From Pseudisothecium myosuroides (Eukaryota; Streptophyta; Bryopsida; Hypnales; Lembophyllaceae): DNA of 64,000 bases. The notes under the pieces were generated by a model that saw only the letters and a program-made list of their open reading frames with translations, was not told the origin of the DNA and ran no database searches. The translations under genes were made by a program, and so were the position numbers. Every line of letters begins with the position of its first letter. The first letter of the stretch is position 1. Location of the stretch: contig OX637293.1 of NCBI GenBank assembly GCA_951799445.1, forward strand, positions 19,034,001 through 19,098,000, in the 5' to 3' direction. Positions 1 through 64,000 of the stretch are shown piece after piece.

Positions 1-2460
1 TATTCTATAAGATTGGGAGAGAATCTGATTTCATCTTTGAAGCAAGAGAAATGTTATAATTCAAATTTCTGAGCGTGAACAAATTGTCTCAAGATATGTG
101 AGTGCCAGTTGTACAACACAAGTGAGATTTATCAAGGTCAAGTGGTCATAAACATAATCCGATTAATTAGGTCAAATTGTTGAGGGCCTCTGTACCATAA
201 AGATTAACATGTCCTATTTCAAAGTGAAGATATTTTCGACAACTTGTCGAGAAAAGGTATTTGAAGGAGTTAAGGCAAATTGTTGAGGTGAAATTCTTTG
301 AATGTGAAGAAGCAATTTGCCTGAGTGTTTTGAGGAAATGAATGAGGAATTGATCCGAATGGCTATGTCCAAGTCAAGTAAGTAGAAAAAGATAAATTGT
401 CTCATAGAAAGTCTAATTGAAAATAACTTATTGTTTACACGAGATGTATTGAAAATTGAAAACATGATAAGGAGCACCCAGACCAATTGACTAAGGAAGG
501 AAGCAGTATAAGACAAATTAAACAAATTAAATATAAATAAATAAATAAACAAATAAATAGCATTCATAAATGAAACAGAAGCACTGGAGTAATGTGCCGA
601 GAGGAATAAGAGACAAATTGTGAAGTTGAAGTAGAGTTATATGTAAGTGAACAGAGAGTATTGATAAATTGACTATTTGTTGGGAGATTATGCTGTTAGT
701 AGAAATGGGTTGCCAGACTGACGAGTTGAAATTATTGCTTTGATTACAGAAAGCATACTCTAGATAAATACCGCTCTGAAAAAGGGAGAGGACAGACAAA
801 TTGCTGCTAGTTAATGGACGATTTGTCAAGTTCAGGTGAGTTGCAGACAATTTGTCACTGATAAATTAACATTGTAAGTAGGCTCAACACTCATAAGAGA
901 GGCAATATCAGAAGATTTAAAGACAATTTGAGTTAAGACAATTAGTTAGTCGGGTGGAGGTTGAGACCAAGGGTATACAATTGATTGAGAGAACATGATA
1001 ACACTGAGAAAAATGTTGGAACTCTGAATAATTGTCTACCGAGGAAGACAATTAGAAATCTCAGTGAATACGTGAAGTTGTTTGAGTCTAAGTGTCTGAA
1101 ATTTTTATTACCTACAAGACAAATTGATTAGATTACCATTTAAGAGTGTCAAATTGTCAAGAGAAGTTAAACAAATTGACAGGGAGACAAAGACAAAGAA
1201 GCGTTGAGGAAGTGAATTGTCCATGAGATTCAATTAAGGTTTCCAAGAGGATCAAGGAGTATTTCCATGTGAATTAAGTAACTAAGACAAACTAACTGAA
1301 AGTAAAGAACTAAGTCTAATAGAAGAGAGAAAATGAGTGAAAAAATGAGTAACAAGTGAGGTGGAGAGCTGAAATTAATTAGAGTGTTCATTTAATTTTT
1401 AAGAGTCCAGTGAGGCAAATTGTCAAAACTTGAGTGTCAAATTATCATTGTCAAATAATACTCCAGAGATTAAACTGGGCCCAAAGTTTCATCTCCTCAT
1501 GAAGATTCAATACCAGAGCACAAGATGGCACCAGCTTGTTGAGGTGATGGGAATTTCTCACTTCCTCTATGGTGCACATTTATGTTTTATCAACAAATTC
1601 CATCGACATACAAGATTTTATGCTTCGAAAATTTGGTTGGAGTACTAGCGCACAAACAACCCCAGGTTATTGGAGCAAGATGATGATGTTCGCAAGGCGG
1701 TTATTGGATCTTGAGATAGAGAGAGTCATCACAAACTTGGTGTATAAGTCAATTTGTCTTCCATTTTTTTTCTTTTGAGCTTGTAGTGATTACTTGTCTC
1801 CATGGTCAGATTTTGTACTTGTGTTCTTCATCAATAGCCGAAACTTGGATTTGACAATTTATCCATATTTGTATGTGCTTTGTATTTGGCGTTTTTAATG
1901 TAAGTTTGATAATTAGCCACGGATTGGCAGTTTATGTGTTTGTTGAGACAATTTGTCTCTGTGTGAGCTTTCTACAATTTTATTAAATCATTGATGATGG
2001 ATTATTAGCTAGAGATTGGCTTAATCAAATTAAATTGATCATTTATCTTAGTGAGAGTTGTCTACCATTTTAATTTGTAAGACTCTAATAGTCAAATAGC
2101 TAGTGATTGTGTTATTCTTAAAGAACTGTAAGATTAAGATAGTCTAATTATCAAGAATGGCTTGTCATTATTTTGAGTGGACAATTTGTTTTGATGAGAG
2201 TTGTGTGAATTATTGATCAATTTTGAGATAGAGGAATAGTCCGTGGTTGGTTTATTTAAGAGTGTGACAATTTGCTAATGATTGGCATTCTTCTTTATGA
2301 GTTTGATTATTTGCCAGAGATTGGTTGCGTGTGATGTTGTCTTTGAAAATGTAACATGCAAACTGAGTTAAAATTATGATACAAAAAAGTTAATCATTAA
2401 GGAAGACTAATAGATACATGAGAATGTGACTTTTTAGTATTATATTTTTAAAATAAAGTG
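1..2460. repeat. Array of CAATTTGTC / GACAAATTG words, no gene seen
   Basis: This 2.4-kb stretch contains dozens of copies, on both strands and at irregular spacing of roughly 20 to 100 bases, of a short word close to GACAAATTG or its complement CAATTTGTC, joined by otherwise unrelated AT-rich sequence. Examples lie near 84, 177, 277, 400, 615, 793, 854, 1120, 1156, 1420, 1950, 2181 and 2475. The density is far above what the rest of the window shows, although single copies persist near 3140 and 3985. I found no convincing coding region; the open frames here are short and have no recognisable domain. It may be a decayed short-period satellite or a cluster of protein-binding sites. Confidence 0.5.
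533..559. repeat. AAAT microsatellite
   Basis: A short run of AAAT repeats, slightly interrupted, inside the CAATTTGTC-rich region. Confidence 0.75.
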
Positions 2461-2667
2461 ATTTCAAATTGACAAACAAATTGACTTGAGATAGATAATG
2501 GAGTATAGTAGAAAGAATAAATTTATATAGTTATTGTGTGGGACAATTAGACAATTAAGATTGAAAACTTGATGAAAATTAATTATAAAAAAAATTGTAG
2601 AAATTAACTTATTGTGATTTGAACAATTTTTTCTTGATGATATTGACCCAAATATTGGAGAAAGAAA

Positions 2668-2886
2668 CACTATAAAAAAACCCGCATTTTAGGTAACAAG
2701 CCCCAATTTTTTTAAACGGATTTTAGGTGATGTCAATGTTGTTGACAACCCAATGTTTTTATATCAACATTGATGTTACATTGAATGTTCTTAACATAAA
2801 AACATTGGGTTGTCAACATTGACATCACCTAAAATCTGTTTAAAAAAATTGGGGCTCGTTACCTAAAATGTGGGTTTCTTATAGTG
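2668..2886. mobile_element. CACTA-type MITE (219 bp)
   Basis: A near-perfect hairpin begins CACTATAA and ends TTATAGTG, with arms of about 95 bases around a short loop and internal words such as TTTTAGGTGATGTCAATG matched in reverse complement. It is flanked on both sides by AAA, the 3-bp duplication expected for CACTA transposons. There is no coding capacity, so it is a non-autonomous derivative. Confidence 0.75.
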
Positions 2887-3193
2887 AAAGAACCTATGAC
2901 TATTTGTCTAGAGCAAATTGCTACATGAATAATTTCTAACATCATATTCAAGCATAACTAAGATGATTTGACATACATTACAGAATTCTTTGAGCATATC
3001 GAATAAGCAATTAGGATAGTAATTTGTTTAGCGCTAGGAATGAAGAAAAGTTGACCATCATTATTTTTATATATATAGTGAAACATTTTGATCAAGTTGA
3101 TCATCTATTTTGATATAGTAATTGTATGCACAAGTACATGACAATTTGACTTTATTCTCCTAAATATTGAATTGGAAGCCTTTTCTTCTTTAA

Positions 3194-3952
3194 CCCCTAA
3201 TGATCCAAGGGGAGTATACTTTCAAAATGGGCCAAAAGTGCCAAAGATTTGAGCAGTTTGTTTGCTCATTTTGTCTTGAGATCAAATAGGATGTAACCGT
3301 AAGATCTCGAAGTTCACATTGGGAGTGAGCACCTCAAAAAAATTCAGATTATTTGACGCACGGTTTAGGAGATATTTAAGTTTGAAGTTTTAATTGGGTA
3401 AATCGAAATATAGGGTGGCACATTTTGAAGGAGCATATCTTTGTGACAATATTTTGAAATGATGCTCTTTTGTGCTCAATGAAAGATAAGAGATTTGAAA
3501 ATGTCAATGTAAAATTTCACAACATTCCAAGCATTTTTCAATTCATAGCGGAGCTTGCAATGCACGGTGGTCACTGAAATGAGAGTGGTATTTGTAAGAA
3601 AAAAAAAGATGGGACACTTGTCTTCTCCTTGAACTCCTTGAATCTGCTATTTTTGAGGTGAATCTGACCTTTTTGAGGTGGGTAAGAATCACATTGGTTG
3701 TCTGACTTTTTAGTCCATGACCAAACCGAACCCAAAATAATGAGCTGTAAACTACACTACACCACTTACCTTTGGAAAATTCTACAAGACGGAATTTAAG
3801 TTGGAATTTGATGAAACTACCACCATTGGATTCATATTACAATCTATTTTTTATAAATAATTGTTATTTTAAGAAAAAATTTGAAATTTGAAAACGAACT
3901 GCTCAAGAAAGAGGGGCAATGACTAGAAAATGGTCACTTGGGTCATTAGGGA
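3194..3952. mobile_element. TTAA-flanked non-autonomous element
   Basis: The left end reads TTAA then CCCCTAATGATCCAAG, and the right end, read in reverse complement, is TTAA then TCCCTAATGACCCAAG. The terminal inverted repeat is therefore about 16 bp and the target duplication is TTAA. The 759-bp interior has no coding capacity. It belongs to the same structural class as the other TTAA elements of this window but has its own terminal sequence (TAATGAYCC). Confidence 0.65.
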
Positions 3953-4172
3953 TTAAAAGTGACCTTAGACACAAAACAAAAGACAATTTGACCTTCCCCG
4001 TTTAAGAACCCTCACTAGGGAATTCCTTGGGTTTTATTTCCCGAGCTTTTCCTACACTACATACCTATAGAAAAAATCCAACATCATTCTTTGAAAATGA
4101 GTTCACGCAACTCCTTCAAAAAAAAAAGTTGGATGTAGAAATGTTTTTTATTTGTCATAATAGTTTTCCTTA

Positions 4173-4739
4173 CCCCTGAAGGACCAGGAAGGTCAAAATT
4201 GTGAAAATTGTGAAGATCTATTATAAAATGCAACTTAGAACAATATTTTAATGATGACTCTCAAATAATAGTTTTAAAATATGATTTATAGATCACATCT
4301 ATATGGTTAGATCAATAGTTATACAAACCAATATTTTACAATAGAATTTGAAAGCAGAAATTGGAAATTCCTTCTAAAATCAATTTTAGATTGAATATTT
4401 ATGATTTTTACAAGGGTTTTTTTTCTATGAGTTTAAATGCTAAGTTCTAATCATAGTGATTTGTATAGAGTTTTATTTTATTTTTTGATGCAAGTTGTTT
4501 TTGAAGGATCATTTTTTGAAATGAAAAAGTTGCTTTTTGTTGCTAAACCTCCCGATACCTTTTGAATTATAGAATATTTGCAAAGCAAAATCTTCATAAT
4601 CTAGACCGTACAAATGTTAAAGAACTAATACAAGAATCCTCAAAAAAAACTTGATGGATGAAAAAATGCATTCCGGTGAGTTTGGAATGTGTTTTCTTTC
4701 ATTGATTGTTCAAAATCTGCACTCATGGACCTTAAGGGG
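4173..4739. mobile_element. TTAA-type element, degenerate
   Basis: The left end reads TTA then CCCCTGAAGGACCAGG; the right end in reverse complement reads TTAA then CCCCTTAAGGTCCATG. The flanks resemble an uninterrupted paralogous stretch near 30,810-30,880, where the corresponding site reads TGAA. It is non-coding and about 567 bp long. Confidence 0.55.
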
Positions 4740-4743
4740 TTAA

Positions 4744-5274
4744 ATCACCCAATACACACAAAACATCTTCTTAGACATTCCAAGATTAATGATATTAACC
4801 AAAAAATGCACTCATTTTTTTTTCATTTAGATGCAAGTCTTGAAATTAAGACAAAATAAATTTAGATTGTTGAAACCAAAACTTACTTAGAAATAATTCA
4901 TTTCTATTGTCATACTATTGGTAATGTTAAACTAAAAGTTCTACTACTAGTATAATGTATTGGCAAAGTTATTTAAAATCCAATACAATCACCAGATTCA
5001 ATAGTGCTTTGCTGATATTGACTAGTAAACAATTGCCATGCATTTTTATGTGAGCTGTGGGGGTAAACAAGTGACATTATGGTATCTACATTATCAAATT
5101 CTATATGACTAGGAGAGCATGGGAGCATATTTTACAAACATTGGCAATCAAATGAATTGTTGTCTATCTTTATGTGAGTAGGGTAGAACAAGTGAGGGAA
5201 TATGATTGCCGTGTTGCCAAAGTAATCTCACTAGTCATTAGTGCAACTTTTCAAAATGTCAAGCTATCAGTTCT
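4744..5274. repeat. Dispersed repeat shared with 30.87-31.40 kb
   Basis: This segment is similar throughout to about 30,870-31,400, for example around the shared phrases TCTTAGACATTCC and AATGTATTGGCAAAGTTAT. No gene is visible in either copy. It is part of the old duplicated background of the window. Confidence 0.55.
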
Positions 5275-5278
5275 TTAA

Positions 5279-6212
5279 CCTCTAAAGTTCCATTGTCCCC
5301 TAGGGGTTTTCAAATGTATTTTGGACAAGCTCCTTCAGTTTCAATGTTCAACATGATTTTCTGAGACTTTTTGTGAAGATAGAAAAATAAATTGGCTTTC
5401 TCGGAATATAATTTTTATATCAAGCAGTGCCAAGGAGCACTGCCAAGGAACAAAGGTTATGGCACAATAATCCATATTTTAGTTTGGCGAGCAAAAATAA
5501 ATCCCCACAAAGACTTAAAATTAATTAATTAATTTTTTTCATAGATTATATTTTTATCTTTATAGAAAGCTTTGATTTGAACATTCCATTTTGATTAGTG
5601 ATGTGAAAGTTATTGACAATCTTGTTTCAAGAGCAGTCAATGCATCTTCTTGAAAACATAATTTGTTGTTTTCACTTCTGAATTCAATTTCACAATTTTT
5701 CAAAAAAAAATTTTGCAAGGTTAAATTTTTTTGCTAGAACAATCTCACCATTGAAATTAATGTGTTTCAATTTTTATCTTAGAGCTATTAATAGTTTAGT
5801 TTTTCCTTCAATAATGGACCTACATTTACATAACAATCTTTTTATGAGAGAAAATCAACTGTATTTTTTTTTATAATTTTTTTCCTAAAGTTTCAACTCA
5901 GTTCTTCGACACAAAAATTTAGAAGTTCAAAATTGTTTGTGCAAAAATTTTAAGCTAAAAAGATTCAAATTCAAAAAATCTAACCAAGCAAGGTGCAAAA
6001 AAGTATTATTCACTTTAATGCAAATATCTCGCAATCTACGTGGTCAAAGTATGTGAAATTTCTTCCACATATTTTTACACTAGTTTAGTATTAGATCCTA
6101 TGGTTAGATATGAAAATTTATTTATTTATTTATATATATTTTTTTGCTCTTTGCATTAGAAATGGTAGTTTTGAGTGTTTTTTGATAAAAATAAGGCCTT
6201 GGGACTTCATGG
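5279..6212. mobile_element. TTAA-type element, right end damaged
   Basis: It starts at TTAA then CCTCTAAAGTTCCATTG, close to the left ends at 20,981 and 60,062. The interior carries the hallmark phrases of the main family, such as a TCCACAYATT-type stretch followed by GATCCTATGGTTAGAT. The right end stops at GGCCTTGGGACTTCATGGG and the right-hand TTAA is no longer present. The sequences on each side continue in the paralogous segments near 31.39 kb and 32.32 kb. Confidence 0.5.
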
Positions 6213-6709
6213 GAAATACTGGCAAGCAAAATAATTATCCAACTTCATTGTATAATATACCATTGGAAATATCTCAACAATATTTTCCAATAATATAATA
6301 TTTGCCTAATTTTGAAAAGATACGAACAGGCGTGCTGGTTTATGTCGTCCCCGTGGCGTGCTATCACCTCAAATTGTGTTTATCTCCGAGTTCACTGATT
6401 TATTGCTACTCAGGGACATGTTTGCAGGACTGTAAATAACGAGCCTGTGATCGATTGGCTCAGTCTGCTTCGTGTTGTGTAGAAGTGTCTATCCTTTTAT
6501 CCTTTTAAATATTGGATAAAATGTACCAATTTATAGTGTATAGGCAGTCACTGCCTCTTTTGAGGTGATAGTGTCAAACCATGTCAAAAACAATAAAAAA
6601 AACATAAATGATTAAAAGAAGGGTACACGATTCAATTTTCCATTGGTTGTAAAAGAATTACACAAATTCTCTAAGGGATAAACTACCCATTTTTCATTGA
6701 ATGTAATAC
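6213..6709. other. Intergenic, no gene found
   Basis: The first 90 bases resemble about 32,325-32,410. The remainder (a stretch around 6,320-6,480 is less AT-rich) shows no supportable gene or element. Confidence 0.4.
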
Positions 6710-7236
6710 TTTTCACAACTACACATGTTGGAAGAATTAACATATCTTTTCTTGTGTGAATCTTTTGGATTCAAAATTTGGCACATGTTATCAACATAGA
6801 GATGATTTCATAATAAAATTTCATGGTAATTAAACAATTTTTTAACCCTTGGGATAGTGTCAAAGTTGGTAGCAGTGAAATTGTTTTTCACAACTACACA
6901 TGTTGGTAGATTTCAAATATATTTTTTTGTGTGAATCTTTTGACCTTAAAATTTGGCACATATATTATCAACATAGAGATGATTTCATGACAAAAACTCC
7001 ATAGTAAAATAAAAATATTTCAGCCCTTGGGAGGGTGTCAAAGTTGGCAGTAGTGAAAATTTTCTCACCACTACACTTGTTGGTAGACTTTGAATATCTT
7101 TATTTTGGTGAATCTTTTGACCTTAAAATTTGGTACACATGTTATTAACATAAAGAAATTCTTGTACCAAATATTTCATGGTAAAAAAAAAATTTCAGCC
7201 CTTGGGAGGCTAGCAAAGCTGGCAAATGTGAAATTT
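6710..7236. repeat. Tandem repeat, about 176 bp x 3
   Basis: Three imperfect head-to-tail copies begin near 6,710, 6,886 and 7,062. Each contains ACTACACWTGTTGG, then GTGAATCTTTTG, then a CCCTTGGGA-type phrase followed by GTCAAAGTTGG. The copies are diverged and non-coding. Confidence 0.75.
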
Positions 7237-7284
7237 CCTTCCTTGCAAATGCAAAAACGCCATCTTCAATGATACCCCATTGTA

Positions 7285-8141
7285 CAGTCCCCTACCAAAA
7301 GTTTCCGTGATTGCAATTCCAACAATTTTGTTTTCTTGGCACAATGTAGAATGCACTTGACATTTTTAGTTTTGTACAATCAATAATCATATCTTTTGCA
7401 ATCCATATCAAGCATATCAAATTTTAGTTTCAAAAGACCTAAAATTTTATTTTTGGTAAAGTTTTTCATTTAATTTTCATGGTTTTACATGATAATTCAT
7501 TGAAAAATATTGGTGATGAATTTTTTAAATTTGATTGCGGATATATGTAGGAAACATCATATCTTTCCTTCAACTAGCATCTCCAAAAAAGTTTCAATAT
7601 TCTTTCTATAGAGATTTCAATGGAATTTTCTAATTTTGGAAAACAAATGTTTCTTTGTTATAATTAGATTTTGGCAAAGTAATTGCACCATCATGTTCAA
7701 ATGTACGAGATCAATTACAATGTGAAGAACATATAGAAAAATCTAATTACAATAAAGAAATATCTATTTTTCAAATTTAAGGCATTGTCACGCCAACATT
7801 GAAATCTCTAAAGAGGGAATTGTGAAACTTTTTTGGAGATGCTTGTTGAAGAGAAAATGTGTGTATGGATGTTTCCTATGTAACTCCGCAATCAAATTAA
7901 AAAAATTCATCACCAATATTTTTCAATTAATTATTATGTAAAACCATGAAAATTAAATGAAAAAATTCACCAAAAATGGAGTTTTGGGTTTTTTGAAACT
8001 AAAATTTGATATGCTTGATTGGGATTGCGTAAGATATGAATGTTGATTCTGCAAAATAGAAAATATCAAGTGCATTCTACATTGTGCAAAGGAAAGTGAA
8101 TGATCCAAATTGCAATCACGGAAACTTTTGGGAAGGGATTG
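7285..8141. mobile_element. Foldback (long inverted repeat) element, TA-flanked
   Basis: Two arms of roughly 380 bases are inverted copies of each other around a short centre near 7,660-7,780. The left terminus is TA then CAGTCCCCTACCAAAAG, and the right terminus in reverse complement is TA then CAATCCCTTCCCAAAAG, both continuing into TTTCCGTGATTGCAA. A TA dinucleotide on each side fits a Tc1/mariner-like target site. There is no coding capacity. Its right end lies next to the start of the RPS13-derived duplicated block. Confidence 0.7.
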
Positions 8142-8149
8142 TATAGTAT

Positions 8150-9600
8150 AGTTGCTATTTGTAGTCAGAAATCTCGTTTCAAGCTTCCTAACTGATTATT
8201 ATGATTCCTAAAAGAAAGGAAGCGACTACTTTTGGTCATTTTAGAACTTAGGCTTAGGGCTTAGTCAACAATTTAGGTGAATCCTAAACACCTTTAGTCT
8301 GCTGAAACAAAATCATTAAGTGAGGTAGACCAGCCCAATTCCAATCACTACCCAACTCCATCACCCTATTTTTGGCCCCAATTCCATTCAGAAAAGCATC
8401 CAAATCCGTTCACTACAAATCTATTGATTTTTTTGACAATATTAGTGCATTATCCCTTGAGTGCCTTAGCGCCTCAAATTTGGCCTCCCAAAATTGAAAG
8501 ATTGCCATGTTTGACTATTATAATCTTTTCAATAGTGCAGTCAAATCATTTATTCATTTCCCCGCAGCTTCGGATCTGTCTACACTACCAATTGATATGG
8601 TTAGTTTCTGTGAATCTTGTTTTGGGTGACAGATTGATTGGAATGAGTTCAAAAGGGTCTGGATTTTGGTAAATTGGGTGCTCAGGGACTAATGTCAATA
8701 AGGGGTAGCTTGTCAATCCTTTATTGTTGAGTTATTAAGTGCTATTAGATACATAGAAAGGCAATTATGGGTTGTTTATGGGATGTTTATGACTCCATAT
8801 CATGGAAAAATTTGAAATTTCAGAACAAACCACTTCAAAAATTACAAAAATTACAATTTAATTAAAAACTATAATTCTACTTGGATTTGATTTGTGAAAC
8901 AAGCGCACACCTTTGGAAAAAATATGTGACCCTCTTGGATTTGGCCCCAAGATATTCAGATTGCAAATCAGGGTGGTAATAGGCTCGTCTACCTCAGTAC
9001 TAGTTTATCTTGCTTTATATAGCCAATTGTGTAATGTGCAGTTTGAAATCAAGACTCACATCGTAAAGACGGATCCTCTAACTTTATTTGTATGTGTGGG
9101 TGTAGTGAATCTGCTAGTGCTAGCACCCTTGTTACTTAAGCAAGTAGATCTTTGTCAACTCAAGAGTCAGCTTGTAATTTGTGAAAGGCCAAGTAGTAAT
9201 TTGGAGATACATTCTCTTGCAATGCACTAAATGAACTTATTCTTGAATTGATATTCGTTTTACTTCTTAGACATTTATTGATTTGTGGTGTATTTTATAA
9301 GATTTAAATATACTATAGTTGAATCGTGTTTTTTGACAAATTGACTACCAAGAATACAATTTGTTGTTATCACATGACAATGGCGCTTCTACTGTGACTT
9401 TTTGGATTGTGTGCTTGTGCATTCTTTTTATTGTATTGGTTGTAGTGTATTATCAAAATAGAATGTTATTTGTAATAATGGAATGTCATACATTTATTAC
9501 TTTTTAATTGCTTTCATTGGTATTAATTTAAAAGACATTCCTAGATTTGCAAATGCGTGAACACTATTGATTCAAAACACTTCGCTAGCTTGGGTGGATA
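8150..9600 (+). pseudogene. RPS13 3-prime fragment (last intron, last exon, 3-prime flank)
   Basis: This is a second copy of the 3-prime end of the ribosomal protein S13 gene. About 8,150-8,310 and 8,997-9,600 match about 28,494-28,640 and 28,660-29,230, interrupted by an inserted element. The last exon, 9,106-9,139, encodes ESASASTLVT followed by a TAA stop and is preceded by an intact TGTAG splice acceptor. No counterpart of exons 1 to 3 is present upstream, where the foldback element lies, so this cannot make S13 by itself. The intact acceptor contrasts with the mutated one of the 27-kb copy. Confidence 0.7.
8321..8996. mobile_element. TIR element inserted in the RPS13 fragment
   Basis: It starts TGAGGTAGACCAGCCC and its end in reverse complement reads TGAGGTAGACGAGCCT, giving terminal inverted repeats of about 16 bp. 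The paralogous RPS13 3-prime region (28,620-28,670) lacks these 676 bases, which supports an insertion. The target duplication is unclear. An 82-codon open frame at 8,424-8,672 has no recognisable domain. Confidence 0.55.
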
Positions 9601-9734
9601 AATTTGATACTACCCTATGTTTCGAGTTTGGCATTTAACAAAAAAATTGAAAATGTTCAATGTCTTCAGTGAATTAAAAGATGAGAAGTGTTGAATGCCT
9701 TGACCAATTTTAACTCTAGAAATAATCTACTTAA

Positions 9735-10878
9735 CAACTAAAGGACTAGCCTACTATTTTTAGTAGCATAGCAATTTTGGGCAGGTACGTGTGACTAGAG
9801 ATTTCATATTTTAATCTGAAATTTTAATAAAAGGTGGGGACGAGGAATATCTTTCATATGCACTAAATTTCATGACATTTCAAAATAGGGGTCAAAAGTT
9901 ATGGCCTAATATGTTACTTTTTTCACTGGGCGGTAGTCCAGGCAAATCTGGAAAAATCACTTTTTTCAAAAATAAAAATTTGAAATTGGTTTTCCAGAGT
10001 TATATAGATCGGGGTGGATTGACCCCCTCGCTCGGCCTTACTGGGGGTGCATGTAAAAAAAGAAGCCCCCTATTTTGGGCCGTTCCAGGAAATATAATTG
10101 ATCTCATTGAACTAATTAAGGGCCTTTGATTCCAAAGATGAATTCAAAATCTGCAAAAAAAAATTTGTGCGGAAAACAGGGTCGGACCGCAGGGCCGAGC
10201 GAGGGGTCAGTTCACCCCGGCCGTTATATACAAGTGGAAAGCTTTAAATCATTCCATTTTGAAGAATGAGTAAAAAGTTATGAGGTTTTTTAGCTTGCGG
10301 GCAGTTACAAATTCTCTACTCTGAAATAAATTTTGAAATTGTTTATTTAACCCAATTTTTAATAGTTTTTGGAAAAAATAAATCATAGGATTTAGGTTGT
10401 TTATTACAACATTACAACCATTGGAATTGACATTTTTCAATTCCATAATTAAATTCTTAACAATTTAGTATTTTGGATCATTCTCTACTTCTTTCTACTT
10501 ACTACTTTTTTGTATATGTTGTACAATTCCAAATGATTTGAATTTTTTGAAGCATGTAGCCAACTTGTTTAGGAAAAAGGATTCAAAGAAGCAGCACCAT
10601 TTTGGACATTTTTTCATACAAATGTGACCTTGTGAAGTGCAGCTGCCCTGCTTTTCGTAGGAACAAAAAAAGGATTTTTGCCAATTGAAATGCTAATATA
10701 TTCCAATCCGCATGGTGGAAAATTTTGAATTCTTTTCCACATCTTCTAAAAATAGTTTACTGTAAGGTCCTATGGTTACATGTGTCAAAAAAGTTTTTTT
10801 TCAAAAATTTGGTATTTGTACTAAAAATGGCAATTTTTGAATGTTTTCGGTGAAAAAATAGTCATGGAACTCTAGAGG
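9735..10878. mobile_element. TTAA element, main family, reverse orientation
   Basis: The left end reads TTAA then CAACTAAAGGACTAGCC, a decayed form of CCCCTAAAGGACCAGCC. The right end in reverse complement reads TTAA then CCTCTAGAGTTCCATGAC. The interior is the reverse complement of 23,992-25,056. The flanking words match about 29,470 and 51,615, where the uninterrupted site reads TCAA in place of TTAA, so an empty paralogous site supports the boundaries. Non-coding. Confidence 0.7.
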
Positions 10879-10882
10879 TTAA

Positions 10883-11879
10883 TCAACTTGTCGTGTTGCT
10901 CTAAATTTATTAAATCAGAACTCTATGGTTATCAGCTAAAATTTTAAATTACAATATATTAATTGATTTTAGGAAATTTTTGAATTTTTAAAATTGGGAT
11001 ATAAACCAAACCTGATAAGCTTCCTTTCATTAGTTGGATACAAATTTTTTTTTAAATCATTTTTATGACTAAAATTCAGATAAAGAGAAAAGTGCAAAAG
11101 TTGTCAAACTACACTACAAAGTGATTGTGAGTCGAGTTTTTCCTTTTAGATAGTGATCAAGGATAAGGTATGGTCAAATAATCTATCATATTATATCTAA
11201 GGTCACTTATAAGGGGTGTTAAAAAAGTGCTTTACTTTTGATTTTAGGTCATATATAAGATCAAATTGTGTTATCTCATACAATTCACATTTTTGTCCAT
11301 ATCGTCAATTTCATTAAAATGGCGGTATTAATGAACTTTGGCGCTTTTATAATTTAAAACAATTGTTTTGAAATCTATACCTGTCCTAGATGTTTCAAAA
11401 CGCCCTATCTAAATGATTCTCAATGTACGTGTTTTTTCCTAAAATTATTGAAAGACACAACTTCACCTTTAGGAAGGGTAAGAAATACCAACCTTTTGAA
11501 GTTTACCTACATTAAATTTGCAATTGGTGGGAAATTTCACTCTAGAAATTTAGAAGGATGTATATGGACATGTATCCCATGGTGGAATATATTGGAAAAT
11601 AAATAGAGATGGAGACTTTGACCTTGCTTTGAGTACAAGTATTTTGAAGTAGTTTTGGGTCTCAAATCACCACAATTTTTTAGGAATTAAGGATTAAGAA
11701 ATAACAATGTGAACTTTGACTTTGACGGAATGACCTTAGGAAATGCAACTCGACTCATAATACAAAAGAAAGAATTCTTACTACTAATCATTTAAAACGC
11801 CTAAGAAGACATTTTATGTCCCTTGGATGATAAAAGGGAAGCATGGAAAAGCAGTGCCATCATCTACAGGTCTAATTGT
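10883..11879. repeat. Duplicated spacer between RPS13 and ROCO copies
   Basis: 10,883-11,150 resembles 29,490-29,710 plus 30,650-30,730, and also 51,620-51,900. 11,420-11,880 resembles 34,830-35,270, the sequence just downstream of the complete ROCO gene. Collinearity with the right-hand block supports a segmental duplication. No genes are visible. Confidence 0.6.
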
Positions 11880-12014
11880 TAAAGCTCTATTTAAGTTCAA
11901 CAATTTCATTGTAATGAATTAAAATGCATTTATCACAAATCCAAGCTATAGATCCCCGTAATCTTCTATATCAAACCGTCTTCAATCTAAATATTTCATA
12001 AAAGTCTCTCTTAT

Positions 12015-15000
12015 CCCCTAAAGGACCGAGGCTTTTTTTCCATCAAACAACACTTGAAACTGCCATTTCTATTGCAAAGAGCAAAAAACTTTAAAAATTG
12101 TTTTTTTGGAATATCTAATCGTAGGATCTTATACTAGACTAGTATAAGTACATATGGAAGAAATTTCAGAAACTTTGACCACATGGATTGCAAAATATTT
12201 GCATCCAAAACGAAGAAAAAAAAATTTCTTACACCTTCTATGACTAGATTTTTGGCTTTGAATCTTTTTAACTTAAATTTTCTTGTACTACAGATTTTGA
12301 TTTTTTAACTTTTTATGTTGCACATTTGAGTTGAGAATATAGGGAAAAAAATTCTGGAAAAAAACACTTAACCCTTTAGTGGTCAGAGTCTTCTGGAAGA
12401 ATGAGAAGACTGTGAAAAGATGGAAATGGTGCAGGCGGATTATTACGAAGTGGAATGACAAGGGAGAGAATTGAACCGTAAGATCTTTAGTGCGTCCCCT
12501 ATTGCTGTCGATAAGAACAAGAATTGCTCCGAAACAGTGTGCTGATTGCAAGATTATGAGGTTTGACTAAATAAATACTTGGAGCCATTGACTTCCATGG
12601 GCAGTACGTTTCATGTTTGTTGTTTCCACATTTGCATGGACATCAGAGGTCGGGAAAATTAGCAAAAAACACTCACACTATAGGCAATTATGTGGAGAAT
12701 GCCAACAACTGCATACAATAGAGAAAGTCCCAGTCGCTTAGCAAATGGAGACCTTGCAATGTAGACAATGGCGTGACATAGGAAGACAAAGGCTGTTCAA
12801 GTAGTTTTGTGCTCAATTCAAGACATGCCCGTGGATTGGAAAACATGACGACCATTGGCCTGCCCTGCTGCCCGGCTGTACAATGCGACGCTGCCTCCTT
12901 TAAATAAGACAAGAAAGCTGATGTAAATTTTGTTGTACCGGATGTATGAGGTGTCCATATTGTACTACTCTACATATAGTAATAAAGAATTTCATGACAA
13001 GAATGCACAGATGGCCGCTCAGAAGACAAAAATGGAACTCGTCATTCTCTTCTGTGTGCACCTTGCATTGGCAAGAATATACGTGTCATACAAAGACAAC
13101 CCTTTTGCTATGCGTAAGATTCAGTGGCTCAACACTCAAGAATTACAGGTAAATCCAACATGATATTACATATGGAAAAAAAGCAGGCTATTGGGACTAC
13201 ACTGAACATGTTATCGGCTAGCAATGCAACATTCACAAAATACTGTTGCATTGCAACGGACAGTTGCAAGCCAATGTCAAGTCACAAAAACAGGAACTTT
13301 GTCCAATTGTCAGCGATGCCACTACGATGGCCATAAAAAAAGAGTGTCATTCTTGGCACGTACTTCACTCCGTACTATACACTCTGTCAATGTCTATGGC
13401 CCTTCCAACCAGTAACGGAGATGCAGAGGTCCATCACGTATATTGGCAATGGTAACTTCGATTTAGCTGTTCCTTTCCATGAGCTAGCAATTCAGGAGTG
13501 CGTAACGCTAGGTATTTTGCTCCACTACGTAGTGAGTGCATATGAATAGCATGGTCCACTGAGATGGTATTTCAGTCACTGACATTCCCTCCAGACCGGG
13601 CATATCAGGTATGCTATGGACATGAGCAGTAAATGAAGTGCCTTACCGTAACCAAAGAATCATTGATGTGTGTTCTTAGCTGTGCGGATGTGGAGCGACG
13701 CCCAACATGTGCTCATGAGGAAAAACAATTTGGTACTGAAGGTGAGCAACTAATTTTCTAACACAAAGGAAGGGAAATAACAAAAAAGTCATATGAATCC
13801 TAGGAAGGGCAATGCACACGACTGACTTCAGCAGACGCGACTCTTCACAAGTCACGCTAATCAAGTATACTATAAAACTACGAATTGAATCAAGTGCTAT
13901 TCAACTGTGAAGATTTGTTCATACTTTGTATTTATGTGTTTAGGAACAGTTCATGTCATGTCTTTTTATGTGGAAACCAAGAGTGCTGTGCAAGTTTGTT
14001 CATTGAAAGCTGATGAATGCAATTGCCGGCGATAGTGCTCCTTTGGCATGAGGTAGCCTTCAACAGGCTTTTTGAAATGGTTTGGCAAGTGATCAAGATA
14101 TACTTGGTTGAAATGCCGTTATATGTCCAACAACACTATGAAATAGATGCATTTAGCCTAATTAGAAGTTGAATGCTCACAAAGCTAGTCTGTCATGTTA
14201 TAAGACGTACCAATGTTCAATTAGATGAAAAGTCAATCTTCTTTAATTAATTACGCACTCTCAAATTACACACTCTGAAATTGTACATTGCACATCGTAT
14301 TTCTTCAGCTATAAATGCACGGGCACTTCCAAATTTCAAGCTTTGAACACATATCAGAGTGCATTTAGAAGCCAACTACTTCCCCATGAGGCAATGCAAC
14401 TGGAGTGTGAACTTGTAATTACATCAGACAATGTTAGTACCTGTGTTTCAATAATTTGCAAAAAATTCTAGGGGAATGATGAATTCCCTGAAGTCTTGAC
14501 GTACAAGCTAACACACAAATCACACAAACACACGTCATAGAGGTCCTAGACAGATAGATTTTGTAATCAGAAACGCTACTTTCCAGTAGGAAATGAGAAA
14601 ATATGCATTTGCTGAAACGCACCACATGAAGTTAAGTTTGAGTTAGGCACCTACTACCACGTATGCACAGAAGGTTTGTATCCATAGACTCTTGTCATTG
14701 CCTCTTGAAAACCTACTACCATAGGCACAAACCTTTGCACTAATGTACATGCCGTCATTGTTGAAATCTAAAATTTGCAAGCGGGAGCCAATTGGAGCCT
14801 TCATAGTACAGTATATAACTCGGAGGGTACCAAAAGCAATGACAAGCCTACAATGCAGGATGTATAGCTAACACACAACGCTTATTACATATCAAAATGG
14901 AGCACAACATGTTATGAGTTATTTACTATTTTTTTGAATCCTGTCCGATCGATGATCAAAAGAAGTTCTGTCGAAATATAGAACAACACCGCTTCTTTGT

Positions 15001-16138
15001 ACAACAGAGAAGCATGTCAATGACAAGGAAAAACAACCGACATTCTGCCTCGCATGAAGTTTTCCAATTTCTAAGTGTGTGCATTCAAGAGTCTGCCAAC
15101 AGTGTCTTGAATTCGAAATTCGAAATGGACGCACACTTACAGGAAAGAGACAAGTGTGAGCCTCTCTTGCCTTGTCACCAACGTTTTCTCCTCTGAAGTT
15201 GTCGTACCGCTTTCTCAATTCACTATTATAAGACATGCACCAAATTTTATTCAAGGTAGTGACGTAAGCATACGTACAAGTGTTGCTGAATTAGCCACAG
15301 CCCAGAATGGAATTTTTTTTTTGATATTTTCGATGACTTCAGAGTTGATATGATTGGACAAACAAAAATTTCAGCATTCCCAGACACCTCTTACCTTTTC
15401 CATTTATCCAAAAATATTCCTGTCGTTTCCGGAAGATCGCTTCTCTATTTCGGGTACACAACTGTTGCACTTATCTCCACAAAAAAGTGTGGATGAAAAA
15501 ACTTCACAGCCTGCGAGATACATAAGTTCTACTCTATGCATTGTCCAAAATATGGACGCTGGCGTGTTAAGGGGTTAATTTTCACTCATTAAAAAATTGT
15601 TAAGCAGAAGGAGGTTCAAGAATGAAGGGAAGACAAAACCATTAATAACTCTAAGATGGAGTTGAAACAAAATAATCCCAATAGTGGGATTATTCTAGCA
15701 AACAAATTTAACCATGTCCAACAATTCTTTTTGGAAAAATGTAAAAATTGCATTCAAAAATGAATCTTATAGGGTTTTTTTTCAAGAAGATGCTTAGATT
15801 GCCCGAAAAACTAAGATTGTCCATAATTTTTTCATCACAAGTCCAAATTGAATGAATCAAAGCTTCACATGTAGACAAAAATATAATATTTTAGGATTTA
15901 TTTTTTTTTTTTTGACTTTTTAGGATTTTTTTTGGTTGCCCGCCAATCTCCATTTTTGGCTTATTGTGCCATAATTTTTGCTCCCGGGCACCGATTTAAA
16001 TAAAAATTATATATCCACAAAGCTCTTGCAAAACTAGACAACCTCAAAAAATTCCAAAATTTTTTACTACAAATTGAGACAATAGGTACCTACCCGGACC
16101 CAAATTATCCCCTGAGGGAACAAATGGTCCTTTAGGGG
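12015..16138. mobile_element. TTAT-flanked insertion in ROCO pseudogene exon 3
   Basis: The left terminus is TTAT (12,011-12,014) then CCCCTAAAGGACCGAGGC, and the right terminus is GGTCCTTTAGGGG then TTAT (16,139-16,142). The intact paralog has a single TTAT at 35,399-35,402 between the same flanks, so this is a precise insertion with a 4-bp target duplication. The outer element proper is about 0.9 kb and belongs to the main TTAA family; a second element (12,372-15,574) is nested inside it. Confidence 0.85.
12372..15574. mobile_element. Nested 3.2-kb TTAA insertion with distinct cargo
   Basis: It is bounded by TTAA at 12,368-12,371 and 15,575-15,578. The left end reads CCCTTTAGTGGTCAGAG and the right end in reverse complement CCCCTTAACACGCCAGCG, so terminal symmetry is weak beyond CCC(C)TT. 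The related sequence near 25,875-25,890 is uninterrupted at this point (CTTAATTTTCACTC), which supports the insertion. The interior is visibly less AT-rich than its surroundings and not repeated elsewhere in the window. A short plus-strand frame at 12,930-13,163 has residues (LVILFCVHLALARIYVSYKD) vaguely like the helix near the end of piggyBac transposases, and Cys-containing frames follow to about 13,415, but I could not assemble a transposase. The function of the cargo is unknown. Confidence 0.6.
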
Positions 16139-17977
16139 TTATTTTGACACTTGGGCTCCAAAAACTCTTGAAGCCACCTTTGTGCTTCGACTTGGTCGTC
16201 AATTGAGATCCTTGAATGTTTCTTGACATCACTTGGCTAGGATTCCAAAGTTGTAGTAGGGAGTCGATAATCCCAAAAACTATGCATGTCAAGAATCAAG
16301 GCTGCAAAAGTGCCTCCATCACTAAAATCAGGTACCATTGTACCCATCCCACAAGCAACATGGGCACCAATCTTTGTCAAAAAGGTGCCAATCTTCAATC
16401 CCCAAGCTACCATTGCAAGAAATTTCCTTGTGTGTCATTGCAAACAACCTTCTTGATTTGCAACCTCGTAGAATCCGTGTATACTTTCACACATGAGGTG
16501 AAGTTGGATTCTATCAAGGTCAGGCACCGATCGTGTCAAAAGCTTCCTCTTCCCAAATTTACAAAGATAGGCTAGTTTGAGAATTTGTGATTTTGCATCT
16601 CCACAGAGAATGCCATCAAATCATCAATCTTTGAACACACCTCAAGCAAGAACACACCTGAAGAAATAACTCCCCTTGCATGTTTTGAATACCATGCTCT
16701 AGATTTTGTATCAAATGCACCACATCATCCAATTTTGACATTGTCTCTTTGTGACATTTGTCCAATTTGTCCATTTTATTTTTGTGATGTTCACGATGTT
16801 CTCTTCTCATGTCATCTAATTTCTCATCCAAAGGTCCATATACAAGTCTCCAAGGCATTTGCCAAAGGGAAGTGGTTGATAAACAACCCTTATCAATGTT
16901 GAAGTTGGATTGATCATTTTGGATCATAGTTCCCAAAGATTGGATTTTCTTGTGACAATCTTGTAGGTCACACAATTGCCTTTTTAAAAGATTTTTCCAT
17001 GCCAAGCTTCCCAATAAAGTACTCACGTTGTCGTAGCCAATGCCCAAAACATGACTTCCAATTGTGTGTAGCATCTACACCAATCTTTATAACCTTTGCT
17101 TCTAAGTCTTTCACTTGGACACATTGATTCTTGCGGTCCTTTGCATTGATGAACCTCCTCACACACAAAGGACGCAAAATGTCCTAACAAGGTGAACTCC
17201 AACACAATCCAATGTGGGATCTTCTTCGAGAAGTTTGATGTGCATGACGATTCTGTTGTCAAAAAATTCCAACATTTGCTGGGATCTTAGAAGGATGTTG
17301 ATGTCCCCATGATGGAATTGAAGAATGACTTCAGCACCATCACTTATGAACTTGATAACATCTCAAAACACCTTGTAAATATCTTAGGCTTTCTTGTTTT
17401 GAAGCTTCTTAAAGAAAGAAACTTGTAGAATATATCAACAAAATGAAATACATATCAAATCAATGAGAAGAAAGTGATTATAATATTCAAATTATTTGAT
17501 TTATATTTGACTAATCTTCACATCTAAACTAGATTATTAAAGAATAAAGTTTGTGTAGCAAATTGTCATTGAAAATGAAATTGATATTTTTAAATAATTA
17601 CCGTCATGAATGACTGTTGCAGTTTATAAAAAATTATAATTTGTATACAATCCTGGTTGTATCATATTTGGATTATTGTGAAGTAGATTATTCAACTACA
17701 ATGAATAAATTTTATAAATCAAATAAAAACATGAAGGTACATGATATTTATAGTTTTCATTACTAAAATAATTCATAAGCATTACCTTGAGGCTTGTAAA
17801 AAATCTAGGAGTCAACTTGGTTTTGACTCCATCTTTGCAAGCCAATCTTTTCCCAACATACTTCAAGCTTGTGGGTTCATAAGTGGTGGACCAACTCAAA
17901 GTATTGTGTTTGTCTTTCAAAGTTGATGGTATCATAAGGCTACTAGCATCTTGCTTATAGCATATGTGTAGTTTGAT

Positions 17978-19535
17978 CACAATGACGCTAGCATGTGAGC
18001 GTGTGAGCGTGAGCCTAAGAGCGGTGAGCGGGGATTGTGTGAGCCTAGAGCCTAGAAATTTAGAACATGATGTAATTTCTAAATTTTTTGGTTAAAAAGT
18101 TAAAAGATTGATGTTTTTCAATAAAATTTGTTATATTTAGAAAAATACAACCTATTACCGTGGGACCCATGATCATGGATTTTAGATCTAGAATCATGGA
18201 AAGTTGGGGCTTTTGCATGTTTTGGAATTTATATCATGTTTTGAGAGGCCGTCCCAAAGTGGTTTGCTCAAGTGAGAGTACAAATAATTTAGAGGCAAAT
18301 CTAAGGATGAGAAGAAGATATAAAATATCATAGGATGTAGAACATTGTGTACATAATAAAATATTCTTTCATTGCAGCAAGGAATATATATTGGAATATG
18401 AATGTAATTTTTTGCTACTTGAATTTGGAGATTTTGAAGATAGAATATCATTGCTACATATCTACTTCATATAATGCTAATATTTGTCTACTAACTTACT
18501 TGTACGTCTTGATGATTTTGGCAATAACAATCGTTTGCTTAACTTCATCCAAGCTAAGGCTAGGAACGTGGATGAACGTAACTATCTTATAATCCAGTTT
18601 GTAGAAGTAACAAAAGGTGTTTGCAATTTAAGTACATGCCACGCTTCCAATGGAACTTCCATTCATGCTTCCATAATGGGAACATGTACAAGATGGAAAA
18701 TTGAAAAGTGTGATGTTATAAACCTTTTGGTTAGGTTCAGTCCTAGACAAAAGCATAAAAAATAGCACTAAGTCCATGGCAAGAAAGGAAGTTCACCCTA
18801 ATCATACTTGCAGTAACATTCCTTACACTTTCCCACATATTCTGTACGTTACCGCGTGTGACCAAGCTCCTCTCTTCACAATTCGGCCTCCGTTCAATTG
18901 TCCATCAGTGAGGAAAATGTCATTCCGGACTTCTCCACAAAAATAAATATTCATTCAACAGAAAACCAGACCACGCACAGACAAATTGATAACACGACAC
19001 AGGTAAGGAAGCAAAGGAATCACAGAAATCCCACAAAAATATGACAAGCATGAGCAAACAATCCCTAATTTCTCCAAAATAATCTCACGCTGATACACAA
19101 CTTTCCACTAATTCACAGTAATAAATACCACATATAATTATAAGTCACAATTCCAATCTCTCCTTAAAACAATTACAAAACTTAAATCAATCACACATAC
19201 ACAATGCACTTACATAAATACAATTTGCAATAAATATACATATAAAAATAAGTGGGTCTTACAATGCCAATGATTGTTTTGTTTTTTAGTCTTTTTATAG
19301 TTTTCTAAAAAAAAACGAACCGGTGTGATGAAGAGGTGTGACCTAGGTTGCACCTCATTCATCCAAATGTTTATTTTTATTTATTTATTCATCCATCCTA
19401 GGCTTATAGACTTGTTTACACTTAGAAATGTAATTTAACTTTATTTTTACTTTAACTTTAACTTTTCCCTACAAAGGAGCCCCTAATAGGCTAAAATAGT
19501 CTAACTTTACTATTTTTACTAAAATTTTCTTTCTA
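17978..19535. other. Unrelated sequence replacing the ROCO core
   Basis: This stretch occupies the place of the deleted LRR, Roc and COR parts of the pseudogene. It starts with a GTGAGC-rich patch (17,990-18,060), continues with AT-rich sequence, and has a moderately GC-rich part near 18,780-18,960. Open frames such as 18,484-18,765 show no recognisable domain. No gene or element is supported. Confidence 0.4.
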
Positions 19536-19771
19536 CAGAGATATTGAATAGCATTGTTCCCGAGAAGCACACTTGAGACACACTTAGCAAATCGGAGTGC
19601 AGAGCCATCCCAGTAGTTAAGATTGAGTATTCTGAATCCGTTGCCAGACTGGCGGAGTGCATCACCAAATGCTTCCATGTGTTTGCAAGAATCGTCCCCC
19701 TCAAGTACGATGCTTACTCTTTCATGGAATACAATTTTTGATGAAGCAACTGCATCCAAAAACTCATGATA

Positions 19772-20370
19772 AGGTAGGCATCCTAAATGTGCCACTGACC
19801 TTAAACCGCCATCTTCAGTGCGTGTACATCTCCAAAATCAGTTATGTACCTCTGTAAAAGAAACGCTTTTAGAACTAGACTTTGTTCCTTCATACTTTTG
19901 CATATAATATCCAAATGTCACGTTCTTTGGTGCGTTGTAACCTTTTTTCCAATGCACCAAAGTCCTTGCCCAATAAGAATATATAAGAATTTGAACAATC
20001 TAACAATAGTAACCAGGATTTTTTTTTCATTTTTTAAGAAGTGCCAAAGTGACGATTTAAAATGTTATAGTGGTGCTCCAAATTTCAACATTCATCCACA
20101 TATTGGATAGAAAATATCACATTAGCATATCACATGTCTATAATATGGTTTTCATAAAAAAATTGGCAATTTCATCCAAGATTTTTTTTAATTTGAAGTT
20201 TTCTTGACAATTTCATCCCAAGTTTTTTGGCTTTTTTTTTTGGCTTTTTTTTAGCCAGATTATTTTTTTTTGGTGCAATCTGGCACCAGAAAGCCAAAAA
20301 AAAAAGCCCTGGTAGTAACAGTTGTAATTAGGCACAGTAGCAATTAGTGGCGGTTTGGGAATACCTACCT
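19772..20370. mobile_element. TA-flanked MITE (AGGTAGG ends) in ROCO pseudogene exon 1
   Basis: It starts AGGTAGGCATCC and ends with a sequence whose reverse complement is AGGTAGGTATTCCC, each next to TA. The intact ROCO copy reads continuously through this point near 41,315-41,335 with one TA, so the 599 bases are an insertion. The interior has a long imperfect hairpin at about 20,215-20,315 built from GGCTTTTTTT-like runs. Non-coding, compatible with a Tc1/mariner-type target site. Confidence 0.65.
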
Positions 20371-20663
20371 TAACTTGCTTTCCCGCCGGTGCCATGGTGC
20401 CATATAAAACTAAAGTAATCAAAGTCAGTATCAACCCTCAAGTCTCCATCAAAAGTCAAAAGATGGATCCTGCGTTCATCTTCGGGTAAGGAAGAGAGAA
20501 AGCGTGCCAACTGCGATTCCTGTTGCCCTTCCTGGGAAGGCAAATGCTCCGCAAGCTCTTCGCTGGCAGGATGGGAGGCAGGACTCCAAAGCCAACAAAG
20601 CAAGAAATCAATCCAAGTCCAGAAATTAAACAGCCACACCAGGAAAGCGAACAGCTTCCTCAT

Positions 20664-20976
20664 GCTGGTCTCGACCCCGACGCAGCCTCAAAGTACAATC
20701 TCACCGACAAAACAGAAGTTGCGATGATCAGATCGAAGAGGTCGAGGCCGGCTTGCAACTGTGTTAGAGTTGGTCCTCCAAACCCCGACGACCCAACTCC
20801 CTGCTGTGCAATCCAAATATCTTAGCCACGTACTTCCCAATATTACAACATTGCCACCAACCTTCAATCCTCTCTACCAAATTTGAAGTCATCATGTGCT
20901 TGCAACAGGCCGTGTGCCAACCAAAGCATGAGAAAGGGAAGGGAGGGACACATCGGTTACTCTCACAAACTGTACT
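20664..20976. repeat. 5-prime flank of ROCO, left-hand copy
   Basis: It is similar throughout to 41,624-41,985 upstream of the intact ROCO gene. Similarity ends where the next TTAA element begins (the paralog reads CTAA at that spot). No regulatory site can be assigned. Confidence 0.6.
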
Positions 20977-20980
20977 TTAA

Positions 20981-21685
20981 CCCCTAAAGGCCCAAAGTCC
21001 CTTTGGGGGACACTTGGGATTTTGGGCAGGCTCGTGTGACCTGAAATTTTGAGCTAATATTTTGAAACTTTTTTTGAAGATAGGGAATCACATTAGCTTT
21101 CTAAAAATATAATTTTTTTTCTGAAATCGGTGCCCGGGAGCAAAAGTTTTGCGGTCCGAAGTCTTAAAAGGAGTTCGCCGGGCAGGAAAAAAAAATGATT
21201 TTAATTTTTTTTTTTTCCCTCAAAGATTATGTTTTTGTCTACATCTGAAGCTTTGATTCATTCTATTTGGACTAAAAATGAGAAAGTTATGAACAATCTT
21301 GATTTTTGGGCAATCTAAGTGTCTTCTTCAAAAAAAACACTTATAGAATTCATTTTTGAATGCAATTTTCAATTTTTTTCAATTTTTTTTTGACAAGGTT
21401 AAGTTTGTTTCCAAGAACAATCCCACCATTGGGATTATGGTGTTTTAATTCCATCTAAGATTTTTAAATTCTATCCGTACGGTTAGATCTACTAATGCTA
21501 TCACGAATCTTTTTCTATAAATTTTGAAAAGAAAATTTCAGAATTCCTTTTAAATTCAATTACAAGTAAAGTATTATCATTTTTTGAGTAAAACTTGTTG
21601 GAATGGATTTGAAATAAGGTTCTCTTCATATGGTGATTTTTTGAAATTTTTGTGGCCAGAAAATGGACGTCAAAGCGCTCCAGGG
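20981..21685. mobile_element. TTAA element
   Basis: The left end reads TTAA then CCCCTAAAGGCCCAAAGTCC, like the left end at 60,062. The right end, CAGGG then TTAA, is degenerate. The interior shares main-family phrases (GAAAGTTATGAACAATCTTG, TCCCACCATTGGGATTA). Non-coding, about 705 bp. Confidence 0.6.
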
Positions 21686-21689
21686 TTAA

Positions 21690-22354
21690 TGACATATAAA
21701 CATCTTCATTTTTTTGTGGCATTTCATGGCGTTTGGACCTATTGTGTGAATTTTTGTATTATCTTTAAATTAAAAAATTAAATCAAATTATCTTTTATTT
21801 TGGAAAAACATTACTTTCACATTGCATGTTCAAACGCCACAAAACAAAGCTGTTGCATCCCACCTTGCACTCCTTTGTGCATAAAGTTTTCTATTTGTAT
21901 GAAAACACAACTTACCTCACACCACAACAAAGCCCTTGCACTCCATCGTGTATAAAAGATATTGAATTTTAAAGTTTTTACAAATTAAAAAATAGGAAGG
22001 AAAAAGAAAAGGTTTAAAAAATAAAATAAAAAGATAATTTTTTTTTTCTTAAAACTCTTTTTTATTTTTGAAATAAAATAAATAGGAAAAAAATAATAAT
22101 AATAAAATAAAAACTTTTCTTCTCTATTTGAAATAGGAAAGAAAGGAAGAGAAAAAAAAACATGCGCGTTTTTTTATATTTTTTCAAATTGAGCATTGGA
22201 AAAAATCCAAGAACACATAAATTGGAAATTGGGCCCAAGAATCCGGCCCAAGGGCTTTACATTAACTTGGGCCAAATAGAAGAATTGGGGCCGGATTGAA
22301 GGCCGGATTGAAGGCAAATCCGGCCAGCCTTTCATCCGACCCAAGGCCCAATTT
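21690..22354. other. Intergenic, low complexity, no gene found
   Basis: The first part is AT-rich with no repeat partner recognised. 21,960-22,160 is built mostly of A and T with AAATAAA-like runs. 22,190-22,340 is richer in G and C and contains a short duplicated GGCCGGATTGAAGG phrase. Confidence 0.4.
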
Positions 22355-23375
22355 AAAGCCGGCCTAATCAACTGCTCCGTAATTTGATAACAATGCCAAC
22401 TAAACGAGCACGGACACCCCTGGAGGGCCCCAAATGAACCAAACTTGCAGACAGACAACCTCCCCTAAGAGCAGACACTGCTGAAATGAATCCTTACCTA
22501 CCCGTCCCCGCAAGGTAGGTGGTCCATAAAGAGCTGAAATTGAATTTGGGGGTTTAGGCCTCTAGAAATATACATTTCAATAAATTTGGGTTGAAAGACA
22601 AATGGAATTGTCATCTACCCCAAGCCCATTCACATTTTTTGGAGCTCCATGAAATCAGTTATGAATTTTTGAAGTTGAAATGTAGTGGTCACCAAGTAAA
22701 AGGGTCCATCCTTGAAATGTACGTTTTTTTTACTACTTGTAGAAAGCAGAATGCAGAATGCACTTCCGCATTCCAGGACGCTTTCAATTTAAGGTAGCAA
22801 CACCCATAAGCGTTAGTGTACCCTGACACCAACTCTAGAGTTCCCTTAAAGTGCCCCCAAAAGTTTCTTGAAACCGTGTTCATTCTTAATTGTGGTTGGT
22901 GGTCTCTGATTTTTTTAAATTTTGGTGCTAGAATCGAGGCAGATTTATTAGAGTGCGGTATAGGGTGACCTAGAGAGTTGTACTTTGAAAATTTGTAGAA
23001 ATTAGATGCTTTATCCAAAAATTCTAATTTCTTTTTGAAAATTCATGATTTTCAATTGTTAACATTGGAAAAATATTTTTTTAAGAAAAATTTGCCTCCA
23101 ACTGTACTGAATTCCTTATTTTGACGGTTATGGGTGTTCCTACCTTAGAGCCAGAGTGTGTTTTGTGGATTTCCCACCTTATTACCTGGGCAATTGGTGG
23201 GCGAAGTCCAGGATTCCAGGGCGTCTAGGCAAGCAAGACCAGTGACGCACTGTAAACGGGGTCTGGGCCGGGCTCCCACGACGGAGAGCAACTGAAGAAT
23301 CTGTCAGCAACAGCTACTGATTTTTTTGTAAAATAAGTAAGTTATTACCTAGCAAATAGCGTGGCAAGTGGACAC
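22355..23375. repeat. Dispersed repeat R2, interrupted copy
   Basis: 22,355-22,545 and 23,186-23,375 together match the repeat at 44,815-45,230 and in part 43,640-43,860: shared words include CGAGCACGGACA, GCAGACACTGCTGAAATGAATC and GGCAAGTGGACACTA. The intervening bases appear to be inserted and include the TA-flanked MITE at 22,792-23,145. No coding content. Confidence 0.6.
22792..23145. mobile_element. TA-flanked MITE (AGGTAGC ends)
   Basis: It starts AGGTAGCAACACCCATAA and its end in reverse complement reads AGGTAGGAACACCCATAA, each next to TA. Terminal repeats match at 16 of 18 positions. It shares the AGGTAG start with the element at 19,772-20,370. 354 bp, non-coding. Confidence 0.75.
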
Positions 23376-23436
23376 TACAATAGTGGAAGAAATCAAACGG
23401 TTTGATCGAGCCACCACAGGACAACTTATAAATTAA

Positions 23437-25149
23437 CCCCTAATAAATGCAATGCCCGAGGCACCACATTTTGGTGTTGACAATACTTTCAAGTTAAATA
23501 AAACCTAACCAAGTTGCTATTTTTAGAAATTCATATTTTTGAAAAAACTTTTTGAAGTCTAGTTTTAGCGTTGAAAATCCGATTTTCAAAATGATTGGTT
23601 TTGATTTTTCTATTCAGAATTTTGTGTAAGGGTGTCCATTGCAATCTTGACTTTCTGTAGTGTTGAGGGCTCTTGGAAATGAGCCTCAAATACACAAGAT
23701 CTTGGAGAAAAAATCACCTTAAAAATTCATCTAAAAAAATTGTAGAGTAGATTTTGGAAAGCCATAAATTGATTGGGGTTATGGATGTTAGGTCCTTTAA
23801 GCTCATATTTTTTTTGTGGTCAACTTTTTAGATTTGGCATGTGAAAAGAGGATTGAAAGATTGCAAGTCAGTTTTGCAGTTTTGACACCCTCATGTTCAA
23901 ACATTATAATCTTTCAATTCATAAGTGATATTGTTGTGTTTTCTTTTCCTATGTGACCTCTAACATGTCTACTTTGAATTTATACGGTTAACCCCTAAAG
24001 TTCCTTGACTATGTTTTCACCAAAAATGCTCCAAAACTGCCATTTCTAATACAAGTACCAAATTTTAGAAAAATAACTTTTTTAGACACATATAATCGTA
24101 GGATCTTATAGTAAACTAGTTTTAGAAGATGTGGAAAAAAAATTCAGAATTTTCCACCCTGCAGATTGGAAGATATTAGCATTTGAATTGGCAAAGATCC
24201 TTTTTTTGTCCCTGCGAAAAACAGGGCAGTTGCACTTCACAAGGTCACATTTGTATGAAAAAATGTCCAAAATGGTGGTGCTTCTTTGAATTCTTATTTC
24301 TAAACAAGTTGGCTACATGTTTAAAAACTTTCAAATCATTTGGAATTGTACAATATATAGGAAAGAAATAGTAAGTAGAAAAAAATAGAGAATGATTCAA
24401 AACACTAAATTGTTAAGAATTTAATTATGGAATTGAAAATTTTCAATCCCAATGGTTGTAATGTTGTAATAAAAAATCTATATCCTATAATTTTATTTTT
24501 TTCAAAAAATATTGAAAACTGAGTGAAATAAACAACTTCAAAGTTTATTTTAGAGTAGAAAATCCATAATTGCCCGCAAACTAAAATTCCTCATAATTTT
24601 TGACTCATTGATCGATATAGAATGATTCAAAGCTTTCCACATATACGTAAATTTAGAAAACCAATTTCAAATTTTTATTTTTGAAAAAAGTGATTTTTTC
24701 AAATCTGCTCGGACTACCCGCCCGATGAAAAAAGTAACATATTAGGCCATAACTTTTGACTCCTATTTTGAAATGCCATAAAATTTAGTGCACATGAAAG
24801 ATATTCCTCGTCCCCACCTTCTATTAAAATTTCAGTTTAAAATATGAAAATCTTTGGTCACACGTACCCAGGGGTTGTTTTTTTGCATTGTAGCAATACA
24901 ACATGCAGTAAATGGAGGATGGTCCCTCCAAATTTAATCCATTGAAATTGTGCCACAACATTAGAGTTTGGCACCATGGTGCTAGAAAAAAAAAAACTGC
25001 ACGTACCTACCCAAAATTGCTATGTTGCTAAAAATAGCAGGCTGGTCCTTTAGGGGTTAAATTTCATAAAAAATTGATAAAACTTATCAAAATGTTGGCT
25101 TATTGTTAAATTTAGAGCAAATTCCTAGAAGTTCAAAAAAGGCCTTGGG
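23437..25149. mobile_element. TTAA element, family B, carrying a nested element
   Basis: It begins at TTAA then CCCCTAATAAATGCAATGCCC and matches 52,903-53,540 and 55,421-56,056 up to 23,987, then resumes after the nested element at 25,061 and ends at GGCCTTGGG then TTAA (25,150-25,153); the last ten or so terminal bases are missing. Without the insert its length would be about 640 bp, as in the other B copies. Non-coding. Confidence 0.75.
23992..25056. mobile_element. TTAA element, main family, nested inside a family B element
   Basis: The left end reads TTAA then CCCCTAAAGTTCC and the right end GGTCCTTTAGGGG then TTAA. It interrupts the family B element at a position where the other two B copies run straight through. 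About 1,065 bp, non-coding; close relatives lie at 29,712-30,645 and, reversed, 9,735-10,878. Confidence 0.8.
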
Positions 25150-25153
25150 TTAA

Positions 25154-26260
25154 CTTTCATCCAAGCGCTTCATCCAATATTTGTTTCATTTGTCCTTTTT
25201 GCTTCTCATTCAATTACCCTGCCCATAAACAATGGACTTCTGTTACACTAATTTGTCCTAATTCCTTAAAATTAGCATCACCTTGAAATTAGTGCCGCCA
25301 CAAAATTTCATTAATTTGGGTACTGGCTCAATGGGTAGCATTCAAACTACACCAAATCAAAATAGTGTGAATTTGATAAGTTAGTATCAAAAGCATTAAT
25401 AAGACAAATTTGTGCCGTCTCAAGTATGAGGTTCCCAAAATTAATTACATTGACACTTGGGTGTCAAATATGACCCACACCAAAGGATTAGTAATCTTTC
25501 AATTGCACACAAAGGTGTCGTTGAACAAGTTCATTACAGTTTTAATTCTAATAAATAATTACATGAGGACTCTGAAAACTGCCATTTTTATTCAAACAAA
25601 AAAATAAAATTTTAATCTTTTTTTTTCATATCTAACATTTCAATTACCATAGGAATGTACTTAGCCATTATAAGAATGTGTGGAATTTTTTCACCACATA
25701 GATAACAAGATGTATGCATTTAAAGTAAACAAAATGGATTATTTGTACCTTCAAGTGATTATAATGTCAAATTTTGAATCTTTTTAGCTTAAAATTTTTG
25801 CACTACACATTTTTACTTTAAATAATTTTATATTGCAAAATTGAGTTGACAATTTGTAAAACAAGTCTCAAGAATAAAAAACTTAATTTTCACTCTTCAT
25901 TCTTTAAAAAATTGTTATGCAGAAGTAATTGCAAGATAGAAGAAACAATTGAATTATTAATAGCTCTAAGATGAAATTGAAACCAATGACATAGATTGTT
26001 CTAGCAATTAAACCAAACCTTGCAAAAACTTCTTTTTCAAATCTCAGAAGACGTTGAATAGCGTTTTTAAAACTGGCTAAATTTTGCTCGGTTGCTTCTT
26101 AAAATTTCATGCCCTTAGTGTAAATTTTTTTTAAAATCTTCCAAAAATGAACATTTGGCTATAAACCCTAAATTTGTTTTGAGATCATTGACGTTGAACA
26201 TCCTCAAAATTATAATTAAATGCAATACCCAACTTCCACATAGGATTGGGTTTTAACCTC
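25154..26260. repeat. Repeat shared with 61.57-62.8 kb, includes a decayed TTAA-family core
   Basis: It is similar over most of its length to 61,570-62,800, including GCTTCTCATTCAAT and TAGCATCACCTTGAAA. From about 25,560 it has the phrases of the main TTAA family but no clear ends. At 26,250-26,275 a TTAA followed by CCTCTAAATGCCCAAGGC looks like an isolated family B left end. Confidence 0.5.
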
Positions 26261-26265
26261 TAAAT

Positions 26266-27040
26266 GCCCAAGGCCTTTTTTGTAATTAACGTGCGAACCC
26301 ATTAAACAACAATAACCACATGATAACTGTTGACAAACCGTAGGGTCTAAACTTTGTGATGCAACTTTGCATAGAGGGAAAAAAAATCAAAATTCTACAT
26401 AGAAGTGTAGAATAATTGCAAGAGGAGGACTCAAAATGTTTAGGGGAAGCTTGTGAAAAGAGGAGGTAAGTTTATAACTTCCAAAAAACTAATTTTACAA
26501 TGGATTTGAACTTTTGATTGCTTTTAGATTGACAAGAAGGCAAAGGTTTCACCCTAAAATATAGTTTCTCCCTACTCACATCCATACTTTAAGTTGGATT
26601 TTTGTTTTGTTTTGTTTGTTATATTGAAATCTCCTAGACCGTGCCTCCCCCAATCGTGTTCTTGGTACTGTTGGAAAGTCCTCAACGAGGAGGGGTGCAT
26701 GAAGTTTGTTTTGTGGCGTTTGGTTCTATGGTGTGAAAGCGATTGAATTTCAAAAAAATTATGAATTAAAAAATCAGAAATTCCTTTTACTTTAATTTTG
26801 GTTGTGGCAAGGGCATAAAAGTATGATGAAACTCAGCAAAGACAATTCCACTAACTCTACAAAACTGCCTAGACATTCCCTGGAATGTTCTCCATGTCTA
26901 TATTCCTCTGGAAGTACGCTCTAGACATTCTCTGGAAGTATATTCAGGGGTGAAGCATGCAACCCCATCCTCGGTCTCTTTAGCGTGCGCTCTCGTTTGG
27001 TCTTTGCCTCTCCCTGCCCCTCTTGCAACAATCCGCCACC
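26266..27040. other. RPS13 upstream region
   Basis: 26,320-26,470 resembles the last 100 bases of the window (shared phrase GCAAGAGGAGGACTCAAAATG). Closer to the gene, a short direct repeat CTAGACATTCYCTGGAA occurs at about 26,870 and 26,922. No core promoter could be assigned with confidence. The ATG at 27,041 sits in a good plant context (CCGCCACCATGG). Confidence 0.4.
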
Positions 27041-28796
27041 ATGGGTCGTATGCACAGTTTCGAGTGAATTTATCTTTCTCGCTGTCTTGTTTCTTTTCTC
27101 TTAAGAATGTGACTTTTCTATAATGCTGCCCAAGTTCAGGCACCTTGGATGAGCTTTTTAGGGTTCGACTTCACATGTTGTATCGTTTGTTTTCTTACGA
27201 CTCAGGTTTCGAATTTATTTATATATTTGTTTTTTTCTCCTTGAAAATAATTTGACATTTTTGCACTTGTTTAGAAGCAAAGATGTTGTGAATGAGCTTT
27301 AGGGTTACGGTTAGGTTTTGGATTTGTGATATGTTTATTGTTTTTCCTTTTTCTCCATGAAAACTGTGGCATTTATGTAGCTGCTCTGAAGTATAGGTAC
27401 TGCCGATGATCTCAGGGTTTGCAGTTTGGGTTTTGAATTTTTATCATATTTTGTATTTTGGTGTGGCATGAATGTATTAGTCATTTGGAACATTGGGTGA
27501 GAGATTTGGTTTTACAGGAAGGGTATGTCCTCATCGGCTTTGCCGTACAAGAGGAGTCCCCCATCGTGGTTGAAGATCACCACTGCTGAGGTGGAGGAGC
27601 ATATTTGCAAGCTCGCGAAGAAGGGTTTGACTCCTTCTCAGATTGGTGTGATTCTGTGGGACTCACACGGTATTGTTCAGGTCAATAGCGTGACTAGGAG
27701 CAAGGTCCTCCGCATCCTCAAGGATCACAGTAGAGCTTGATACAAACCTTCTCTGAAAACCTTTTGTATCACTAGAAGAAAAATGCGTTGGCCCTCGCAG
27801 TTTTGCATGGGCTGTTTTTCGTTGAAACCCACGTTTAGAACGCAGAAAAATGTGTTAAAATGCGTTTTAATACATTTTTCTGCGTTCTAAACGTGGTTTT
27901 CAACGAAAAACAGCCCACGCAAAACTGCAAGGGCCAACGCATTTTTCTTCTAGTGTATGTTGCACTCAAAAGTCCTTGGGTTTAAACAGTGAGTTGTCAG
28001 GGGTTTCTCATGGTAAATGCTTCTTTTGCTCGTGTTTTTGGAAGTGGAGGGTGGCTGAGATGTAAATGGCAGGAGATGATGCTAATATGAGGTGCTTCTA
28101 GGGAGTATTGATGAAGCTGAATGCAATTAATGTGGTTGTGGTGTGTTCTAGGTTTGGGTCCTAAGATCCCTGAGGATTTGTACCACTTGATCAAGAAGGC
28201 CGTCGCTGTGCGTAAGCATTTGGAGAGGAATCGCAAGGACAAGGACTCCAAGTTCCGTTTGATTTTGATCGAGAGTCGTGTCCACCACCTGGCACGCTAT
28301 TACAAGCGCACCAAGAAGCTCCCACCCACTTGGAAGTAGTAAGTTCGAAAGCTCTCTTCCTATACAATTTGTTCAAACTAATAGTGCTCAAGAATTTATC
28401 TATGATATGCGGAAGTTAGAATTCAAACCTCTTCTAGGAAGCTAGTAGTCTATATTTGGAAGTTTTAAAACATTCCTCCATAATGTAGGTTATGGTTCCT
28501 ATTTGTAGTTGTCCATCTTGTTTCAAGCATTGTCCTAACTGAGTATTCTAATTTCTAAAAACAAAAAAGCGGACACTTTTGGTCATTTCAGAACTTAGGA
28601 TTACGGATTAGTTTAAGCAATTTAGGTGATTCCACAGTCATGCTGAAATAGTATCAGTGATAGTACTACTTTGTCTTGCTTTATATCGCTAGTTGCATAA
28701 TGTGCCGTTTCAAATCAAGATATCGGAAAGACCGACCATCTAACTCTCATTTGTATGTGCAATGAATCTGCTACTGCTAGCACCCTTGTTGCTTAA
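27041..28796 (+). CDS. 40S ribosomal protein S13 (uS15), four exons, last acceptor lost
   Basis: Cytosolic small-subunit ribosomal protein S13. Exons are 27,041-27,063, 27,518-27,729, 28,152-28,338 and 28,763-28,796; the first three junctions are GT-AG and the joined length is 151 codons, the family's usual size. Recognisable segments are [57 protein letters not shown] and the C-terminal STLVA. Exon 3 ends at TA before GTAAGT, and the next exon should begin after AG, but the bases before it are AA (28,761-28,762). If the intron is retained a TAG stop follows Lys at 28,337-28,339, removing about 11 residues. Several normally invariant residues differ ([21 protein letters not shown]), mostly explained by C-to-T or G-to-A changes. 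The frame is otherwise open, so this is a recently decaying or C-terminally shortened copy. A CACTA MITE lies in intron 2. Confidence 0.85.
27770..27955. mobile_element. CACTA-type MITE in RPS13 intron 2
   Basis: A 186-bp near-perfect hairpin starts CACTAGAAGAAAAATGCG and ends with the reverse complement, flanked by a TAT duplication on both sides. The arms run to a short centre near 27,862. The high arm identity suggests a fairly young insertion. Non-coding. Confidence 0.85.
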
Positions 28797-29707
28797 CTTT
28801 GTCAAGAATCAGGTTGTAATTTGTGAAAGGCCAAGTAGTAAATCGGAGATATATTCTCTTGCAATGTATTGAATGGGCATATATTTGAATTGAAATACAT
28901 CTTCTTGGACGTTGGTTGATTTGTGGTGTATTTTGTAAGGTTTAAAATATTGTAGTTGAATCATGTTTTTTAACGAATTGATTGCTAGAATACAATTTGT
29001 TGCTATCATATGATGGTGATACTATTGTGACTTCTTGGATTGTGTGCATGTGCATTCTTCTCCTTGTTATATATATTGTATTATCAAAGCATAATTTTAC
29101 TCGTAATTGTGCAATGTCATACATTTGTTTCTTTGTAATTGTTTTGGTATTAATTCAAAGACATTCCTGGTTTTGCAAATGCGTGAACACTTTTGACTGG
29201 TAACACTTCACTGGGTGGATAAATTCTCTTCTTTTGAAGGTGGCTGGTCCTGTACTATCCTATGTGAAAGTTGGGTACCGGTATTGCATTTAACTATAAT
29301 TTTGATGATGTTCAATGTTTTCCGTGATTTAAAATTTGATCCTATGTGGAAGTTGGGAATCGCAATAAATTAGTATTTTGAGAATGTTCAACGTCTTCTG
29401 TGATTTAAAACATGAGAAGTTTTGAATGTCTGGACGCAATTTGATGAATTTTTGAAACTGTGAAAATGATCTATTCAATCAATTTGTCATGAATTCTAAA
29501 ATTAAAAAATCAGCACTATTCAATCAATTTGTCATGTAATTCTAAAATTAAAAAATCAACACTCCATGGTTACCATCTGAAAGATTAAATTGCAATGAAT
29601 TTGTCAATTTCAAGAATTTTAAGAAAAATTAAATTAGAATGAAATCTAGACTTGATAAGCTTCCTTGCAATAGTTGGACACAATTTCAAGAAAGATCATT
29701 TTCATGA
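28797..29707. repeat. RPS13 3-prime flank, duplicated at 9.1-9.7 kb
   Basis: The region downstream of the S13 stop matches 9,140-9,735 and then 10,883-11,040. Within it, 29,250-29,340 and 29,340-29,420 look like a short local duplication (CCTATGTGRAAGTTGGG). No further gene is seen. Confidence 0.55.
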
Positions 29708-29711
29708 TTAA

Positions 29712-30645
29712 CCCCTAAAGGTCTGAGACTATGTTTTCACCAAAACCGCTCCAAAACTGCCATTTCTAGTACAAGTACCAAATTTTATAAAAAAAAACAT
29801 TTTTGGACACATGCAACCGTAAGATCTTATAGAACGGTGGTTTGAGAAGATGTGAAAAAAATTTCAGAATTTTCCACCATGCGGATTGGAAGATATTAGC
29901 ATTTGAATTGACAAAACCCTTTTTTTGTCCCTGCGAAAATCCGGGCAGCTGCACTTCACAAGGTCACATTTGTATGAAAAAATGTCCAAAATGGTGGTTA
30001 CTCTTTGGATTCATTCTTCTAGGCAAGTTGGCTACATGCTTGAAAATTTTCAGATCATTTGGAATTGCACAACATATAGGAAAAAAATAGTAAGTAGAAA
30101 GAAGTAGAGAATGATTCAAAACACTAAATTGTTAAGAATTTATTTATGGAATTGAAAAATGCCAATCCCAACGGTTGTAATGTTGTAATAAATAATCTAC
30201 ATCCAATGTTTTTATTTTTTTTCAAAAATATTGGAAATTGAGTGAAATAAAGGACTTCAAAGTTTATTTTAGAATAGAGATTCCATAACTACCCTCAAAC
30301 TAAGAAATCTCATAACTTTTGACTCATTAATCCAAATGGAATGATTTAAAGCTTTCCACGTACATATAAATCTAAAGAACCAATTTCAAATTTTTATTTT
30401 AAAAAAAAATGATTTTTAAAGAATTTTTTTGAGCTGCCCGGGTTGCCCGCCGTACACCAAAAATTACATATCACACAATAACTTTTTAACCATGTAGTCA
30501 AAAGTTATGAAAATTTTTGGGCCTTAAAGATACTCCTCGGGCACATCTTGTGTGAAAATTTCAAAGAAAAAAAATAAAAATCCACTTGTAGTGAGTTGCC
30601 CAAAATCGCTCTGTTGTCAAAAAATGGTGTTTGGACCTTTAGGGG
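29712..30645. mobile_element. TTAA element, main family
   Basis: The ends are TTAA then CCCCTAAAGGTC and GGACCTTTAGGGG then TTAA. The flanks join to ATGATTAAAATGCAG, and the paralogous uninterrupted sites read ATGACTAAAATGCA (51,806) and ATGACTAAAATTCAG (11,065), so one TTAA-like tetranucleotide was duplicated on insertion. 934 bp, non-coding. Confidence 0.85.
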
Positions 30646-30649
30646 TTAA

Positions 30650-33003
30650 AATGCAGATAAAGAGAATAGAATAAAGATATTCAAGCTACCTACAAGGTGA
30701 TTCATGGATTTGCCATTTTTTTATATAGGAATGTCAAACAATATCATAGAGAAGGAAAATCTAACACCATTCATTGAGAATGAGTTCAAGCAACTCCTTA
30801 AAAAAAATGGATGAAAAAATGTTTTTTCTTTGTCCTAAAGGCCTCCTTGAAATCATCCAATAGACACAAAAAGCCTTCTTAGACATTCCAGGGTTAATGA
30901 TATTAATGAAAAAACACTTTACTAGATGGACTTTTTTTTATTTAGATATAAGTCTTGAAATTAAAATAAAATAAAATTGGGTTGTTGAAACTGAAATTTA
31001 TTAATTTAGAAATAATTCATTTTTGTTGCCATTCTATCACTAATGTTAAAACTAAAAGTTCTAATACTAGTGTAATGTATTGGCAAAGTTATTATAATCC
31101 AAGACAATGCACTAGAGTGACTAATACCTTGTCAATATTGACTATCAAAACAATTGCCATGTCCTTTTATATAAGAGGAGGGGGGGATAAACAAGAGTGA
31201 CATTTTGGTACCAACATTATCAACCTCTATATGACTAGGACAACATAGGAGCATATTTTACAGACATTGGCAACCTAAATTAAAGAATTGTTGTTAATTC
31301 TTGCATGAGTAGGGGGGGAATAAGTGAAGGAATACGATTTCCATGTTGCCAAAATAATGTCACTAGTGCAAGTTTTTAGAATGTTATGCTATCAGTACTT
31401 TAATTCTTCAAGGACTAAGACAGTACAATGTATCCAATTCAAATTTTCAATGGCAAATTCTTGGTAGGGTGAAACAAATTATCAATATTTTGTAAACTAG
31501 GGTCTTGTAGAGTAACAAGTTGACATACTCATTGTATTTCCTCACTTTCAAATTTTCAATGTGAAAAGTATTTAAAAATTTATTTAGGAAATGTAGTCTT
31601 ATAGAAAAAGGGAGCAAATTTAAATTATTTACAATGAAAGGAATAATGGAGATGGAAAAAAAAATCTTGGACATTTCTAATCATTGGTTTGCGCAAGCTA
31701 AATGGGTCTAAAGGAAATTCTTTCAAAGTTGTATTTTTAGCCATTTTAAAAAATACAAGGTTTAATCTAGTAAATCAAGAATACAAAATAATTAGAATGA
31801 TTCCAAATTTTTTGAAGATGTTCCAAATAATATGCTAATAGTATCAATTGATAAATTTCAAAAATTGGCACAAGTATAAATTTTTCAATTTTTATAGGAT
31901 CCAATTTGGTTGGTTTTGGCTTTTTACTCCTATTTGAAAATTTGTATGAATTTGAAGGAGGTTTTTATTTCTCATTTTTTAATTAAAAAAATATTAAATT
32001 TGCCTTAGATTCCAATACAATTTTCTTTTCTGGGGGAGGGGATAAGAAATCATTATTCATCTTCTTATCAAATTTCTTCCCCTAAAGTTGCAATTTTTCG
32101 ACTATAAGTTGAATGTCCAAGATTGTTATAATCTAAAAATCCAATGGTCAATATTTTCCACAATTAATCCCATATTTACTAGACAAAGTAGTATTTATTT
32201 TTATATGTTAAAATCAAATATTTAAAGTACATCCATGTGCAAAAAAATATCAAAGTAAAACAATTCATTGAAAACCTCTATTATCAAGAAGTTGTTAGGC
32301 CTTGAGGTATTAATAGATACTCGCAAGTAGAATAATTATTCAACTTCATTGTATGATATATCATTGGAAAGATCTCAAAAATATTTTTCAATGGTATAAA
32401 ATAAGCCTAATTTGAAGAAAAACTATGCTTTTTAAGTATTGGGTACATCGCATTGATTTAAGCTTCACCAAGTAGTCATATGTATTTGTGGAAGGTTGGC
32501 AAATAATTTAGCTGGTACATGGAGGTGTAGCCTCAATATCTTGTAGTAGCCGGGAAGGCTATCTAAAAATATCCAACGTCACTAAATTTATCAAATACAT
32601 AAGAGCATTGCAAAGGCTAAGGAGAATTGATGGCTCACATTACTTTTTTTTTACCCTCTAAGAAAAACACTAGAACTTGTTACTTACTACCAATGATAAA
32701 TTTATTTGGAATCTTGAAATCAAAGACTTTGAATAAACTGCAAGAGGTCAAGATGTCCCTGCAACTCTTTGTTCTTCCGCAACACTGCAAGAGAAAGGGA
32801 TGTTTTAAGTGAGTTTTTAAGTATATATATAAATCAACCCGAAATTAGTTGACAAATATTTACTTAGTTAACTTTGGGGGAATTTAGCTAGGTCAATAAG
32901 GCCCCCTGGCCCCTATTAGTATACCTTCCAAATTGTAGGATGCCAAAAGAACAATACAATAAAACAAAAGATGGCATTTGTTAAACATTTATGGCAAATT
33001 AGT
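30650..33003. repeat. Old dispersed repeats, no gene found
   Basis: 30,650-30,880 resembles 51,810-52,030 and 4,080-4,172. 30,870-31,400 resembles 4,744-5,274. 32,320-32,410 resembles 6,215-6,300. 32,510-33,000 resembles 56,870-57,310 (shared phrase GCCTCAATATCTTG). The open frames are short and without domains. Confidence 0.5.
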
Positions 33004-33005
33004 TA

Positions 33006-33553
33006 CTCCCTCTGTCCCAAAAAGAATCTGGAGTTTTTGGAATTGGCTAGATTAGTGCGTAAGTTGCTCCTATTTTCAAAGGATTGCGTAGTTACTGTAG
33101 CTTCTAATAAGCCCTACTAGGCGAGAAAGAATGGAAGTTAGCAATGAAGAGGAGCAATTAAAAACAGGCGGAAAAATTGACAAATTTCCCCCCTTTTTGG
33201 AACTGCTCTAGTGCTATTGATTTGGATCATTCTCTGAGCAGTGTTGGTGCAAGGAAGTCCAATGATGTCCTCTACATCGATTCCGACATTGTCCTACACG
33301 ATTCAACTCTAGGAAATTCTCAACAAGAAATTTGTTAGTAGCAAGTTTTTTACAATTGTGGTTTGTATTCATCACCTTTGGTTGGTTAGAGGTTGTGTTT
33401 TGATTTCCTTTGCACGGATTGAATTGCTATGTAGACTTTGGAGGGTAGCACCGGCAGATTCTTTTGCTTCAAGATGTTCAAACTAGCTTCAATTGTTGTT
33501 GATCAAGTTGTGGAGAGCCAATTTCAAATTTAATTTAGAACGTACAAAGGGAG
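33006..33553. mobile_element. Stowaway / mariner-like element
   Basis: It starts TA then CTCCCTCTGTCCC, the well-known plant Stowaway/mariner-like terminus, and its end in reverse complement reads CTCCCTTTGTACG next to TA. The paralogous segment near 57,301-57,325 is continuous at this position. The 548-bp interior contains no recognisable transposase frame, so it is a deletion derivative or MITE. Confidence 0.75.
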
Positions 33554-34830
33554 TATTTGCTATAGTACTGTGATCTTTGTTTATTTGTCTATTTTTACCC
33601 TAATAAGGACTTTGTTTCATCAACTTTATAATAGAAACATGGTTTTAATTTCTAAAGCCCCTTGCATCCAAATAATGAGTGGATTGGTCAAACTTAATTG
33701 TAACTTCCAAAGTATCTATATTTAATTTTGATTTGAACTCAAAAAATGAAGCCTTACAAATTGTATTTCTACTCCATTCTAAAGCTTTGGAAAAATCCAA
33801 AAATTCAATGACTTATTGCAATTGGAAATTCTATGTGTGAAAATCCAAATAACACAACATTGTACATATTTCATTCATATCTTTTGTATAAATTTGAATT
33901 TAAGGTTGACATTGTAGAATATTGTTCCTCATTATAATCTAAATTATAGGTCAAAATTCCAAATTATTCTAGTATATATTCTAATTTATATAATCTTATG
34001 CCTGTATTACAATTATAGTAAAGGTATTTGGGGGTTTGAAAAAGAAAACAATTATTCAATAAATTTCAAACTATTAGTCATAGCCACCTTTACCACCTAA
34101 AAAAATGTCAAAATAATTTGATTTTTAATAAGTATTATTAGTTTGAAAATCAAATATGATTTAACATATAAAGAATCAAATTAAAGAACACACTTTGTTT
34201 TCTTGAGAACTTAGGTAGTTTCTGACTTTCTGTTGAGTGTTGACTTTATAATTTGAAAATATTGCATGAAATTTTTAGAATGGATGCTAATAATCATAAT
34301 TTATGTCTGAAGCCTTGTTCCATGTCATTTCTACAAAAATTGCAAAAGTTAGGACTTTTTCAGTTTCAATGTCAAATTTAGCAACAAAAAATATATTTAA
34401 AAAAAATATTGGTTAATTTTTTTGGATTGCATAGTTTTTATTGGATAGTATACCTAGTCAAAAACATTTGACTTATTCAATTTCAATTAATAAGGGGAAA
34501 GCTTTGAAGAGTTTTATTTTGTGAGCAATGAAGGTAGAAAAAACATATAAAGTCATCTCTTGCACTCATTTTTGAAAATTTGCAAATAAAAAATATTTAA
34601 AGATATCAAATTTTACTAGAACATTCTCACCATATATTAACAATTCTCAATTTCTTGTAAATGTTATAAGCAATTTAGTTTTTTCTTTGATCTATTGCCA
34701 TCTTCCACTTTATAATTTTTTCAAAATGAATATGAAAAATAATCCTTTTGTTTAATTCTTTTCAAATGTATTCTCAACCCATTTTATCAACACATTGACC
34801 AAATCGCACAAGTCCTAGGCATACGTTTTT
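33554..34830. repeat. Old repeat then unique AT-rich sequence
   Basis: 33,556-34,015 resembles about 57,315-57,780. From about 34,020 to 34,830 I see no repeat partner, gene or element. Confidence 0.45.
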
Positions 34831-35274
34831 ATTCTAAAAATATTAAAAGACAAAATATCACCTTTTGGAAGGGCAAAAAAGTCAACTACTAAAAGCACAT
34901 TGAATTTGCAATTGATGGAGATTTTTACCCTAGAATTTTGAGAGAATGTACTTGAATATTGATCCCATGGTGGAATTTATTAGAAAACAAATATAGATGG
35001 AGATTATAGCCTTGGTTTGGATACAAGTATTTTGAAGCAATTTTGGATCTCCAAACACTGCCATATTTTAGGGTTTAAGGGCTAATCAATAGCAATGTGA
35101 ACTTTGACTTTGACAACATGATCTTTGAAATTTCAACTTGAGGCATGATACAAAAGAAAGAATTATTACTACTATTAGTTTGAAACACCTAAAGAGACGT
35201 TTTATATCCCTTGGATGATACTAAGGAGGCCAGGAAAGCTAATGATTAGATCCAAAGGTCCACTTGCTAATGCT
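34831..35274. repeat. Downstream flank of ROCO, duplicated at 11.42-11.88 kb
   Basis: Similar throughout to the sequence below the ROCO pseudogene, for example ATCCCATGGTGGAATWTATT. It is presumed to hold the 3-prime untranslated region and flank of the intact gene; no polyadenylation site can be assigned. Confidence 0.55.
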
Positions 35275-38200
35275 TTATTTGAGTTCGTCAATTTCATTGT
35301 GATGCTCTAAAATGCATTTATCACAAATCCAAGCTATAGATCCTCCTGATGTAGTATAACGAACCTTTTTCAATCTAAATTGTTCATAGAAGTCTCTCTT
35401 ATTTTGACACTTTGGTTCCAAAAGTTCTTGAAGCCACCTTTGTGCTTCAGATTGGTCGTCCATTGAAATCCTTGAATCCTTCTTGACATCACTTGGCAAT
35501 GATTCCAAAGTTGCAGTAGGGAGTCGATAATCCAAAAAACCAGGCGTGTCAAGAACCAAGGCTGCAAAAGTACCTCCATCACTAAAATCAGGGACCATTG
35601 CACCCATTCCACAACCAACATGGGCACCAATCTTTGTCAATACAGTGGCAATCTTCAATCCCCAAGCTACCATTGCAAGAAATCTCCTTGTGTGTTCCGT
35701 TCCAAAATAGACCCCACAACCTTCTTGATTTGCAACCTCATGGAATCCGTGTATACTTTCACACATGAGGTGAAGTTGGATTCTATCAAGGTCGGGCACC
35801 AATCGTGTCAAAAGCTTCTTTCTCCCAAATTCACAAAGATAGGCCAATTTGGGAATTTGTGACTTTTGCATCTCCAAAGAGAATGCCATGACATCATCAA
35901 TCTTTGAACACACCTCGAGCAATAATTCCCCTTGCATGTTTTGGATGCCGTACTCTAGATTATGTATCAGATGTATCACATCGTCCAATTTTGACATTGC
36001 CTCTTTGTGATGTTTGTCCAATTTGGACATTGTATCTTTGTGATGTTCATGATGTTCCCTTCTCATATTGTCCAACTTCTCATCCAAAGGCCCAAATACA
36101 AGTCTCCAAGGCATTTGCCAAAGGGAAGTGGTTGAGAAACGACCCTTATCAATGTTAGAGTTGGATTGATCATTTGGGGTCATAGTTCCCAAAGATTGGA
36201 ATTTCTTGTGACAATCTTGTAGGTCATGCAATCGCCTTTCTAAAAGATTTTTCCATGCCAAGCTTCCCAATAAAGTACTCACCTTGTCGTAGCCAATGCC
36301 CAAACCTTCACATGACTTCCAATTGTACGTAGCATCTATACCAATCTTTATAACCTCCACTTCTAAGTCTTTCACTTGAGCACATTGGTTTTTGCGGTCC
36401 TTAGCATGAACTAACCTCCTCACACACGCAGGGCGCAAGATGTACTCAACAAGGCGAACTCCAATACAACCCAATGTGGGATCTTCTTGGAGAAGTTTAA
36501 TATGCATGATGATTCCATTTTCAAGGAATTCCAACATTTGGTCTTCACATTGATGGGATCGTAGAAGGATGTCGATGTCCCCTTGATGGAATTGAAGAAT
36601 GACTTCAATGCCACCACTTATGAACTTGATAATATCTTGAAACACCTCGTAAGTATCTTGGGCATTCTTGCTTTCGAGCTTCTTGAAGAAAGAAACCTGC
36701 ACAAAATATCAACAAATGAAGAACATGTCATTTTAATGAGACAAAAGTGATTGTCAAATTCAATTCGTTAAAATCATACTTGATTGATCTTCACATCTAA
36801 ATCGAAATAAAAAAACAATGAAGTCACTTTTACATATTGTCATTGAAAATGAAGAATAAATATTTGTGTTCAAGAGTAATTGATCCAATTTTATAAAAAA
36901 TATAATTTGAATACAATCCTCGTGTTTGCAGTATTGAAAAGTGGAAAAGTCAATTATAATAATTTTGTAAATCAAATAAGAAAATGGAATATATGAAACT
37001 TCTATTTTACCAAGATGAATCAAAAACAATACCTGGAGTCGTGTGAAAAATCCAGGAGTCAACATAGTTCGAATTCCATCTTTGCAAGCCAATCTTCTGC
37101 CAACATACTTCAAGTTTGTGGGTCCATAAGTGGTGGACCAACTCAAACTTTCATGTTTGTCTTTCAAAGTTGATGGTATCATAATGCTACTAGCATCTTG
37201 CTCATAGCATATGTGTAGTTTGATCATCATGCCCAAGATGTCATCAAATTGCTTCTCCATGTCTCCTTGACCTTCCACAAGATTCAATATCGAACGCCTC
37301 ATATGTTCCATTGAGATGCTCCCATTGGCCGAAACCATCTCCAATTCGCAATCCACGATTGCACATTGATGTAGGAATTGTCCAATAATTTGGTGGCAAA
37401 ACCAATGGGGATTGGTAATGACAGCTCCTTCTTTTTCATTGTAGATGATGTGCCCTCCATCATTCAAGGATATAGCCACAAACTCCCTCTTCCTTTGTGC
37501 AAGCTCTTGGTCCACATCATTCAATTCCTCCACTTCCTTGCACATGCCTTCACAAAACTCATCCCACTTCAACAACGGTCGATTTAATTGGTCCGCATTC
37601 CACAATGCTACCAAGCGTTGTACTTCCTCACATGCCCTTATGGTCTTGGGCAATCTCTCCAACAATCTCTTCATGTGCGATTTTATGAAATCAAATACCA
37701 CACAAGCATGAGATACATCCCTCCCATCCACCTTGAATACGGACTTGTCTTCATCAAACTCAAGTACTTCTTGGAATTGAGATTTCAATTGTATAACCTC
37801 ATCATCAATGCGTGCTGCAAATGCATGATCATCTTTCCAATAGTCAAAATGTGTCATGACTATTGACACATGCGGGCGATAGGAAAGAGATCGCCTTGTG
37901 TTAGAAGCAATGAATCGCAACCAAGATTCAAGTTCCAATTTTATGTTGGATGGACATCTTCTTTTTGAGGGAGTGGATTGCACCATGGGATTGCACATGA
38001 GCAAAAACATTGATGAACTTCCGTCCGCTGAGAGATTGGGCATGACCAATTCATGAAAAGAGTGATAGTCGGTTTGACCTGCCATGTCCCAAATGGTAAT
38101 GCCAATGCCATCGCATAGAACACTCTCCACTTCAATGCCATGTGTACGTTCAAGTGGCATGTCTTCTATTGTCACTTTTGGCGCATTAGATGTTTTGAAT

Positions 38201-41200
38201 ACGTTCCTTATTTTTCCCCTGAATCGTGATCGGTTTGGAATTTCATCTTTTCTTTGAAATTCCTTGAGTTGCTTCATTGACATTCGCAATCTTGTTTTCC
38301 CTGTGAAGAATAAGAAAAAGAACAAGCTGCATTAGATTGAAGAATGAAATTCATCTTTTTTTTGGATGGTATTGATGACATTAAAATTACCAATTACAGT
38401 CCTTAAGAGTTTTGATGACTAAAAAACTACCCACACTATTCATCCACGTAGCTCAAAGTCCAATTTTCAACAATAGGATTTCTTAGCGCACTTGTTAAAA
38501 TGTATCTCTAAAGAGTTTAGAGTCAAAACCCTTGTTGATTGCAAGACCATGTAATTCAAACTTCAAAGGAAAGTTTCTTCCAAACATTTAGGTTGAAAAA
38601 GTTGCAAACATCGAGTATTGTCATTCAAACTATTATGTAAAAATGAATGGACTCCACAAGTATTGCTAAAGTTGCTTCTCCAATGCATTCCTTGCATGAC
38701 TAAAAGGTGTAAAAGAATGTTCTACATGAAACAACAATTCATATTCATGTTTGGAATATGCACTAAATGGAAAGATTTAAATGAGGTCAAAGGAACCAAA
38801 ACTGCAAATCATTTTGACATGAATTTGAAAAATGTCATTGATGATAGAGCCTAGCAGTGAGAATTGTGTTTGTAAAAAATTAAAAACCTCATAACCTTTG
38901 CAACACCTAATTAAATCATATTAAACCTTCAATCATTCGTGAATAACTTGTGCAACCATTGAACCTCTAGTTGACCAGTCCCATTCCCATGTGGTAAAAC
39001 TTTGATTTCAAGCTTAATGTTGCCTTTCAAATCATACATACTAATTGAATTCCAATGCAATATTTTTATTACATGAGGCAATAGTGCTATCTACCAAGAT
39101 CAAATGTTTCTATTAGTTTGGCACAACATCATAATTGTTATAAACTTTGAAATCACAAGTAAGGAAAAATTAGTAAATGTAACAAAAAGAATTCAATTAA
39201 TTTGAAATATCTTGAAGTTACTTTGAAAAATAATGTAAAACTTGTTTGAGTAATTATTTTCTTTTTTTACACATAAACACCTCCCGTGATGACCTTCAAG
39301 ACAAAATAGCGCTTTCAAGCTAATTTAGCCTCTATAAAATTGATTGGCCAAATTTTGAAATTTTTTATTTGTGAAATAATGCTTTCTTTATAGAAATTAA
39401 TTGTTGGAAATGGTTTTGGTAAAAATAAAAACATTGTGAACTTTATTAGTCTAGTGTGTACGTAAAACTACATGAACTAGAGTATTGGAATAATTTGGAG
39501 TATTGACTTCAAATGAAAAATTAAACAAACAATAATATTTGGAAATTAAACTTGAAAATCAAATTTAAAGCAAAAAATACAAATGAAATATCTTCAATAT
39601 TGTGTTGTTTGGATTCTAACACATGTAGCTTGAAATTGCAATGATTCATGGAATGATTTCATTTTTTCAAAGCTTTGAAATGGAGTACAAAAAAGATTTA
39701 TTATCGTAGTCTTCAATTTCTAAGTTACAATCAATACCAAAAATGGATACTTTGAAAGTTACAAGCATGTTTAACCAAAGTGCATACACTTTGGGGATAC
39801 AATGACCTTCAATAGAGGTTGATTTTTGTTGCTCATCATTAGGAAATGATTTGGAGACACAAAGATCTATGTATTCATATTTCGTACCTCTTTCGAGTAT
39901 TTGAAATAAGTATTTTCATGAAGTGTTTTATATATTGAAATTCTTTGATGCCTAAATTATTTGTATGATAAAAATAATAGAAAGTCTATAATATAGCAGA
40001 GGAGTCAAATTATTCTAATTCTCAACTACATTTGGTTTTAGAACGTTTAGGTTTTTGAAGGATTTGTTTTATATCTATATATCTATATATTTTTTTTAAT
40101 ATTCATTTCCGTCTTCAACTTAATCAACAATATCCACAATGAAATATGTATTTGCAAAACATGAGTACGTATAGCTTACCAGCAAATGGTTCTCCACACA
40201 AAAACACTCGTCCAGATGTTCGGTTGACAATTGCCATGCTTTGTACAATACCCCACAACTTCATTTTCTTCCTCTTTGATAATGCAGAAGATACATAATC
40301 CGCATCTCCCGACTCTTCCAAACCCGTGCTAGACAAGCCAATGTCTTCAATGTTGTGATTCTCCAAGAGTAAGTCCATCATGGCTCCAAGCACTTTGTAA
40401 CCACCGACTGCTTTACATCCATCGAAGTCAATTTTCTTCAAAGATTTGTTGGTCTTTAGGGCTTCCAAGACGGCCAAAACATTCTCAATCCCTTGTGTAT
40501 CATCCAAAGATAAATCATCTACGTCCGTCAAACCCAATTCCATTAAGGATGTATTGGTGTGAATCATGTCAACTAAGGTTTCAATCCCCTCTTTCCCTCC
40601 AATTGATTGCCATATCTCAAGCTTGGTGAGGGTGGTATTGGATTGAAGATTATGGTTCTTGGGCATCAGTGGATCCAACAACACTTTCAATTCCATGCCA
40701 CTAGAGATATCACAAGATAAGGTTTCAAGAGATTGGTTGGAACACAATGCAGTTGCTATGCTGCTATATCCACTAGTGAAGGCCTTTCGAATTGCAGTTG
40801 AATCATAATAGACCGAAAGTGTTTTGAGGGATGTGCTTGAGGCAAGCATGTCACTTATATGCTCAAATTGTGCATCTGATGTAAGAGAATGAAATTGCAA
40901 TAGTTCAAGTACATTGGGAGGGCCTTGGAAGGGCTTCATGAGCTGCTCCATTCCCTCCCCGTCCAACTTCCGTGCGCTCATCCCAAATGATTTGAGGATT
41001 CGGAGATTCCGGGGCACACCAATAATGGACATGAACTCCTGAGCCACCTCCTTTCCCACCTCACCCTTTAGACCCGAGAGCTGGAGGCGGAGGCCGAGAT
41101 CTTGAATAGCATTGTTTCCGAGAAGCACACTCGACACACACTTGGCAAATCGGACTGCGGAGCCATCCCAGCACTCAAAATAAAGTTTTCTGAATTTGTT

Positions 41201-41623
41201 GCCAGACTTGCGGAGTGCGTCAGCAAATGCTTCCACGTGTTTGCAAGAGGCGTCCCCAAGTAGAGAGATGCCCACTCTTTCACGGAATACAATTTCTGAT
41301 GACGCAACTGCCTGGAAAAGCTCACGATATCCTGCTTCCACGCCGGTGCCATGGTGAAATGTAAAATAGTCAGAGCGTCCAAAGTAAATTCTGACTTCCG
41401 AGTCTCCATCAAAAGACAAATGGTCGCATTCGCGTTCATCTTCGGGTAAGGAAGCGAGAAAGCGTGCGAACTCCGACTCCGGTTGCCCTTCTTGGGAAGG
41501 CAAATGCTCCACAGGCTCTTCGCTGGCAGGATGGGAGGCAGGACTCCGAAGCCAACGAAGGAAGAAATCTTGCCAAGTCCGAAAGCTAAACAGCCACACC
41601 AGGAAAGCGAACAGCTTCCTCAT
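35275..41623 (-). CDS. LRR-Roc-COR (ROCO) GTPase, TORNADO1-like
   Basis: A complete three-exon gene: exons 41,623-40,180, 38,300-37,033 and 36,696-35,275, with GT-AG introns of 1,879 and 336 bp, joined to about 1,377 residues. That is close to Arabidopsis TORNADO1 (about 1,380), the plant ROCO protein. Residues about 140-440 hold leucine-rich repeats. The P-loop GEPFAGKT (about 477-484) is split by intron 1. Switch II is WDMAGQ (about 552-557) and the G4-like motif THFD (about 631-634). A COR domain spans about 700-900, followed by a coiled-coil rich in Glu, His and Lys (about 1,109-1,172) and a conserved C-terminal domain. ROCO proteins bind GTP and dimerise through COR; TORNADO1 acts in leaf and vascular patterning. 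The start is the ATG at 41,623, supported by the same start in the pseudogene. The first 25 residues are strongly hydrophobic and aromatic, unusual for this family. No frame defects are seen, so it is probably functional. Confidence 0.88.
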
Positions 41624-42000
41624 GCTGGTCTCCACCCCGATGCAGTTCCAATGTAAAATCTCACAGACAATTTAACAGATGTTTCGGTGATCAGAAGAGG
41701 TCGAGGCTTGCAACCGTGTCAGCGTCGGTCCTCCAAACCCCAGCGACCCGACTCCCTGCTGTGCAATCCAAATACCTCACCCACGTACTTCCCAAGTTAC
41801 ACAACGTCGTCACTGACCTTCAATCGTTTTTACCAAATTTAAAGCCATCATGTGCCTGCAACATGTCACAGTGAAAACGGTGAAGTTCTTGCAACAGGTC
41901 GTGTGCACTGTGTACCAAGTGATTCATCCAGTCAAGCATGAGGAAGGGAAGGGAGAAATACAGCGACTATTCTCACAGACTGTGCTCTAAAGCATCAGCC
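41624..42000. promoter_or_regulatory. 5-prime flank of the ROCO gene
   Basis: It is conserved with the flank of the pseudogene (20,664-20,976) until a TTAA element interrupts that copy. It presumably contains the 5-prime leader and proximal promoter, but no TATA box or other element can be identified with confidence. Confidence 0.35.
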
Positions 42001-42419
42001 GCATCAAAGGGACAGGAAGTGAATCCTCAAGCAGGATGTAACTGGTCACCCCGATGTGAGCACCCAAGCTTGCCAAGGCGAGCAAGGATCACTAATCCCT
42101 CATGGTTCTATCAACAGATCTCTCTTGAGGCAAATTTCTCTCATCTCAAGACGAGCAGCAAACTCTAAACAGCACCAGACCACCGAGGATCGGACAGAGA
42201 AGCAAAGCACTCGCGCGGATCATGCCTGTCGACAAGAAATGGCAGAGTGCTCTCTTAACGTTTAGTTTGCACGACAGATAAGCTCATGGAGCTCCGTGGA
42301 CATACACTTGAAAACACGCATCCTCCACCCAGAGACTCTCGGCGTTGGGAACCCCAAACCCGTGACTGTTCTTTACTCGCCCCAGCTACATGCAAACTGA
42401 TCCACACCAAAGCCACCTC

Positions 42420-43200
42420 CACACGTCCAGGTTTACCATTTCTCTTTCCACTCCCAGTCTGCCGAAGAAACAGGACGAATTGTCGGTGAACAAACCCGGG
42501 ATTCACGGGCTGAGGTGTTGAACCTCTTGCTTTCATCGCACAAGTGTGACGCAATTCACAAAACAAAATGATGTAAAGACAAGAACAATGAGATCGAGTG
42601 AAGAGTAGTAGTAGCATAGAAGAAGTAAACGCCGACACTCGTTGGATACAAGAGCTCACCTGAGGGTTCCGTGCCCTTCAGTGGCCCTAATCAGCAAGCT
42701 CCTCCACGCCGAAACCAAATCTCCGCAGGTCGGGATTGACAATTCTTGCTCACCTCCCGTCTGCCGCAAAAACAGGACAAATTGTCGGTAAGCAAACCCT
42801 GGATGACAGAACTCTGGCCATGGCCTCTCACACTCTCCGCATCCAGAGTGACCAAAATGAAACTCAAGACGAAACATCAGTTACGACACAAGATCAGAGG
42901 AAGAGTAGTGGGTAGAATTCTGCACCAAACCAAAGTCAAAGTCGGCACTCGTTTATTAACCTCACCTGAAACGGCAGGAAGGGTTCCGTGTGGCCAGCCT
43001 TTTCCAGAGATTCAGCACTCTTGCTCCGCTCCCAGTCTGTCGACGAAACAATACATAGTGTCGGAACAAGAATCCTGGCCCTCCTGCCTCACTCTCTTCG
43101 TATCAATTGCGCCGGAAAGCAAACACACATCCAGAAGCAGGCTATGGTGAATGACCGAGAGAGGACACTACTAGTGCTCGGACTCACAAAAGTGAAGGCA
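42420..43200. repeat. Diverged tandem repeat, about 290 bp x 3, upstream of ROCO
   Basis: Three imperfect units carry the phrase CTCCCRGTCTGYCG (near 42,451, 42,755 and 43,030), followed by a GTCGG phrase and, later in each unit, an AGAGTAGT or GGACACT phrase and a GGGTTCCGTG phrase. They are moderately GC-rich. Open frames here (for example 42,255-42,659 minus) are not conserved between units and are not called as genes. Confidence 0.55.
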
Positions 43201-43400
43201 GCGCCTAGAAACAAAAGAGAGGGAGGCAAAACAGGCACTGACAATCTTTGGTCATCTGGGCAGTGTCGTGAAGAAGGCATACTCGTACAGTATCAGTGTA
43301 TTATTATGGTTGAGCTCTGAGACGGGTTTCATGACCTTAACTGCAAATATTTGCCGATCTAGAGGTCTCCTACATCTTGCTAATACACAATTTGACATGC

Positions 43401-43600
43401 CAGCTTACGGCAGTGGTCACACGCGGTAACGTACAACTCGTTCTTGGATATTTACCGAGAATCTTGCGCACTGATTGCCTGCTTTTACGGCAGCGGTATT
43501 GGAACCCCCTCGTGAACAGTAATTTCACTCAAACGCGGTAGCGTACAGTACAACTCGTTTTCGGATATTCACCGAGAATCCTGCGCACTGCTTGCCAGCT
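43401..43600. repeat. Two-copy direct repeat
   Basis: The block containing ACGCGGTAACGTACAACTCG and ACCGAGAATCTTGCGCACTG (43,421-43,480) is repeated at 43,532-43,597 as ACGCGGTAGCGTACAGTAC and ACCGAGAATCCTGCGCACTG. Non-coding. Confidence 0.7.
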
Positions 43601-43639
43601 TCAGTGGACCCCTGGTAACGTAACTGCGATACGCAAGCC

Positions 43640-43860
43640 GTGTAACTGCGTGGAACAGGCGCGCTAAGTAGTATTGTAATCGTTCAATTTGATGCAAATG
43701 AATTCATTTATTGCCGACGCCAACGAGCATGGTCAAGCCTGGAGGGCCCCAAATGGACCAAATTTGCAGTCAATCTTCATCAAGTGCAGAGTGCAGACAG
43801 TGGCACATGACAGTGAATCCTTACTTTCCCGTCCCCGTAAGGTACGAGGTCCATGAAGCG
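43640..43860. repeat. Dispersed repeat R2, partial copy
   Basis: It shares GTGGAACAGGCGCG, TTCAATTTGATGCAAAT and GACCAAATTTGCAG with 44,815-44,960, and CGTCCCCGYAAGGTA with 22,502-22,520. Confidence 0.6.
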
Positions 43861-44430
43861 CCAATTTAAGCGTCCGTAAATTCTTCATAGGCCAGAAGTG
43901 ACAAACAGTAAGTAACGGACATCTTCGAATACCTGGGCTTCAGAGGCGTCGGCATACTCTCCCTTTCCTGTTGCTTCGTGCCCTTTTCTGTTGCTTCGTC
44001 GAAAGAAAGAAATATGTTGTCCGTGTTGCTGTGAAGAATAGCCTGCAAAGACGAGTGTGAAGAAACACTACGTTGTTGATTCTTCACAGCAATTGATGAT
44101 AACTAGTGTGAAATTCTTTTAACTAATTCCGTGGATGATATCTACATCAGAAGAGGGTTTACCTGCATTGAACTATGAAACTCCTGCTGATTTCGGCGTC
44201 GGTGTCAGCTCCCAAATTAGCTAGCCGTTCGGCGTTGGAATTAGGGTTTCAGCAGCGATCGAGCAATTCAGATCTTGTTCAACCTAACTCACATCGGTGT
44301 GTGCTCGACTGCGGGACCTTCGGGATCGTTATACATCAAATTTCTGCTCTCGTAAGTTTAGATGATGTATATTAGGAACTTAAGCAAATAACATCGATCG
44401 ATTGAGCTCCTTATTGATGCTCAATTGCAG

Positions 44431-44815
44431 TGCTTCAATAGGTGCTCTCCTTTCAACGGATGCGGCAGCCAAGAAAACACCCGCTCAATTGTGGTACAGA
44501 ACATCCGCACTATCATCTGTGGACAAACCATAGCTTTCATTGCCGACTGGCGACTCTCACTTCTGGTGCTGGCCCATGTTCCACTCTTAGGCTCACAAGG
44601 GTTACTTCCAGATGAAAATGATGCCGGGTTCCAGCAACGATACCAAGGTTTGAAATTTTCAAAGTCGATTATCTCTATGTCTATTTGTGGCTGTCACCAT
44701 TCGAAATTCATGTTAAGTACATGCCTGTTGTGGAATTTTATGTCGTGCAACCCTATTCTTATGATGTGTTCAGATGGTGTATGAGGAAGCTAGTCGCATT
44801 CCAAGCAAACTGTGT
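44431..44815 (+). pseudogene. ABCB (MDR/P-glycoprotein) transporter pseudogene fragment
   Basis: Exon 44,431-44,647 follows a good acceptor (TCAATTGCAG) and ends at AAG before GTTTGA. Across several frames it encodes residues typical of the first transmembrane domain of ABCB exporters: SIGALLSTDAA, then VVQNIRTIICGQTIAFIADW and RLSLLVLAHVPLLGSQG. At least two frameshifts separate these segments. A second exon at 44,774 begins MVYEEAS, the expected continuation, and similarity is lost by about 44,815 where repeat R2 starts. No ATP-binding domain remains in this copy. Confidence 0.75.
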
Positions 44816-45230
44816 TGCGTGGAACAGGCGCGTTTAATAGTGACCGTTCAATTTGATGCAAATAAATTAATTCGATGACGATGCACGGACAATCCAAGTG
44901 GAGGGTCACAAGTGGACCAAATTTGCAGACAATCTTCACCAAGTGCAGACACTGCTGAAATGAATCATGACTTTTCCCTCCCATACCTGCAATTGACGCA
45001 GTCCAGGACTCCGTCCAAGCAAGCACGACCACACACTGTGAACGAGGTCTGGGCTCCACACGACGGAGATCAACTACTGTAAGAATCTTCCAGCAGGAGC
45101 TACCGATTTTTTAAATTAAGATACCACTTGTCTGCATGACCCACAGGGTTCTCGTGGCCGGCTTGACCTGAAGGAAGATCGGATATCCCATGCAGACTGA
45201 TTGGCAAGTGGACACTATGGGGACTCTGCC
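44815..45230. repeat. Dispersed repeat R2, longest copy
   Basis: Over about 415 bases it matches the two halves of the interrupted copy at 22,355-23,375 and part of 43,640-43,860. It abuts the broken end of the ABCB fragment. Non-coding. Confidence 0.6.
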
Positions 45231-45401
45231 TGTGAACGAAAGTCAGTTCGATAGGATAACGTATCAGGTACGCGCACCTGTAATGGACAACTGAGCACAG
45301 TTACCATCATTGAACAAACTGAAATTTTATTTTATCTTACTGGCCTCCACAAACAGATTGAAGCTAGTCGCGATTGCCAAGCAGGATTGACTAAGCTTAC
45401 C

Positions 45402-46279
45402 ATCCCATTCGTCCAGTAAGGATATCGCAGTGCTCTTGCCTGAGCCCGACTCGCCAACAAGTGCCCGGCCACGATCTACTCACAATACAAAAATCACACA
45501 TTCACTGCACTAATACAATCTGCTGGCTGAACGTTCGACATCAACGGTGACAAATATGAAGCACCTTAGGACGTCCACAATGACAACAAACAAAGTCTTC
45601 ACAGGCCAGAAGTGACATAAGCAGGGCTTCAGATATAACGGATCCTGCCAACAGGCGGTGTGAGGCTCGAATCGCCAAAGCTAGTTTTACAGTTTTTCCC
45701 TGCTGCACCAATTTCGATCCATACCAAAATGCATGTGCATAGCAGGTAAAGAGGACGAAGTTGGAGAAGGCCAAGCCTGTTCCACTAATTAGCCTTGTCG
45801 TATTCCACTCTTCATCTGAGGCTTACTTTTTGGCATTTCTCATTGTATAAAATAACCACCTCCTTTCAGAGCAGAAAGACGACACGGTTTGCTTGCAATG
45901 TGACTGGCATCCTCATACGCTATCTGAACACATCATAAGGACAGGGTTGCACGACGTAAGATACCACAACAGGCATGTATTAAACACGAATTTCGAATGT
46001 TGACAGTCACAAAATCACATAGAGGCAATCGACAATGAAAATTGCAAACCTTGGCATCGTTGCTGAAACCCTGCATCATTTTCATCTGGAAGTAGCCTTG
46101 TGAGTCTAAGAGTGGAACAAGGGCCAGGACCAGAAGTGAGAGTCGCCAGTGTACAATGAAAGGTATGGTTTGTCCACAGATGATAGTGCGGACGTTCTGT
46201 ACAAGAAGTGAGAGGGTGTCTGCCACCATACTCTTCAATGGCTGCCACATCCATTGAATGGCGAGCACCAATAGAGGCA
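45402..46279 (-). pseudogene. ABCB (MDR/P-glycoprotein) transporter pseudogene
   Basis: Minus-strand remnant of an ABCB exporter. Exon 46,279-46,050 encodes IGARHSMDVAA and, after a frameshift, SLLVQNVRTIICGQT and RLSLLVLALVPLLDSQG, ending at a GT donor. The next exon starts at 45,923 with AYEDAS and shifts frame before SSFCSERR. Near 45,774-45,680 the sequence encodes AFSNFVLFTCYAHAFWYG, the last membrane segments. An exon at about 45,482-45,402 encodes the Walker A region, ALVGESGSGKSTAISLL, and ends at a GT donor. These are the expected pieces in the right order, but with frameshifts and missing exons, including signature and Walker B parts. Such proteins export hydrophobic compounds or auxin; this copy cannot. 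Confidence 0.8.
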
Positions 46280-46749
46280 CTGCAATTGAGCACCAATAAG
46301 GAGCTCAATCGATCGATGCATGTTATTTACTTAATTTCTTAATCTACAATATCTAAACTTACGAGGCCAGGAATTTGATGTGTAACGATCCCGAAGGTCC
46401 GCAGTCGAGCCGCAAGCACCGATGCCAGTTACGTTGTTGAACAAGATCTGAATTGCTCGATCGCTGCTGAAACCCTAATTCCAAAGCCAAACGGCTAGCT
46501 AATTTTGGAGCCGACGTCGACGCCGACGCCGACAAGAGTTTCATAATTCAATCCAGGTAAGCCCTCTTCTGTTGTAGATATCATCGACAGAATTAGTTAA
46601 AAAAACTTCACACTAGTTATCATCAATTGCTGTGAAGAATCAACACCGTAGTGTTTCTTCACACTATTCTTTTCAGGCTCTTCTTCTCAGCATTGTGGAC
46701 AGCATTTTTTTTCTTTCTCGGACACAAAGCAACAGAAAAGGAAGAGCAT

Positions 46750-48170
46750 CTCAATGCCGCCCCCGCCGAAGACCACGCGCATCCCAACAAATAACAATCC
46801 GGGATTAGGGTCCCTTTCCCCCTTGAATTTTAATCATGCTTGTGGAGGGGAGCCAGAGAGTCGTAGCACAGCGGAGCATATGAAAAAGACCGTAGATGAT
46901 CTGGGTGGAGTTCATGCTTGGGGTTGGGTTGGATGGACTAGACTAGTAACCCTCATGGAGGAGTTGGACTGACTGAACTGGAACTGGAATTCACTGGGGC
47001 TGCAAGCAAAGGCCGCCAGCCTGCAATGAACACTAGCAGCAGTAGTAGTTATACTTCTTCCAGTCCAGGAGATGAGTGATTATATTCATAGGATTCTACA
47101 TTACCACTGTGGACATTGGACGCTGCCAACAAAAAGAAGAACATCAACGCGGTGGTTTTGTTTCTACTACCACCACCGCTGGGGGATGCTAATCGGCAGC
47201 AGCGCCAGTCGTGGGCTTGCTGTTTTGTTTTCTTCTCTTGGCTTGGCTTGCTTGAGGTTTTGTCCTCGTTTGGCGCCATGCACCGGTCGATTAGGGGGTG
47301 CCGACGAACTTCTCTGGCACACGCGGAAATGGATTGACGAGGATTTGTTGTTCCTGAGGCGGTTTTGCAATGTGCTAAGTCAGGTATTGGTTTGCAATGT
47401 GCTAAGTCAGGGTTTGGTTATGTGGAAGAGGGGATTGCTGGTATGGGAGGTGACGGCTGCGGGGAGGGCGAGGAAGGAGGGGGCGATGGTGGTGCTTGCG
47501 AGGCTGACACTGGGATGAAAGGGTGGGGCAAATTTAGGGTTATGAATGGCGGGGTGGGGGTGCTTGGATTGCAAGGGCTTCAAAAATACTCCGAAAAATT
47601 CAATTATCAACGTTCCACTTCGATTTGTAGGTGAAGAAATCCGGAGGTCAACTTTCGAGGATTAGGGCTTACCATGAATCACGTGCCGCAATTTTGTTTT
47701 GGGTACCAGGGCCCTAGTCTGAACGTCTGCAAGTGTTTTGATCTTATTACTGTTCAGCATGAACACCGCTTTAAATAATTCGAATTTTCTGCTGTGAGGG
47801 TTTAGTCCTCAAGGAACACGTCTCAGTTTTTGATTTTTTTTTATCTACAGCAGATTAGTTTCTCTGAGCGGGATCGAGAATTAGGGTTGACTCTGAATAG
47901 CTACAATTTAGGTTTGAGTTTCAAGGTTGTAAGCAGATAAGTCCAGAGGTTTTGTCCTCTGCGGAATCTTTGGATCTTGTTCTTGAACGAATGTACACCG
48001 TTTCAATTCTTTCAAAACTTTACATTAGAGGGTTAGGCCCTCGAGAAACATGTCTCAGGTTTGGGTACAGGGCTTAGTGGTTTCTAACGTTTTCAAGGGC
48101 GATTTGGGGGACTGAATTGATATTTGTGTTGCTGAATTGGTACGCAGAAAGGGTAGTAAATACTTCATTG
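46750..48170. other. GC-richer region without an identified gene
   Basis: 46,760-47,560 is richer in G and C and contains several open frames on both strands (the longest, 47,072-47,518 plus, is 148 codons). The frames overlap one another, lack recognisable domains and include low-complexity Gly and Glu runs, so none is called as a gene. 47,600-48,100 is transcript-like sequence that could be a leader of the following exons, but this is not demonstrable. Confidence 0.35.
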
Positions 48171-48180
48171 CCAGTCGAGA

Positions 48181-49487
48181 TGACAAGCTTACCGGGGGAG
48201 ATGAGTACTGCGGAGGTGAAGAGCCAAAAGAAGAGGAAGCGCAGGAAAATCGAATGGGAATGGTGACGTTTAATGGGTAAAATCTCTTTTGGAATGTCCA
48301 TTAGTGAGTGCCCTAAACCCTATGTTTGGGTTAAATTGCACATAAATTGATTAATCTTTTGCTGAGGCAGTGACGCATGTCATGTATTTGTGGCACTTGT
48401 AGTAGGTTGTAACCTCTTGAAATGTGATTTTAGAAACTGAATTTTTACAACAAATTGCGGTGTTTGACCCAAATGTTTATTCCCAAATGTTTATTAATTC
48501 GTATCATTTCAAAAAAGTATTCAATTTGGAGCAAATTGGAAAGAGTTTGACAGAGCATATTTTGGGATGTTATAGGACTTGATGTTGAGTGTGAAGCAGC
48601 TGGCTATGGAGCGTGTGCTCCGCACACAAGAAAAATCACTTATTGGGCTCTTGATTCTTGTTGGACTGCGTGCAACTGGTAGGAGCCTCTGCCTAAACCC
48701 TAACCTCTAATTCTCCTTCTTTCTGGTGTCATTGTATTTTCCTCATTTTTGAATGTGTTAATATTTACATATTTCAATTCTAAGGAACTTTTAGTTTTAG
48801 TGTTGACCATTTGTTTGATGTTAGGAACGTATGCTTGCGTGGTACAATGGGAGGTTGAGGATATTCTCTATGTCAATTTGAGCATTTTCACCAATATTGA
48901 GCAGTGTGTTTTCTTTGAGAGATCAGTTTAGAGATCACTTTGGGTACAAGAGCCAAACTCTTTGAGATTAGTTTTTTCATTCAAATGGGAAGGTTGTAGA
49001 TCACTGCTGCAGGGACAGTAGACAGCCTGTTTTCCATTCCAAGGTGAGTGACCACACATTTTGCCTAGTCATGCATATTTCCAACTTGCTAATTTGACGC
49101 CCAACCAAGTGCATTGGAAGAGATGAGTTGTTGGGAACAAGGGTTAGTCAATAAAATATGGGATCTGTGGTCTATGATGGTTTTAGTATTTCTTACATCA
49201 TATGTGCCTATTCCTTGGATTATAGGTTTCATTATCAACTTTATTGTTTTTGCATTGAGTTATCTTCATCAAATTCCAATGTGTTTTTTGTTTCTCATTT
49301 TCAAATATTTTTGCCCGAGTGTAGGAATTATTCTGGAAGAATTCATGCTGGATCGTGTTCAAACCCTGCATCAACTGTACCTTCATCGGTGATTGATGAC
49401 TTGTGGGCTTATATTGAAGAGTTGGAAGTTGAAACCAACAAAACCAACCAGGATAAACTAATTATAGAAACAAATGAAGGGTCTTAG
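48181..49487 (+). CDS. Possible multi-exon gene, product unknown
   Basis: I do not recognise this protein. Candidate pieces are a start at about 48,180 encoding MTSLPGEMSTAEVKSQ and a Lys/Arg-rich tail before a GT (GGGAATG then GTGACG); an exon after TTATAG at about 48,575 that ends GCAACTG before GTAGGA (48,680); a possible exon after TTAG near 48,824; and a final exon after GTGTAG at 49,325 that encodes SSVIDDLWAYIEELEVE and stops at 49,487. The phases of these pieces do not all connect cleanly, so this is either a gene whose intron boundaries I have misjudged or a remnant. Confidence 0.3.
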
Positions 49488-50470
49488 CACCATGCAAAGT
49501 TAGCATGTGCCTCTCATCATCGACATGGTAGTTTTGGCTAGTTTTATATTGTATCGGACCCGAAGAAGGAACTCCAACATATTCTAGTACTTTCCGAATG
49601 CTTTTAAGATTCCTCCCAGATGAAGGCCCTTGATCCCAGCTTTAGGGTGTTCACTGAAACCCTCATTAGTCACAAATGCTACGAAGTTGAGTAAATATGA
49701 TCAGCGATGAGGTTGTAATTGTTGTTGGGTTGTGCAATTCACCTAAATTTGGATCTGGTAGAATTTCCGGAGAGGAGTTCCCCTAGGAACTGGCTTCCTT
49801 TACTTTATTTTTATAGATACATTAGGGTCCCTATTCTTTAGATTGGACTTTGTCGCTGTTAGAACACCGGTTTATATGATGGATCTTTTCTAGTACTCAT
49901 GCCCCAATTGACGCTATAAGAGTAGACTGGCTTTGGAAGCATGATTATAAACAGCTTGTACCTACCTTGAATGAAGGTACAAAGTTCATGTATCAATTTC
50001 TTGTTCACTTCCACTTTCTGGTTTCGAACTCGTGCAGGTTTTTGTTCATTCCATGTTGCTTGGCCTCAGAGAATGACGTCTTGCACGTCCTCAAATGTAA
50101 TGAATAGAATAAATAAATAAATAGGCCTCCAAATGTAATGGAGAGAATATGGTTAGTCCAAGTTTTCAACTTGCATTGAAACACTTTAAAAAAAGACACA
50201 TGCTCCATAGTTGTTATTCGGCAGTAGGTCTCACCATGTTTTTTTGGTTGTACTAAGGTATTGATTATTTTGATATATGTAAAATAATTACACTTCTTGT
50301 TTAGAAAGTCTTCACATTTCTTCTATGTTTTTTTTTGCATTTAACAGCACATTTTCGTGTGATGATTGTGTGCATTGCATGAAGAATCTTTCATAAACAA
50401 GAATTGTTCACCTACACTTTTCAAGTCTTTTTCCAGCTTCTATTCTTTATTACATTGTTGATCTTGACAG
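49488..50470. other. Intergenic, no gene found
   Basis: AT-rich sequence without recognised genes, repeats or element ends. Confidence 0.35.
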
Positions 50471-50471
50471 A

Positions 50472-50622
50472 GATTTCCAGTTCAACAGTAACACTTGGAT
50501 TTTGAATGTCTATGGGAAGCAAGGACATCTCTCATGTGGTTATGGGTTTTGGATACCAGGTGTATGGGAAATTGGTAATCCTACATTGTGCAATGAAAGA
50601 AGTATTGCCAAGCATATCGGTA
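50472..50622 (+). other. Orphan exon-like open frame
   Basis: After an acceptor-like TCTTGACAG, an open frame encodes FNSNTWILNVYGKQGHLSCG, then YGFWIPGVWEIGNP and RSIAKHI, and meets a donor-like GGTAATTC. The Trp- and Gly-rich composition looks like real protein, but I cannot name the family and no neighbouring exon was found before the TTAA element at 50,725. Confidence 0.3.
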
Positions 50623-50724
50623 ATTCTTCAAATCAATTAACATACAAGCTTCTATCACCACGTATTTGTAAAACCAAGTATAATATAGACTCTACTCACA
50701 CATTTAAAAAAAAGCGTTTATTAA

Positions 50725-51583
50725 CCCTAAAGGACCAAGTTAGGCCTTTTTTTCTAACAAAAAACACTCAAAATTCCTATTTCTATAGCAAAGAGTAGAA
50801 AAATTGAAAATTGCTTTTTTGCACATCTAACTATATGATCTTACACCTAACTTGTATGAAAATGTGTGGAAAAAATTTCAGAATTTTTGACCGCACAGAT
50901 TGCAAAATATCTGCGTTTAAAGTGGAAAAAACAATTTTTTCAATACATTGCGGGATTAGAGTATTTGACTTTGAACCTTCTTAACTTTAATTTTTTGCAC
51001 TATAGAATTTTGAGCTTTAAACCTTTATGGTGGAGAATTGAGTTGAGAGTCTAGGAAAAATAAAGTTAGTTTATTTTTTATTCTTTAAAAAATTGTTAAG
51101 TAGAAGTAGGTGAGAGATAGAAGGAAAATCTAAAATAATTATATCTTTTAGATGGAACTAAAATGCACTAATCCCAATGGTGAGATTGATTTAGGAAGCA
51201 ACCTAAACCATGTGGAACTTTTTTTTTGAAAAATTGTAAAAATTGCATTCAAAAATGAATCTTATAAGTTATTTTTTCAAGAAGATGCCCAATTGCCCAA
51301 AAAATAAGATTGTCTATAATTTTCTCATAACAATTCCAATTGGAATGAATCAAAGTTTTCCATGTAGTGAAAAATATAATCTACGAGTTGTTGTTTTTTA
51401 ATTCAATTTTTTTTTTTAAATTGTTGTTTCTGTGCACAAATTGAAAAAAAATTATATTTCCATATAGCTAATCAATTTTTCTATTTTAAAAAACAGTTTT
51501 AAAAAATTAGGAGAAAAATTTAGCCCGTAGGTACCTACCTGAAATTCCATTTGTCCCCCAAAGGAACAATGATTCTTTAGGAG
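50725..51583. mobile_element. TTAA element, main family
   Basis: The left end reads TTAA then CCCTAAAGGACCAAG and the right end GATTCTTTAGGAG then TTAA. The interior matches 60,062-60,989 in reverse orientation (phrases TTTTTGACCGCACAGATTGC, GAGTTGAGAGTCTAGG). 859 bp, non-coding. Confidence 0.75.
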
Positions 51584-51587
51584 TTAA

Positions 51588-52182
51588 CAATATTTTACAC
51601 TCACATGTAGAAATGATCTGCTCAATCAAGTTGTTGTGTCATTCTAGAATTAAAAAATAAGCACTCCATGGTTATCAATTAAAAGATTAAATTGCAATCA
51701 ATCAATCAATTTTAGGAATTCAAAAAAATTAAATTGCAGTAAAAACTAGACTTGATAAGCTCCCTTGCATTAGTTGAATACAAATTCAAAAAAGATCATT
51801 TTTATGACTAAAATGCAAAAAAAATAGAAAAGAGTAAAAGTTATCAAACTACACTATAAGGTGATTTATAGATTTGCCAATTTCTTATATAAGAAAGTCA
51901 AACAATATCACAAAGAGGGAAAATCCAACACCATTCATTGAGAATGTGTTCAAGCAACTCCTTCAAGAAACATTGGATGAAGAAATGTTTTTTTTCCATC
52001 CTAGAGGCCTCCTTGAAATCATTGAATAGACACCAAACGCCCTCTTCATCTCAAACTCTCAAAGTCTTGAATTCAATATTAAAATGTCATTTTTTTATTA
52101 CTATTTCATAATAATTGGCAGTGTATACTTTTTTGGTACTAACTCAATTGATGATTGAATCAGTGTCTGCTTTTTTAATACT
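51588..52182. repeat. Dispersed repeat shared with 11.0 and 29.5-30.9 kb
   Basis: 51,610-52,030 matches 29,465-29,707 joined to 30,650-30,870 and supplies the uninterrupted version of two TTAA insertion sites. Confidence 0.6.
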
Positions 52183-52530
52183 AACTCAATCGACAACTGA
52201 ATCAATACTAGATCAATCACCTATTGATTTAGTATTATAAAAGCACTCTATAAATTGAAGTTTGAAACAATAATAGATGTATACTTAATTTGGTAAATTT
52301 TCAATACAAACTCAATATCAATTCAATTGTATCCAAAAAGGTATTGAAGTAGCACTCAATTGAAAATTGAATCAACTGCACTAGATCAATCACCCATTGA
52401 TTTAGTATTATAAAAACACTCTACAAATTGAAGTTTGAAACAATGCAAGATATACACTTAATTTCATAAATTTTAGTACAACTCAATATCGACTCAATTC
52501 TATCCAAGAAAGTATTGAAATAGCACTTAG
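52183..52530. repeat. Tandem repeat, about 171 bp x 2
   Basis: Two copies, near 52,183 and 52,354, share ACTAGATCAATCACC, TTGATTTAGTATTATAAAA and ATTGAAGTTTGAAACAAT. Non-coding. Confidence 0.75.
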
Positions 52531-52902
52531 GTCATGAAACACCTTTGCAAAAAAGATTCTCATCAAAACAATGAAGTAAAGAGTATAAGAAAGGGGCCAT
52601 ACTATCTTTCTTTTTTTTTAAACGATGAATTACAACAAATTATGGCCAAATGTATTGTACATGTAATGTTCCAATTCAAGTGATTCATTCCTTTTTTACA
52701 GTGATTAATTGGCACATGATAATCAACTTGGCCTTAACTAACTCTTCCAACTGCTTTATGAGTCGAAAATGCATGGATGGATGATTGAAGGGCACTAAAT
52801 AACAGTATAAGGACTATTATATGTTAATAACAATGAATCGCAATGAATCAGACTATCTAGTTAGCACTTTAGCCTTGATGATGACAGTATCTACGTCCTT
52901 AA

Positions 52903-53540
52903 CCCCTAAATGCCCAAGGCACCCAATATGGGTGTTGACAGTACTTTAAAGTTAAATAAAATCTAACCAATTTTCTATTTTTAGTAGTTTATATTTTTGA
53001 AAAATTCTTTTTGAAGTCTAGTTTTAGCATCTAAAATCCAATTTTGAAAATGATTGATTATGATTTTTCTATTCAAGATTTTGTATAAGGGTACCCATTG
53101 TAATCTTGACTTTCCGTAGCCGGTAGAGGACTTTTGGATATGAGCCTCAAATACACTAGATCTTGGAGAAAAAATCACATTAAAAAATCATTTAAAAAAA
53201 TTGTAGAGTAGATTTTGAGAAGATGTAAATTGATTGAGGTTATGCATGTTAGGTCCTTTAACCTCATATTTATTTGGTGATCAACTTTTGAGATTTGACT
53301 TGTGAAAAAAGGATTCCAAAAATTTCTTAGTTTTAACACCCTCATGATCAAACATTATATCTTTCAATCAATAACTGATATTGTTGTGTTTTCTTTTCCT
53401 ATGTGATCTCTAACATGTCAAGTTTGAATTTGTATGGTTACAATTCAAAAAAAATTGATACAACTTATCAAAATGTTGGCTTTTTGTTCAACTTAGAGCA
53501 AAATTCAAGAAGCTGAAAAAAGGCCTTGGGCATTTAGGGG
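52903..53540. mobile_element. TTAA element, family B
   Basis: The ends are TTAA then CCCCTAAATGCCCAAGGC and GCCTTGGGCATTTAGGGG then TTAA, an 18-bp near-perfect inverted repeat. 638 bp, non-coding. It shares its right TTAA with the left TTAA of the next element. Confidence 0.88.
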
Positions 53541-53544
53541 TTAA

Positions 53545-54512
53545 CCCTAGACCGCCCATGGCCGTTTTGGGTAAAAAACATCCTAGCTTTTGAAGTGCTA
53601 TAAATCTAAATGTGACTAAGTAATGAAGATCTTAACCGTACAATCATGTAGTAAACATGTTGTAGATGTCATGGATCAAATTTGAAGTCATTTGACCGTG
53701 TAGATTGCAAGATAATAATGTTTTAGTGTTGAAAAAGAATGCTGAAATTTTCCTAAAAACACATTTAGAGGCCAAATTTGATTTCTAAACCTAATCAAAT
53801 GAAAAAACTTTAAACTACAATGTGATTCAAAATCAGGATACAAACACATTGGTGAAAAAAATATCATTCAATTGACTCAATGTGTTTGCAAAATGGCTTG
53901 CAAATGTCAAAAATAGGCAAGAAAAGTTGCAAAAAACACATCTAGGGCTGAACTTCCTTCTACTAAAATGCTTCTCAGTCATTCATAACCTCTTGGATTG
54001 ATATGAAATTCTAGCCACACAAACTAGACTAGTATGTGCAACTTTCTCAAAAAAATTTATTGGAAATGGACACTGTATGAAGCAGATACAAGCCGCCAAA
54101 GTTCACTGTAGTCCAAGAATGCCGGGATTTTGAATTTCGAATTGCTCCCAAACATTCAAAAAAACTTGGATTGACGTGAAAATTTTACCACAATAACTAG
54201 ACTTCAAGGGGAATATAACCCAACAAATTTTTATTGAAATCGAACAACAGATGAAGGAGATACAAGCCCCCGAAGTTGCAGCCATGAATTGCACTTTGGT
54301 GAATCAAATTGAACCTGTGAACTTCGATTGGCTTCCAAAAAATCATTACCTCTTGGATTGATCTGAAAATTTTACTACACAAACTAGAAGAAAAGGCGCA
54401 AATTTTACAACAAGTTTTATTGAATTTGGACATCGGATGCAAAAGTTACAATACTTTGAATTTAACTTAAAACTATGTGAGGACACTTTTTGTCCTCTTG
54501 GGCGGTCTAGGG
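53545..54512. mobile_element. TTAA element, family C
   Basis: The ends are TTAA then CCCTAGACCGCCCA and, in reverse complement, TTAA then CCCTAGACCGCCCAAG. The terminal repeat is distinct from families A and B, yet the target site and CCCTA start are the same. The interior has four loosely repeated motifs resembling TCTTGGATTGATMTGAAAWT (near 53,990, 54,165 and 54,352). 968 bp, non-coding. It sits in a protein-coding exon of the IMPACT pseudogene. Confidence 0.88.
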
Positions 54513-54899
54513 TTAAGGCAATCCGAGGTCATTTTTCCATATGCTAGCGTCACCAGTTTGCAGAAGTAAGCATGACGTACTTCAATCCACCATTTGCTTC
54601 CAACAAATACAGGAATATAACAAATTTTCAAATATATCAAAGCAGACCTACCGAGTGACAACCACCATAACATGATCAATCCAGAGGAGGCAATTGCAGT
54701 CAGCATGGGCCGACCTGCTGTCCCTCCCGGCTCTCCATCGTCACTGAATTGAATCGTGTACGATCCCCAATCTGTGCCAAAACAAAGCCTCGGTGCACTG
54801 GAGTTCTCGTGAAGACGTGAACAAATACTTAACCACGCAAAAGCTGCAGGCATCAAGAATCTTTGTGTCTGCAAGTTAGAAATGAGGAGGTGCACAACG

Positions 54900-55416
54900 G
54901 TCGGTTTGTCTTACCAACCTTGAAAGCCCAGCAGTTGTGGGAAGCGCTTGAATCACGTATCTGCACTTGCGCATCGTAACGAACCTCAGAATGTCAGCTT
55001 CGAGAGAAGCAACTCGCCAGGAATACGTTAATAATGGCAGATTTTCAAAGCGAAAGAATTAAACGAGACAAGCGTAGTATGTTCAACAATGTTGTCAATG
55101 TACACGTAAAGCCATTACTAGCAAGTCGCTCACTAATATTGACTTCTCCTTTTCTTAGTGAAAATTGGCTATGGCTCGTTCGCAGAGGACTTTAGAACAA
55201 TCAAATGCAAATATTAAATTGGAGTTAAAAAGTGTTGAACAAGTGGAACTTGATGCGTTTCAAAATCAGCGAATTCTCTCCATAATTCCAAGCATTCAAG
55301 TACCAAGGAATTGGTAAAAGCATAGCACACAGCACCTCCGAAACTAGATATCCTCCGCACAGTGCTACTGATCTATTGCAAATTTAATGAACAAAAATGT
55401 TAGTTTCAATTCTGCA
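54900..55416. other. Upstream part of the IMPACT pseudogene, no exon recognised
   Basis: Moderately AT-rich sequence that should contain earlier exons or introns of the IMPACT-like gene. I could not identify a further exon. Confidence 0.35.
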
Positions 55417-55420
55417 TTAA

Positions 55421-56056
55421 CCCCTAAATGCCCAAGGCACCAAAATGTGGTGTCCAAGAAACTTTGAAGTTGAATAAAACCTTATCAAATTGCTATTTTT
55501 AGTAGTTTATATTTTTGAAAGATTCTTTTTGAAGTCTAGTTTTAGCATCAAAAATCCAATTTTGAAAATGAATGATTACGATTTTTCTATTCAAGATTTT
55601 GTTCAAAGGTACCCATTGCAATCTTGACTTTTCGTAGTATTGAGGGCTCTTGGAAATGAGCCTCAAATACACTAGATCTTGAAGAAAAAATCACACTAGA
55701 AATTCATTTAAAAAAATTGTAGAGTAGATTTTGAAAAATCATAAATTGATTGGGGTTATATTTGTTAGATCCTTCAACCTCATATTTTTTTGGTCTTGAA
55801 CTTTTTAGATTTGACATGCAATAAGAGAACTCAAAGATTTTTATAGTTTTAACACCATGATGATCAAACATTATAATCTTTCAATCCTTAAATGATATTG
55901 TTGTGTTTTCTTTTCCTATGTGATCTCTAACATGTCTTGTTTGAATTTGTACGGTTACAATTCAAAAACAATTGATTGAACTTATCAAAACGTTGGCTTT
56001 TGTTCAATTTAGAGTAAATTTCAAGAGGCTCAAAACAGGCCTTGGGCATTTAGGGG
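55421..56056. mobile_element. TTAA element, family B
   Basis: The ends are TTAA then CCCCTAAATGCCCAAGGC and GGCCTTGGGCATTTAGGGG then TTAA. 636 bp, closely similar to 52,903-53,540 over its entire length. Non-coding. Confidence 0.88.
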
Positions 56057-56060
56057 TTAA

Positions 56061-56869
56061 GCAACCGTTGTTGAGGCTTTTGGAAAGCACAACCAGGTTG
56101 TTTCTATGGCCCAAAGTAATTCTTTTTGAACTGCACTAATTGGTATCTCATGGTCACCCGTTTGAGAAGGGAATAGTGTGTCAAAGTCCAAAATTAATTT
56201 TGCCCAAATGGACAAGTGAAATGATGGTACAAAATTCGTACATTTATGAGATGATTGTTTTGAAATCCCTCTTGTAAATCCTCTTAAATCTTCCTTTTGC
56301 AATGAAAATATTTCTATTGTTTAAATAAATAAATAAATAAATAAATAAACTTTTTCTTAAATTGACCCACATTGAACACTTGTCAATTTATTTTTCTTTG
56401 GATTTTAATCTTCTTCCATCTTTGTGTCTTTTTTTGAATGTCAGTGTTCAACTCATAGTTACATTCAATCAATGATTTTCCAAGATCCAAATGATATTTT
56501 TGAAAAAGTTAAATGCCTTATAAGCTTCCTCATCAAAATTGATTCAATAAGTTTTCAACTTCTATTGGTTACTTTGATGTTACAATTTCAATGTGTAATT
56601 GAATTAATACTAGCAAGTACATTTTTCAATTTCCTCAAATCAGAGATGCTAATTTAGTGCATTATCAAGGGCAACTGAAATAATGTTGGCAATAAATAGA
56701 TTGAAATTGTGTTGAGATCTTGAGAATTAAAAAAACATTATATTAAGATGTGTTGACTCAATGGAATTTTCAAGACCACTTAAATTTTGACTCAATACCA
56801 ATTCAATTGGTCATTGATATGGCATTGAAATTTAGTGCCAATTAGTCACATTTATTTGTAAAAGGTCGA
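56061..56869. other. Intergenic, no gene found
   Basis: AT-rich sequence containing an AAAT microsatellite at 56,322-56,349. Open frames are short and without domains. Confidence 0.4.
56322..56349. repeat. AAAT microsatellite
   Basis: Seven AAAT units in a row. Confidence 0.85.
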
Positions 56870-57800
56870 CGAATTTTTTTGCTAGTATATGGAGGTATAG
56901 CCTCAATATCTTGCAATGGCCGGGAAGGTTATCTAAAAATATCCAACATCAACAAATTTATCAAATACATCATAACATTGCAAAGGCTAGGGAGAATTGA
57001 TGTCTTTTATTAAAAAAAAATTACTGTCTAAAAAATAACCCTATAATTTATTACTTACCACCATTGATAAAAAAAAATTTGAAATCTTAAAATCAAAGAC
57101 TCCAAATTAATTGCAAGAGGTAAAGAAATATATATGTAAACCAACTACAAATTAGATGGCAAATATTTACATAATTAGCTTTGGACAAATATGGCTTGGT
57201 CAATGAGTCCCCTTAGCCCTAATTAGCATACCTCCAAAATTGTATGTTGAATGCCAAAAGAACAATTTAAGAAACAAAAGATGACCTTTGTTAAACATTT
57301 ATGGCATTTACTTATTTTCTATAGTAATATGATCTTTATGTATTTGTCTATTTTTACACTATAATGGACTTTGTTTCGTCAATTTTATAGTAAAAATGTG
57401 GTTTTAAGCGTTAAAGCTCCCTACATTTGAATAGTGGATGTGCCTTGGTCAAACTTGATTGTAACTTCCCAATGGTATCTATATTTGTTTTTTTGATTTG
57501 AGCTTGAAAAATGAAGCCTAACAAGTTGTATTTCTACTCCATTCTAGAAATTTGGAAAAATCCAAAATTTTAAATGAATGAGTTATTGCAATTGGAAGTT
57601 TTATGTGTGAAAATCCAAATATCACAACATTGTATATCTTTCATTCATATCTTTTAAAAAAAATTCATTTTAAGGTTCAAGCTGCAAAATATTATTCCTT
57701 AGTCTAACCTAAATTATTGATCAAAATTCCAAATCATTCTAATATACATTCAAATTCAAATAATCTTATGTCTTTATTACAATTTTTAAAATCACAAAGA
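56870..57800. repeat. Dispersed repeat shared with 32.5-34.0 kb
   Basis: Similar over most of its length to 32,510-33,003 and 33,556-34,015, and uninterrupted where that copy carries the Stowaway-like element. Confidence 0.6.
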
Positions 57801-58897
57801 GGTTGAGAGGTTATGTATAATCATCCACAAATATATTGTTTAAACATGTCCTTTTCCTCTCGATTTGTCAAAATCTCCAGGTTCACCTGCCACAAAGCAC
57901 AACCAGTAACAGAAGATTTATCAAATATTATTAGTCAAAGAAATATATATCCACATTCAAAACATGCATATAGATATAGAATAATTGCAGGCGCTCAATG
58001 TATGTCAAAAAAAAAAACATGATTTTCGGCTTCTAGAGTAAGGTAATCAATTTAAAAGATGGGGCAATACCTTCCTTACCTCTGCCAACCAAGCACTAAA
58101 TTCTGGCCTCCTTGTCCTGCAAAACACGAAATAAAATGCATCAGAGATTTCCTAATGTGTCCATTTATAGTTTAACAAGAAAAATGATAATCAGGAGGCA
58201 GATATTCTCCTATTCTCCTATAAGATACTAACATTGGATTTACCCATGCCAAAATAAGCCACCACCCACAAAATAATTAATAGATCATATCAACCATAAT
58301 ACAAGAACAAGAAGGATAAAGATTTACAAAGTCCTTAGGTCAATTCTACCCTCCACTAAAAAGTAAGGACTACAAATAAGAATTTGAAAGCGAAACCAAC
58401 CACATGTCGAGTTCTTTAATAATCCCATATTTGCCCCAAGATTTGGTTATTGAACCCTTGACTCGCTTTTGGACCTTCTTTTTCTTTTTCTTTCTCTTCT
58501 CTTGTTCTCGTTCCTTCTCCTTCATCTTCCGTTTCTTCAGCACACAATTACATGAGATGAATTTTGTAAGTAAAACACATTGCCTGCAGAGATCGTAGCA
58601 CAAAGAGAATGGAAGGAGGTAAGAATGGAAAGAATATAAAGGTAGAGCAAAAGAAAGACATATCAAGGCTATGCAGACACATCTCACACAGTCTACCTTC
58701 TCCTTTACTGTCTTCATGTTTCTTAGTCGAATTTTTGTGCCTGTGCTTCTCTTTAGCGCCGAGAGAACGAGAGCGCTTGCGTTTCTATTTTAGGAGTAAG
58801 GGCTATCAGAACGGTGCCGCCTGCGGCGCTTGCCTTGGTCTCTCTCTAAGCTGCGAGATTGGCAATGTTCATCGCTCTCCTTGTCATCCGCAGCCAT
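57800..58897 (-). pseudogene. SCI1-like (style cell-cycle inhibitor 1 family) pseudogene
   Basis: The first exon starts at ATG 58,897 with MAADDKESDEH and an Arg-rich stretch (KRRRRHRSDSPYS). A frameshift and an in-frame TAG follow near 58,785-58,800, after which RKRSRSLGAKEKHRHK continues in another frame. Exon 58,534-58,401 encodes a Lys/Glu-rich segment ending SWGKYGIIKELDMW. Exon 58,116-58,080 encodes TRRPEFSAWLAE. The exon starting at 57,886 encodes VNLEILTNREEKDMFKQ, then shifts frame before FVDDYT. The GKYGII...RPEFSAWLAEV core is, to my recollection, that of the SCI1-like nuclear proteins of plants. Junctions are GT-AG, but at least two frameshifts and a stop make it a pseudogene, unless unusual splicing avoids them. 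Confidence 0.6.
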
Positions 58898-59137
58898 CAC
58901 TTCCTAAACCCCTAAAGGACCCAGAATTTATAGTCTGAAAATAACCACTTCAATTGTCAAAATATAATTAAGACGTGACCAAATTTAATATTACCAGAGT
59001 CGGTGAAAACATTGAGTGTGTTGGTCCAAATTTGAATAAATTGGACAAAAACTAGGCCTTCATATGATCTACTCAAAAATGATAAAAACCATGAGGGCCC
59101 GTTGGACCGTTGGGGAACAACATATTCAAGCTCTCAC

Positions 59138-59384
59138 CTCATAGCGAACGGATGATGAGGATTAGGCTTGAAAGGACTAGTGCAGGGATCAGATCTGCGA
59201 CCAGTTCTTAGATTGAACCTCACTGTACAAGCACACAATTGAAACTAAGTATAAAATTGAGTAAAATCATTGAGCTAATCAAATGCGTGCTGCACACTTA
59301 CTGTCACTTGGAGGATATTGAGCAATAATGCCATAGCCCCTTGCATGCACTTGATGGAAGAAACCTCTGTCCAGATCATGTGGG
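59138..59384 (-). other. Two linked exons of an unidentified protein
   Basis: Exon 59,384-59,302 (after TCTGCAG, before GTAAGT) and exon 59,222-59,138 (after TGTACAG, before GTGAGA) join in one open frame. They encode PHDLDRGFFHQVHARGYGII, then AQYPPSDMRFNLRTGRR, then SDPCTSPFKPNPHHPFAM. Two clean GT-AG junctions and a coherent frame mean this is or was a real gene. I cannot name the family. The upstream exon would lie beyond 59,385 on the minus strand and may be near 61.4 kb. Confidence 0.5.
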
Positions 59385-60057
59385 CTGCAGACAGACGTAA
59401 TTATTAAACAAGCTCTAGAAACAATTGCCAAAACTGAAGCATAAAACTGGCATTGAGTTTCCAAGATACCGAGATGTTATCCCAGAAGAGAAGAGAATTT
59501 GAATATTTTAAAACCGGTTATAGAAAAAGAACTGCTGACATCATTTGAAACCCTAATCAGTGAACTTCAATTGGTCTCTGCGGTTTCAAATTTGGAAAAT
59601 AGGAAATGTGTTTAAAGCGTGTTAGAAGCACATTACATACAGCTCTCCAAAAATCTATCGCTTGCATGACTTGACCAACAAATGAGCAAGAAACATAACA
59701 AATCTAATAATAAATCCAATCTAATTTAAAAAACTGCTCGTTAGCACTCTGCATTGACTGTCATCGTATTCGTTTGCTGCCATATTTGTTGCGGTCTCAG
59801 TACTTCAAGTTAGAAGGCATATTATAGCTCATTAGAATCGTATTTTCAGTAGATTTGCAACAAGATATCAGAAAAAACATTTCCTTCAGAATTGAGCACA
59901 AAATCTCAAATAATTTTTTTGAGCCCGTCCTCTAGTTACCAGTGCTAGTGTTCCAGTGTAATAGCATGTTCATTCAGCACTAAGATCAAATGAGTTTACA
60001 AAGATCCCAAACTTCGGACTAAAATTCTCAAACCTACAATCCAGCTACACCAACATT
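59385..60057. other. Intergenic or intron, no feature recognised
   Basis: AT-rich sequence upstream, on the minus strand, of the two unidentified exons. No exon, repeat or element could be supported. Confidence 0.35.
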
Positions 60058-60061
60058 TTAA

Positions 60062-60989
60062 CCCCTAAAAGCCCATTGTCCCTTCGGGGGACAAATGCAT
60101 TTTCGGGCATGTACCTTTTTGCTGAAATTTTCTCCTGATTTTTTTGAAATTTTTTGTGAATATGAAGAATTGAGAGAGGTACGTGGCAGGAAAAAAAATT
60201 TGAAATCGGACCTTTGAGCGAGAAGTTATGCCATTTCTTGGCATGCATGGGGACGGGGGGCAACAAAAAAAAAATTTGCAAAATTTTGAATTTTTTTTTT
60301 TAAATATTTTTTTTTCTCATAGATTATATTTTTTTCTATCTGGAAAGCTTTGATTCATTTCATTTGGATTTGTTATGAGGAAGTTATGGACATTCTTGTT
60401 TTTCGGGCAGTTAGAGCATCTTCTTGAAAAAATAACTTCTAGGATTCATTTCGGAATGCAATTTTTGTAATTTTTCAATTTTTTTTTTTTGGAATGGTTT
60501 AGTTTACTTTCTAGAACAATCTCACCAATTGGGATTAGTGCATTTTAATTTCATCTAAAATATATAAATATTTTAGATTTTCCTTCTATCTTGTACCTAC
60601 TTCTACTTAACAATTTTTTAAAGAATGATAATTAAGTTTTTTTGAGTTTTTTTTTTTTTTCCCTAGACTCTCAACTCAATTCTCCACTGTACAGATTTAA
60701 AGCTCAAAACGCTGTAGTGCAAAAATTTTAAGTTAAAAATGTTTAAAGACAAAAAATCTGGTCCCGCAATGTGCTGAAAAACTTGTTTTTTCCACTTTAA
60801 ATGTAGATATCTTGCAATCTGTGCGGTCAAAAATTCTGAAATTTTTTCCACACATTCTCATACCAATTAGGTGTAAGATCCTATGGTTAGATGTGAAAAA
60901 AAAACAATTTGAATTTTTTGTACTTTTTGCTATAGAAATGGCAGTTTTGAGTGTTTTTTGGCAGAAAAAAGGCCTTGGGCCTTTAGGGG
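60062..60989. mobile_element. TTAA element, main family
   Basis: The ends are TTAA then CCCCTAAAAGCCCATTG and GGCCTTGGGCCTTTAGGGG then TTAA. The interior is the reverse of 50,725-51,583 over its right two-thirds. 928 bp, non-coding. Confidence 0.82.
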
Positions 60990-61418
60990 TTAAAAACGCA
61001 CTCATAAATCATAACCTAAACACTACATTGCAAAGAAATGAACATCAGCTACCTCTTCAACACCAATTCATGGACGTCCCACTCGCTTACACAATCATGA
61101 AAGTAAATGATATCCCAATGTGACGGATTACTAGTCTCAATCCTCACATACAAATCCAAAACTGTAGCTAAGCACAGTAAACCCTAATTCTCGAACCAGC
61201 TCAAACAAGCGTCACTTTCGCATCTAAACCCCAAAAGTTTGATTATCTAATCTTCCGCACCGTGGAAACCAAGTCGAACACCAAAATTATTCTAAGAAAT
61301 GGACCTTCACACCCTACCAAATTGCAAACCATGTCGATGCCTAACTTCCCATCGCAACAGAGAAAAAATATGCCAAATGAAGCCCCAAAAGAAACAAAAA
61401 AATTTGGCGAAGGAAATG

Positions 61419-61560
61419 TGTACTTCAGCGAGTGAGACGTACCTCGAAAAGTCTCGGAAGAAGTTATGGTGCACAATTTACAACGACCACTCCATTTGCC
61501 GATGCGAACACACCAACAACAGCACCAGGAACTCGGTTCGGCGAAGAGCAACTGGGCGGC
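61419..61560 (-). other. Possible upstream exon, product unknown
   Basis: A moderately GC-rich stretch ends, on the minus strand, at GACTTTTCGAG before GTACGT (61,442). One frame encodes RVPGAVVGVFASANGVVVV. It could be the first exon of the gene represented at 59,138-59,384, but the frame breaks before the donor and the link is speculative. Confidence 0.25.
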
Positions 61561-61569
61561 ACTCTGAGA

Positions 61570-62003
61570 TTATCTTCATCCAGGCTCTTCATCCACTATC
61601 TGTTTCATTCATCCTTAACGCTTCTCATTCAATACAAGGGACTTCCGTTACACTGATTTATCCTAAATTAGCATCACCTTGAAAATTAGTGTCGCCACAA
61701 AATTTCATTTTTTTTAATATTGGTTCAACAGGGTAATATTTCAAACTGCACTAATTCAAAATAGGATGACTATAGTAAATTAGTGTTACAAGTGTTATTA
61801 AGATAAATCCGTGTAGGACAAATTTGTGTAGTCTCATGTGTTGAATATATGAGGGTTCTGAAATTAATTATATTGACACTTGGGTATCAAGTATGACCCA
61901 CACCAAGGTAATAGTAAAGTTTCAATTACAAGCAAGATTATTGTTGAACAAGTTCATGATAATTCTAATTCTAATTGCTCAAGGCATTTGTGACCTTCTT
62001 GAA
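61570..62003. repeat. Repeat shared with 25.16-25.56 kb
   Basis: Similar to 25,160-25,560, including GCTTCTCATTCAAT and the phrase GACACTTGGGTRTCAA. No gene seen. Confidence 0.55.
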
Positions 62004-62846
62004 CTCCTAAAAAATTGAGGTCTTTTTTTGCATCAACAGCCATTCAAAATTGCCATTTCTATTGCAAAGAGATTTTTATTTATTTTTATTTTTATTTTTT
62101 GGCATATCTAACAATAGGATCTTGTACATGACCAAATATCAGAATGTGTGGAAATTTTTTGACCGTACAAAGTACACAAACTGGATTATTTGCACCTTTG
62201 AGTGACTAGATTGTAAAACTTTGAACCTTCTTGGGCTTGAAATTTTTGCACTGCACATTTTTGTTTTAAATATTTTGATATTGCAAATTTGAGTTGAGAA
62301 CTTGTGAAAAAAATCTCAAAAACATCCTTTAATTTTAATTTGTAATTCTTTAAGAAATTGTTTTGTAGAAGTAGTTACAAGATAGAAGAAATAACTAAAT
62401 TGTTAATAGTTCCAAGATGAAATTGAAACCAAGTGGCATAGATTGTTCTAGCAAGTAAACTAAACCTTGTAGAAACTTTTTTTTCTAATTTGCAAAAATG
62501 GAGTTCTAAAAGAAATCCAATATTTTACTTTTTTTCAAAAAAATGCTCTTATTGCCTAAAATTTGAATGAATCAAATTTTTACATATAGACAAAAATATA
62601 AACTATAAAAAATAGATTTAAGAAAAAAGTATTTCTAAATTTTTTTTGTTTTTTTTGTTCAAGCTTGACTAATTTTTGGTTTAAATGGCATGATTTTTGC
62701 TCCCGAGGACTAATTGAAATAGAAAATATATATTTATAAAATACAAGTATTATTTTATCTTCAACAAAATTTCAAAAAATCACACCAAAAATTCAGATTA
62801 TAGGAACCTACTCAAATCTTCAGCAGGACACTTTGGACTTTAGGGA
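62004..62846. mobile_element. TTAA-type element, decayed, main family
   Basis: The left end is TGAA then CTCCTAAAAAATTGAGGTC, a decayed form of the left end at 12,015; the right end reads GGACTTTAGGGA then TTAA. Interior phrases match the main family. 843 bp, non-coding. Confidence 0.55.
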
Positions 62847-62850
62847 TTAA

Positions 62851-64000
62851 TACATATTCTAGACTAAGAGGCAAATTGTACCTCAAGATTTTAATTTCTA
62901 AAGGCCTAGGGGGGGCCTACCTCCAAAACCACTTTTAATTTGCTATTTTTTTAAATCATTTAAAAAAATCTAACCATAGGATTTTTTAAATGTTTTTAGA
63001 TCAGTCTACCTTCTAAGTTTTGAAGAATTTGACCATAAGCATTTTGAGATATTTGTAGTCAAAGTTCATTTTTTTTGTTGGACAAAATGACTTCAGGGTG
63101 CCATATCACAAGAATTTTAAAAAGAAAAAGTTTACATTAGATGAGATTCAGGTGCTAAACAAGGCTACGAATTTCCTTGAGTTTCCGGACTGTGAATCTA
63201 ACGTGGCAGAATGACTGCCATGTCAACTAATAAAATATAATTATTTTTTTAAAATAAATTGAATTTTTAAAATATTTTTTTCATTTAAAAATATTTTTTA
63301 AAAATTTAAAAATTTTCTTCTTATTATTTTTTAATTGTTAATTTTGGCTAGCAATGACTGATTCACTACATGGAGAATGGACCTAAAAATGTTTGACCAA
63401 ATGCAAATATGAATAGTTCATGATATGCATGCCAATTTTCACAAGATTTGGAGCAATAAGAGATTACTTTCAAAGCCTTGTAATCAATCAAGGTCCTATT
63501 AAAAAAAAAGCTTAGAAGAAATAGTGTATAAAATTATAATCCTTTTGGTTTCTATAAATTTTTTGAATGAATAGAAATTCATAAAGATTATTTTTTCAAA
63601 AACATTCATACGTTTACTTATTCAAATAGTTGTTTTGAAGGATTAATTTTTAAATTTTTAAATTAACTTTTGTGATAAATCATGATTGTATCCCTTGAAT
63701 TGTAGAATATTTGAAAATAAATAAATTTATAAGACTCGTATGTTACAAATGTGAAAGTATAAATATGAACATTTAGATGAATAGAAAATCAAGATTTTTT
63801 GTGCTTTGGACATGTTTGAGCTCACTTGTTGTTCGAAATTTGAATGTCTGGTTTTTCCACAAGTCAGAGCAAACTTCCATACATTGAGAATTTACATAAC
63901 GGATGATACCTTGCATAAAAAACAAAAGAAATTTTAGAATTCTACATAGAAGTGTGCAATAGTTGCAAGAGGAGGACTCAAAATGTTCAAGAGGAAGCTT
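62851..64000. other. Intergenic, no gene found
   Basis: AT-rich sequence. A TTAA then TTTCTAAAGGCC phrase at about 62,890 may be one end of another TTAA element whose partner end I did not find. The last 100 bases resemble 26,360-26,450. Confidence 0.35.

Follow-up and report, generated by a model that had tools for sequence, protein, structure and literature searches.

Elements in the window

The window, by which we mean the whole 64-kb stretch of DNA analysed here, contains 14 elements, which are listed with the strand as + or - where one was assigned:

3194..3952, no strand, 759-bp element, non-autonomous, with TTAA; ends CCCCTAATGATCC / (T)CCCTAATGACCC
5279..6213, no strand, degraded 60062-family copy; TTAA precedes the left end CCTCTAAAGTTCC, and the right end is eroded
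9735..10878, strand -, degraded 23992-family copy; flanked by TTAA on either side
12015..16138, strand -, copy of the 60062 family with TTAT both sides; split by a later TTAA insertion
12372..15574, no strand, 3.2-kb TTAA-flanked insert nested in 12015-16138; CCCTTTAG.../...TTAAGGGG, ends weakly alike
20981..21476, no strand, member of the 60062 family; left end only
23437..25149, strand +, copy of the 55421 family into which 23992-25056 has inserted; lacks the right terminal repeat
23992..25056, no strand, 1,065-bp element, non-autonomous; apparent deletion derivative related to the transposase-bearing L022 and L020
29712..30645, no strand, 934-bp element of the 23992 family, non-autonomous; a paralogous site near 51,809 is unfilled
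50725..51583, no strand, copy of the 60062 family; CCCTAAAGGACC / CTCCTAAAGAATC, TTAA both sides
52903..53540, strand +, 638-bp element; CCCCTAAATGCCCAAGGC ends
53545..54512, no strand, 968-bp element; CCCTAGACCGCCCA ends, 18/18 bases complementary including TTAA
55421..56056, strand +, 636-bp element; CCCCTAAATGCCCAAGGC ends
60062..60989, no strand, 928-bp element; CCCCTAAAAGCCC / CCCCTAAAGGCCC

TTAA is found on both sides of 11 of the 14 elements and TTAT on both sides of one (12015-16138); for 5279-6213 and 20981-21476 only the left end was found. Two of the 11 TTAA-flanked elements are imperfect, namely 23437-25149 without its right terminal repeat and 12372-15574 with its weakly matching ends. 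Altogether the elements sum up to about 14.1 kb or 22% of the 64 kb, a tally in which a few element ends deviate by 1-8 bases from the tabulated coordinates, in agreement with the preliminary description of about 14 elements on roughly a fifth of the window. The six pairs of ends named there (23992-25056, 29712-30645, 52903-53540, 53545-54512, 55421-56056 and 60062-60989) are exact, i.e. each element starts with CCC(C)T, finishes with AGGG(G) and has TTAA adjoining on either side. A scan for TTAACCC...GGGTTAA pairings that required complementarity at 9 or more of the 12 terminal bases returned 11 pairings in the window, including cross-pairings of neighbouring elements; 100 dinucleotide shuffles yielded 0.01 on average and never more than 1.

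For the element starting at 3194 the previously described start was right, but not the end at 4739. The reading of 3194-4739 as a single element was rejected because outside the local array its genome copies reach only to around query base 763, and there is an inverted end with TTAA at 3952. The resulting 759-bp element bears the inverted repeat I2, whose outer edges both adjoin TTAA, and copies of about 760 bp with 83-87% identity exist beyond the local array on contig C7, among the matches listed on C1-C10. Within the local C7 duplication the insert 12372-15574 is present in five copies, and its ends are related to short stretches elsewhere. The degraded element 9735-10878 shares long blocks of 84-91% identity with 23992-25056 / 29712-30645. 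A single TTAA (53541-53544) is common to the neighbours 52903-53540 and 53545-54512; for the latter, 40 of 1,825 candidate genome copies were scored, 39 of which span at least bases 7-962 with 92-100% identity. Position 6846 (CCCTTGGG) was also considered as an element and dismissed; it sits in a local repeat and no partner end was seen.

Target site

The exact 18-mer end CCCCTAAATGCCCAAGGC occurs 2,216 times in the genome and is directly preceded by TTAA in 1,936 cases (87.4%), leaving 280 without it; simple arithmetic from the base composition of the window predicts TTAA beside an end in about 1% of cases by chance. These genome-wide flanks point to a 4-bp target as for piggyBac, which is what the preliminary description had proposed to check. 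Likewise, the TTAA-end motif was counted 25,374 times genome-wide and a reversed control pattern 5 times. The ends are of the CCC(C)T or CCCCA type.

Empty sites carry one target site in comparison to the two flanking a filled element. Among 12 unfilled sites that were fetched, nine have a single TTAA and three deviate there by one or two bases; the unfilled sites inside the window read CTAA or TTAC, not TTAA. For 11 of the 16 queried junctions no unfilled site was present among the scored matches. The alignment of the flanks of 9735-10878 with 51720-51900 as an unfilled site was poor and was discarded, and those for 12372-15574 were gappy at the join and left uncounted. Target duplications of 3 bp or 8 bp, which characterise PIF/Harbinger or hAT elements, were not observed at the ends and unfilled sites examined.

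Transposases and coding elements of the host genome

A tblastn search of the window with two host transposases (E 0.01) gave zero matches and no transposase was found there. The genome outside the window encodes them, as had been supposed: the profile PF13843 (DDE_Tnp_1_7) identified at least 116 transposase places with up to 287.5 bits, a number that refers to 116 scored of 899 candidates. These places are spread over C1 to C11, eleven contigs of 17-55 Mb that make up about 380 of 388 Mb. The same profile found nothing in 14 control genomes. The E-values for DDE_Tnp_1_7 amount to 2.3e-84, 4.2e-81 and 2.8e-76 for the loci L009, L014 and L024, respectively, and the three catalytic aspartates are present in 17/17, 16/17 and 16/17 host sequences. 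Using phmmer, a host protein matched piggyBat (9c0f, 3.2e-37) and piggyBac from Trichoplusia ni (6x67, 1.2e-29). The proteins of L009 and L024 terminate in a CxxC...CPGC...C...C...H pattern, and the zinc-finger model PF13842 gave no score with host proteins. The host transposases and environmental sequences without a name group together in one clade, separate from the named animal sequences. A predicted structure of one environmental relative, P0002, matched 6x67 (E 2.2e-27) and 9c0f (E 5.0e-26); this model, which represents P0002 and not the host protein, has a mean pLDDT of 81.3, with 424 of 646 residues at 90 or above and residues 1-106 unreliable. According to this prediction, P0002 appears to share the piggyBac fold with the solved piggyBac enzymes. 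A conserved domain upstream of the transposase was detected at 17 of 20 loci, for which no credible Pfam match was obtained; a PDB match to a transient receptor potential channel (E 0.013) was judged to be due to chance.

In 14 of the 20 transposase stretches the gene is located inside an element of 5.1-6.6 kb with CCCC ends and TTAA outside. TTAA was a search criterion for 13 of these coding elements, and its presence there is therefore not independent evidence. For the other six stretches (L011, L013, L018, L021, L025 and L026) no ends were found, relaxed rules included. The extreme ends of 23992-25056 align to those of L022 as well as those of L020. The element 60062-60989 aligns to L014 at both ends, there with about 72% similarity. 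In each case the coding middle is absent. By their sequences, both elements thus qualify as putative piggyBac MITEs of the deletion-derivative kind. Since coding elements with similar ends exist in the same genome, the membership of 23992 and 60062 does not depend on the target site alone. The element 29712-30645 matches only one end of L020/L022. The preliminary description proposed to look for a transposase gene with matching ends, and a coding partner was found for the CCCCTAAAGG-type ends but not, in the 20 stretches examined, for the CCCCTAAATGCCC or CCCTAGACCGCC ends (the 52903/55421 and 53545 families). The TTAA-flanked elements with matching ends encode DDE_Tnp_1_7.

One family of coding elements comprises five copies on five chromosomes with five different flanks, which are 99.93-100% identical over the 4.1-5.4 kb compared and have open frames of 895-1,056 aa. 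TTAA was found at 10/10 of their ends, six of which were fetched without the TTAA criterion. In a second set, six places have an equal score of 261.1 bits and an equal frame of 1,091 aa. Near-identical copies at five TTAA-flanked sites indicate recent transposition; judging from these sequences, the full-length copies must have jumped very recently.

Identity of the host

A LEAFY gene of the moss type is located on contig C5, consistent with the land plant assumed in the preliminary description. The host is most likely a moss, although this assignment rests on one diagnostic LEAFY residue, which we take to be of the moss type. It has been reported that LEAFY binding differs among algae, moss and other plants (PMC4351887), and among the papers listed on LEAFY no statement of this residue was found.

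Discussion

The DDE_Tnp_1_7 genes in TTAA-flanked coding elements, whose ends are shared with window elements, support the piggyBac-type system that had been suggested from the window. As far as can be judged from sequence comparisons, the window elements almost certainly belong to a large population of the piggyBac superfamily, as its non-autonomous, MITE-like members; the genome in question is most likely that of a moss. The transposase from the coding elements would bind the terminal repeats in trans, excise the element at TTAA and insert it at a new TTAA. The characterised T. ni piggyBac does the latter, excising at TTAA and reinserting at a new TTAA. The small elements resemble coding ones that have lost their interior, and were probably multiplied by trans-mobilisation. 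The upstream domain could be spliced onto the transposase or form a second product, and may aid in end recognition or regulation.

The small elements might be regarded as piggyBac look-alikes from another superfamily such as Tc1/mariner (TA target) or PIF/Harbinger (TAA/TTA target), because the reading as a TA duplication (TTA|ACCCC...GGGGT|TAA) produces identical letters for any TTAA insertion. However, coding elements with similar ends carry DDE_Tnp_1_7, the element 12015-16138 with TTAT on both sides fits a 4-bp duplication, and the terminal repeats turn asymmetric under three-bp readings, which makes another superfamily extremely improbable. It is somewhat less improbable, but still clearly unlikely, that the piggyBac-like elements are real and some small families (CCCCTAAATGCCC, CCCTAGACCGCC) were moved by other, unseen transposases. 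Both end types are without an autonomous partner in the 20 stretches; on the other hand, only 20 of the at least 116 transposase places were examined, so the partner may be among the rest, and the CCCCTAAATGCCC family has the TTAA target at 87.4% of ends and similar CCC(C)T starts.

The moss assignment hangs on a single LEAFY residue, and one could argue that the host is not a moss or that the piggyBac copies represent animal contamination. This is very unlikely, because the transposase places occur on C1 to C11, of which C5 also bears LEAFY, and their clade is separate from sequences named as animal. Stops in many transposase frames and the many small copies that are just 83-95% alike would fit a dead relic in which transposition no longer occurs. 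Nevertheless, such a relic is rather doubtful given the five nearly identical copies with open frames at different sites and the six further places of equal score and frame length. Among known systems, the population is closest to other piggyBac elements. With T. ni piggyBac (6x67) the host elements have the catalytic aspartates, the core fold as predicted for the relative P0002, the duplicated TTAA target and ends starting with CCC(C)T in common, and possibly the C-terminal Cys/His pattern. They differ by low identity (21% in the fold match), the extra conserved upstream domain, the plant host and a greater length than the about 2.5 kb of the T. ni element. PiggyBat of Myotis lucifugus gave the best sequence match among solved structures, but originates from an animal and is shorter (578 aa chain), and is not known to have such an upstream domain. 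The window elements resemble piggyBac-type MITEs in being non-coding and TTAA-flanked, whereas here coding elements with similar ends exist in the same genome.

Passages of earlier reports mention piggyBac in plants, namely as one of seven MITE superfamilies in a review on angiosperms (PMC10004981), with 1,230 PiggyBac entries of 122 kb in the repeat table of the fern Ceratopteris (PMC6890710), as occasional in plant genomes, e.g. red algae, in a beetle paper from 2025 (PMC12732532), and with plants named among piggyBac sources (PMC10813416). In contrast to the present elements, these sparse annotations, in the passages concerned, include no transposase-bearing, recently mobile land-plant elements. 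Among the open-licence literature matches listed, no piggyBac transposase elements in mosses were found, which does not prove their absence from print.

PiggyBac is a main tool for seamless gene insertion and removal; the well-known active members are of animal origin. If our interpretation is true, the thousands of piggyBac-type ends in this plant genome, together with its nearly identical coding copies, would offer a plant-adapted system to test. They would also be a warning that TTAA-flanked moss repeats may be unclassified or mislabelled, and a case for asking by which route the piggyBac superfamily entered land plants and how it was maintained there. We lean towards the view that mosses have a piggyBac branch of their own, anciently diversified and still mobile, whose transposases gained a conserved N-terminal domain lacking in animal piggyBac, and which has built a substantial share of the genome via trans-mobilised miniatures.

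Elements of the window

The preliminary description had proposed about 14 TTAA-flanked elements with CCC(C)T...AGGG(G) ends on roughly a fifth of the window, and this population was confirmed by checks on the window and on the whole genome. Six elements had been delimited exactly, with TTAA flanking each side:

23992-25056 (1,065 bp)
29712-30645 (934 bp)
52903-53540
53545-54512
55421-56056 (636 bp)
60062-60989

The count of 14, covering about 14.1 kb or 22% of the window, takes in degraded and interrupted copies recognized when the window was compared against its own sequence and the fetched loci. TTAA was found on both sides of 11 elements, TTAT on both sides of one, and two have a single end; among the 11, the right terminal repeat of 23437-25149 is lost and the ends of 12372-15574 are only weakly alike. 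When 9 or more of the 12 end bases are required to be complementary, the window holds 11 TTAACCC...GGGTTAA pairings, cross-pairings between neighbours included; 100 dinucleotide shuffles averaged 0.01 pairings and never gave more than 1. The stretch 3194-4739 was rejected as one element, its real extent being 3194-3952.

The window (G000:C7:19034001-19098000, 35% GC) sits in a local segmental duplication at about 18.9-19.3 Mb of the same contig, and its elements recur there at several places about 50-90 kb apart with 87-100% identity. Because of this duplication, the window copies and their neighbours on the contig are not independent insertions. Long open frames on the minus strand at 35275-41635 resemble a leucine-rich repeat protein (by eye) and, by its motif, a Roco-type GTPase, and are apparently host genes; PF16095 occurs in 9 of 14 database relatives of the GTPase-like frame.

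Genome-wide copies and target sites

The assembly comprises 388 Mb, about 380 Mb of it in eleven contigs. For the 55421 element, 40 of 4,555 first-look candidates were scored. They contain 41 matches, of which 40 span the whole element to within one base, with 94-100% identity. An exact search for the 18-base end of this element found 2,216 occurrences, as against 0 for the reversed control, and 1,936 of the occurrences (87.4%) come immediately after TTAA. From the 40 scored, nine copies were sampled at both ends and one at a single end, chosen by position with flanks not known beforehand. TTAA adjoins eight of nine left ends, the ninth abutting another element's end, eight of nine right ends, being one base off in the ninth, and also the single end. 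The 53545 element (40 scored of 1,825 candidates) and the first half of the 3194-4739 query (40 of 3,834) are likewise dispersed. The looser motif TTAACCCCTNANNGNCC occurs 25,374 times versus 5 for the reversed pattern, approximately one end per 15 kb. The commonest element ends, CCCCTAAA (e.g. 23992, 52903), contain CCCTAAA, which is the plant telomere repeat unit. This is probably a coincidence, and such ends matter when telomere-like words are counted in the P. myosuroides genome.

Unfilled sites were found inside and outside the window. An unfilled paralogue of the 29712-30645 site near 51,809 shows CTAA rather than TTAA, and 23992-25056 sits within a 55421-family copy whose two window relatives without the insert have TTAC replacing TTAA. 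Across the genome, matches were sought for 16 of 25 joined flanks, with 40 of 1,255 candidates scored. Spanning matches were obtained for five (L020 at 16 places, L029 at 5, the 60062 element at 2, L041 and L014 at 1 each), and none was among the scored matches for the other 11. Twelve unfilled sites were fetched, of which nine, including L058 aligned with an extra A, have a single TTAA at the join and three differ there by 1-2 bases. The TTAT on both sides of 12015-16138 speaks for duplication of 4 bp and against duplication of TA.

Transposase genes and their relation to the small elements

The transposase had been expected outside the window, and this holds: tblastn with two host transposases found no match inside, and a search with the profile PF13843 (DDE_Tnp_1_7, piggyBac) gave 899 candidates genome-wide, with all 116 scored above the family cut-off and many without stops. 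The same profile found none in 14 control genomes. Twenty places were read as 9.9-kb stretches. In 13, CCCC ends bordered by TTAA enclose the gene, TTAA being part of the search rule; L022 is a fourteenth such element, found via likeness to a window element, and no ends were found in the remaining six. The coding elements measure 5,068-6,616 bp. Of 17 host sequences, 17, 16 and 16 retain the three catalytic aspartates, respectively, and a Cys/His pattern is present, though the piggyBac zinc-finger model PF13842 gave no score for the host proteins. The N-terminal half of the L009 and L024 transposases holds, by eye, a chromo- or Tudor-like region before the DDE domain; it is weakly conserved between L009 and L023/L024/L027 and has no Pfam match in L009 and L024.

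Two small elements share both ends with coding ones, and a third shares one end. Starting at its first base, 23992-25056 can be aligned with one terminus of L022 over positions 1-385 and with one terminus of L020 over positions 1-365; the opposite termini of both match its final 47-51 bases. Identity is 73-83%, and the coding middle is missing. The first 97 and last 196 bases of the 60062 element align to both ends of L014 (about 72%). In 29712-30645, the first 375-384 bases align to L020 and L022 at one end of each, and a match to the last bases was obtained only in L026, where the element ends were not located. Shared ends without the coding middle are typical of deletion derivatives that are mobilised in trans. 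No coding partner for the CCCCTAAATGCCC and CCCTAGACCGCC families was found in the 20 stretches.

The L009 family points to recent movement. An exact search of the whole genome located its left end five times, and five transposase places have equal scores. Each copy sits on a different chromosome and between different flanks, and over the 4,116-5,408 bp compared, identity to L009 is 99.93-100%. TTAA stands at 10/10 ends, four of which (L009, L010) were found with TTAA as criterion and six without. Six further transposase places are identical in score and have the same 1,091-aa frame. L015 and L016 are also related, with 6,074 identical bases, 58 mismatches and 19 gap positions. The left flank of L015 is shared, in inverted orientation, with the right flank of L016, while the other flanks differ, which suggests insertion beside the same repeat or a rearrangement.

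Upstream domain and relatives

A conserved domain of about 100 residues (ILNCLDE..LL.LP...W..LFYRQ.A..LGW...WPD) precedes the transposase in 17 of 20 loci and is absent from L014-L016. The profile was built from 10 of these loci and the other seven are further matches, that of L021 being weak; L009 and L010 represent a single family. No matches were obtained with the reversed control. In 15/15 loci measured the domain lies upstream on the same strand, from 101 bases of overlap up to 2.3 kb apart, and it may be spliced to the transposase. Its dN/dS is about 0.15 and 0.16 in two pairs, with dS saturated in the second. No credible match was found in Pfam or PDB, nor in the database relatives compared, where a separate exon could escape single-frame gene calls.

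A sequence search of PDB with a host transposase retrieves piggyBat and T. ni piggyBac, and the same two structures are top matches of the fold predicted for P0002, an environmental relative. The tree was built from 108 sequences, three dropped for coverage (105 tips), and contains 17 host cores after omission of L010, L013 and L016 as duplicates or broken. These form one clade with 50 proteins without organism name (67/105 tips, support 0.995); three sequences named as animal fall outside it, the root being arbitrary and the set holding no named algal or fungal piggyBac. Database matches bearing an organism name are animals throughout. Regarding the host itself, contig C5 carries a LEAFY gene that reads KPKMRDYVHCYALH, and the aspartate at that position presumably marks mosses. 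A moss is the likeliest host. Four more places (C10, C1, C8, C3) reach 30-44 bits with the LEAFY SAM-like domain.

Collectively, DDE_Tnp_1_7 transposases in TTAA-flanked elements, shared ends and unfilled sites support the piggyBac-type interpretation. The superfamily itself is already known, and in plants piggyBac is in print in a fern list (PMC6890710) and an angiosperm list (PMC10004981); a further source mentions red algae as piggyBac-bearing (PMC12732532). As far as our literature search shows, the conserved upstream domain is new, and so is a large, recently mobile, transposase-bearing piggyBac population in a land plant.
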